From positions 1 through 48,908 of the forward strand of contig JADGKB010000104.1 in NCBI GenBank assembly GCA_027604185.1: DNA of 48,908 bases, written 5' to 3'. This stretch comes from Boothiomyces macroporosus. Taxonomy: Eukaryota; Chytridiomycota; Chytridiomycetes; Rhizophydiales; Terramycetaceae. The number at the start of each line of letters is the position of its first letter. Position 1 is the stretch's first letter. A program made the position numbers and the translations under genes. The notes under the pieces were generated by a model. It was not told the DNA's origin. It saw only the letters and a list, made by a program, of their open reading frames with translations, and did not search any database. Of the stretch, positions 1 to 48,908 are shown piece by piece.

Positions 1-30
1 GCTGCTTTTACTGTTCAACTGATTTATATC

Positions 31-464
31 ATGATGCTGCAAAGTACAGTATCAAAAAGAAGAGCCAAGAAACCAATGAACAGGTGAGATGCAATTAACA
101 TAGTTTTTTTCTTTACAAGAAGGGTTGCCATGTTTTTGACATAGAAATGAAAGAAAGGATAATGAAAGAGTATGGCGTGGTCAAATACAGCGAAATATCA
201 AAGGGATTTGCCGTTTAACACTAGATTGCATCGATGCTGTGGACTAAAGAAAAGCCATCAGTAAAGTTACATTACTCAAAGCTTTCTGAAGAAATCAGAG
301 ACAAGGATCAACTTATTGACTTTGAAGAGCAAGAATCGAGCAAGATTACTATTAGCATTCCTGAAAATCGAGACTTTACCGATTTCAAATCGGGCTTTAC
401 ACCTGAAATTGACCAAACACCAAGCATAGTAGAATATTTAAAATCCAGTAATAAAAGCAATTAA
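31..464 (+). CDS. HMG-box protein, copy 1 (possibly degenerate)
   Basis: MATA_HMG-like DNA-binding protein, about 123 residues after splicing. The N-terminus reads KKPMNSFFLYKKEMKERI once introns 84..103 (20 nt) and 124..144 (21 nt, no stop, length divisible by 3) are removed. A third intron is needed at 204..224 to restore the helix sequence EISKIASMLW, but its first two bases are GG instead of GT. The usual end of the HMG box (the HRxxYPxYxWPS segment seen in the sister copies) is missing. The C-terminus keeps the family motif FTDFKSGFTPEID. A 12-nt GT..AG alternative (213..224) would also keep the frame and add three residues. Either this is a pseudogene losing a splice donor or a non-canonical intron is used. 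The start is one of two adjacent ATGs (31 or 34). Confidence 0.6.
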
Positions 465-675
465 GTTATATTGGCACTTTTGCGCGCAAAAACCAAAATA
501 CTACCTTTTTTAGTTGAGCATTAAAGTTGCCTATTATTTGTCGCCCCATTAGTTCATTTCCTACATTGTGGAGTTTGTGCTATTAGAGCGGTTTCAGTTG
601 GAGCACAACATCACAATGTGCCACACTGATCCCGTTTCGTTAAACGGTAGATAAGGCTTTCTTTGATTAGGGTCT

Positions 676-683
676 TATAAAAA
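676..683 (+). promoter_or_regulatory. TATA box of HMG-box copy 2
   Basis: TATAAAAA lies 53 nt upstream of the ATG at 736. Similar boxes precede HMG copies 4, 5 and 6, so the cluster seems to share a TATA-type core promoter. Confidence 0.55.
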
Positions 684-735
684 GCCTTGCGGTATTAAAA
701 AGATAAAGCGCAACGTTCTAGTCAATCAGATAATC

Positions 736-1167
736 ATGAAAAGAGACAAAGGTATTCCAAAGCGACCAATGAACGCTTTCTTTAGATACAAGAGAGCAGT
801 TCGTGAAAGGATAATCAAAGAATTCAACGTACAAAAAAATAGTGAAATTGCCTCCATAACTGCAAATATGTGGGCTGAAGAGGATCCAGAGGTAAAGCTC
901 TTCTATGCCAAAGAAACTGAGCGGGAGTTTACTGAATTTAGAAGGAAAAACCCTGCTTATATATGGCCATCTCCATACGAAAAACCCAAGCTCTCTGTCG
1001 ATTTATCCGAAGCTATTGTGTTTGATCCTCAATTCTTGAAATTTACCACTGGATTTACACCATCAATCGATAGATGTGAACCAATCCTGGATTATATCAA
1101 TCAATGCCATAGATTCCCCTTATATCAATCAAATGCCATAGATTCCCCTTATATCAATCCGAAATAA
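736..1167 (+). CDS. HMG-box protein, copy 2 (intronless)
   Basis: A 143-residue MATA_HMG-like protein with no intron. The HMG box covers about residues 8-75: it opens KRPMNAFFRYKRAVRERII, continues with SEIASITANMW, and ends NPAYIWPS. After a short linker comes the family C-terminal motif FLKFTTGFTPSIDRCEPI at about residues 97-114. Similar HMG boxes in fungi are sequence-specific DNA-binding regulators, classically of mating type; the role here is inferred only from family. The last 25 residues are made by a short tandem duplication of coding DNA (1092..1161) that shifts frame between copies, so the tail is probably recent. Confidence 0.85.
   Translation: MKRDKGIPKRPMNAFFRYKRAVRERIIKEFNVQKNSEIASITANMWAEEDPEVKLFYAKETEREFTEFRRKNPAYIWPSPYEKPKLSVDLSEAIVFDPQFLKFTTGFTPSIDRCEPILDYINQCHRFPLYQSNAIDSPYINPK
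1092..1161 (+). repeat. Short tandem duplication in the 3' end of HMG copy 2
   Basis: A unit of about 29-30 nt, starting TTATATCAATC and containing GCCATAGATTCCCC, occurs twice, followed by a partial third start. The copies differ by one inserted A, so the second copy is translated in another frame. Confidence 0.75.
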
Positions 1168-1864
1168 ACATTTATTTAATTTAATTCTTTGCAAAATTTT
1201 GAAATCTATGGGATTTTGTGAACAGTATTGCAGGTAACTTTGGCTCCATTTCCAAGTACCCCAAAAAGCAAGTAAGCTTGCTTCGGGAACAGTATTTCAG
1301 TGAACCATAAAGATGTAAATTTAAGGAGCTTGAGCCTAGTAGAGTGACGCACATTTGGCCGCAGATGAAATGTTCCCCAAATGCAGTGTACAGCTGTTCT
1401 ACATAGGGCATTCAAGTCACAGCTTGTATGGCGAGTTATTAAAATGAGTTTTGCAAATAGTTTTGACTCCTATTGATAACTATTTGGTTGCTGTTGACAC
1501 AACAACTGTGTGCTCCGAAATATTATCATTCTCGATCACTCAATAGAGAAACATAAGCTCGCACTTTTCGTGTTCTCAATGTAAATGTAACCAAGGAAAT
1601 AATTGAATTTCCATTAAAGATTTGCGTTAAGGAATTCCCAGAATGAATTGGTTAGTATTAGAGCTGACAGCCTGCAGAATTACCTCAGGCATGGCAATGG
1701 AAAAGGATTACAGGTCTGGCTGCATGCATGCATCCTGCATTTCTACGAAATTACCAACCCCCTATTCATGTTATGCATTTCTTAATTTAGTATCTAATTA
1801 AAAAATGAAACAGTGATCATCCGTTAATGCCGCAATTTTCAACAGCTTTTTTTTACACTACTAA
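1168..1864. other. Intergenic, no gene seen
   Basis: About 700 nt between HMG copies 2 and 3. Reading both strands shows no convincing ORF, tRNA or repeat family. The only notable string is the self-overlapping TGCATGCATGCAT at 1721-1733. It presumably holds the 3' end of copy 2 and the promoter of copy 3. Confidence 0.5.
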
Positions 1865-2293
1865 ATGCATATCAAAAAGAAGGAACCAAAGCCAAAACCA
1901 ATCAAGAAGCCAATGAACTGGTAATCCGAGTTTAATTACAGCTTTTTCCGGTACAAGCAGGATATGCGCAAGAAAGTGATTGAAGAATACGGAGTCACAC
2001 AAAACAATGAGATTTCTCGTATAATAGCTGAACTGTGGAGCAAGGAATCACCAGAAACAAAACTGCGATACTCCAAAGAAAGCGAAAAGGCCTACTTGGA
2101 ACACCGAGAGAAATATCCGTAAGTTATTCTTGATCATAGCGATTTTGTTTGGCCTTCAAAGCTATCAACCAAATTGAAAAAGGAAAAGAAGGAAAAGAGC
2201 AGGATGGAAATAAGGTTCAATGATTTCCGCACTGGATTCACTCCCGAGCTGGAAGACTGTGAACCAATTCAAAGATATTTGGCAAGCCTGTAA
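1865..2293 (+). CDS. HMG-box protein, copy 3
   Basis: Spliced product of 128 residues, MATA_HMG-like. Two 21-nt introns, 1921..1941 and 2119..2139, break the ORF. Removing them joins KKPMNC to FFRYKQDMRKKVIEEYG, then SEISRIIAELWSKE, and after the second intron DFVWPSK. The C-terminus carries FNDFRTGFTPELEDCEPI. Intron 1 sits in the codon just after PMN, the same place as in copy 1. Intron 2 sits in the KYP codon region, close to intron 2 of copy 5. The ORF is invisible to a simple ORF scan because each exon is short. Confidence 0.85.
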
Positions 2294-2481
2294 TTAAATA
2301 AAACCATAATTCCATTTTATTTGCATTTGATACAGTCCGGGTTCGCAACATAGTATCGCTCCGTCGGTAGAATTCGAATTGTGTCAATAGGGCTGGAAAT
2401 GAATTTAACAGCAAATATCAACAATTCCCATCCTAGTTTCTGTACTAGAAACATTTTGGTGAAAGAATCTCACACCAAACG

Positions 2482-3537
2482 TCATTTCCATTCTTGGCAA
2501 GTCTTGCCACTAACGAGAAATAGATTGTTTCTCCATTGAAGAAAACTGTTATTTCCAGATTCGCTGTATTTCTTTTTATAAATTTGTCTATAGTTGAGCG
2601 TGTTCCAGCAGTTCAAATATCCATCGTCCGAACTCGCATAAAGGTACCCGTCTGAAAGCTGGATTGGCATTGGCTTTACTTGATTATTGGCACGAAATGT
2701 ATTGACGGTTTTCTTTGTATTTCGCATATCCCATTCTTGGATTTCACCATTGATTAAAGATGAATAGACTGTCCTTTGCTTGACTATAAGATTTGCTATA
2801 GGAGACCCACATTCAATAGTGTATTTGGGCTTGTATCCTGAATCTAGTATATAGAGGCTGCCATTTCTACAGCCTGTATAAACTAATCCGTTCTGGTTCT
2901 TTATCGCCAGTATATCAGTCTTTTTGGGAATCTTAAAGTCAATAATCACACCTCTGTTCCAGTCGATTATACTGTACTTGCCAATGGACCCCAAAACGGT
3001 TTCCATCTTTTTGTTTAAATCACTGCACCAAACGGGACTAGCGTTTCTACATTCGATTTCATTCAAAAATTCCAAATCATTGCTTTTCACATATAATCGA
3101 GTCTTTCCAGATTCAATTCCAGTGCCCAATGAAGATATTGAAATATAATCAGAATTTGATTTGAATGACTGAATAGAAGTGATTTGCGAGTCGAAATTAT
3201 ACACTCTGGAATCTTTTTTGTTTGTGTCGTAGAATAAACAAGAGCGGTACGTTCCCAGGATACAACAAGAATCTAGGGAATGAAATGCGGTAATATCAGT
3301 GATTATTGGGAATTCAATGGTGTTGCGAATCGTCATTTTTGTTATAATTGAATCCATAATTACACGATTTGAAACGGAAACGAATTCCCTATCAAATATC
3401 GGCACCGATCGGACGACATTCTTTTTCCTCTTCACTTCAATGTTTTCTTGCTCCTCTTTTCTCCTTCTCTTTAATTCCGGCGAATCTTTGAAATATTTCT
3501 TTTTAATTGGGCAATAGTAAAATCCTGGTATCTCCAT
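2482..3537 (-). CDS. DCAF4-like WD-repeat protein
   Basis: A 351-residue protein without introns. It begins EIPGFYYCPIKKKYFK, the signature opening of DCAF4 (WDR21), followed by a basic stretch (ELKRRRKEEQENIEVKRKK) and a diverged WD40 region with blades such as SDGYLYASSDDGYLNCW. DCAF4 proteins are substrate receptors that attach to DDB1 in CUL4 ubiquitin ligases. Binding to DDB1 is inferred from the family, since the WD dipeptides are weakly preserved. The start is the ATG at 3537; the in-frame TTG one codon upstream is not needed. The gene is divergent from the quinone oxidoreductase, with about 136 nt between start codons. Confidence 0.8.
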   Translation of the reverse strand: MEIPGFYYCPIKKKYFKDSPELKRRRKEEQENIEVKRKKNVVRSVPIFDREFVSVSNRVIMDSIITKMTIRNTIEFPIITDITAFHSLDSCCILGTYRSCLFYDTNKKDSRVYNFDSQITSIQSFKSNSDYISISSLGTGIESGKTRLYVKSNDLEFLNEIECRNASPVWCSDLNKKMETVLGSIGKYSIIDWNRGVIIDFKIPKKTDILAIKNQNGLVYTGCRNGSLYILDSGYKPKYTIECGSPIANLIVKQRTVYSSLINGEIQEWDMRNTKKTVNTFRANNQVKPMPIQLSDGYLYASSDDGYLNCWNTLNYRQIYKKKYSESGNNSFLQWRNNLFLVSGKTCQEWK

Positions 3538-3673
3538 CAATGTTGAAAAAACAAAAAAAATGCTGGCATTTACACTCTTTATTGGTTACATCTCTTGTAG
3601 CATATGCATGCGAATTCCGTTTTCATCGGCCGATAGTCTATATTGCGAAATGGAAAAATCTGTTTTTCCCAAA

Positions 3674-4698
3674 ATGAAAGCAGTTATTGTTGAACAGCCA
3701 GGTAGCTTGTTCTAATGTAGGAAGCGCATCATTCTTGAAACTTGGACAAGTGCCAGATGTAGTCCCTAAAGCTGACGAATTGCTGGTAAAAGTCAAATAC
3801 TTTGGATTGAACAGAATGGATATCCTACAACGGGATGGAAGATATCCTGTTCCTCCAAATGTATCTCCGATTCTTGGTGTTGAATTCTCTGGGGATGTTG
3901 TAACCGTCCCATCAAATTCTAAATTCAAAGTCGGTGATCGGGTATTTGGACTAGTATACGGAGGAGCTTATGCCGAATACGTTGCAATTAATGAAAAGAT
4001 GGCTATGCATATCCCGCAAAGTCTATCTTACAAGGAAGCAGCGGCTCTTCCGGAAGTATACTTTACTGCATTGCAGGCTCTAATTTATATTGGCAAAGTC
4101 AAAGAAAATGAAAATGTGTTGATTCATGCTGGTGCATCAGGAGTAGGAACTGCTGCCATTCAAATCGCAAAGTATCTGAAGGCGTAATAATTGCTAATGT
4201 AGCGCAAATATCATTGTGACCGCTGGATCTGATGAAAAGATTGCTTATTGCAAATCACTTGGTGCTACTAGCGGAATTAACTACAAAACTACTCCGGAAT
4301 TTGGTCAACAAGTTTTGAAAGAAACTGGTAGAGGTGCTGACTTTGTCCTTGACTTTATTGGAGCGTCTTATTGGAAAAACAACATGGAAGCCCTTGCTAT
4401 GGATGGCCGAATGGTTATTTTAGGGTTGATGGGCGGCTTCAAGCTGCCAGAAGTAGATATATCTCCGTTCTTGAGAAAGAGAATCCAAGTCTCGGGATCA
4501 ACTCTAAGATCTCGCACTGTTGAATATCAAGCTCAATTAAAAGAAATCTTTGAAAAGGAATTACTTCCAAGGATTGTATCAGGCGAACTAAAGCCTGTCA
4601 TTGACCGTGAATACAGTTGGAATAACATTGTGGATGCTCACTTGCACATGGAAGCTAATGGAAATATTGGCAAGATCTTGGTCTCTACTGATGAATAA
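3674..4698 (+). CDS. Quinone oxidoreductase, PIG3/TP53I3 type
   Basis: Medium-chain dehydrogenase/reductase of 328 residues after removal of two 19-nt introns (3702..3720 and 4184..4202), each ending CTAATGTAG. The order is a GroES-like N-terminal fold (MKAVIVEQPG, then LNRMDILQRDGRYPVP and ILGVEFSG) followed by a nucleotide-binding fold with HAGASGVGTAAIQIAK. This matches the zinc-free NADPH:quinone reductase PIG3 family, whose members are about 330 residues long. They reduce ortho-quinones with NADPH in the cytosol. An in-frame ATG at 3650 would add eight residues; the ATG at 3674 matches family length better. Confidence 0.9.
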
Positions 4699-5062
4699 AG
4701 GCAGTTGAATAGTGAAACCTGTCCGCAAAATGTGAAACACCACACTTGCAGGCTGTGAATTTCATAGTTTTTGGTTTTCTAAACTGTCAAATATCGGCAA
4801 CAAGATAAGCGCGTGCATTTACTGCTAAAAGAATGCCGATTAAACTCTTCCTCTGATCTAGATGCAGGAATCTACTTTTGAATTTTTTGGGCTGGCTTGA
4901 AACACTCGCGTTGCATCATTTGTTAGGGGGGCAAAGCAGACGAGGGCTCATTGCCCATCGAGCAACATAATTGGTCAAACCTCCAACAATTCAGCCTTTT
5001 CAAACACTGGCTCAGTTCAATTAGAGAGTATAAATCAAATCCACTGCTTTCAAAGTGTGAAC
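4699..5062 (+). promoter_or_regulatory. Upstream region of HMG copy 4 with TATA box
   Basis: A 364-nt gap without a gene. TATAAAT at 5029-5035 lies 28 nt before the ATG at 5063. No other element was recognised. Confidence 0.5.
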
Positions 5063-5593
5063 ATGTCAAAGACCAGTACGGAAGTTAAAAAGCCAATGAA
5101 TTCGTTTTTCCGGTACTACAGCGCTAACATTAGATATAAAGCTCACGTTAGAGAAAGGATTGTGCAGCAAACGGGAACAAACAAGAACAGTGTTATTAGT
5201 CGAATTGCAGCTCAAATGTGGGCAGAGGAGACACCAGAAGTTAGAGCTCACTTTAACAAATTGACAGAAGAAGCTTTTTTGGAACATCGCAAGCTCTATC
5301 CAGACTTTCTTTGGCCCTCAAAATCTGAAAAGTTCAAAATTGCCAAACAAAAAGCTAAAGCCAAGCAAGCAGCTCTTTCCCTCAATACCAAAACCAATAT
5401 TACCCGCCAGTTCGCCCAACCTCTTACTCCAAAAGATGAAAACAAGCTTGAGTTTGAATTTGCAGCTCCAATGTCTGCAAGGCTAAACAAGCAGTTTGAC
5501 TTTGAATCTTTCAAGACTGGATGGACCCCAGCCCGAAATGATATTAGCTTCCAAGCATATATTAATCAGAGCTTATTAGCGGCAAACCAATAA
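5063..5593 (+). CDS. HMG-box protein, copy 4
   Basis: Spliced product of 169 residues. A 21-nt intron at 5113..5133 (GTACTACA...CTAACATTAG) lies inside the FFRYK codons. It contains no stop and is a multiple of three, so the ORF runs through it and would insert seven residues into the HMG box. Removing it gives MNSFFRYKAHVRERIV as in the sister copies. The box continues with SVISRIAAQMWAEE and ends PDFLWPSKSEKFK. A lysine/alanine/glutamine-rich linker leads to FESFKTGWTP near the C-terminus. The start is the ATG at 5063. Confidence 0.88.
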   Translation: MSKTSTEVKKPMNSFFRYYSANIRYKAHVRERIVQQTGTNKNSVISRIAAQMWAEETPEVRAHFNKLTEEAFLEHRKLYPDFLWPSKSEKFKIAKQKAKAKQAALSLNTKTNITRQFAQPLTPKDENKLEFEFAAPMSARLNKQFDFESFKTGWTPARNDISFQAYINQSLLAANQ

Positions 5594-6611
5594 ACTTAAT
5601 TTATTTTCTGAAATCGTTTTGTGCAAGTGAGATTGTTGCTGTTGATTTTATTAATGCGAAGAACTCGTGTGGTACTGGACCTCGTGGGTATACAGTTAGG
5701 TTTTGTGAGCGAGCTTGACCAACTAGAGCTCTATAGCACAAGTTATTTCAGAATGGTCTTGCTTCAAAGTGCCGCAATATCCACTACTGAAAAGGAATCA
5801 TCTGATAGAGATTAACAATTCACCGCAATATTCTTATCTTTGGCCGCTTGATTCAAAATGTCTTAAGGAGGGCATTTCACTTTGACAGTACGAAACCAAC
5901 TCGTTCAGTTACCTTGTCACCTGGGGATAATTGTGTACACTCTTATCTTAAAGACTTGTAACATTTGACTTTAGGCAACAAACCCCTAAATGAAAACTAA
6001 AAGACTGGCTTGGAATAGCGCCTAAATTGCAGCGGGCATTTGGCCAATCAAATTCATGTAAATTACGGCCTATATTCGTATTAGGCCAAGTAAAAAGGAA
6101 TTTGAAACACCGCTTGTTACACAGCCCACAAAGAGAAAAAAGCTTCCACAGCCTATGTTTTGGCTGGTTTGAAGTTTTAATCAAGCCTTGATGAATTCCT
6201 GGTAGATTCTGCTCGATTTCCGTATTGAAAACTTTCATCTCCAAGGCGAAGCGGGGATCAAGCTCGGCTGATCAGTACAGTGGTATAAGCATCTAAATTG
6301 GGATATAAACCAACTTCGGGTTTCTTTACGATACAAGCCACACTAGATAATAGTTCACAAGGTTACACAAAATGGAATGAATTGAAATTGTTAAAGAAGA
6401 GAGATTAGTCTATATCGTTAGATCATGTCGCCCATCCATTACAACTTTTTGCCAGCATTTCTAATCCAATTTTCATCTACCGCTTTGCGGTCAACTTTCG
6501 TGTTTTAATAATTAAACCGTCCAAAAATGAACAGATGAAACGGTCCAAATTCAGGCTAAAAAGACATCCCCTCGCACAATATAAAAGCAACAAATCAGGT
6601 GTGACCAGCTA
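5594..6611 (+). promoter_or_regulatory. Long intergenic region with TATA box of HMG copy 5
   Basis: About 1 kb with no supportable ORF, RNA gene or repeat. TATAAAAG at 6580-6587 lies 25 nt before the ATG at 6612. This is one of the longest gene-free stretches in the window, unusual given how tight the spacing is elsewhere. Confidence 0.5.
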
Positions 6612-7396
6612 ATGGAAAACTATTCGCCACCCCTTAAATATAATAGTAGAGCGCATCAAGTAAAGAAGCCCATGAATGCATTCTTTAGGTACACCAATAC
6701 TAATTAAAGGTACAAGGCAGCAATGAAGGATGAGATTATTAGACAGGCAGGCACGACTAAAGGGACGATAGTTAGCAAAGTCGCAGGGGAAATGTGGAGG
6801 AATGAACCAAAAGAAATTCGTGACTACTTTAACAAACAGAGTGCTGACGCAGTAAACGAACACCGCCGAAAATACCCAGATGTAACCAGTTCTTAACATA
6901 GTTTATTTGGCCAAGCAAGAATTCAAAAGCTAGAAAGGAGAAACTGCGAAGAACTGACGGGCATATCATGGAGCCATTTGGAATAATATCAGCAGAAGAA
7001 TTAGCAGCAGTTGAACGAATGAACAATGCAAATGATTCCGATGAAGTTAGTAATGCGGATACCAATGTACTACCACCACTGTATCCTAGTGACAGGAGGT
7101 CTTCCTCGCATTCGGGAGGCTCGCCTCACCTGCAGCATGGAATACTACAGAGTGGTCTTCCACCAATGCAGAATAGACCTAGTCTACATCGCTTGCCACC
7201 GATGCAGTCTAACGGACGTACATCGCCAATGAGCACCAATAATCATATATCTAAAGAGAATAGTTTGCCGCCAATGCATAGAGGGTACTCTATTGATCAC
7301 GGTATCCCAATGATGAATCCTCCCATCCTTCCCAGAGTACACCAAAGTTCGTCTCAAGGATATGGGTATCCAACTCAAGATTCTTGGAATATGTGA
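6612..7396 (+). CDS. HMG-box protein, copy 5, with a different C-terminal tail
   Basis: Spliced product of 247 residues. Introns 6689..6709 (21 nt, ending in AAAG) and 6882..6901 (20 nt). The HMG box reads KKPMNAFFRYKAAMKDEII, then VSKVAGEMW and FIWPSKNSK. Unlike the other five copies it lacks the GFTP motif. Instead it has about 150 residues of low-complexity sequence rich in Ser, Pro and His, with three LPPM repeats and an acidic stretch. Intron 1 falls in the same arginine codon as in copy 4. The tail suggests a separate regulatory partner; no known domain was recognised. Confidence 0.85.
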
Positions 7397-7470
7397 ATAG
7401 TTTCTTATTTAATTTATAAACACTAATTTTGTTACACACTTCAATTTATTGGATAGCATTCTATTCAAAT

Positions 7471-9364
7471 CTATTTTCTCCATTTCAAATCATTTGCGTC
7501 TGGAATGGACGTATCATCTGAAAAATAAGAATCTCTGCTTTCTTTAGGAGCTACCTGTCTCCCACTTCTTGGTGTGTCAAATGATTCAGATATTTGTCGA
7601 CCTGGAGAGGCTTTTGGTTTATCAAATGGATCAGATGGATGGCGACTTGGTGGTGGTGACCTAGTCTGTTCTCCCCGTTGCCGGTTAGATGCCGGGCTTG
7701 TGGGTCTATCGTATGGATCGGATGGCTGTCTCGCTGTTGGACTTTTTGGTCTATCGTATGGGTCAGATTTTTGGCGAGATCGGTTTGCATCTCTATCTAC
7801 AGGGGAATGACTGTTGTCCCTGGCTGGGTTTGCACGCTTAGACGCATCATTTGGTGTTCGTGTAGAGCTTTTGGAAAAATCGCTTTTACCAACTTGACTG
7901 TAAGGATCAGAACTTTCCCAAAGATCGCTCTCCTTCTGGGGTGGTGAAGTGTATTTAATATTTGGATTAGCTTTGCCTGATGGAGGAGTATTTGGTGACC
8001 CGGTGTATTGGGATTTGCTGTACTCTGTACCATTATCATATCTTGGTCTTTGATTGTTTCTCCTTCTACTGTCTTGCGATGACTGATAACTTGATGCATC
8101 ATCGTCGGCATATGCCCGACGGGGATCTGCATAGACTGGCGGTTGGCTTCTTTGATTATATTGGTACTGCTGATCGTACTCTGAATATTGCGGATAGCGT
8201 TGATTTGGAAGGCTGTACTGAGAAGCACCATACTGAGATGGCGGTGAATATTGAGATTGAGGTGGATAGTACACCGAAGTTGTTCCGTATGGTGCAGTAG
8301 ATGCATACCCTTCACTGTGCCCGACAGAAGGTGCATAATGATCATCTTCAAAATCTATTGTAGGTAATGTAGGTTGATTTTCCGATGAATATTCCGACCC
8401 GTTTTGAATGCGCTCCCTTTCTTGACGTCGAAGGTCTTGAATTCTTTTCTTGGATTTCTTTTTCAATATTTCTGCGATTCTGAGTTAATAGACAAATACC
8501 TTTTGTCAATTTTATGAACGCAATATTCTTTCAAATTGCCCTGTATGAAACAAAGTAGAATCAGGTATAGGAATCCTGCAATCAATAAAGTAATGAATCC
8601 AAAAGACCAAACCGTCACTGTCACTAATTGCAATGAAATATACATAATCTTTGGCACACCAGCTCCTTGTTTAGGATCAAATAAAGCCTCTATGGCGAAT
8701 ACAAAGTTTCCTTTCTGACTTTGCAGGGCATTGTCCCAGATAAAGTACAAAATGGAAGCTGATAAGAACTGACGAGGGAATTCAGCAAATAGTAATCGCA
8801 TCCAGCCACGAAGTTTGAAAAATACCCAGAATGCCAAGATGTCAACCGTTTTCCTTGAATTTTGGATTTGATTAAAGAAGCAGTAGTGTGGGTATGATCT
8901 AATGCAGTAGTATCTATACGCAATTATTGATGTAAATGCATATGAAATATCTCTAGACTGAATAACTTTCCAAGACTTTTTCCATTCCAAAGCCAACAGC
9001 CCAAAGGATACAAGGAACGACAGCAAAATGATAAAGAATGTTGGGGCGGTACCAAGGGTGTCAACAACTACACTTCTGGTGTTGTTCCCTGTGGTTCCTC
9101 CACCAAATGAAGTCAATTTAAGGTCAACCTTGTCCCCATGAAAGAAACCAGTAATTGCTGAAAAGTTTAGAGAGAACAACAGAACAATGGAGATTAATTC
9201 GAATCCATATACCATAAAATCTGTATTAACTAAAAGCTACCCTTTAGCGTCCCAAAAAAGACTGTTGAATATGCAAGTTTACGGCCAAATGAGTGGTCAA
9301 CGAAATCGTCCACGTCTATATAATCGAAATTGTGGTCTGGAATCTCCTTCCGCTTCCAGGACAT
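7471..9364 (-). CDS. KCH (Kch1/Prm6-type) potassium transporter
   Basis: Product of 617 residues in three exons, with 20-nt introns at 9221..9240 and 8480..8499. Exon 1 starts MSWKRKEIPDHNFDYIDVDD. The membrane part holds about four hydrophobic segments and ends with the KCH-family string CFIQGNLKEYCVHKIDKRI, which continues across intron 2 into AEILKKKSKKR. The cytosolic tail of about 300 residues is rich in Tyr, Gln, Pro and Ser and contains four diverged repeats around SDPYDRPKSP. In yeast, Kch1 and Prm6/Kch2 carry potassium influx that activates calcium entry during the pheromone response. The gene lies between HMG copies 5 and 6. Confidence 0.85.
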
Positions 9365-9793
9365 TTTAGTTTGGTGAAAATTGAAGAGTCGCTTTTTGGA
9401 ACCGCTCCAGCTGAAATCGGGACCTCTCAATAAGGAATGCAGAAGTATGACCTGAATATCAAAAGTTTATCAGCTGCTTGATTATAATTGAGCAGTTGTT
9501 CTCATTAACTCACAAACCTTTTCTTTCCTGAAGCAGGTGCATCCATGGGAACCAAAGCTGCTAGTGGAATTAAGCAGCAGTAGAAAGGGCACTTTAGGCT
9601 ACTCTTGTACAATAGTAGCTTGTTCAACTATGATATTCAGTCTCCCTGTTTCATTCACACAACTAAACAATTGCACTTTTGACCCCCCAGGTTGAGGCAG
9701 CAAATCTGTAATCATTAGTATATGGTTTCGCCACCGTGCGGGACAAGAACCAAAAGATTGTTTAAATAAGAAATAGTTTATTAACATGATATA
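9365..9793. other. Intergenic, no gene seen
   Basis: About 430 nt between the 5' end of the KCH gene and the 3' end of HMG copy 6. It should contain the KCH promoter. No clear TATA box, RNA gene or repeat was seen. Confidence 0.45.
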
Positions 9794-10231
9794 TTAAGAT
9801 GACAAGGAGTAGTCAATGTATTCCAAAATTGGAGGACATTCTTCTATTTCTGGGGTAAACCCAGTCTTAAAGTCTTTAAAGTCGAATGGAACAGCATTTT
9901 GATCTTCAGGCGAAGGAGTTTGAGATTCGAATTTCAACTTTAGAATAGCCTTTTTAAATTTTGAAGAGCGGCTTGGCCAAACGTAACCTGGGAACTTTTG
10001 TCTATGCTCGTTAAAAGCTTGTTGGGTTAGTCGGTTAAAGTGGTCTTTGACATGTTGTGGTTCTTCTTTCCACATTTGAGCTGCCAGCCTTGACAAATCA
10101 CTATTCTTGTGTGTGCCTGCCCGTTGAATTATCTTTTCGCGCATAGCAGCTTTGTATCTAAAGAAAGCATTCAGAGGCTTTTTGATGTTGAGTGCAGCGT
10201 GTCTTAGATTTAGCGTATCGGGATTTGACAT
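9794..10231 (-). CDS. HMG-box protein, copy 6 (intronless)
   Basis: A 145-residue MATA_HMG-like protein on the minus strand without introns. The box spans about residues 16-90: KKPLNAFFRYKAAMREKII, then SDLSRLAAQMWKEE and FPGYVWPS. A basic linker follows, then the best-formed family C-terminus, FKDFKTGFTPEIEECPPI, only 11 residues from the end. A TATAAATA box on the minus strand (10260-10267) lies 29 nt upstream of the ATG. Confidence 0.9.
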   Translation of the reverse strand: MSNPDTLNLRHAALNIKKPLNAFFRYKAAMREKIIQRAGTHKNSDLSRLAAQMWKEEPQHVKDHFNRLTQQAFNEHRQKFPGYVWPSRSSKFKKAILKLKFESQTPSPEDQNAVPFDFKDFKTGFTPEIEECPPILEYIDYSLSS

Positions 10232-10259
10232 GTACTGGGAAAAGGTCTCGAGTTGATCT

Positions 10260-10267
10260 TATTTATA
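10260..10267 (-). promoter_or_regulatory. TATA box of HMG copy 6
   Basis: TATAAATA on the minus strand, 29 nt upstream of the ATG at 10231. Spacing and sequence match the boxes of HMG copies 4 and 5. Confidence 0.55.
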
Positions 10268-11082
10268 TCAAAATAAAGCCCAGCAGCTGTGCTATGAGGG
10301 GTTCGAGAATTTGGATCAGAGCCCAGACTTTGATGCTGCGCAAAAATATTCAAGATGAAACAGAGCTTCTCTGGTTACACAAGCGTCTTGTACTCTTGTG
10401 TTCTTACAAGAATGTTTATGCAAGATTTCAAGATGTCTAGATTGTCCCATAGTTTTGCTGCCAACTAGTCTCAATTTTAGTGGGATAAATTTTGCTGCAG
10501 TTTCCAAGTACAAATTAGGAAATGTGTTTCGGATACAAAAAATTTGACTTTACATTGACAGGCAGGGAGAGGAGCACTATTCCGAAATAAACAAGATATA
10601 TATATTATTCAGCTGCCATTGATTTTCTCCAATATTATTTACTGGTGGAATAACCCCATTTGCTATGGTAAGATGGGCTCTCAAAGAGCAAAGGGGCGCA
10701 CAACAAGGTGGGAAGGCCACAATATTTGGGTGGTATTTGCATTTGGAAGGTTGACAATCCGCAATGCAAACCGCAAATATTAAATTTCATTGGTGTTATT
10801 CATGTGATTAGTATTTAGAATTTAGCCATTACAAAGGAAATTAACAGAGATTTGTTGGCATCGATAAATATTAAAGATGATTCATTGCATTACTTTGCCA
10901 TAGGTCCCTTGAAACAACCCTTATCTCATCATTACTAGCCAAATGCGAGTTGAAAGTTAGACAACGCGGGCTTTTTCAGTAATCATCCCCTGCAGTCAAG
11001 CACTTGGGGATTAACAATGATATCATGGCACAGCTGAGCATGCGCGCTACAACAAATAAATAGTCAAGCGAATATAATATAT
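10268..11082. other. Intergenic, no gene seen
   Basis: About 815 nt between HMG copy 6 and the 3' end of GET1. No ORF with family resemblance, no RNA gene and no obvious repeat could be supported on either strand. Confidence 0.45.
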
Positions 11083-11736
11083 TTAGTCTTGCTTGACTTT
11101 TCTTTTGGCTTCTAAATAGGTTAGTGCAGCTGTAGATCTATCCAATACACTTTTCAATGCTGACCACCAATAAAACACCCCAACAGAACCTGAATTAAGA
11201 TCAATTACCTTCTGGGGCAAAAGGGAATTTTAACCAGTTCGTTATTGGACCAAACCACTGTTCAGGGATATAAAATACAGGCTCTGCTCTCCAAATAACC
11301 AACAATAATATTTGAAATGCCCACAACAAGCCAGGTAACCCCCACGAAACAAATGTAACTGTAACTTCTTTCTTTCCAGCAATCGATTTGGCGCATTCAT
11401 CGTATTCAACAGTTAGCTTATCAAACTTTCGTTTCAATTTTGCCCATTTTGCAAATTCATCTTGTGCGCTGGTTTGTAAAAGTTCCTTTCGGGTTGCTAA
11501 TAACTCTGACTTTAACTTTTGGATTTGGATTGTGGATTTACTGTTGAACAGGTGCTGCTGTAGGTTGAAGACCTGCATAAAAGTAAAACTACCTTTTGCC
11601 CAATCTTGTTGAATCCGTATATGGTACATATATGGTGTATAATGACTATGACGAGGATGGTGAGGAGTGGAAACATATGAGATTCGCCAGGAAAAATTCC
11701 AACACTCGGAGCATTAAGTTCAATGAGTGATACCAT
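11083..11736 (-). CDS. GET1: GET1/WRB tail-anchored protein insertion receptor
   Basis: Product of 204 residues in three exons, with introns 11573..11592 (20 nt) and 11190..11208 (19 nt). Without the second splice the ORF would stop early at PEGN; splicing restores the family C-terminus PEGSVGVFYWWSALKSVL. The topology is a first membrane segment (HMFPLLTILVIVIIHHI), a cytosolic coiled coil with the hallmark SAQDEFAKWAKLKRKFDKL, a second membrane segment after TVTFVSWGLP and a third near the end. GET1 with GET2 forms the ER receptor for the GET3 ATPase, which delivers tail-anchored membrane proteins. Confidence 0.92.
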
Positions 11737-11795
11737 AGCATTTAATTGATGTAAATTGAATTAACACTTATTAAGAATTTCTCCGCAGTTGCACA

Positions 11796-11861
11796 ATAAT
11801 TAAGGTTATTGAATACTATAATTAAGGTTATTGAATACTATAATTAAGGTTATTGAATACT
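11796..11861 (+). repeat. Three tandem copies of a 22-nt unit
   Basis: Units start at 11796, 11818 and 11840, each opening ATAATTAAGG and ending TTGAATACT, identical to one another. They sit in the 240-nt space between GET1 and the patatin-like gene, 116 nt upstream of the latter's ATG, so they could be in its promoter. Confidence 0.85.
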
Positions 11862-11976
11862 ATAGATAGGGTTATACTTTATCACCTGAACCCTCTTGTC
11901 AATTATCATATGACTTATCCGAAACGTTATTTGTTGTTCTCGTGGCTCACCCACATGTACTTTCCAACTTTAAAAA

Positions 11977-13092
11977 ATGACTGTATTTTCGACCTGCAGT
12001 TACTATGCATTATCATTAACAGGATACGGATTAAAAACAGCACTTGGAATATCAGACAAAATTATTTCATTTTTTGAAGAGCCAGCAGTCCATATTTTCA
12101 ATTCGCTTCCAATAGAGGAGCTGAAATTATATCTGCAACCAGTAGTAGACCCTCGGTTACGAATTCTCCCAAAAGCACAAGTCCACCATCGGCCAAAAAA
12201 TATATACCAAGTGCGGAATGAAATATTGGAATTGATTCAAATGTCACTTAACTCGATACCAATAACTTCAGAATTACTCCACAGTTTCATTCACAATACC
12301 CATAGTAAAGTGGGTGTGGATATGGAACTACTGAAGCAGTATCATATATATCCTTCGGGATTTCAAACAGATACGATTTCCTTTTCATTTTGCGATACCA
12401 ACTGGCTGTTCTTTTACCAATTAGGAGTTGCTGAATGCTTGATTGATTGCATGAATCCAGATATTCTACATTCAAGTCTATTTATTGGCACTGGAACTGG
12501 AGCCATAGTAGCAGCAATCCTCGCGCTGAAACTAGATATACAGCACGTACAATTAATATTGATGAACTTTGTTTCTGAATTATCGAAACGGCCTTTTGGA
12601 TATATTTCAGTAATGTCAGAAAACTGGAGAAATCAACTGAATGAAATTATTCCAGAAACAGTAGAAACGGACAAATTATATGTTTCACTAACGAATTTTG
12701 CATCGCTAGAAAATTATAGCACCAATGAATTTAATTCAAAGGATGAACTGGTTGATGGGATATTGGCTTCGTGCTACACGCCAATAGTGTATGAATCTCC
12801 AGTCAAATTCAAGAATTCGTTTTATATCAATGGCTCATTTTCAAAGTACATGCCAACTTTAGACGGCCTGACGATCACTGTGTCTCCGCACAAAGACGAA
12901 GCCGATATTTGTCCAACTATAACTAAATATACACCAGTCCAAACCCATTTCCCTTCACACGACCTAAAGACACTAGAATTGCAAATCGTTGATGGATACA
13001 AAGACACAAAGCGATGGCTAAAAAAGATGTACAACACCAAATCCATCAGCAACCGATTCTTCAAAGAAGGCTTTCCAAATAAATTATTATAG
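11977..13092 (+). CDS. Patatin-like (PNPLA) protein, predicted pseudoenzyme
   Basis: A 371-residue protein with no supported intron. It resembles the adiponutrin/PNPLA1-5 group: the segment FSFCDTNWLFFYQLGVAECL aligns with the family's oxyanion region, FIGTGTGAIVAA with the GxSxG elbow, and FYINGSFSKYMP with the DG[GA] region. All three catalytic elements are changed: the glycine-rich loop is lost, the nucleophile serine is threonine, and the dyad aspartate is asparagine. Lipid hydrolysis is therefore unlikely. A second, better preserved paralogue lies at 35347-36658. Its stop codon is only 4 nt from that of IFT52. Confidence 0.75.
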   Translation: MTVFSTCSYYALSLTGYGLKTALGISDKIISFFEEPAVHIFNSLPIEELKLYLQPVVDPRLRILPKAQVHHRPKNIYQVRNEILELIQMSLNSIPITSELLHSFIHNTHSKVGVDMELLKQYHIYPSGFQTDTISFSFCDTNWLFFYQLGVAECLIDCMNPDILHSSLFIGTGTGAIVAAILALKLDIQHVQLILMNFVSELSKRPFGYISVMSENWRNQLNEIIPETVETDKLYVSLTNFASLENYSTNEFNSKDELVDGILASCYTPIVYESPVKFKNSFYINGSFSKYMPTLDGLTITVSPHKDEADICPTITKYTPVQTHFPSHDLKTLELQIVDGYKDTKRWLKKMYNTKSISNRFFKEGFPNKLL

Positions 13093-13096
13093 TTTA

Positions 13097-14548
13097 TTAA
13101 ACTTGATTTAATTTCTTCCAATTAACAATACTCTTGAATACATGGTCCAATACATGTCTCGCATCTTGTTTCCCAGGCTCTAATTTCTCCATGATACCAA
13201 GAATCTGACCGCACTCTCTCATATAGTACTCCAAGTCATCATCAGTACATTTGTTTGTAAGCTGTGCAAGTTTAGCCTTTTCGCTCGCAAAGTGCTCATC
13301 CAAATCGAATAAATCCAAAGCTGGAGGCGGTATTTCTTGCAGTATTGGCGGAAATACGGCTGGTTCAAGAGGTGGAAGAGGAGTTTCGAATTGTGGTTGG
13401 ATTAGAGTCAACGGCTCATGTTTCAATCCAAGATGCTATTTTAAACAAAAAGTACCCCATACAAATGAACGGCTTGTGGGATCAAAGAAGTATCAAACTT
13501 GAATAACTTTGTGTCGAATAAAGTGGTGAAATCTTTTGGCAGATCCTCACTTTCTTGTAAACATGATCTAATAGTTTCTGATAATTTTGCAGTATCTGGC
13601 AGGTAATGATAATCAGAAATCTAATATTAATTTCGCATACATCTGGTTCATTTGCATCAATTGAATTTAGTATAATTGTGTCTACATTAGATGGTATCAA
13701 CCTTTTGTTAGGAACTGTATAATCACATCAAACAATTTCCCATTCTCTTCCTTGTCAATGTAAGTGTCTGAAAACATTTGAGCTGAACCAAGCGCAAACA
13801 ACTTTCCCCCTTTGTTTGATATCTGATAAACTCCAGCCAACGGTCTATTTAGTGGGTAGGAAACGGTCCCTGAAGATAATATTGGAACCGCTGGCTTTTG
13901 AACATTTAATGATGCTCCGAAAGGATACAGAAATGTCAAGGCACTACGTTAAAGATGATTACGTTGGGTCAAAGTGATGGTGTTCAGATAAGATTGGGTC
14001 GCCTGGCGCTGACCCTACTTTCTTTCCAGCAGCTCTATTAAACTCTCTATTCAATACTCCATGTGTGACATACACTTCCTTTGGGTGAAAGTATTTGTAA
14101 TATACAGTTCTAGCAATGGCATCTTTGTAAGCAAGAATTACCTGGATTTACCGCCATGCCATATTCCTCCAGCAAATAGTTAAAGTTGGTGTTGAAGGCT
14201 GATTCGCCTCCTTCTCCAGTCATGTACAATATCGAACCACCGCGTTCCAGGAACCCTTTTAGTGCTGTAAACTCCAGTTAACAAGGCATACCTCTGCAGT
14301 TGAAAACTTTTCTCTTGGTGCTCCAAATACAATCAAATTTACATCAACTAATTTGGGAAGAGTCATATCCTCCTTGAATCTACTATTAGTGTCAGTTACA
14401 GAGTGACTTTAAATTGACCCCTTAAACGACGTTGCAGGGTTTTAAATCCGTTACTTGGAGTGTACAGTTCTCTTTTAGAGATATTAAATGCAATTGTAGG
14501 AAGATTTGACTGATCTTTCTCTACTCCTTGGTCTCTAACTGAAAGCAT
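13097..14548 (-). CDS. IFT52: Intraflagellar transport protein IFT52
   Basis: Eight exons joined by seven introns of 19-20 nt (14380..14399, 14272..14291, 14123..14141, 13944..13962, 13682..13701, 13621..13640, 13436..13455) give exactly 437 residues, the length of human IFT52. Landmarks are APREKFSTAEF, GGESAFNTNFNYLLEEYG, VYYKYFHPKE, LTFLYPFGASL, GGKLFALGSAQMFSD, KHEPLTLIQPQFETPLPPL and PPPALDLFDLDEHFASEKA. IFT52 is a core IFT-B scaffold that carries cargo along axonemes, so the organism builds a flagellum. The first intron listed ends in TAGTAG, leaving two possible acceptors that differ by one codon. The start MLSVRDQ was chosen by length. Confidence 0.96.
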
Positions 14549-14671
14549 TTTATTGAAAAATTGAAACGCGTAAATTTGATTTACCAACCCATTCTAATAT
14601 GCAAGACAGATTTATGCCATTGTAGCTTGTGTAACCGCAAGTCATTAATTCATTTTGCAAGTGGAAAAATC

Positions 14672-15739
14672 ATGACCGAAAATGAACAGCCTCACACAGT
14701 GGTAGCTTGCAAGGACAAAGCAACATTCGATCAATTGTTTGACTGGATAACTGGGCACTCTCAGCTATCATTTAGAGTAAAAGTAATCTATCCTGCCGAC
14801 TACCCAACCACCGCATTGGTCGTTGGGCATGGTCTGGCTTTAAAATTAGTAATTGAAAAATCAAACACAAACCTCAGCTTTGAGCTGTTTGGAATAGAGG
14901 ATGCGGTGCTAACCAGCCCATTTGATATCATTACATTCACATTGAACTCTAAACCTTACCATCCAATATTCACTCCTCCACCAACCAAAAGTGAATATGT
15001 ATTTACAAAGGCTTCAGATGAAGCGACTGCAGGAAGAGCGGGAATGATGTACAGAGATTTGATTCCTTCTCGGCTGGGAGGTGCTGTAATCGCTTCGCAT
15101 ATTACTATTCCAAACGGTGGGCCAGTTCCGGATTATACTCACTACCATGATATTCGCTTTCAATTGATTTACTGTTACAAAGGAAGTGTGGAATTGGTAT
15201 ATGAAGATCAAGGCGAGCCGTTCATTATGCAAGCTGGAGATTGTGTTCTTCAACCACCATTAATCAGACATCAAGTATTGAATGTTGGCAACGAAGGATT
15301 GCAAGTTATAGAGGTAGGTGGACCTGCCTGTCATGCTACTTTCGGCGACTTGGAAATGAATCTTCCAAATGGTTTTAATCCTTCCAGAACGTTTGGCACC
15401 CAAAGATTTACTCACCACCAGGATGCTAGAGCACCTTGGTGTGATGCTGGTGGGGTTGTGGTCAAGGATTCTGGATTGTATGAAGCCTCAAAAGTTGTAG
15501 GGCTTCGAAAACTAAAGATCAATTCCAAGTTATTCTGCAATCACAATGGAGAAATGTTGTTTCTATATGTACTGGATGGCTTCATTGAAATCCAATCGAA
15601 AGAGTTTGATCAAAAGCTTCATGTGGATGACTGCTGTGCAATTCCAAGGAATACTGACTTTGTGTTGGAAGGAAGCGCTTACCTTTTGGAAGTTACTCTT
15701 CCTGGAAATTTAGATTGGTTTAATAAACAGCTACAATGA
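14672..15739 (+). CDS. Bicupin-domain protein
   Basis: A 355-residue protein starting at MTENEQPH. A further 37 codons are open upstream but begin with a non-ATG codon and look non-coding. After an N-terminal domain of about 110 residues come two cupin barrels. The first has GRAGMMYRDLIPSRLGG, then HYHDIRFQ, where the usual metal-binding Glu is Gln, and GDCVLQPPLIRH. The second, weaker barrel has HNGEMLFLYVLDG and DDCCAIPRNTDFVL. The same architecture is known in bacteria and animals, but I know of no assigned substrate. Divergent from IFT52, with about 120 nt between start codons. Confidence 0.75.
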   Translation: MTENEQPHTVVACKDKATFDQLFDWITGHSQLSFRVKVIYPADYPTTALVVGHGLALKLVIEKSNTNLSFELFGIEDAVLTSPFDIITFTLNSKPYHPIFTPPPTKSEYVFTKASDEATAGRAGMMYRDLIPSRLGGAVIASHITIPNGGPVPDYTHYHDIRFQLIYCYKGSVELVYEDQGEPFIMQAGDCVLQPPLIRHQVLNVGNEGLQVIEVGGPACHATFGDLEMNLPNGFNPSRTFGTQRFTHHQDARAPWCDAGGVVVKDSGLYEASKVVGLRKLKINSKLFCNHNGEMLFLYVLDGFIEIQSKEFDQKLHVDDCCAIPRNTDFVLEGSAYLLEVTLPGNLDWFNKQLQ

Positions 15740-15818
15740 TTATTGTTTAGAATCATAATGTTACTGGTACAAGTATTGCTATTTATTTTATTTACCTAGA
15801 ATATACTATACAGCACTA

Positions 15819-16832
15819 CTAACGCGGTGCTGGAACTGGAGGAGCTTTCCTTACACTATTTCTACTTGGTGGAGGCGGTGGAGGCCGTGCCTTTCCTTGT
15901 ATGCCACTTGTAACTGGAGGATCTCCAGAAGGAAATTGTCTTGGTAGCGGAATATCTGTTTGAAAAGTCCATCTGCCTTCCGTTATAGTTTTCGACGAAT
16001 TGCTAGTTACAGAAAAGTTTGGTTTTGAAATGTCTTGAATCGATGATCTAGGAGAATGATTTGGAGAGCTTGGCAATGAAGGTTTCGCAGGAGGCTGAAG
16101 CGTGGACCTAGTACCAACTGGAGGGGGATCTCTCGCAGCAACTGGTGGCGGATCCCTAGCAGCAACAGGAGGAGGGTCTCGAGATGGGACTGGGTGGAAG
16201 TTCCTTGACGCAACTGCCGGAGGATCTCTAGCTGCCACTGGTGGAGGGTCTCTTGGTACTACAGCAGGCGGTACCCCAGGTTGAGGAGGAGAGGGTGTAG
16301 GTTTAAATGCTGGTGTAGGAGGAGTAGGGTTCGGTCTGCTTGCAGGCACCGGAGGATTTGGTCTGGCATTAAATGAAGGGACAGGGTTAGCAGGTTGATT
16401 GAAAGAAGGCGCTCTATTTCTTGCCACTGGTGGTGGAGCATCCTTGTGTGAAATATCTTGCATTAAAAAAAGATACCATGCGAAATCGAATTTCCAGTAG
16501 ATTTTAATTTTGGCATTCCTCCGGCAAATAATCCTCCTAATTGTGGTGCTGCTGGCGCATCATTTCTGCTACCCTGTGATGTTCTTCCTGGCAGTGACAT
16601 TGGTGACGGTGTGGGGCGAATGCTGTTTCCTTTTCCCGCTACTTATTAGATATAAATACCTAACGTTAAGATAATTATTACCATCAACGACAGGAGCACT
16701 TCTGTCATTCGTCTCTACTTTCTTTAATTTGGCTCCTTTCTGAATAGATTTTAAAAGAGCACTTGGCTGAGCAGCTGGTGGAGCTGATGAGACCATAGGT
16801 GCTGGCGGCGGTGCTGGCGGTGGTGGAGGCAT
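15819..16832 (-). CDS. Verprolin/WIP-like actin regulator with WH2 domain
   Basis: Product of about 316 residues. The N-terminal proline run (MPPPPPAPPPAP) is followed by a WH2/verprolin motif, ALLKSIQKGAKLKK, that binds G-actin. Long Pro-rich segments follow, with repeats of ARDPPPVA. Near the C-terminus RWTFQTDIPLPRQF resembles the WASP-binding motif of WIP. Such proteins hold WASP and actin together for Arp2/3-driven assembly. Introns are 16457..16476 (20 nt) and a double unit at 16639..16681. The acceptor of the double unit is ambiguous (AAG or TAG three bases apart), changing one residue. Confidence 0.82.
16639..16681 (-). other. Two abutting ultrashort introns inside the WIP gene
   Basis: On the minus strand a 22-nt unit (16660..16681) with its own GTAATA donor, CTTAAC branch motif and TTAG acceptor is followed without any exon base by a second unit (16639..16659, 21 nt; or 16642..16659, 18 nt) with GTATTT donor, TCTAAT branch motif and AAG/TAG acceptors. 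Removing only one unit breaks the reading frame; removing both restores it. Confidence 0.7.
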
Positions 16833-17181
16833 CTTTGTCTTTCTACTCTGTTATCTACTTTGTTACTTTGGGGATTGCTTCCGTTTCGAGAACTTTTTTC
16901 AAAGTTTTGTTTTGGTGGCTGCGAAATTTGGCTATGATAACTTGCCAATACAAATCAAACGATAATGAAACTCAAAAGAAATTCTCGTTCCTCTTTGAGG
17001 CTAAAGCGTATGCGAGAGGGAATGCATTGCCGGCAATGGCTAAAGATGCCGCGGTGAGAGTGAGCACGAAATGACTCAATCCATGATATTCGCTCAGCGA
17101 GCTACTTTGCAAGTAATCATGCCTATATACTCGATGGTCTTTGACGTCACCTGAAAAACTTGAAAAGTTTACACGTCGCTA
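16833..17181. promoter_or_regulatory. Divergent promoter region of WIP and CFAP47
   Basis: A 349-nt gap between two divergent start codons. TATATA at 17124-17129 lies 53 nt upstream of the CFAP47 ATG. No other element was recognised. Confidence 0.4.
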
Positions 17182-20100
17182 ATGCTGAATTCATTGGACG
17201 TACTCACCTCAAAAGCAAAAATAGTAGATACAGGAAATGAGATATCGAAAAACGATGCTATTCCTCGAGCAGTGCGAAGGGACCCAACGAGACCGTCTGA
17301 AGGAACACGTCCAACATTCTTTACAGGATTGTCGACAGCAAGCTATCAATCAGTCAAGGCGCTGTCAAGAAAGCCACTGTTGGAAAAATATATGAACGTC
17401 AAGCTTAGTCCTTCCAAGATTACAATTCATAACTATATTCCCGGGCAGACCCACGAAGCATCTTTCTTGATTCAAAACTTCTCCAAGCAAGTAAAGTATA
17501 TTTCGTTATCATCAACATCTACAAAATACTTTGAATTGGCAAAAGATACAGATTTGAATGAATTCATGATTTCTCCTGGACTGGAAAAGAGAATCCACAT
17601 AGTGTTCCGGGCACCAGTTGCAAAGGGTAAAGGGGTTACAGATGCTAGATTGTATCTGGACAAATTGGATTTGATCATTCAAGGCGAACCAAACTTGACT
17701 ATTGCAATGGAGGCTTATCCGTTAAGCAGTAAATTAGAATTCAAAGAAAAGTTGGATTTTGGAACAGTAATTTTCAACCCAGTCGCATTACAGCAATTGA
17801 ATTCAGTTCAAAAAACTATCAAAGAATCTGGCTACTATGGGTCAACGGATTTGCTGAAAAATCAAAACTTGTACAATGGTGTGAAGAGTGGTTGGCTATC
17901 CAAGACTCTAAGGATAAAGAACACTGGGCACCGTATTGCGCATATCAGTTGCGAAATAGACCAGAATTCGCCAATTCGAATCGTAAATCCTGTATTCAAG
18001 TTGGAAGGCGAAAACTCAAATTTGGAAAAATCGTTTATCGATTTGCAAGTGGAATTTCTCCCTATAAAGCCTGGAAAAGTTGAATCCAAAATCAAAGTTC
18101 GAATTGAGAATCAAATTCTGTCACCAGCGCAAAGTGTCAAGCCAAAATCACAGCAGGAGGCCCAATTTTTCCATGTAACTGCGGATGTGATTGATAACAA
18201 AGTGAAACTGACAGACTTGAGTGGCAATGATATTCTGAATGGGAACCCTTTGTGCTTTGGATCAATTTTCTTTGAGCAAGTGGCATATTTTCCAGTCAAA
18301 ATAGAAAATCAAACAAATATTAATCAGAGATGGGCGATAACCCAAAGCGAACAGACAGCAGCAAACGTTCCAGATGTTTTGAAATATAAATCCATGGCAA
18401 ATACTCAACCAATACAATACCGCAAAACACCAATCTCAGTCAGCCCAAACGAAGGGGTTTTAGGTCCAAATGAAACTGTAGTGGTTAAATTTGCATTTTA
18501 TCCCCGTCAAGAGCCAAAATTAACTGGTTTCAAAAGTGAAATGAAAATTCCTGAATCCAAAGTTTACAATTTGACGATGCAATTACAGATCATAGAGGAG
18601 GGTAAGATTGATACAGCAGATAAGCAGGATAAACCTTTTGATATCGCTTTAAATGGAACTGCATTACCTTTTCAAGTTGATTTGTCGAAATCTATGATTG
18701 CTTTCAGAAATTGTAACCAAAAGGAATCCCAAACCAAAACAGTTACTGTACAAAACAGCAATCCAAGCATCGGGGTATCTTTTGAATTTGATACTGTTGC
18801 TCAATTCGAGCTCAATCCAAAATCTGGAGAGCTAAAACCTGGAGAAAGTCTTGAAATTGACGTCAAATTTCGACCTAACCAGTATGGCCATTTCCAAACC
18901 AGAGTCAATTGTGTGATTACTCCTGCTATCAAATTTGAAGCGCAGAATGGATTACAGAGAAAATTAGATTCCAGTGTGTTGAGTAAATTACCTCTTGTTC
19001 TCATTGGATCATGCTTACCATCATCACAAGGAAACGAGCAACGAGAAAACAACGTCGATAAAGGTAAGCTTGCATTTACTTTAGACTCTCTCCGTAAAAT
19101 TAATAGGGCACCAAGGGAAAACATGGAATGGGTTGAAAAGAAGAATCACAAACAAAAGTACATTGATTACATTCGAAGAGTTGGAACAGTAAATGAACGC
19201 AATCAATCTCAGATACATTCTCTAAAGACGGTTATTAATCCAAGCGATCACATGGATGACGAGCTATTGCGATCAAACGTTGAAGATGAACAAAATGGAT
19301 TAATACCACCAGAGCCTATCGAACTTTTAAGTCAAAGCTCAGACCAAGACTTGTTTTTTACCAAAGCAGGCAAATCAAAAAGCAAATTTCAAAAAGCTTT
19401 GCTTCCATTGTATGAACTTTTGGAAAGCCCAAGCGTAATTAAACCACATCCTTTAAATGAATCGCACTTTCCTCCTAACTGGGTAGAACGAATACTTTCT
19501 ACAACTGATTTAGATTACATTTACTCTTCTACCGATAAGATTGATTTCGGAGAAGTGACAGTGCATTCAGTAAACAAATTGCCTCTCAACTTTCTAAACG
19601 GTTCTCCTTCCAAATCCCCTGTCCATATTTCAATTGCAATTGTTTCCGAGAATAGTACTGATGGAAAGATGATGAAAACTTTGACATTCTCCCCTCAGTA
19701 TATAAATTTAGGTGCAATGACAGCTGGAGGTTTTGAATTAAAGCTGAATTCAAACACCCCAATGAATTTCCACGGAACAATTAATTATATCATCAACAAA
19801 AGATATATACACCAAATTCCAGTTAAAGCCAAGATAGTTCCTGTAAGGTTGGTCTGCAGCACTCAAAAGTTAAATATCGCGATTACAGCCTCAGATTATC
19901 AGGCAAACTTTGATTCCAGGGAAGGAGCGGTTGCTGACCATTTCATTGAAAGAACTATTCAAAAGAAAACTTTCAAAGTCCCAACAGCAACTGCAAATAT
20001 TTCAATTACAAACCCTGGTAACTTTGAAGGACACTTTAAACTATCTCCGCAGGATCTTTCAAACATTAACGTGGATATTCCTGAAAAAACTTTGCAAAAT

Positions 20101-23100
20101 GAAGGATTTTTTGAAGTTTCTCCGTTATCGGGAGCTGTACCGCCAAAATCTTCAGTTACAGTAACTGCTAGGTACATACCTGGTACAAAAGTTGTTTCGG
20201 AAAAGCTATTCGATTTCAAAGTCTATGACAATTTTGAAAGCAAGAATAGCTTGATATCGGAAGAGGTAGTTCAGTTCCACGGTGAATGCCAACCATCTGA
20301 ATGCCAAATGATGGTAAACACCAAACAGGGTCCGCTTGAGATTGGTTTGATGCCTGTTTCCTCAAAGGACGATCCAGAAGTGTTCTATGATACCTCTTTA
20401 ACCTATCTTTCTAGAAATTATACGACCAAGAATCCAATAACCGGTTCGAGATTAATCAAGTTCAAAAACAACGGATCTTCTCCTTTTGTATACTGTGCAT
20501 ATGCTGCTGAAAGACCTAATGAAGTCGAAATTAAACCTCACACTGGATTGGTAAGGGAAGGACAAGTTTTAGAAATCCAAATCGTTGTATCCCCTCAAAA
20601 TGCAGGTGTTTTTGAAGATGCAGTTATTTTCCAAGTTATTGGCGGTGGTAAATCGTATAAAGTGCCTATTAAATATGAAGGGCGAAAGCCATCAATTGAA
20701 ATCTCCCAAATAGGAAGTAGTATTGCCTCCGATGTGGTTATTGATTCAAGCAGTTGTGTCTCCTTGCAAATTCATAACCGAGGTAGTGTATTTGGACGCC
20801 TCATCTTTGATTTTACACCATTCAAAGAATTCTCAATGGTGTGCCGTGACGAAAGACCAAGAACTGGATCTGCGAATCCAAAAGCGCGATTGATGTCTGC
20901 TGGATCTAGCGATTCAAGATCTAGGTCTTCCAACACAAGTGTGAATGACAAAACACAAGGTAGACTCGTGATTATCGATCAAAAAAAATTAAAGCAAGTC
21001 AAAGGTGTCTCAGGAAGCGAAAGTAAAATGTATTAACTTTAGGCCGATATTTTGTATTGGATTCCAACCCAGGAGATCGATTTGTTGTTGATATTATTTA
21101 TGCTCCTACATCTATCGGAAATTACTCTGGTGCCATTTCTGGGCACATGCTTGGCTGTGCGACCCAGCCTGGCATTGTTGTTTCTCAAATGGTTTCATTG
21201 ATATCAGGCATAGTGCATATCCCCATTGAATGTAGCGGTATCAATTCACCAATCCAAATATCTTCAAAATCCATTGTGTTTAAAGAGAAGATAATGCACA
21301 TTCAACCAGTTAAATCGGGACACGAAATTCCAATTATTTCTCAACTCACTCTTACTAATGTGTCTGAAGAACCAGTAGATTTCGTATGCCAAATATCTAT
21401 GAACGATACTGGAATTTTCTCAGTGGAGCCAACCAAAGGAAATCTCGGTGTGGGTAAAACTCAAAAGTTGAATGTAACGTTTAGCCCATTCAAAACTGGA
21501 GTTTTTGAGACCAAACTAAATATTGGTATAAAGTATATGAACATCGACTCCTCAATCCCGGTTAAGCTATTGGGATCAGCAGCCAATCCAACAGTTACAT
21601 TTTCACCTCCCGAGATCTACCTTCCAATTGTACCGCATGGTATTGAAAGCTCTGTAATCTTTTCAATTATAAATATGGGGTGCGAAAGAGGGGAAATTAT
21701 ACCACAGTTTCCAAGTGAAATAACCAAACCGGGATTGAATTTCGAAGTGGTATTTCCTGAGGGTAAAATATTGAAACCTGACGGCGAAAAGCTTACTTGC
21801 TTGGTCAAGTTTACAAATAGCACAACACCAGCAAAGCCAGTTAGCTTTACCGTGAGGATTCCATTCTTGGATTCCGAAGGAAATAGATTTTACCTGCCTA
21901 TTCATGGAACGTCATGCACTTCAATTTTGACCAACATGACCTACATGTGGATGCATCAGCCAGAAATCAAATTCGTCAATTTGAACGATTCCTGGGGTTA
22001 CAAAATTGAATCGCCCGAAACCGACTTGGGATTGAACGATCAACAAAAAAGAGCAAAGATTTTGAATTCAGAAATAATTCCAAGAACCCCAATTGGTATT
22101 CCTATTTCAAATCAAAATAAAATCTTGGAAGCAGAGCATTTTTTGACGGATACGGCAAACACACTGCTATTTTGGTTACAAGATCATATTGGTCTACAGC
22201 TTGTAATTTTTACTTATATTTAGGAGGACAAGCCATTCCCAGACAACTTGATTGCCACCAGCGGTAAAGCAATTGATAACTTGCTTCATTCGTTGACAGG
22301 AAAGAAGATTCCGGGACTGAGCCCAGTGTTAAAAATCAGTACATTACTCTTAACATAGACACAACACCAGACGAAATAATCAAAAATACCTATCGTCATT
22401 TCCAAGAAATTGTATTATTTTTAATCTCGCATGGAGCAATGTTGAGCGGCATAAAAGCTGAATATCTACTATCACACTCTGATTATCAAAGATTTGTAGC
22501 GCTATCAATGCAGAACTCGGTAAACGGTATTTAAATTAGCGGTTATTCAAGAAATCAGAATATGTAGTTCACTCTCCTCCTGAAAGTGCATCAAACTATG
22601 CATTATTATCCAAGGAAGCATGGTGTACATTGCTTCTTCAAATTGCCAAAGTATTTTTATTCCAATCCGTTAAACCGGATCATTCAAAGAGCCACAATTT
22701 CCCCGAAGTTGATTCATCAGAAGACATGATCTACAAGAACAGCAACTTTTATGGCTACACAGAAATAGTGTTACTTCAGTGGGCAACAACTTACCTCGAA
22801 AAGGTAAATTATGTTACTAATTGATAGAGATTGAATATAAAGAGGCAGCTTACAAACTTTGCGACTGATTTTCAAGACTCAATTGCAATCGCAAATTTAA
22901 TTTTAGCTCACATAAACAGGGTTCAGGATATATTTGCAAACTTTTCAACTCATCCAACTTCCAAAGATCAAAAGATTGAAAACGCCAAAATGGTTGTCGC
23001 TGCTTTAAAGGAAATATATGGCTCAAGTCATATTGCTAACCTCCTTCCGTCACAAATCTACAATGGCAGTAAATTGGACATTCTACTGCTACTTTCATTC

Positions 23101-26100
23101 TTGCATCAAACGTTGCCTAGCTTTATTCCTAAAAATTCCATTGAGTTTGTTGGAGCACTTCACGAAAAACTGTCTAAAACAATTGAAATTTCAAACTCAG
23201 GATCGAAACCGTTAATTTACACAGCTCAAATAACAGGCGCTCAGGAGTATTCTGTAAAAGAGACCACCTTTTCACTTCCGCCTAAATCCTCCATTCAATT
23301 TGGTGTAGATTTTGTTAGTAGATTTTCGCATAGAGTGGAAGCGATACTCACCATCAAGAGCAAACACATGGGATTGAGCAACTCTTCAATAATGGTTTTT
23401 AATTTGGGATGTGCTATTGATACTATAAATCCGATCGAAGTTTTGAAAGTTGGTGCTGCTATTTACGGATGCCCTGCAGCCCAAATTAAATTCCAAGTAA
23501 AAAATAGATTCAACTATGATGGAAAGTTTGGCATTCAAATCAGACAAAAAAAGGTAATCCTATACTAATTGAGAAATCAAACAAGGAACACGACGAATTT
23601 TCGGTGAGGCATGATTCGCATAATCCTCCAGCTTTCTGTTCAAACTCGGAAACACTTGCAATTAGAGCACTGGAATCATCGGTGATGGAGGTCAGCTATT
23701 TGCCTTTCGATGTATTTTATTCTAACCTTAGGAGGGTCTGCACGAATGTACCATTTTGTTCAATGATCCAGACGTAGGAGAATTTGTATACAAGATTGAA
23801 GGTCAGTCGTACCCACCAAATCCTGTAGAAATTTGTAATTGGAGTTGCAAATCCAACAGTCCATTTGAAAAGACGTTGCGAATTATTCCAAGCAATCCAA
23901 ACAGAGACAAGGCATTGAATGCGTATATGGCAGCGAATTATGCATTTAGAAACTTACTAAACAAAAGCCGATCTATTAAAGATAGACTCAGATCGACCGG
24001 CGGAATTGACCGAGATACCTACCAACTTCCAAAAATACCCCTAAAATACAAAATCGAATACTCATCTCCATATTTCAAAGGCCCTTCTGAGATCACCATC
24101 AAGCCAGCACCAGATTCCAAAGATAAATCTGCCATAGATCAGATATTCACCGAAATTCCAATTACTTTTCAACCAAAGGTACTCTATACTAACCTAGGCT
24201 CCTGGAAAATATCTATGCAAGATAGTTTTGAACTGTACGGAATTTTCGGATGTGAGAGTTTATGTCATTAATGGAATGGCGAGATCAGAAGGTTCGATTG
24301 CCGAGCTAGAATTTAATATCAAAGCAAAGCAAATGATAGTGCAAGATATTCCAATCGTCAATACTTCAAACGAAGATTGGTCAATCAAAGCTTCTCTGCA
24401 AGGACCCTTCTTTACCTGTCCGTTTTCCATAAATGCCAAAGCAGGAATAATTACCAACTACCCAATTGCTTTCCAGCCAACAAAAAAGTGCGAAGTATCT
24501 GGGCAACTTATTCTAACCAATATGCACACTACTCAAAAATACACATATATCTTGAAAGGCATAGCAACGGACCCAGACCCTGAAGATACTTTGGAATTTA
24601 AATGTGATGCAAGAGTATTGGTATTTTCTTTAGCTAAACTAGTTTGAACATCCAATTAATCTGGCAAATTCCACCGAAGAGGAGCAGGTATATGAGGTTG
24701 TCACTGATTTACCAATTTCCAACGCAAAGAAAACTGTCAAAATATTGCCTGGTAAATCAACCAAATATCAGTTGAAAATACTCCCTCTAGTTTCAGGAAA
24801 ATTTACCAGGTTTATAAAATTCTTGAACAAAGCGGATGACTCGTATTTATGGTATGCAATTAATTTGTCAATTAACCCTCCTCCTCCTGAATACAAAATT
24901 AAAATCAACAGTGAAGTTAGAAAAACAGCAACGGTAGATATCAAAATCGTCAATCCATTAGCAGAAGAATCTATTACCTACGATGTATACTATACTGGAA
25001 GCTCCCTCAAAGGTTCAAGTGCGATAACCATTCCACCAAAACAAGATTATATCTATACACTACAGTATTCTCCAAGTACTGATAGTTTAACCATAGTGGT
25101 GCCAATTTCCGAGGTTGGAGCCATCAAATTCTTTAATCCGGTGTATGGTGAATTCTGGTATGCATTGGACTTGACTGCTGTTGAAGCACCTCCCGTGACT
25201 TTAACACCAGTAGCATGTCCTCTTGGAAAGTATAACGTATGCTATTGCTAATGCTAGAGCACTATAATCGAAGTTGAAAACCCGCTTAATGAAGAGTTGG
25301 ATATTATAATAAGCAATTCACATCCCCAGAATTTCCAGTTCTTTATGCCGCCAATAGATGGAAATCGCACAATTAATAGGGCACAAGAATCTGCCACAAA
25401 ATTCTCAATTGAACCAAAAGAAAAGTCTAAACTTCAGATAATCTTTTGGCCCAGCTCGATAGACCAAGCTGTAGAAGGGAAATTTGAAGTTTCCAATCCA
25501 AAGCTGGGAAAAATAACATATTTGTTGAACGTAAAGTCCAATTAACTATAGGGAGCTGGGTTGAAACCACCAATTATGGAAGAAATAGTCATCGAATGCC
25601 CAATGGGAGAGGTCAAAAATACTGTATTGAATTTTGAAAATCCACTCTTAACAGCTATGCCGATCTCGATAAAGCTAGAGCAAGGCAGTAGCACTGATTT
25701 TACTCTTGTAACGAATTCAAAAACGAAATTCTTGCAAGGGCTAGAGTCTCTTTCAATTCAAGTGGTGTTCAAGCCTAGTCGAATGACTCGACAAATGGCT
25801 ACAATCAAAGTGGAATCAACAGACAATTTGGTTTGGACCTATCCAATTAGTGGTGTACCAGTCATGAATCTTTTAACGGTTCCGCTAACCATTAAATACC
25901 GGGCAAGAGAAGTTCAAGAAATTATCACTGAAGTGCAACTATCGGGGATGGGTGATGACTTTCCAACTGGAGAGATCGGCAAGTCTCTTGCTGTCCCCTA
26001 TGATTCCATCATAAACTGTACAGTAGTCGGGGACCAAGGAGCCAAAAAGTCTTTCAACATTCGAATACTTGAATCGTTCGCTGTTGAACGAGGCTCTTTG

Positions 26101-26587
26101 AATCTAAAGATATTGGTAATCTTATATTAATCAAGAATGAATTCACCCCTTTCAAACCACTGGAAATGTATCTTGAAGTCGTGTTTACACACTTGCTCAA
26201 TGGTTGTGTATGGAAGTATCCAGTAAGATTATCCGCTAGCCCTCCTCCAATTGACGATACAATAATTATTCAGGGTGTGGTAGGAAAGACAAATACTATC
26301 GCCTTTGCATTAAAGAATCCGTATACAAAGCAGCTAAAGTATACTGCTTCTTTCTATCGAAGTGCTAATGGAGAGATTTCGATTGGATCAACTGAAGGGG
26401 TATTGGTTCCGGATTGTGAGCAAAAGGAAGGAGACAACCTGATTTTACTTTCTTACAGGCCAACTGTTCAGGGTAAATCTTGTATGGCTATGCTGTTAAT
26501 AGAGGTAAATTTATTTAATGCTAGACGGATGAATTTTCATTGTTTTACGAAATTAGAGGTGTTACTTCGTTATCTAAAAGAAAATAA
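17182..26587 (+). CDS. CFAP47: Cilia- and flagella-associated protein 47 (CFAP47)
   Basis: Fourteen exons give about 3045 residues (human CFAP47 is about 3190). Introns: 21023..21042, 22203..22223, 22339..22358, 22520..22539, 22804..22827, 23554..23573, 23712..23731, 24179..24197, 24621..24642, 25237..25257, 25531..25551, 26116..26135 and 26505..26524, all 19-24 nt. The total is divisible by three, supporting every junction. The protein is built of many ASH/MSP-like beta-sandwich repeats (for example LNVTFSPFKTGVFETKL) with a calponin-homology-like segment at roughly residues 1770-1940. That order is typical of CFAP47, an axonemal protein linked to the central apparatus in animals. The first exon is 3.8 kb without introns; all introns are in the last 60 percent. 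Its stop is 26 nt from that of the DBP2 gene. Confidence 0.92.
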
Positions 26588-26613
26588 ATTAATTACAAAG
26601 CAATTCGTGTTTA

Positions 26614-28497
<1,884 letters not shown>

Positions 28498-28656
28498 TCA
28501 AAAGAAAAATAAGCCAAAGTCACGTGCATCATATTGTTAGGAAGGTATTCGTAGCGTGAGCATACAAGGATACTACGACTAATTTACTTTTGCATTCGCG
28601 TAAAACAGATCCAATTCAACCATTGAAGCCGGTTTAAGTTTCGTTTAAATGGAGCT

Positions 28657-29118
28657 TTATTGTATTGAATTCAGCTGAGCGACAAGATCATCCATCCCGT
28701 TAAACAAAATCACATTCTCCGAGTGCGGCTCTTCCAGATCTTGCAGCTGCGAATCCAGCATTTCCTTTTTAAAGAAATGGCTCCTATTTTCTAATCGATG
28801 TAAGAGGGTTTCTCTATCGACCTTCAAGTAAACAAATATCGCACCCTTGAACAATTCTCGGTATTTCTTTTTCAAGCAAGAGCATGCTAATACCACAGTG
28901 CCTTGTAATGCCTTCAAATGCGTTATTATCGCCGATAGCCATGGGAACCTGTCTTCATCCTGAAGGGGGATTCGGTTAATCATCTTTTGTTTATTCTCTG
29001 GAGAGTGAAAGTCATCCGCGTCTACAAATGTAGCTGAAATACGCCTGGATAATTCGCTTCCTACAGTTGTTTTTCCACTACCAGAAACGCCGAATATTAT
29101 AATCAATCTATTGTACAT
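28657..29118 (-). CDS. Gluconokinase
   Basis: A 153-residue P-loop kinase of the GntK/IDNK family, which phosphorylates gluconate to 6-phosphogluconate for the pentose phosphate pathway. Seen are Walker A GVSGSGKTT (residues 10-18), the substrate-site string DADDFHSPENKQKM, PLQDEDRFPWL, ACSCLKKKYRELF and LLHRLENRSHFF with the C-terminal SQLQDLEEP. It is slightly shorter than usual (about 165-180), and the glycine normally before PL is arginine (NRIPL). No intron. Probably active, since ATP-binding and substrate residues remain. Confidence 0.9.
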   Translation of the reverse strand: MYNRLIIIFGVSGSGKTTVGSELSRRISATFVDADDFHSPENKQKMINRIPLQDEDRFPWLSAIITHLKALQGTVVLACSCLKKKYRELFKGAIFVYLKVDRETLLHRLENRSHFFKKEMLDSQLQDLEEPHSENVILFNGMDDLVAQLNSIQ

Positions 29119-29276
29119 TTCGTTTTGCGAGATTCAAATATTTTTTTGAAAAAAGGTATTCAGAGTCTTGATTATTGTTTCCGTTGATACTGCTATTGTT
29201 CTTTAATAGGATGCTTGAAACAATTTAAAAGCCTCTCCAGAATGGATTTTTTTTGCCAAAAGGAAAACAAGAAAAA

Positions 29277-29912
29277 ATGGTAGCAGTCACTGATGCAACT
29301 GTCGTTGCCGAATCCAGCATGCTTTGTCCCCGCCTCAAAGATGAATGGCTATACAGATGCTCTTATCATGATTCGAGAAGCGACCTTGAAATCTGGGGAG
29401 AGTTCAAAAGTATATGGTTGGAATCCCCAATCATTGATGAGATTATTGAATGCGCTGAACAGGTGAATGTCGAATGGAAGTACTGGCGAACGAATAACAG
29501 GATTTTTGACCATATAGACAACCTTGAAAGTATCTGGACAAAATTCAAGGAATATTGGGAGTTTCTAGACCCAAATGTTAGTCAAGTATTCTATGAAATG
29601 AGCTATTTATCCGAAGACTTGCTGTGGGAATGGAGATACATGTACGGATACCGGTATCCTTATATTTATGGCCATGAAGAAAAGCCAAAAACGGTCTTGT
29701 GGAAGGAATTTAAGCAAATTTGGAATATTGATATTTCTGATTACAATGAAGAGCAGATCCGAATAATGAAGAGCGAAATGAGTTTAGGTGAGCATTTTGA
29801 AGGTTGGGAGCCGTTCAAGAAAGCAAATTGCCCTACATTTGATGCACTGTCGATTCTAGAACAGTATGAAATCTGGAAGACATTTACCTCCCTTCAAAAC
29901 TTTCAACATTAG
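29277..29912 (+). CDS. Unknown protein with three Trp-rich repeats
   Basis: A 211-residue protein starting at MVAVTDATVVAESS; codons upstream are open but have no ATG. I do not recognise the family. It is rich in Trp, Tyr, Phe and Glu. Three segments about 55-65 residues apart repeat the pattern [IL]-W-x-x-F-K-x-x-W: IWGEFKSIW, IWTKFKEYW and LWKEFKQIW. Each is followed by a hydrophobic helix-like stretch and a second Trp/Phe cluster (EWKYWR, LWEWRYMYGYRYP, EGWEPFKK). No membrane segment or signal peptide. It looks like an intracellular helical repeat protein. Coding is supported by intact length and composition, not by homology. Confidence 0.65.
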   Translation: MVAVTDATVVAESSMLCPRLKDEWLYRCSYHDSRSDLEIWGEFKSIWLESPIIDEIIECAEQVNVEWKYWRTNNRIFDHIDNLESIWTKFKEYWEFLDPNVSQVFYEMSYLSEDLLWEWRYMYGYRYPYIYGHEEKPKTVLWKEFKQIWNIDISDYNEEQIRIMKSEMSLGEHFEGWEPFKKANCPTFDALSILEQYEIWKTFTSLQNFQH

Positions 29913-30315
29913 ATCATTTAAAAAAAGGAAGTTTTCTGTTGAAATATTATTGAGAGTAAGTATTTTTCATTTTATGAGGATCTAATCTAAAATATCGTCG
30001 GACTATATCGGCAATAAGTCCGCTCTTTACGCGCACAAAAAAGTCGCAATTTTGGAAGTCGCTTAATTAAAAAACCATGAATTCCTTTCTGCCGAACTGG
30101 AGTTAATGTAATTATCATATATACCGCCATTATAAGTCAATTAATGTGAATAAAATCGTAATTGTAAAGTAATAGGAAATTCGGCATGAAAATGCCCAAT
30201 CGGAATAACCAGCCCCAATATCTGCATCCTTTACAACCCTGCGCTTGTTAAAATAAATGTCTGCTACCAACGTTTTATTTTTTCTCTTTTTTAGAGTTAC
30301 CAAAATAACTAGCGA
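29913..30315. other. Intergenic, AT-rich
   Basis: About 400 nt between two plus-strand genes. A small inverted repeat (CGGACT at 29999-30004, AGTCCG at 30017-30022) is the only structure noticed. No gene seen. Confidence 0.45.
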
Positions 30316-30966
30316 ATGACACCATCATCAAGCGTGGTTCGACAAACTATCATGGAATGGCTGAAAATACCAGAAAATATGAGGTGGATAACTGGGTTTA
30401 CAGACTATGTGGGGCAAAAGCGCAAAAAGAAGGATGCGTTCGCTAATTTGCAGCAATATATAAACCAACGTCATTCCACACAATTTAATGAAAATGAAAT
30501 TAAGAACAAGTACCTCTGGATGATGCGCAAATACGATTTAGCTCGTGAAAAAGCCAAAACCGAATCTGATTATCGTATCTTGAAGGAAATATGTCCTTAT
30601 TATGCGGAATTGAATGAAATATTTGGTAACATGAATTATACCTCAATGGATCAACTGGAAGATCTATTTAGAGATACGCCAACTACACTGTTTGATTCAG
30701 GATATGGTGAAGCTGATTACTACGATCAACAAGAACCGAAAAAACAAAAGATTGACGAATATCCTCAAATATATAAAGAGAATAGCATTGAAATAAAGAG
30801 GCTGGAATTAGATGCTCAATTCAAGCTACGCGAAAGGGAATTGCAAGTACAGGAGAATGTAAAGAAACTAGAAATTAAGATGGCAAGAATGCAGTTTGTC
30901 AAAGAAATGGTACTTGGTGGCAAATGTAAAGAGGAAATCAAGGAATTGCTGGACTTGGTTTTTTAA
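30316..30966 (+). CDS. Myb/SANT-like DNA-binding protein with coiled coil
   Basis: A 216-residue protein. Residues 1-100 resemble the Myb/SANT-like (trihelix) fold found in transposase-derived and plant/fungal regulators: MEWLKIPENMRWITG, then AFANLQQYINQRH and NEIKNKYLWMMRKYDLAREK. After a short acidic region with PKKQKID, a possible nuclear signal, comes a charged coiled coil of about 70 residues (IEIKRLELDAQFKLREREL...). The architecture of trihelix plus C-terminal coiled coil suggests a dimeric DNA-binding factor. I cannot name the exact family, and there are no transposase genes beside it. Confidence 0.6.
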   Translation: MTPSSSVVRQTIMEWLKIPENMRWITGFTDYVGQKRKKKDAFANLQQYINQRHSTQFNENEIKNKYLWMMRKYDLAREKAKTESDYRILKEICPYYAELNEIFGNMNYTSMDQLEDLFRDTPTTLFDSGYGEADYYDQQEPKKQKIDEYPQIYKENSIEIKRLELDAQFKLRERELQVQENVKKLEIKMARMQFVKEMVLGGKCKEEIKELLDLVF

Positions 30967-31534
30967 ATAAAAACTACACGGAAATTCGTTTTATTCTATT
31001 TGATGACGCTCATATTCCCTAGTGCTATTACACTCGGTCGAATAAGATACAGTAAATGCGATTGCAATCTATTACCAACCAAGTAATCCTAATGCAGATC
31101 ATTCAGTGTTTATATTTGTGTTCAAAATAGTGTGTTCAAGGTCTTTGATCGTGAAAAAGATCAATGCACGAAAAACGTTGAATATTTCGGAATTTAAAAA
31201 GGAATAACGTTCAGACCGGAAGCATATTCAGAACTTGCGGTTTTAAAATCTCAAAAAGTATTTGCCTCTAACCAAAGTAGTACATTTAGGATAGAAATTC
31301 TAGAATAGTTTTATAAACATGGGAGAAGGGTTGGATGAAATACCTGAATTTTTGAAACGCTGGATTAGAGCTATAGATAGGATCCAGCCCTGATTTCAAT
31401 TCTCCATTAAGAAAAGGCATTTACTGTAAAGGCAACTAAAAGGCGGTTATAAATACTCTACCAGCGGCCAAAAATGATCAGTGAGTTCTAGATTCCTATC
31501 CTTCAGTCCAATATTTTTTTCTAAAAAACAAAAA
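30967..31534 (+). promoter_or_regulatory. Intergenic region upstream of AIM41-like gene
   Basis: 568 nt without a supportable gene; a 24-codon ATG ORF at about 31319 is too short to call. TATAAATA at 31448-31455 lies 80 nt upstream of the next ATG and may be its TATA box. Confidence 0.4.
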
Positions 31535-32009
31535 ATGTGGAGAATAATCAGACGCAGCTTCTCAACTCTGGACAATGGTAAAATGCACTAATAAAGACCT
31601 AAAGCAGAAACTTAAAGATGAATTAAAAACCCAAATGAAACTAAAAAACAAGCAGCAAGTAACCGTGATAAAATCAGTCCTCGCTGATATCTTGAATAAC
31701 GAAAAGTCAGGCTTGAAGCCGATTCCAATCGCTCAAATAATTCAAAAAGGAATTAAAAAGAGAATGGATTCGATGGCGATTTATGAACAGAACGGAAGGT
31801 TGGATTTGAAAGAAATCGAGGAGCAAGAAACTGCGATTTTACAGGGATTTTTACCAAAGCAAATGAGCAGACAAGAGATTGAAGATTATTTAAAGGAAAA
31901 GACGAGAGATGAAAAAGATTTTGGGAAAGTGATGAAGAGCGTGGATTTGGATGTTGCTGTTGCTCCTAGAAAACTGGTTTCTGAAATACTAAAGGAATTA
32001 CTGAAATAA
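31535..32009 (+). CDS. GatB/YqeY-domain mitochondrial protein (AIM41-like)
   Basis: Product of 151 residues after removal of a 19-nt intron at 31578..31596 (ends CACTAATAAAG). Exon 1 supplies a basic presequence, MWRIIRRSFSTLDN, typical of mitochondrial import. The YqeY domain follows: LKQKLKDELKTQMKLKNKQQ, then LPKQMSRQEIEDYL and DFGKVMKSV with a C-terminal ELLK. This matches the family of yeast Aim41. The related GatB tail binds tRNA in the mitochondrial amidotransferase; the role of stand-alone YqeY proteins is unsettled. Without the splice the ORF would start at a later ATG and lose the presequence. Confidence 0.85.
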
Positions 32010-32197
32010 ATTGGTTTTCGGTATTGTATTTTTGAGTGCTGCTCTATGCATTACGATTTTCAAGTTGCGTATCTTAATGAAGGTGGATTGTGCAAGTCAT
32101 GAATTGAATGAGACAAAGAGACTGTGAGATTAATCTTTACGCAAAGTAAGACTATGTCTAAATTCAAACTGGAAATAGGGTGACGTTTTCTTGTCAA

Positions 32198-33044
32198 ATG
32201 CAAATCAAAGTATTACAATTCACTACACCACCGCAACCGCCTCAATCAAAGCAAACCATAAATTTGGACTCTTGGGTTCTTGTAGGCAACCTGAAATCAC
32301 CGCAGTTCCACCAATGCCTGGATATTCTATCCGAAGGAAAAGAAAAGAATTTGCTGAATTTCGAATTACAGAAACTGAATCCATTCGATTTCACTAGATG
32401 GAAACAAAAGAATTGTATTACTTTTAATGGGAATGTTGTCTTGCAATTGAATTCAAAAAATATTGATTTTGACACGTTCGTGAATTATTGCAATACAAAC
32501 TATGATTTGAAAGTGAAAGATGGGAATTATGATAATAGAGGTATTTGCTATTAACAAGGCATCCAGAGTATGAGTGAGTACATCAGGAACAAGAAAATTG
32601 TAGATTTGGAAATCACTATAGATGCACTTCCTGCTGGCACTCTAAGATTACACGTAAGATTTGCTAATTCAGTTGTACGACGATATAGTCCCAAATTCAG
32701 TCCACAACTTTTTGCAAAATAACTACTCTAAAACAAAATGTACTCAGCTGGTAAAAAACGGCTGGGTTCAATTCGGTGGTAGCCCAACAACAGTTTTCCC
32801 AGACGAGAACTTTATCAAAAAGCATACAAAGCGAGGAATTGTATCGCTAGTAAATAGCGGTCCAAACAGCAACAGCTTCAATTTCATGATTTTGCTCAAA
32901 CCTATGCCTTACTTTGACAAGAAATTTGTTGTAATTGGAGAGTTGGTTGATGGAGAAAAAACATTGGATATGATTGAACAGGTATCTGCAAATTTTGAAA
33001 AGCCTGATTTTGATATTGTTATTGAACAATTTAGAGTATATTGA
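32198..33044 (+). CDS. PPIL6-like cyclophilin
   Basis: Product of 269 residues in three exons, with introns 32541..32558 (18 nt, the shortest confident one) and 32654..32672 (19 nt). The N-terminal domain (SWVLVGNLKSPQFHQCLDIL) matches the extra domain of PPIL6, and the C-terminal cyclophilin fold includes LYDDIVPNSVHNFLQ, KNGWVQFGG, FPDENF and KKFVVIGELVDG. In place of the FHR string with the catalytic arginine the protein has CTQ, and the canonical QFF is NFM, so isomerase activity is doubtful. PPIL6 expression goes with motile cilia in animals, in keeping with CFAP47 and IFT52 nearby. The start is the ATG at 32198. Confidence 0.85.
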
Positions 33045-33252
33045 ATAAAGAAGTGTAAGCTTTTCTTTCCCATATCCAAGCAGCTCAATGGAGGGCAAAA
33101 GGTAAGGCTCCGCAATTTCAGTGATTCTATTAAGGGTCGTACTGGATAAGGAGAGGCACGCGGAGCACTTTGAAAGCTGCGAATCAGTTCTATTAAAGGA
33201 TCGGCTGGAAATGATAAGAAATCTGGTACCATAAAAAACAAGTTTATTACAA

Positions 33253-33890
33253 TTACTTTTTCTTCGAGACTCTATTCTTATCTTTAGTATAATTAAGATT
33301 CGGCTTTGGTTGATTAGAATCTACTTTTGACTGAGATGGATTAGCACCTTCTTCATTCTTGATCGCACTTGCTAGCATGTTGCTGGTCTGAAGCGGATTC
33401 AACAAGTGATTAGTGCTAAACAAAAAGTTACCCCAACCGTTGTTTAGCGTTGATGGATTCATTCTTGCTAGGGATGTATACATGGCAGATATAGACTTCT
33501 TTTGGGTTTGCTTGGCAACTCTCACATTTGGTATCGCTGATCCTCTCTCTGCTTTTTCGCTCTTTACTCTCCATCGCACATAGCAAGCGTTGCAATAGGA
33601 CTAGTGTTATTAGAAAGTACTCTGGTGCCATCTGGACCTTTACGTTTTAACGGTGTGTCTTTCTCTAGCGTCCCGCATTTCACACATTTCCACGTATAGT
33701 TTAAATCCAGTAGTTCTGTTTGCTCTGTTTGTTTTACTGGTGTCTTACTGCTGACTGGGGTAATAATACCGAATTTATTCACTTCCTTTCCGGCTTCGTT
33801 ACCGCTGTGCGTCTGCGGTGTCAATATCTGGTTATTCTTTACAACTATCTCTGTCTTGATGGGTGATATTTTCTGTTCTTTCTTGTACAT
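33253..33890 (-). CDS. GATA-type zinc finger protein
   Basis: Product of 205 residues after removal of a 20-nt intron at 33601..33620, which lies inside the zinc finger. The joined finger has CVKC, a 20-residue loop with TPLKRKGPDGTRSY, then CNACYVRWRVK, i.e. C-x2-C-x20-C-x2-C. The loop keeps the TPxxRxGPDG signature, with Lys where Trp is usual. An N-terminal Thr/Lys/Ser-rich region of about 65 residues and a C-terminal low-complexity region of about 110 residues flank it. It should bind GATA sites. The start codon is 35 nt from that of the divergent RING gene, so the two must share promoter DNA. Confidence 0.9.
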
Positions 33891-33925
33891 TAGTAAAAAA
33901 ATTGTTTCAAAACGTCACTCGAGAA

Positions 33926-35259
33926 ATGGGCTCAAATATCTCGCTATTCCAACGACCACAGCAATTTCAGGACAACAGCTTGATATCAAGATCCACTTAC
34001 TATGGACCTCATTTTGTAATGGACGATGAAAATATTAGCAGCACATCAACGAGAGCTTTTGTCGAGGATATTCTCAATGTGCTATCTCTCGGCCAGCTGG
34101 GGAATTTACAAGAAATCGCAGCATTAGGAAACTTGTATAACGAATTACCGCCCCCTCCGTTAAGAAAAGCTAAAACGCTGCAGTCTAAAATTAACTTGAT
34201 CAAGAGCAGTATCCAAGTGCTATACAAGAACAATAACACGGAGATAACATTCAAATACGATTCATTAGTGCCATGCTATATTTCAATCTATTTCAATGGC
34301 AGAGTTACATTTGAAAATAGTTCTGAATCTAATTTGAAATTCAAGTAAGCGTTGTTAATCCAGTATCTTGACTGAAAATGATAAGCCTGCTACTTTCAAA
34401 AGATTTGGCCCCTTTCCTGCTGGCTTAAACCAGGGCTTTACTACCACTGAGGATGCGTTGCAAGTATACGGTAGTCACGAAACTGTTATGCATGTTCAAA
34501 CCAATTTACCTGTATCCCCTACAGTCTCCCCAGTTAACGTAACATCGCCAACTAGCGCCACTGAAGCTAATCCATTGATAAATAGGTCCAACATCCCACC
34601 ACCAATATCTATAAATTTACCTTCTCAACCACCAGAGGTAATTTCCCCATCAAGTATAAATCCAACTGCTCTATACGATATCGTTATTGTTTTAGAAGAG
34701 CAAGATCCATCAATTTCTCATGGTAAAGCTGGTCTAACAAGATTTCCAAACACCATACATGAATGCCCAAGCAACGAGTATCTTGCTTAAAAAGAGTGAT
34801 GCATTCGAAATCATTTATTCGAAACAAAACTTGCTTATTGATGGTATTCCGTACCTGCTTCAAGAAGTGTATGGATTCAGTGAATCGGAAACAGACAACA
34901 GGAATGACCAAGGTTTGTGTCGTTAATGTAGTAAGCATGAAGGAATGTGTAGTGTGCATGTCGGATTACAAAGATACTTTGGTGCTACCATGCCGACACC
35001 TATGTTTATGCAATAGTTGTGCCGAAGTACTTCGCAACTCTCAAAACTCTCCAACTAGTCCACAGACACCAAGCTCCAGAGGACCCCCAAAATGTCCGAT
35101 ATGTAGACAAGGTATACCGTGCTTAATTTAGTGTTCCATTCGCTTGTCCAGATTAAGCTTCCTCCGCCATACGATATCAAGAGCGCTAGGGCTTCAAGAG
35201 TGAATATGCCCGACACCAAGGGCTTTGGGTCATCTCTATACAGATCTCAAGGAGTGTGA
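33926..35259 (+). CDS. MGRN1/RNF157-type RING ubiquitin ligase
   Basis: Product of 418 residues in five exons; introns 34345..34363, 34733..34751, 34913..34931 (19 nt each) and 35112..35131 (20 nt). It starts MGSNIS, a predicted N-myristoylation signal as in MGRN1. The central beta-rich domain (TLQSKINLIKSSIQVLYK, then VYGSHETVMHVQTN) leads to SKQNLLIDGIPYLLQEVYG. The C3HC4 RING follows: CVVC, LPCRHLCLCNSC and CPIC, with a Ser/Pro insertion of about 18 residues before the last pair, ending CRQVFHSLVQIKLPPPYD. These ligases act at membranes on receptors and ESCRT components. Each junction was set by alignment to this family. Confidence 0.9.
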
Positions 35260-35346
35260 TTTAACTGTAATATATTATTTTTGACATTAATTCTCCGATC
35301 AACATCAGTGTATGTCACGCGCTTAACGGCAGTTTTCTTTACAAAA

Positions 35347-36658
35347 ATGATTCTGGCACCGTCAATCGCCTCTGATATACTATCTGATACCGACAAGACG
35401 CAATTCTCAATCCTGCCATCTACGGGGTCGTTCTACCGCCTGCCTTCCTTTCTGTTTTCCAGCGCCAAGAAATTGGTTGGTATTAAGTCTACTCCACCTA
35501 CACAGACTATATTCAGAAACAGTTTGAATTCTTCGTTGACTAAACCCGAAGGTACTTTTTGCTAATATAGGGTACAATAAGCTATCGCAGAAATTCGCCA
35601 CTTCTGCATTAAGAAATACATGTAATGTGTCTGGAAGTTTGTTTTCCAGCTCATTAACTGTTGCCAGCGGGTTTGCTAACTGTGCCGCAATTGCCGCTGT
35701 CCCTATTATCAACCATACTCCATATTTGGGCACAATGTCCCAAACTAGCACAGGTAAATTAAAAGATGTCTCTGATTTACGTGACACAATCATAAATACC
35801 ACCGAAAAGATCTTGCAAGCTCTACCTTTTGCTGAAAAGTTCGTTGGCGCTCTTTCCATTTACCAACCACATGAAAGGAAAGGAGCTGAAGATGATTACT
35901 TGAATGGATTCCATGTATATTCCAGCGGAGAACTTTCTGAAGACTTGTCGTTCTCTTTTTCTGGCTGCGGTTGGCTAATCTTTTACGAACTTGGGGTTGC
36001 GCAATGTCTTTGCGATACCATCAAACCAGATATTCTTCGAAAAGCTAAATTCTTGGGCTCTTCCACTGGTTCTATTATTGCATTATGTTTGGCACTTAAT
36101 TTGGATCTCGAAATGCTTCGCGAAAAGCTAATGGAGCTGGTACAAGAATCGTCTGCCAATCTGCTTTCCCCATTCGTTGCAATTTCCAATATTATTCGGC
36201 CGTTACTAGAAAAACTAGTTCATCGAAACATTGATATGTGTCGGGATAGGCTATTCATATCTCTTACTGAGCTACCATCTGGTAAAAACGTTCTACTATC
36301 TCAGTTTTCGTCAAGAACGGTACTCGGTTGTTAATATTAGGAATTAATCAACCATATAATAAGCTCGTGTTCCCTTCCAGTCTTTAGCAATAATATTTCT
36401 CTACAAGACCAACTTTATATCAGTGGAGATCTATCAGATAGAATTCCTGTATATAACGAAATGACAATAACCGCGAGCCCTTACCAACAGTTGGCAAATA
36501 TCTCGCCGTGCAATATCCAGTATACCAAGAATGATGAATATTGCCCACGATCCAATATGCAGAATTACAACTCCATGTTTGAAAATGGATGGAGCGATAC
36601 CTACCAGTGGCTAACTACCAAGAAATCAAGCGGGGTATTGACCGGATTAATCTTTTAA
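35347..36658 (+). CDS. Patatin-like (PNPLA) protein, second paralogue
   Basis: Product of 423 residues; introns 35552..35570 (19 nt) and 36320..36340 (21 nt). The patatin domain keeps the oxyanion loop (FSFSGCGWLIFYELGVAQCL) and a GxSxG elbow (FLGSSTGSIIA). In the DG[GA] region it has YISGDLSDRIP, so the usual aspartate is serine and an Asp stands two residues later. It is thus better preserved than the paralogue at 11977-13092 but may still be inactive. Related animal PNPLA1-5 enzymes handle triacylglycerol and acylceramide. A Ser/Thr-rich N-terminal region of about 140 residues precedes the domain. Confidence 0.78.
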
Positions 36659-36800
36659 ATGTGTGTTTTTTGAATAAAATTTGTGCCTTACTGACAATTG
36701 CTATTCTAAAAGAGAGCCTGATGGCCGAGAAATGCGTGTCGCTACTGTTGTAATCAGCCAGTTGTTTCACTTGGCAAAGTGGCCGAAATCGCGCATGACC

Positions 36801-36808
36801 TATAAATA
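36801..36808 (+). promoter_or_regulatory. TATA box of the DUF2855 gene
   Basis: TATAAATA, 27 nt upstream of the ATG at 36835. Confidence 0.55.
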
Positions 36809-36834
36809 AGGCCGAGTGAGGGAAAAAAGTTGCC

Positions 36835-37937
36835 ATGAATTCAGAGCTTGTACTAAAGAAGGATTTTGTTGATCAAGTAAGAATTCAAACACAACCACTA
36901 CCTCCACTTGCACCTGAACATGTACTAATTCGTATCGAGATATTCGGATTAACAGCCAACAATATTACGTACATTGCCCTCGGAAAGTCATTGCAATATT
37001 TTGATTTCTTTCCGGCTGATTCTGCAGATGAAGCCAAAGCACCTGTTTGGGGGATCGGTATTCATTGCTAATGTCAGGGGTGATTGAACAATCCAATTCG
37101 CCTTTATTGAAGAAGGGAGAGCGCATTTATGGCTATTATCCAATCGCAAAGTACATCAGTTTCAAGCCGGTTTCAATTAAAAACAACTTTTTTTATGTTA
37201 TAAGGGATCAACTACCAAGGGATCGCGCAGTATATAATCAATATTTCAGGGCTAATGGTGATCCGGAATATATCAAGAACAATGAAGAGTTGATGTTGTT
37301 GTTCAGACCGCTTTGGACGACATCCTTCTTCCTCCACGATTTCCTAGTCGCAAATGGATTCTTTGATGCAAAGAAAGTAGTAATTTCAAGTGCTTCGTCC
37401 AAGACTGGGTATTCATTTGCCTTGTTGCTAAAGGACAATGATTTTGAAGTAATTGGGCTAACTTCGAAATCCAATGTTGAATTTGTTACTAGCTTGAATT
37501 TCTACGACAAGGTAGTTAGATATGATGACATTTCTGAACTACCAACTGACGAACCAATTGTTTATTGTGACTTTGCAGGAAGTGATTCACTTAATCGCAC
37601 CATTCACAACCACTTTGGTCCAAAGCTCCAAAAACAGGTGGTCGCTGGGATGTCTCACGTCTCAGAAGCCAATTCAAAGTTTGGAGATGACAAATCGATA
37701 ACCTTCTTTGCCCCAGAATGGATAAAAGTTCGCAAGCCTAAAGTTGGAGACAATATTGTTGAAAGACGCGAAAAGGCATGGAACTACTTTATTGAAACTA
37801 TTGTGCCTCATGTTAATCTTAAATATGTGAATGGAGCAAAGGATGTTGTCAAGGTTTACCACAAAATGTTGAAAGGACAGTCGACCCCCGATGAAGGATA
37901 CATCTTGTCAATGTTTGACAGCTCTGCAAAGCTTTAA
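36835..37937 (+). CDS. DUF2855 family protein (MDR-like)
   Basis: Product of 360 residues after removal of a 20-nt intron at 37058..37077 (ends GCTAATGTCAG). It opens with a GroES-like segment (VLIRIEIFGLTANNITYIALG) with FFPA and then VWGIGVIEQS, continues GERIYGYYPIAKYI, and has a degenerate nucleotide-binding region, KVVISSASSKTGYSFALLL, followed by VYCDFAGSD. This is the DUF2855 family, found in fungi and bacteria and related to medium-chain reductases. The substrate is unknown to me. The usual GxGxxG dinucleotide motif is replaced by SASSKTG. Confidence 0.82.
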
Positions 37938-37981
37938 CGAAATAAAGCCATCATTTAAATCACTGTTGAATTGTATTGGTC

Positions 37982-37989
37982 TATATAAG
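37982..37989 (+). promoter_or_regulatory. TATA-like box of the first SLC44 gene
   Basis: TATATAAG, 68 nt upstream of the ATG at 38058. Confidence 0.45.
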
Positions 37990-38057
37990 AAGCCTCCGCT
38001 TATTTGTGTGATGTCATAAGTTGAAGTTCATCGCGAACACCAATTCACAGCTACACT

Positions 38058-40184
38058 ATGGGAAGAAAAGTCTACCCTGATGACGATAACAATGAATTTG
38101 AAGACGTTAAAGTACCTTCTTTTATGCCAAAGAAGCGATATTGCCGGGATGTACCGTTTTTAATCCTATTTATCGTGTTTTGGTTTGGAATGATAATTGT
38201 GGCTACAAGTGCAGTTAAGGAAGGAGACCCAAAGAGATTAATGTAATTAGAAACTAACTTTGTGTTCCACAAGACTATTTGGGCAATTATTGTGGATATG
38301 TTACATACGACGCAAATGGCACCATGACTGCATTTGGTAACCAAACAGCAAATCCATACTTGTACTATTTTAATCTGTATAGTAAGGCTGATATTAAAGC
38401 TAGGCCCTGCAACTACTAGCGCGATATGTGTGTCGTCTTGCCCCAATGCTACCGAACTGTTGTCATATTCAAACGCGCTATGCGTTTACAATACAACAGC
38501 CACTGTTCAGAGCTTTTACAGTTTGGTCAGCACAGGCTTGTGTGTAAGTTATACTATTGAATCATCTCCAATTTTGAACAGATGCATTCCGTCAATTGCC
38601 GCCGGAGTAGCTTCAGCAATTGTAAACTCCACATCTGCAAATGTCACTATCACGAATACTACTTCCTCGACAAGCGTTAGTGCAATCTTGAGTCAAGGAA
38701 GAGACACAACTATGCAAGTGATTGCAGACTTGACAATTACGTGGCCAGTCATTGCTGTTGGAGCCGGAGTGTCGTTGATTATCTGCTTTATTTGGATGCT
38801 TCTCCTCCAAAAGATTGCGGGATTCTTTGTGTGGTTAACTATAATTGCTTGCAATTTGGTATTCGATGCTGCTGCAATTTGGTTGTATTTGTATTGGCAA
38901 GCAAAAGTAGCTCAAGATAATGGCACTACTACAACTGGTGTTATAGCCGTTGCTAGTTCCTACGTAGGTATCAATAACTCTACAACAACAGTACAAATTG
39001 AAACACAAACTGTTGCCGATGTGTTTTATGTTATGTGCGCAATTGGTGGGTTGCTGTTGTTGATTACTATCGCGCTGCTAAAGAGAATTGTTATTGCGAT
39101 CAAGGTTATCAAACAGGCTTCAAAAGCAATGGGAAGGATGCCTACTATCAGTATTAAAATTGCTAATTCTAGTATTCTTCCCATTATTCATTTGGATCTT
39201 CATGATTGCCAATCTAGCATATTTCATCTGGATCCTGCTCTATATCATCACACCATCGGGACAAGTTACTCCGTCAATAGAGTTGTTCTCTCTGGTTTGG
39301 ACGGATCCAAAAATTAGTCAGTATGAACTAGGATATCATATATTTGGATTCTTATGGACATTATTCTTTTTCAGTGGTATAAACCAAGTCACAGTAGCTG
39401 GGGCTATTGCTACTTGGTATTGGACAATGGACAAGAAAAAATCACTCAGATTCCCTGTCCTGCGATCATTTGGAAGAACACTATTATATCACCTCGGATC
39501 TATTGCTGTTGGATCTCTCTTGATTGCTATTGTAGAGTTTATCAGAATAGTGCTTTACGAAATACAGCGTCGAGTAAAAAAAACACAAAACAAATTCTTG
39601 ATTTATCTAGTAGCTTGCCTTCAGTGTTGCATGAAAGTAGTAGCAATGCTGGTTAAATTCATCAATCGCAATGCGTATATCTATCTTGCGATTACTGGCA
39701 AAGCGTTCTTCAAATCCGCAGGGGAAGCGACTTCCTTGATTGTCAAGAATGCATTACGAACAGTGGCAGTAGATTTCGTATCAGATTTTATTCTGTTCAT
39801 TTCCAAATTATTTGTTATGGGCATTACGGGATTCTTGGCATACCTATACTTGACATACTGGAGCTCCACCTTGCCTAATGCCTCTTCTATTAACTATCCG
39901 TTTTTAACTGTCGCTTTTGTTTCTATCGCAGCATTCATTGTCGGTACAGCATTCTTTAGCATCTATGACATGGCGATAAACACTATTTTCTTGTCATTCC
40001 TTATTGATATTGACAAGAATGATGGTTCTAGGGAAAGACCATTCTATATGACGGATGACTTGAAGGATGTTATGGGACTTGAGAATGAAGTGCCAAAGAA
40101 AGCTGAAAAGGTAATTCAATATTTCACAATTAGGGAACTGGGCAAAGGAAGGTTAGGCACACCCAGCAGATTGATGAATTCTAA
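38058..40184 (+). CDS. SLC44 choline-transporter-like protein, copy A
   Basis: Product of 679 residues; introns 38243..38262, 38382..38403 (22), 39151..39172 (22) and 40111..40133 (23). Multi-pass membrane protein of the CTL/SLC44 family: KKRYCRDVPFLILFI near the start, GDPKRLI, a Cys-rich glycosylated loop, then WPVIAVGAGVSLIICFIW, MPTIIFFPLFIWIF, FLWTLFFFSGINQVTVAGA, WYWTMDKKKS and LVACLQCCMKVVAML. Members carry choline or act as choline/ethanolamine antiporters. The first intron must end in TG rather than AG to join GDPKRLI to VPQDYLGNYCGYV; no in-frame AG acceptor is available. Copy B has a normal AG at the same point. Confidence 0.85.
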
Positions 40185-40243
40185 TATAATGATTCTGCTT
40201 TTTATTCTGTGATGTCATCCGTCCAACTTTGCGTGATTCAGGC

Positions 40244-42509
40244 ATGGCAAAGAAGGTTTACGTTGAGCCAGACGACGAAGAATCTGGAAATATCAAGGTG
40301 CCGTCGTTCATTACAAAAAAACGATATTGTAGAGATGTTCCTTTTCTGGTAATTTTCGTTGCGTTCTGGTTTGGAATGGTATTGGTCGCTCAGAGTGCCT
40401 TGAAATATGGCGACCCAAGGAGACTAATGTAAATCTGTTTAATGCTAGAGTTCCGCAAGACTATCTGGATAATTATTGCGGATATGTCACGTACGACTCG
40501 AATGGAACAGTCGGACCGTTTGGCAACCAGACAGGAAAGCCTTACCTATACTACTTTGACCTATTTAGTAATTACATTTAACCTGAAGATCCAACTGCAA
40601 GTGTTGCTATTTGTGTTTCATCGTGTCCAAACACCACTCAAATTCTAACTTATACTGATGCTCTCTGTGTCTATAACTATACCACATCAGCTAACACATT
40701 TATTTCAGATTTATCGTCTCAATACTGTGTTGCCTACACAATTGATACTGCACCAGTATTAAATCGTTGTGTCCCTACAATTGGAACAAGTGCAATTACC
40801 TCTGTTGTGAATTCGACTTCTGCAAATACAACGATAACTGCAAATACTACGTCAAGTTCAATTTTCACCTCTATTTTGAACGACGGCAGAGATACTACTA
40901 TGCAAGTTATAGCAGACCTGACGATCACTTGGCCAGTAATAGTAGCAGGAGCAGGTTTAGCCCTACTTATCAGTTTAATCTGGATGATTATGCTTCAAAT
41001 ACTAGCAGGCTTCTTTGTGTGGTTAACAGTAATTATTTGCAATTTGGTATTTGATGTAGCAGCCCTATGGCTCTATCTGTATTGGCAGTCAAAACTGGCA
41101 GCTGCAAGTGGAACAACAACCTCAGGTATTGTTGCAACTGCAAGTTCTTATGTTGGAATAAACAACTCCACAACCGCAATACAAATAGACACTAATACAG
41201 TCAGTTACGTCTTCTATACAGTGGCTGCTTTAGCTGGATTACTGCTACTGATTACTATTGCATTGATCAAACGTATTAGGATAGCAATTGCCATTATCAA
41301 ACAAGCCTCAAAAGCAATGGCCAAGATGCCTACCATCGGTAACTATATTCTAACTCTAGTATTTTTTCCACTAGGTATTTGGATCTTTCTAGCACTCAAC
41401 TTGGCTTACTTTATCTATATTGGATTATATATTATCACACCAAGTGGGCAAGTAACGCCGTCAATCCAGCTATTTTCGCTAGTGTGGAATGACCCGAATA
41501 TTAAACAGTACGAGTTAGCATACCACATATTTGGATTTTTATGGACAATGTTCTTTCTGAGCGGCATAAATCAAGTCACAATTGCTGGGGCGATTGCTAC
41601 ATGGTACTGGACTATGGACAAGAAAAAGTCTCTAAAGTTCCCCGTAATGCGTTCATTTGGAAGAGTGTTACTCTATCACTTGGGGTCAATCGCTTTAGGA
41701 TCGCTGTTAATTGCAATCGTTGAATTTATCCGTCTAGTCTTGTACGAAATTCAAAGAAGGGTGAAAAAGACAAACAACCAGTTTCTTACTTATTTAGTAG
41801 CTTGCCTACAATGTTGCATGAAGGTAGTAGCAATGCTGGTTAAATTCGTCAACAAGAATGCCTATATTTACATTGCTATTACTGGCAAAGCATTTTTCAA
41901 GTCTGCAGGGGAGGCAACTGCATTGATCATCAAGAACGCACTCAGCGCAATTGCCCTGGATTGTGTCTCTGATTTCATTTTGGTAATATCTAAAGTATTT
42001 GTAGCTGGGATAACTGGTTTTTTGGCATACTTGTATTTAGCCTATTTTAGCTCAAGTCTTCCAAACGCATCCTCAATTAACTACCCAATAGTAACCGTAA
42101 TATTTGTCGCAATCGCTGGTCTGATGGTAGCCCAAGCATTCTTTAGTGTGTACGATATGGCAATTAACACGATAACCCTCTCATTTTTGATTGATTTGGA
42201 CAAGAATGACGGATCAAGGGAAAGACCTTACTTTATGAATGATGAATTAAGGAGGATTATGGGTTTGGAAAACGTAAAGCCAAAGAAGGGGAAAAAAGTA
42301 GTTCCTGAAGATGGCGATAAACCTAGCAGATCTAAAAAGAGGAATGACGACGATGATGATGAACCACCAAGGAGGAGAACTACAAAGAAGAGTAAGGCTA
42401 TTTCTTCAGACGAAGATGAAGAAGATCCACGTCCGAAACCATCAAAGAAGGTATTTATCATTAATAGTAGGGAAGGAAAGTTAAATCAGAAGAAATGGAA
42501 GAACTATAG
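40244..42509 (+). CDS. SLC44 choline-transporter-like protein, copy B
   Basis: Product of 727 residues; introns 40429..40448 (20), 40568..40588 (21), 41339..41359 (21, stop-free and divisible by 3) and 42451..42470 (20). Tandem paralogue of copy A, highly similar across the membrane domain (ADLTITWPVIVAGAGL, ITPSGQVTPSIQLFSLVW, LVACLQCCMKVVAMLVKF). The hidden third intron, if kept, would insert seven residues into MPTIVFFPLGIWIF. The cytosolic tail is longer than in A and strongly charged (NDDDDDEPPRRR, SSDEDEEDPRP). The four intron positions match those in A, so the duplication came after intron gain. It starts at ATG 40244 and ends 12 nt from the CDC6 stop. Confidence 0.9.
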
Positions 42510-42521
42510 ATTGTATAATGT

Positions 42522-44007
42522 TTATTTTTTTCTAAATTTTTTGTTTTTCAAGAGAGCTTCTTCTCCCTTTTCCAAAATTTCAGCCAACAGAGCTACTTTT
42601 GATACGGCATTAACGATTTCATCTGGTTGGATGTTTAACCCTACCACTGCCTCTGATAGTTGAGTTTGGCCGCGTTTATATCCAAGTGTAATCAAACCCA
42701 AAGTATCAAGTTGGGTTATGATATCATTGAATTCTGATTTTTCAACTCTACCAACTTGCGATTGGTAGCTGCAGATTGTTCTATAACTTTCCTCGACCTG
42801 CTGTCAGATTCTTTTTACCTTTCTAACAGATAAATCCTTTTGTTTTGTCTTGATCATCAAATAAACGGTAGAAAGTACAAGCTTGGACTGCATTTGCAAT
42901 TTATCTATTCTGGAATTTGAAGAAGCTCCAAGCATGCTTGAGGCAGCGGATAATACATGCTTAACAGTTACTTTTGGAATAATTAGAGAGTTTTCTTGGG
43001 ATTTTTCTTCATTCTCTACCATTTGAATTGCCATTCTACAAACATCAAGTGCTTTACGTAAATCTCCAGTTCCTGCTAATTTCCTTGCAGCTAACTCAAC
43101 AGCCATTGGCTGCATGATTGGTAAATCCTGTTTACCATTCGGCTTGATTGGCGAAGCTGGTTCATCAGGCTCATCCAAAGTCATTAATCGATCTTTGATA
43201 ATTGCCGCAATTTCTTTGATCTGATATGGATTGAAAGACAAGTACTCTGGCTCATCTAAATGAGAAACGCTTTACAATTTTTCGATTGAAGTCTTGGTAA
43301 AAATCTTGAGGTAAGATCCAACGCATTAGCAATTCCAATCATCACCAATCTAGAGTTGGGCATTTTTGCCCACTCAAAGAGCGTGTACAATTCATCTTGA
43401 TCTCTGGTGATCAAATTATCAATTTCATCCAATACCAATAAACTATTGTTAATATAGTATACTAAATAGCTCCAGGGTTTTTAGACGGGACTACTCGAGA
43501 TTTCACAAGTTCTTTTGTCAAAGAAGCACTTCCGGAGAGCTTCCACTTATCCGCAAGTGTAGAATATATATTTTTAGCATCGGTGATGTTCATACAATTG
43601 ATGAATGCGTATTTGACTGTAAACGGGAGCTCTCTAAATGCTTTCTCTCGCTGCTGCAATATTTCATTTAGTAGTGCAGTCTTTCCAGTTCCAGGACAAC
43701 CAGAGATATACAAGGAACCAGATTTCTGTCCAGTTACATGTTCGTCAATGAAACAGTTGAGCTTTTGTCGCTCGCTTTCCCTTCCTATTAGTTTCTTTGG
43801 TGTAGCACATCGCCTAAAAGCTGCCTTTGCTTCCTGCAGTATTTTCAACGGTGTTCTTTTTGGTGTTTCGTTCTGGCTTTTCAATTCTTTTTTTGTGGGT
43901 GTAAGATGATCGATTGAAATCTTTGGTTTCTTTGGAGTCGATTGGTTGGTATCCAGTCGGGACAGTGGAACTTCTTCCAGCGCTCTTTTTCCTGATCGTG
44001 TCTTCAT
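42522..44007 (-). CDS. CDC6: Replication licensing factor CDC6
   Basis: Product of 474 residues in four exons; introns 43443..43462 (20), 43256..43275 (20) and 42798..42818 (21). The AAA+ ATPase has Walker A GCPGTGKTALLNE, Walker B LLVLDEIDNL, LYTLFEWAKMPNSRLVMIGI and sensor/arginine region DLTSRFLPRLQ, then GDLRKALDVCRMAIQMVE and a winged-helix end (VEKSEFNDIITQLDTLGLI). The N-terminus of about 80 residues has five Thr/Ser-Pro-Lys/Arg-like sites (STPKK, ETPKR, RTPLK, ATPKK and similar), likely CDK targets as in other CDC6 proteins. CDC6 loads MCM with ORC at origins. Length compared with human CDC6 (560): shorter N-terminus. Confidence 0.93.
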
Positions 44008-44349
44008 TCCAAGATTTTTTGTTGTCCAGAACAGAAATTATTTTTCGTGTCTGGGATTTCAGACAAACGTTCAACCCACTTGGGTTTGTTTGTAGTCCAT
44101 TTTGGAAATCTAGTGGGAATTTGTACCAGTAATAAAGGGGATTTTGAGTGGGAATAATTTGAATACGATTATTGCCTAGGAAATTATGTTGTCTGGGAGT
44201 GTGATTTCCCGCAGTTAACAAAGATGCTTGCAAGACTATTCACCTGGAATGTGAAAGTGGCTTGAGAACAATTAGAGTTTAAACTTCACACCCCTTGATA
44301 ACGTTATCAAAGGTGTATAAAATCTGCAGGAATTTTAAACTACCTTATT
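44008..44349. promoter_or_regulatory. Divergent promoter with GATA palindrome and TATA box
   Basis: 342 nt between divergent starts. TTGATAACGTTATCAA at 44294-44309 is a perfect 16-bp palindrome containing two opposed GATA cores (TGATAA/TTATCA). TATAAAA at 44315-44321 follows 5 nt later and is 28 nt upstream of the ATG at 44350. The arrangement looks like an activator site next to a core promoter. Confidence 0.55.
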
Positions 44350-45685
44350 ATGAGAGAAACAAAATCGGTAGGCTCGACTGATACAATTGTAACGATAAAC
44401 ACATCAGATATGCTCTATAATCAACCCGATTTCAACCAAAATTCAAAAAGAATATACATTGCCGCTTCCAAAAAGTATTTTGTTCCAATAGACACTTCGA
44501 CTTGTAGGAACTGGCTGGATTTTACCACGTTACTCTTTACGAATAACCGGTTGAATATTCCAATCACTCAGTGCATTTCCCACGTTTACACTGTCAACTC
44601 AAAGGATGGCACTCAATTGATCGTAGACCAATTGGACGACTTGAAAGAAAAGGCGTTTTACTATATTCCTAGTGCGTAATAAATACAGGGTTTCAATGTT
44701 TGATGTAATTTTGCTGATGAATCACTACCTGCCATTTGGCCGCATGACTACAGAGGCGTGTGAACTTTCCCAATTTCCCATGGACCAATTTCCTACAGAG
44801 TTATACAACCCAGATGGATCATTTACCCAGCCAGTAAAAGAGTTGCTGGATTTTGCTCCTCAAATACTCGAAAGTGTCGTGCAAGCTAAAATATTAGAAA
44901 CAAAACCAAGTACCAACTCGGTAGTAAATGAAGCGCTTCTCAATTCTGCTTTATTGAGCTCAATTACTAAACGAGACAACATTCAAATTATTAATAACAA
45001 CAATCCGACGATGCAGAATACTCAGAACGTTCAGTCAGAAAGACGGCCTTCCAAACAGAAAAAGGAAGAAGAGAACGAAGAAAAGGAAAAAAAGAAGGAA
45101 GAAAAGAAGGAATCAACCAATTATCTGTTGGGTTTGGGAGCGTTTGCTACAATGTTATTTGCGGTTTATCATGTTTCCCAAAAAACGGGCGAAATCGACT
45201 ATGTGGAAAATGTCGAGATGATTGTTGATCGTGTTGTAGATATCCTAAAGTCAACTAAATTATGGATGTACAATTGCAAAAGGTATGATTTAAACGTTCC
45301 AAAAATTGTTGAAGAGGATTATGAAGCTTTAAAAACCATATGCGACTGTATTGAGCGTATTAACAGTAAGCAGGAAAAGATTTGGAAGAGAAGATGCTAC
45401 GGCCTATTAGCAATTTCGAGCTCCTGCGTTCTGGGATCAATATTTCCAAAGTCTCCAAAGTCCTTGGTTTATATCGGAACTGCTGGAATATGCTCCTCAT
45501 TACTCGGTTTGGTTTACATAGTTGGCTTACATTCTTCCAGACCGCATCAATTATCTATTCAATTATACGCATCCAGAGCACAGGAACTTTGCAGCTCACT
45601 TTTTCCGTCCCCAGTCCGCGTACAAAAAGTCCGGAAATCATTAGGGATCGATCAATCAAACGAATCAGAGTGGGTAATGACCTGA
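44350..45685 (+). CDS. Doublecortin-like domain membrane protein (junction uncertain)
   Basis: Two adjacent ORFs (44350-44679 and from about 44672) seem to form one protein of 440 residues if 13 nt (44676..44688, GTAATAAATACAG) are removed; a 17-nt alternative donor (44672) breaks the frame. The first part (RIYIAASKKYFVPID...DFTTLLFTNNRL...DQLDDLKEKAFYYI) resembles a doublecortin domain. The rest has a Lys/Glu-rich coiled stretch and about three membrane segments (LLGLGAFATMLFAVYHV, YGLLAISSSCVLGSIF, LVYIGTAGICSSLLGLVYIV). Alternatively these are two genes, the second starting at ATG 44697, but 17 nt would leave no room for a promoter. Family assignment is tentative. Confidence 0.5.
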
Positions 45686-45887
45686 CAATAAATCTACATC
45701 TTATTTTGCATAGCGTTATTTGTTTTGTGTGGAGCAGCTGATATGATGACGGTGTTGCCTGTTAGTTGACATTGTAATATCAACAATGAGATTTTGTAAA
45801 GACATACCACAACTAAAAACTTGTTTTAATAATAGGAAATCACTTTCTAATCTCTTTAAATCAATTTGCTAAACATTGAAGACAGAC

Positions 45888-47591
45888 ATGCCACAAAATA
45901 TAGACACTTTATTACCTCAACCCTCAATTAGAGAATCTGAATGCCAGTCTCAAAGGAGTAGAGACTGCGAATTAGTAAATACTGCCAGATATGATTCCGC
46001 GGGGACCTTGACTCATCAAAGCTCTAGCGGATCTGGACAGTTGATTGAAGATATGTCAATTGCAATCGATCACCCTTCTCAAACTGGAGATATTAGACAA
46101 CAGGACCCTCGATTTACTATCAGACAGCAATCAGAAAGCAGTTTTTCTGACAGCCATTGCAGTTATCATCAGGACGTGTCCGCAGAGAGCAGCGAATTAT
46201 CAGAGGACGAAATGGAATCATCATCAGTTTCAGGACAAAGTAAACGATCAGCACAGGCGGTGTCGAATCAGACATTACTTCGCAAGCAGATTTTGGAGAT
46301 CCAAGCAAACAGTTCCTTATCAGGAGCAGAAAAAGCAAAAATGATTCAGGTGACCAGTTACTGATTGTAGGATTTAATGTCAAAACCATGGCAGCAAAAA
46401 CAGAAACAAGAGCTTAAAAAGGACACACGCATTACCAATTTCTTGGCACAAAAATCTAACGATTTTTCTGTTGTGCTGGAATCAGATAAATGCAAAACTT
46501 ACTATGTAAATTGTATTTAAAAGCAGTCAGAGAATATCTTGGGATGTAAGCATTACCAAAGAGCATGTAAGCTGCAGGCTCACTGTTGCGGAAAATGGGA
46601 TACGTGTAGATTTTGCCATGACGAAGTTTCCGACCATACAATAACAAGGTAATTATTTCTCATATTAGGAACCTCATTAAAACCATGATGTGTATGTATT
46701 GCTGGACTGTTCAGCCTGCGGGCCAAATATGTATCAATAATGAATGTGGTAAGGCTGTATCAGCGTACTATTGTAAGGAATGTAAACTCTGGGATAATGA
46801 CCCAAGAAAAAATATATATCACTGCTACGATTGTGGAATTTGCAGAATCGGAAAAGGGTTGGGTATCGACTACTTCCACTGTCCCACATGTAACGTTTGT
46901 ATGGCGATAGGGCTAAAAGGAAAACACAAGTGTATTGAAAGAAATTTAGAAAGCGATTGTCCGATATGTGGGGAATACATGTTTACTTCGACTTCTACGG
47001 TTATTTTTATGGTAACCGTTTTTTCACATAGCCCTGCGGCCATTGTATGCATCATAAATGCCATCAGCAGCACATACATACATCATATCAATGCCCAACT
47101 TGTCTAAAATCTTTAGCCGACATGAGCGAGTACTTGATGTTAATTGCAGGTATTTTCGAAGAATTGATATTGCGTTGGCTCAACATCAAATGCCTCCTGA
47201 ATACCATGACACTTTTAGTCACATCTACTGTAACGACTGTGAAAAGAAATCACATGCAAAATTCCACTTTATTTACCATAAGTGTGGTCATTGCAGGGGC
47301 TACAATACAAAACTGATATCTACCCAGGTAGGATTGCCAGCAGATGCTTGTATTGCCTCAGATATAGTACTAGAGCAAGGACAAAGTAGATTGGATCGAT
47401 TAGAGTCGTCGGCTTCAATCATCTCAGCTTCATCTAGCTCCTCGAGGGGAGATGATTTTGTTGGGATTTGGTGTCATCATTGTCAAGTAATTACGCTATA
47501 ACCATAGGGGCCAACGGAGCTGGTTGAGGACCAAGGGTTGGAAAAGTGTAACCGATGCATGTCAGACTTTGTTGAAAAGATGGAAGATTAG
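45888..47591 (+). CDS. CHY/CTCHY/RING zinc finger ligase (RCHY1/PIRH2 type)
   Basis: Product of 526 residues in seven exons; introns 46350..46370, 46506..46526, 46649..46668, 47012..47031, 47130..47149 and 47487..47507 (20-21 nt). The order is a Ser/Gln-rich N-terminal extension of about 160 residues, a linker (PWQQKQKQELKKDTRI), the CHY finger (LGCKHYQRACKLQAHCCGKW...CRFCHDEVSDH), CTCHY (CKECKLWDNDPRKNIYHC), the RING (CPICGEYMF...PCGHCMHHKC...CPTC) and the rubredoxin-like end (IYCNDCEKKSHAKFH...CGHCRGYNT), then a Ser-rich tail with CHHC and CNRC. PIRH2 proteins ubiquitinate p53 and checkpoint proteins in animals. The extension and tail make this twice the size of human RCHY1. Confidence 0.93.
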
Positions 47592-47733
47592 TCGCATTGA
47601 ATAGCAATTAAATCATTTATATTCCATTCTTGCAAAGTTTTTTGTTAATTTCTTTCGGTGGACAAGTTCCCGCGTAATTTCAGATGTCAAACTACCATCA
47701 ATGAAAAATAATTCTCCGGGGTCATAATTCTTT

Positions 47734-48908
47734 ATGAATCACATCAGTATTATACTATTACTAGGATATATCTATTCACAAATAATATCCGGTGTCAATC
47801 ACCCTGCGGGATTGCTAAGTGATTGCCAATTCAACAACTTGGGAACATTTGATACTACTTTACAGGTTTTCAAACAGTTTCAATCAACGACACCAATCAA
47901 TTTGGCTTCCGCTCCTTCGTACGCCCCTCCAATTCTATCATTGTATAGCTACACTTCCGATGCTAGTTATACGGATCAATCCGCTGCGACGTTTGACGGC
48001 TTGATTCGATATGCCAGCCGGCAATCATATCAGCAAACCATCATGTATTTGATCACAGGGAATGCTAAATATGCCGATAATGCCATTTCCATCATTTCCA
48101 ATTGGACATCTGTCGCGGCTTTTCCTTCGTATTTTCCCAATTATCAGTCCGATTGCCCAACACATTCAAATTGGTGGATGTGCCAAAACTCTCCACTTGT
48201 TTTAGGTTGGGTTTCTGTCAGCTGGTTTCGAGTTGCTGAAATTCTAAAATACACATATCCAGGATGGTACAATAGCACTGCAGAGCAACAACTTGTCACA
48301 TGGTTTGAAAGTAACCAAGTCGAAACTCTATGGAAGGCTACTACACTCATTGATCCTTCCGCGGCAAAAGCACAGTATGGGATGGGAAATTGGCACTCTA
48401 CCATGATTGAAGGACTGATGAATTACTACTTTTTAAAGAGCAACGTTACTGGCTTAAACTATGTGATCCAATACTATCAAAGGATGGTGAATGGCAGCAA
48501 CCTGTTTCCGCCGTTCTATGCTGCGAACGGGGAAGAATGCGAGCTTTGTCGCGACGTGGAACATGCCAACTATGGTATAGGCAGTTTAGTGCAAATTGCG
48601 GAATCATTTTGGCACCAAGGGATTGATTTGTATTCGTATGGGCCGTCGGGGTATTCTGGACTACCTGGTTTAGCTCAAGTAATTGAGACTACGGCGTATG
48701 TCATTCTCAACAACAACTGGCCCCCAAACATAACATCGATCGATCTAGGGTGGGGGAACTGTACCACTTTTTTGAAAAACACGTTCACACCAGGTGGTTT
48801 CTACATTGGGTACAACCACTACTCTGGCAGACTTGGTTTGAAATTACCAAACACGCAAGCATTGTTAGGGCTTTACAGTGACACAGCTTATTATTTTAAT
48901 TGGGGACT
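47734..48908 (+). CDS. Secreted alginate-lyase-like protein (partial, runs off the window)
   Basis: An open frame of 391 codons from ATG 47734 to the window end, no stop. The N-terminus MNHISIILLLGYIYSQIISG is a signal peptide. Matches to the alginate lyase domain superfamily are the repeated YxNxAxxIIxxW helix (YADNAISIISNWTS), GMGNWHSTMIEGLMNYY and the conserved RDVEHANYGIGSLVQIAE with WHQGIDLYSYG. Several N-x-S/T sites suggest glycosylation. Family members cleave acidic polysaccharides by beta-elimination. The real substrate here is unknown. It could serve digestion of algal or host wall material by a zoosporic organism. No intron was needed in the visible part. Confidence 0.8.
   Translation, partial: MNHISIILLLGYIYSQIISGVNHPAGLLSDCQFNNLGTFDTTLQVFKQFQSTTPINLASAPSYAPPILSLYSYTSDASYTDQSAATFDGLIRYASRQSYQQTIMYLITGNAKYADNAISIISNWTSVAAFPSYFPNYQSDCPTHSNWWMCQNSPLVLGWVSVSWFRVAEILKYTYPGWYNSTAEQQLVTWFESNQVETLWKATTLIDPSAAKAQYGMGNWHSTMIEGLMNYYFLKSNVTGLNYVIQYYQRMVNGSNLFPPFYAANGEECELCRDVEHANYGIGSLVQIAESFWHQGIDLYSYGPSGYSGLPGLAQVIETTAYVILNNNWPPNITSIDLGWGNCTTFLKNTFTPGGFYIGYNHYSGRLGLKLPNTQALLGLYSDTAYYFNWG

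Follow-up and report, generated by a model that had tools for sequence, protein, structure and literature searches.

Are the very short segments that interrupt the genes of this Boothiomyces macroporosus contig (Chytridiomycota, Rhizophydiales) spliceosomal introns, and does their removal call for a modified spliceosome? The contig, analyzed at its full length of 48,908 nt and called the window here, had initially been annotated from its sequence as carrying about 65 introns, all of 18 to 24 nt except one in DBP2, in a flagellated organism from the fungal side of the tree. The organism is indeed a chytrid, and its introns have spliceosomal anatomy. Genomic DNA and protein comparison were used throughout, and the introns are predicted from them. 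They are very probably genuine U2-type spliceosomal introns, reduced to a fixed plan close to the minimum and excised by a spliceosome that is canonical for the most part, a judgment that leaves aside the DBP2 mechanism discussed below.

The expected count held: 65 short introns of 18 to 24 nt were placed in the window, four of them doubtful and one ending in TG, together with a single 175-nt intron in DBP2. They are listed below with position, strand, host gene, length and basis, where "model" denotes a gene-finder model.

84..103 (+), HMG-box gene fragment, 20 nt, doubtful; by eye, frame breaks ~37 codons after the join
1921..1941 (+), HMG-box-like gene, 21 nt; model
2119..2139 (+), HMG-box-like gene, 21 nt; model
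3702..3720 (+), quinone oxidoreductase, 19 nt; model, homolog fit
4184..4202 (+), quinone oxidoreductase, 19 nt; model, homolog fit
5113..5133 (+), HMG-box-like gene, 21 nt; model
6689..6709 (+), HMG-box-like gene, 21 nt; model
6882..6901 (+), HMG-box-like gene, 20 nt; model
8480..8499 (-), KCH potassium-channel-like gene, 20 nt; model, Pfam
11190..11208 (-), intron, 19 nt; model
11573..11592 (-), intron, 20 nt; model
13436..13455 (-), IFT52 intron 7, 20 nt; model, homolog joins, JEL0838 protein
13621..13640 (-), IFT52 intron 6, 20 nt; model, homolog joins, JEL0838 protein
13682..13701 (-), IFT52 intron 5, 20 nt; model, homolog joins, JEL0838 protein
13944..13962 (-), IFT52 intron 4, 19 nt; model, homolog joins, JEL0838 protein
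14123..14141 (-), IFT52 intron 3, 19 nt; model, homolog joins, JEL0838 protein
14272..14291 (-), IFT52 intron 2, 20 nt; model, homolog joins, JEL0838 protein
14380..14399 (-), IFT52 intron 1, 20 nt; model, homolog joins, JEL0838 protein
16457..16476 (-), proline-rich gene, 20 nt; model
16639..16659 (-), second of a back-to-back pair, 21 nt; model, pattern match
16660..16681 (-), first of the pair, 22 nt, no exon between, could be one 43-nt intron; model, pattern match
21023..21042 (+), ciliary Ig-repeat gene (earlier label CFAP47), 20 nt; model, Pfam
22203..22223 (+), ciliary Ig-repeat gene, 21 nt; model
22339..22358 (+), ciliary Ig-repeat gene, 20 nt; model
22520..22539 (+), ciliary Ig-repeat gene, 20 nt; model
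22804..22827 (+), ciliary Ig-repeat gene, 24 nt; model
23554..23573 (+), ciliary Ig-repeat gene, 20 nt; model
23712..23731 (+), ciliary Ig-repeat gene, 20 nt; model
24179..24197 (+), ciliary Ig-repeat gene, 19 nt; model
24621..24642 (+), ciliary Ig-repeat gene, 22 nt; model
25076..25096 (+), ciliary Ig-repeat gene, 21 nt, doubtful (3n, no stop); model only
25237..25257 (+), ciliary Ig-repeat gene, 21 nt; model
25531..25551 (+), ciliary Ig-repeat gene, 21 nt; model
26116..26135 (+), ciliary Ig-repeat gene, 20 nt; model
26505..26524 (+), ciliary Ig-repeat gene, 20 nt; model
26840..26859 (-), DBP2, 20 nt; model, homolog fit
26951..27125 (-), DBP2 long intron, 175 nt, RGL/DVK; homolog join, predicted fold
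27353..27373 (-), DBP2, 21 nt, doubtful (3n, no stop); model, homolog alignment indecisive
31578..31596 (+), intron, 19 nt; model
32541..32558 (+), intron, 18 nt; model
32654..32672 (+), intron, 19 nt; model
33601..33620 (-), intron, 20 nt; model
34345..34363 (+), RING-finger-like gene (named by eye), 19 nt; model, by eye
34723..34741 (+), RING-finger-like gene, 19 nt; model, by eye
34913..34931 (+), RING-finger-like gene, 19 nt; by eye, open frame
35112..35131 (+), RING-finger-like gene, 20 nt; by eye, open frame
35552..35570 (+), intron, 19 nt; model, by eye
36320..36340 (+), intron, 21 nt; by eye, open frame
37058..37077 (+), intron, 20 nt; model
38243..38262 (+), CTL-like gene 1, 20 nt, GT-TG ends; same codon position and phase as 40429..40448 in the paralogue
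38382..38403 (+), CTL-like gene 1, 22 nt; model, paralogue comparison
39151..39172 (+), CTL-like gene 1, 22 nt; model, paralogue comparison
40111..40133 (+), CTL-like gene 1, 23 nt, doubtful; by eye, gene open with or without it
40429..40448 (+), CTL-like gene 2, 20 nt; model, paralogue comparison
40568..40588 (+), CTL-like gene 2, 21 nt; model, paralogue comparison
41339..41359 (+), CTL-like gene 2, 21 nt; model, paralogue comparison
42451..42470 (+), CTL-like gene 2, 20 nt; model, paralogue comparison
42798..42818 (-), CDC6, 21 nt; model, homolog fit, public protein has the same join
43256..43275 (-), CDC6, 20 nt; model, homolog fit, public protein has the same join
43443..43462 (-), CDC6, 20 nt; model, homolog fit, public protein differs, lacking 8 residues alignable to human CDC6
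46350..46370 (+), CHY/RING-like zinc-finger gene, 21 nt; by eye, complete open frame
46506..46526 (+), CHY/RING-like zinc-finger gene, 21 nt; hand model, complete open frame
46649..46668 (+), CHY/RING-like zinc-finger gene, 20 nt; hand model, complete open frame
47012..47031 (+), CHY/RING-like zinc-finger gene, 20 nt; hand model, complete open frame
47130..47149 (+), CHY/RING-like zinc-finger gene, 20 nt; hand model, complete open frame
47487..47507 (+), CHY/RING-like zinc-finger gene, 21 nt; hand model, complete open frame

The tandem genes at 38243-42470 are presumably CTL-like, and the gene at 46350-47507 is taken to be of the CHY/RING-like zinc-finger type; one of its exons gave no Pfam match. 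The CFAP47 label was not confirmed, as Pfam assigns the first exon of that gene to HYDIN/CFAP65-like Ig repeats. Among the five introns initially given as examples, 3702-3720, 4184-4202, 13944-13962 (minus strand) and 32541-32558 are exact, whereas the one placed at 34733-34751 was off by 10 nt and lies at 34723-34741. The reading frame, thought to be kept in every gene after splicing, stays open in the retained models but breaks in the HMG fragment at 1-470. Back-to-back introns gave five pattern matches at four places, and only 16639-16681 was taken as fitting its gene.

Short-intron lengths in the window cluster tightly, with 1, 12, 29, 17, 4, 1 and 1 introns at 18, 19, 20, 21, 22, 23 and 24 nt, respectively. 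The claim that such lengths hold across the genome was sampled with 20 hand-picked ten-kb stretches (200 kb on 20 other contigs of the 15.2-Mb assembly, some close to kinase matches). In the window and these stretches taken together, 327 of the 337 introns modelled by the main gene finder measure 18 to 24 nt. Because this finder uses the branch motif and a learned length prior, the count is not independent evidence; moreover, seven controls with wrong boundaries returned 15 to 44 introns of 18 to 24 nt, against 336 for GT-AG, and part of the 327 may therefore be spurious. Models built without the length prior were discarded, having fused adjacent short introns into false long ones.

Three analyses are independent of both motif and length prior in the gene models. 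Spans of the form GTA...[CT]TAA[CT]N1-6AG, counted over ∼285 kb against order-2 random sequences (two stretches, L001 within L021 and L003 within L019, being double-counted), number 92, 99 and 56 at 19, 20 and 21 nt, against 8.1, 8.9 and 9.9 in random sequence, with a weak shoulder at 22 to 24 nt and nothing comparable from 25 to 59 nt (4-18 vs 8-11). In the same count, GTG donors, GCA donors and a YCAAY branch word gave no peak at 19-21 nt, and a general GC-AG class was likewise not enriched there; GCA-donor spans show an isolated excess at 25 nt (24 vs 9.6). A motif-blind finder, given coding potential, frame and boundary dinucleotides only, produced a 19-21 nt spike containing 83 of 213 GT-AG introns, compared with 5/175, 3/185, 9/198 and 4/182 for control boundary pairs. 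Finally, 76 of the 104 motif-blind introns of 18 to 24 nt carry YTRAY, with its A 4 to 7 nt before the intron end. An earlier boundary-pair frame test on 80-codon exons showed no clear GT-AG excess (8th of 256 pairs); it was underpowered and was replaced. Nearly all predicted introns fall below ∼25 nt with a narrow spread over 249-285 kb of the 15.2-Mb assembly. Coding sequence carries about 2 introns per kb, and the genome total is estimated at ∼20,000.

Protein comparison points the same way. Splicing the seven IFT52 introns yields a protein identical at 435 of 437 residues to, and equal in length with, the public JEL0838 protein, and the joins are gap-free in 115/117, 118/119, 118/119, 71/119, 114/120, 118/119 and 116/119 homologs. 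The Cdc6 model is 98% identical to a public Cdc6 protein that shares two of its three joins, and joins in DBP2, Slu7, U2AF65, Cdc6, quinone oxidoreductase and SF1 show at most small gaps against structure-database homologs. The tandem CTL-like paralogues have three introns in common, matching in codon and phase but differing in sequence. A reservation concerns in-frame stops, which occur in 65 of 78 introns of length 3n versus 152 of 249 others, but among strong-motif introns in 28/36 versus 78/131 (P = 0.05). Public gene models of relatives conflict among themselves, and the introns placed here suggest that those of Terramycetaceae contain errors at such introns.

Ten models from the main finder exceed 26 nt. 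The DBP2 intron was kept and one was recounted as the 22 + 21 pair; the other eight were judged by reading. Five are probably finder artefacts (L013, 102 nt; L027, 108 nt; L019, 80 nt; L025, 139 nt; window 448-670), and three further ones are L017 (121 nt), L022 (83 nt) and L025 (172 nt). The L013 and L027 models each conceal a probable 21-nt GC-AG intron.

The anatomy of these introns is as uniform as their length. The donor is GTA, with A at +4 in 61%, and YTRAY is present in 257 of the 327 short introns and absent from 70. A gap of 2-3 nt separates the donor hexamer from a 7-nt branch element ending in YTRAY, and donor, gap, branch element and tail mostly sum to 19-21 nt. The proposal that branch site and acceptor form one unit stands insofar as the exon begins 5-6 nt after the branch A in 218 of 257 YTRAY introns, but this spacing is not special, as the branch A sits at intron position 14-15 in 222 of the same 257. 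Because donor-branch spacing is as constant as branch-acceptor spacing, it is the entire intron that would act as one fixed unit. U1-donor pairing would be weak, and the loss of G at +5 in most introns may free linker; SF1 and U2AF65, then U2, would read the branch element, and U6 would replace U1. Branching would leave a lariat loop of 14-15 nt and a tail of 5-6 nt, and donor, branch and acceptor would therefore be read as one rigid block.

A spliceosome altered for such introns had been anticipated, and none was found in the parts examined. The search covered ten parts, and nine were found in the genome: U1, U2, U6, SF1, U2AF65, Slu7, Prp18, Cwc25 and Isy1. The U1, U2 and U6 cores are canonical, as is the U1 5′ end; together with GT-AG ends and a U2-compatible branch motif, this marks the introns as U2-type. 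SF1, U2AF65, Slu7, Prp18 and Cwc25 look canonical, and no reduction was seen in these five or in the three snRNAs. The comparison of U2AF, SF1 and U2 initially called for thus returned canonical-looking U2AF65, SF1 and U2, while U2AF35 was not located among the 6 of 17 CCCH matches that were read. It is possible, though unlikely, that the introns are real and the spliceosome is specialized as proposed for Stentor, through the Isy1 N-terminus, U2AF35, Prp8, Prp22, Cactin or others. The unlocated U2AF35 would fit this, as would Isy1, for which neither our model nor the public one has the usual MARN-type start (a pattern matched by 73 of 120 homologs among the matches listed), the Stentor Isy1 N-terminus being described as non-conserved (PMC9505925). 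However, the Isy1 start is uncertain, a stretch in exon 2 resembling the usual motif behind an extension, and the Cwc25 model starts MGGGDL and has W12 and W24, so that the N-terminal glycine plug missing from Stentor Cwc25 is present here.

Two further alternatives deny splicing or the introns themselves. Under the first, the segments stay unspliced and are tolerated in some other way, by programmed translational bypassing or by being cut out of the DNA in another nucleus, for which mitochondrial byp elements and ciliate IES are precedents. Since splicing is here predicted from DNA, such an account has an opening, but it is very improbable given the GT-AG ends, a branch motif suited to the genome's canonical U2, the canonical U1 5′ end, the fitting protein joins and the DBP2 intron, which has the same ends. 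That errors in sequencing or assembly, along with artefacts of the gene finder, mimic 20-nt gaps is more improbable still: the artefactual long models, the false short introns from control boundaries in the motif-using finder and the mutual conflict of relatives' gene models lend it something, yet it is largely contradicted by a motif-span peak independent of gene models, the motif-blind spike and the CTL-like paralogues, with another isolate's protein and the 20 stretches of other contigs in agreement.

With U2-type splicing preferred, the 175-nt DBP2 intron is the exception to be explained. It lies between RGL and DVK of the helicase core, has the same ends as the short introns, and its join is gap-free against yeast Dbp2. 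Going by the yeast DBP2 exon boundary, this is presumably the position of the conserved regulatory intron. A 21-bp stem is predicted between intron nucleotides 10-32 and 137-158, joining donor and branch regions, with a fold of -43 kcal/mol that none of 300 mid-shuffled sequences reached. As many bridging pairs occur in 11 of 200 shuffles, and the end-to-end graph distance is not unusual, so that a stem bridging donor to branch is only suggestive. The lowest-energy fold, predicted from one sequence, also pairs the donor itself with the branch region. A TNAAAC motif sought in this intron was not found. The intron could be a position-conserved one retained for negative feedback, the position of the DBP2/DDX5 intron being conserved according to PMC4695336; like that intron it is long, in the same gene and consistent in position, but unlike it, it measures only 175 nt among introns of ∼20 nt and has a strong predicted stem. 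The stem may hold donor and branch at an effective distance of around 20 nt; by unwinding it, the helicase may stop its own splicing. A stricter version would have the canonical spliceosome truly require a rigid 19-21-nt block, longer introns persisting only where folding restores a short donor-branch spacing, as in DBP2, where opening of the zipper stem would push the spacing beyond the spliceosome's limit and turn splicing off; this is speculative and rather doubtful.

Boothiomyces introns appear, from their predicted lengths, to be among the shortest known. A survey of 644 fungal genomes (PMC8476143) gives Cryptococcus as its short-intron fungus, with a mean of 63 bp; the introns described here reach about a third of that length. 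The nucleomorph of the chlorarachniophyte Bigelowiella natans has introns of 18-21 nt (PMC10245619), nearly equal in range, numerous and narrow in spread, but it is a relic endosymbiont nucleus whose introns have largely GT(A) 5′ sites and no branch signature (PMC2483917), whereas here a fungal nucleus has a clear branch motif. Introns of the heterotrich ciliate Stentor coeruleus (15-16 nt; PMC9505925) share GT-AG ends, AT-richness, a fixed branch-A position and a 5-nt tail beyond it, and Stentor keeps all snRNAs; the introns described here are 4-5 nt longer, their branch A lies at 14-15 (10-11 in Stentor) and they have an explicit YTRAY, and the Cwc25 glycine plug is present. Mikrocytos mackini also has introns uniform in length (16-17 nt) and conserved in sequence, but it is a parasite with 17-19 spliceosomal proteins and 224 introns (PMC10245619), unlike the ∼20,000 introns estimated here alongside SF1, U2AF65, Slu7, Prp18 and Cwc25; with nine of ten parts present, strong reduction of mikrocytid or microsporidian type was not seen. 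Short introns of Trichomonas vaginalis (23-25 nt) likewise fuse branch site and acceptor motif, but 63 are described (PMC12316389), whereas Boothiomyces is intron-rich. According to Irimia and Roy (2008), the branch signature is lost in genomes whose introns are numerous and very short (PMC2483917); with YTRAY in a fixed place in most motif-blind introns, Boothiomyces is a counterexample. It places the shortest intron class in a fungus with a spliceosome that appears complete in the parts examined, and that stands nearer than ciliates or nucleomorphs do to splicing as modelled in yeast and human. This makes it possible to test how short donor-branch and branch-acceptor distances can become under a normal spliceosome, and where the lower limit on intron size lies.

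In the window, 65 short introns were placed (63 listed first from the gene finder and in part by hand, plus two added later), which bears out the count of about 65 in the initial annotation. Of the five coordinates named there, four were recovered exactly and one was shifted by 10. Four of the 65 are doubtful (84-103, 25076-25096, 27353-27373 and 40111-40133). The intron at 38243-38262, in the first CTL-like gene, is the sole short intron ending in TG (GT-TG ends) and shares its codon and phase with a GT-AG intron of the tandem CTL-like paralogue. At 16639-16681, introns of 22 and 21 nt lie back to back with zero exon between them; removing the first would re-form the donor of the second. For the gene at 17182-26587, previously called CFAP47, Pfam on the first exon returns HYDIN/CFAP65-like Ig repeats and does not confirm that name. 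The first 10 kb (1-10231) carries a local expansion of six HMG-box-like genes or fragments.

HMG-box-like genes or fragments in the window
1-470, HMG-box-like gene or fragment (by eye)
736-1167, HMG-box gene or fragment (Pfam HMG_box)
1865-2293, HMG-box-like gene or fragment (by eye)
5063-5593, HMG-box-like gene or fragment (by eye)
6612-7396, HMG-box-like gene or fragment (by eye)
9794-10231, HMG-box gene or fragment (Pfam HMG_box)

Three tests independent of the motif-trained gene models address chance and bias: span counts, a motif-blind gene finder, and a motif check of the introns it returned. Spans of the form GTA...[CT]TAA[CT]N1-6AG were counted on both strands of ∼285 kb: where order-2 random sequences gave 8.1, 8.9 and 9.9 at 19, 20 and 21 nt, the real sequence held 92, 99 and 56. 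A weak shoulder follows at 22-24 nt, and lengths of 25-59 nt gave 4-18 observed against 8-11 in random sequence. In the same count, GTG donors, GCA donors and the YCAAY branch word gave no peak at 19-21 nt, GCA donors showing a single isolated excess at 25 nt (24 versus 9.6). The motif-blind finder, given only coding potential, an open frame, two boundary dinucleotides and a flat length prior of 12-120 nt, placed 83 of 213 GT-AG introns at 19-21 nt, compared with 5/175 for GC-AG, 3/185 for GT-AC, 9/198 for AT-AG and 4/182 for GA-AG. Among its 104 introns of 18-24 nt, 95 start with GTA and 76 contain the branch motif YTRAY with the A 4-7 nt from the end. An earlier boundary-pair test, which ranked GT-AG 8th of 256, was too weak to reveal the peak.

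The wider sample comprised the window and 20 ten-kilobase stretches of contigs C1-C20 (248.9 kb in all), hand-chosen and in some cases near kinase matches. A finder that had learned the motif and a length prior returned 134 gene models, 107 of them intron-bearing, with 337 introns, of which 327 measure 18-24 nt. When seven incorrect pairs of boundary dinucleotides were substituted as controls, this finder went on placing 15-44 introns in the 18-24 nt range, versus 336 for GT-AG, so the 327 may include some false introns. Ten introns exceed 24 nt: the 175-nt DBP2 intron is supported, and one is a back-to-back pair of 22 and 21 nt. On reading, five of the ten appeared to be artefacts and a further three were ambiguous. 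Coding sequence carries ∼1.9 introns per kb (327 over 174.2 kb); at that rate the whole assembly would have ∼20,000 introns. Reading of other loci of the assembly turned up two probable GC-AG introns, each 21 nt long and carrying a branch motif (L013 8521-8541 and L027 5013-5033, reverse-strand counting).

The 327 introns share a compact anatomy: 312 start with GTA, 257 contain YTRAY, AT content is 70%, the usual G at donor position +5 occurs in 22%, and phases are distributed 128/112/87. In 222 of the 257 YTRAY introns, the branch A occupies intron position 14 or 15, and in 218 it lies 5-6 nt upstream of the exon; the donor hexamer is separated from the 7-nt branch element by 2-3 nt in 222/256. 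The lariat would accordingly have a loop of 14-15 nt and a tail of 5-6 nt. The fusion of branch site and acceptor originally proposed is reflected in the fixed branch-exon spacing (218/257). Since donor-branch spacing is equally fixed (222/257), this description captures half of the constraint only.

Protein comparisons examine the joins themselves. The seven IFT52 joins, scored per homolog as zero gaps within ∼5 residues, are gap-free in 115/117, 118/119, 118/119, 71/119, 114/120, 118/119 and 116/119 homologs, the fourth sitting in a variable stretch. Joins fall within matches to solved homologs, with small gaps at most, in DBP2 (2), Slu7 (3), Cdc6 (3), SF1 (3) and the quinone oxidoreductase (1 of 2); for U2AF65 this holds for three of four, the third join being judged by equal table lengths rather than a printed alignment. 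The tandem CTL-like genes carry three introns at matching codon and phase (20/20, 22/21 and 22/21 nt), with 16-25 of 30 bases agreeing in exon flanks and 6-11 of 20-21 positions in the introns (ungapped).

The window corresponds to C104, one of 216 contigs in a 15.2-Mb assembly from Boothiomyces, a chytrid of the family Terramycetaceae, order Rhizophydiales. IFT52 equals a Boothiomyces sp. JEL0838 protein at 435/437 residues, and spliced Cdc6 is 98% identical to the public Boothiomyces macroporosus Cdc6 (95% of query covered). The latter contains two of the three predicted joins; at the remaining one it lacks eight residues that align to human CDC6, and its C-terminal end differs too, which probably reflects an error of the public model at that place. 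Public protein models already imply such ultrashort introns. Public IFT52, Isy1 and Cdc6 models from Boothiomyces and Terramyces (P0002, P0007, P0121, P0241-P0244) have different stretches missing or altered near ultrashort introns, which may point to many such errors in Terramycetaceae proteomes. Several kinase, CWC25, CCCH and RRM matches come in equal-score pairs on the same or different contigs (C49/C100, C10, C65, C36 and C20 of assembly G000), which suggests uncollapsed haplotypes or duplications.

The spliceosomal RNAs include one U1 gene with a canonical 5' end (Rfam score 68.8, just below the 69.5 cut-off), one U6 gene with a canonical ACAGAGA region, and two U2 genes whose branch-recognition stretch is canonical. 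The two U2 loci (L029, L030) have near-identical 5' halves and diverged 3' halves. Predicted SF1, U2AF65, Slu7, Prp18 and Cwc25 proteins show no visible loss, and their models have introns of 19-24 nt themselves. SF1 has KH and zinc-knuckle parts and a motif aligning to the human U2AF-binding stretch; U2AF65 matches across RRM1, RRM2 and a third RRM-like domain, its exon-wise genome search falling below the family cut-off; Cwc25 has its glycine start; and Isy1 is present, the N-terminus of its model being uncertain. In yeast, Slu7 and Prp18 are little needed when branch and acceptor are close. Judging from the predicted proteins, both are retained here despite the short branch-acceptor distance. 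U2AF35 was not found among the six of 17 CCCH matches read, too few for a conclusion on its absence. Two further loci carry genes that by eye resemble the splicing factors RNF113/Cwc24 (L049, modelled introns of 19-20 nt) and RBM22/Ecm2 (L051, 19-20 nt plus one 195-nt call).

The 175-nt DBP2 intron lies between RGL and DVK, presumably at the same codon as the yeast boundary, to go by alignment. Its predicted fold (-43 kcal/mol, z = -3.3) is equalled in stability by 1 of 200 shuffles, and its energy is below all 300 shuffles of the intron middle. A predicted stem of 21 pairs (nt 10-32 with 137-158) leaves 9 nt ahead of it and 10 nt from stem to branch A. Donor and branch region are likewise paired with each other in this fold; the donor-side/branch-side pair count is matched by 11/200 shuffles and is suggestive only, and the end-to-end distance is not unusual against shuffles. 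Kilchert et al. (PMC4695336) report that both the position and the length of this intron are conserved in S. cerevisiae and higher eukaryotes, that it is inefficiently spliced, and that a helicase-dead mutant relieves its retention in S. cerevisiae. In a proposed model, the predicted stem would act as a zipper through which the helicase feeds back on its own splicing.

Among the matches listed in the open-access literature, no paper describing ultrashort introns in chytrids, Boothiomyces included, appeared. The consulted portions of the sources give intron lengths of 15-16 nt for Stentor (PMC9505925), 16-17 nt for mikrocytids (PMC10245619), 18-21 nt for nucleomorphs (as cited in PMC10245619) and 23 nt for Trichomonas (PMC12316389). 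Irimia and Roy (PMC2483917) report that no branch signature is seen in those intron-rich genomes whose introns were the shortest known at the time. Boothiomyces differs from those genomes in that a branch signature is present.
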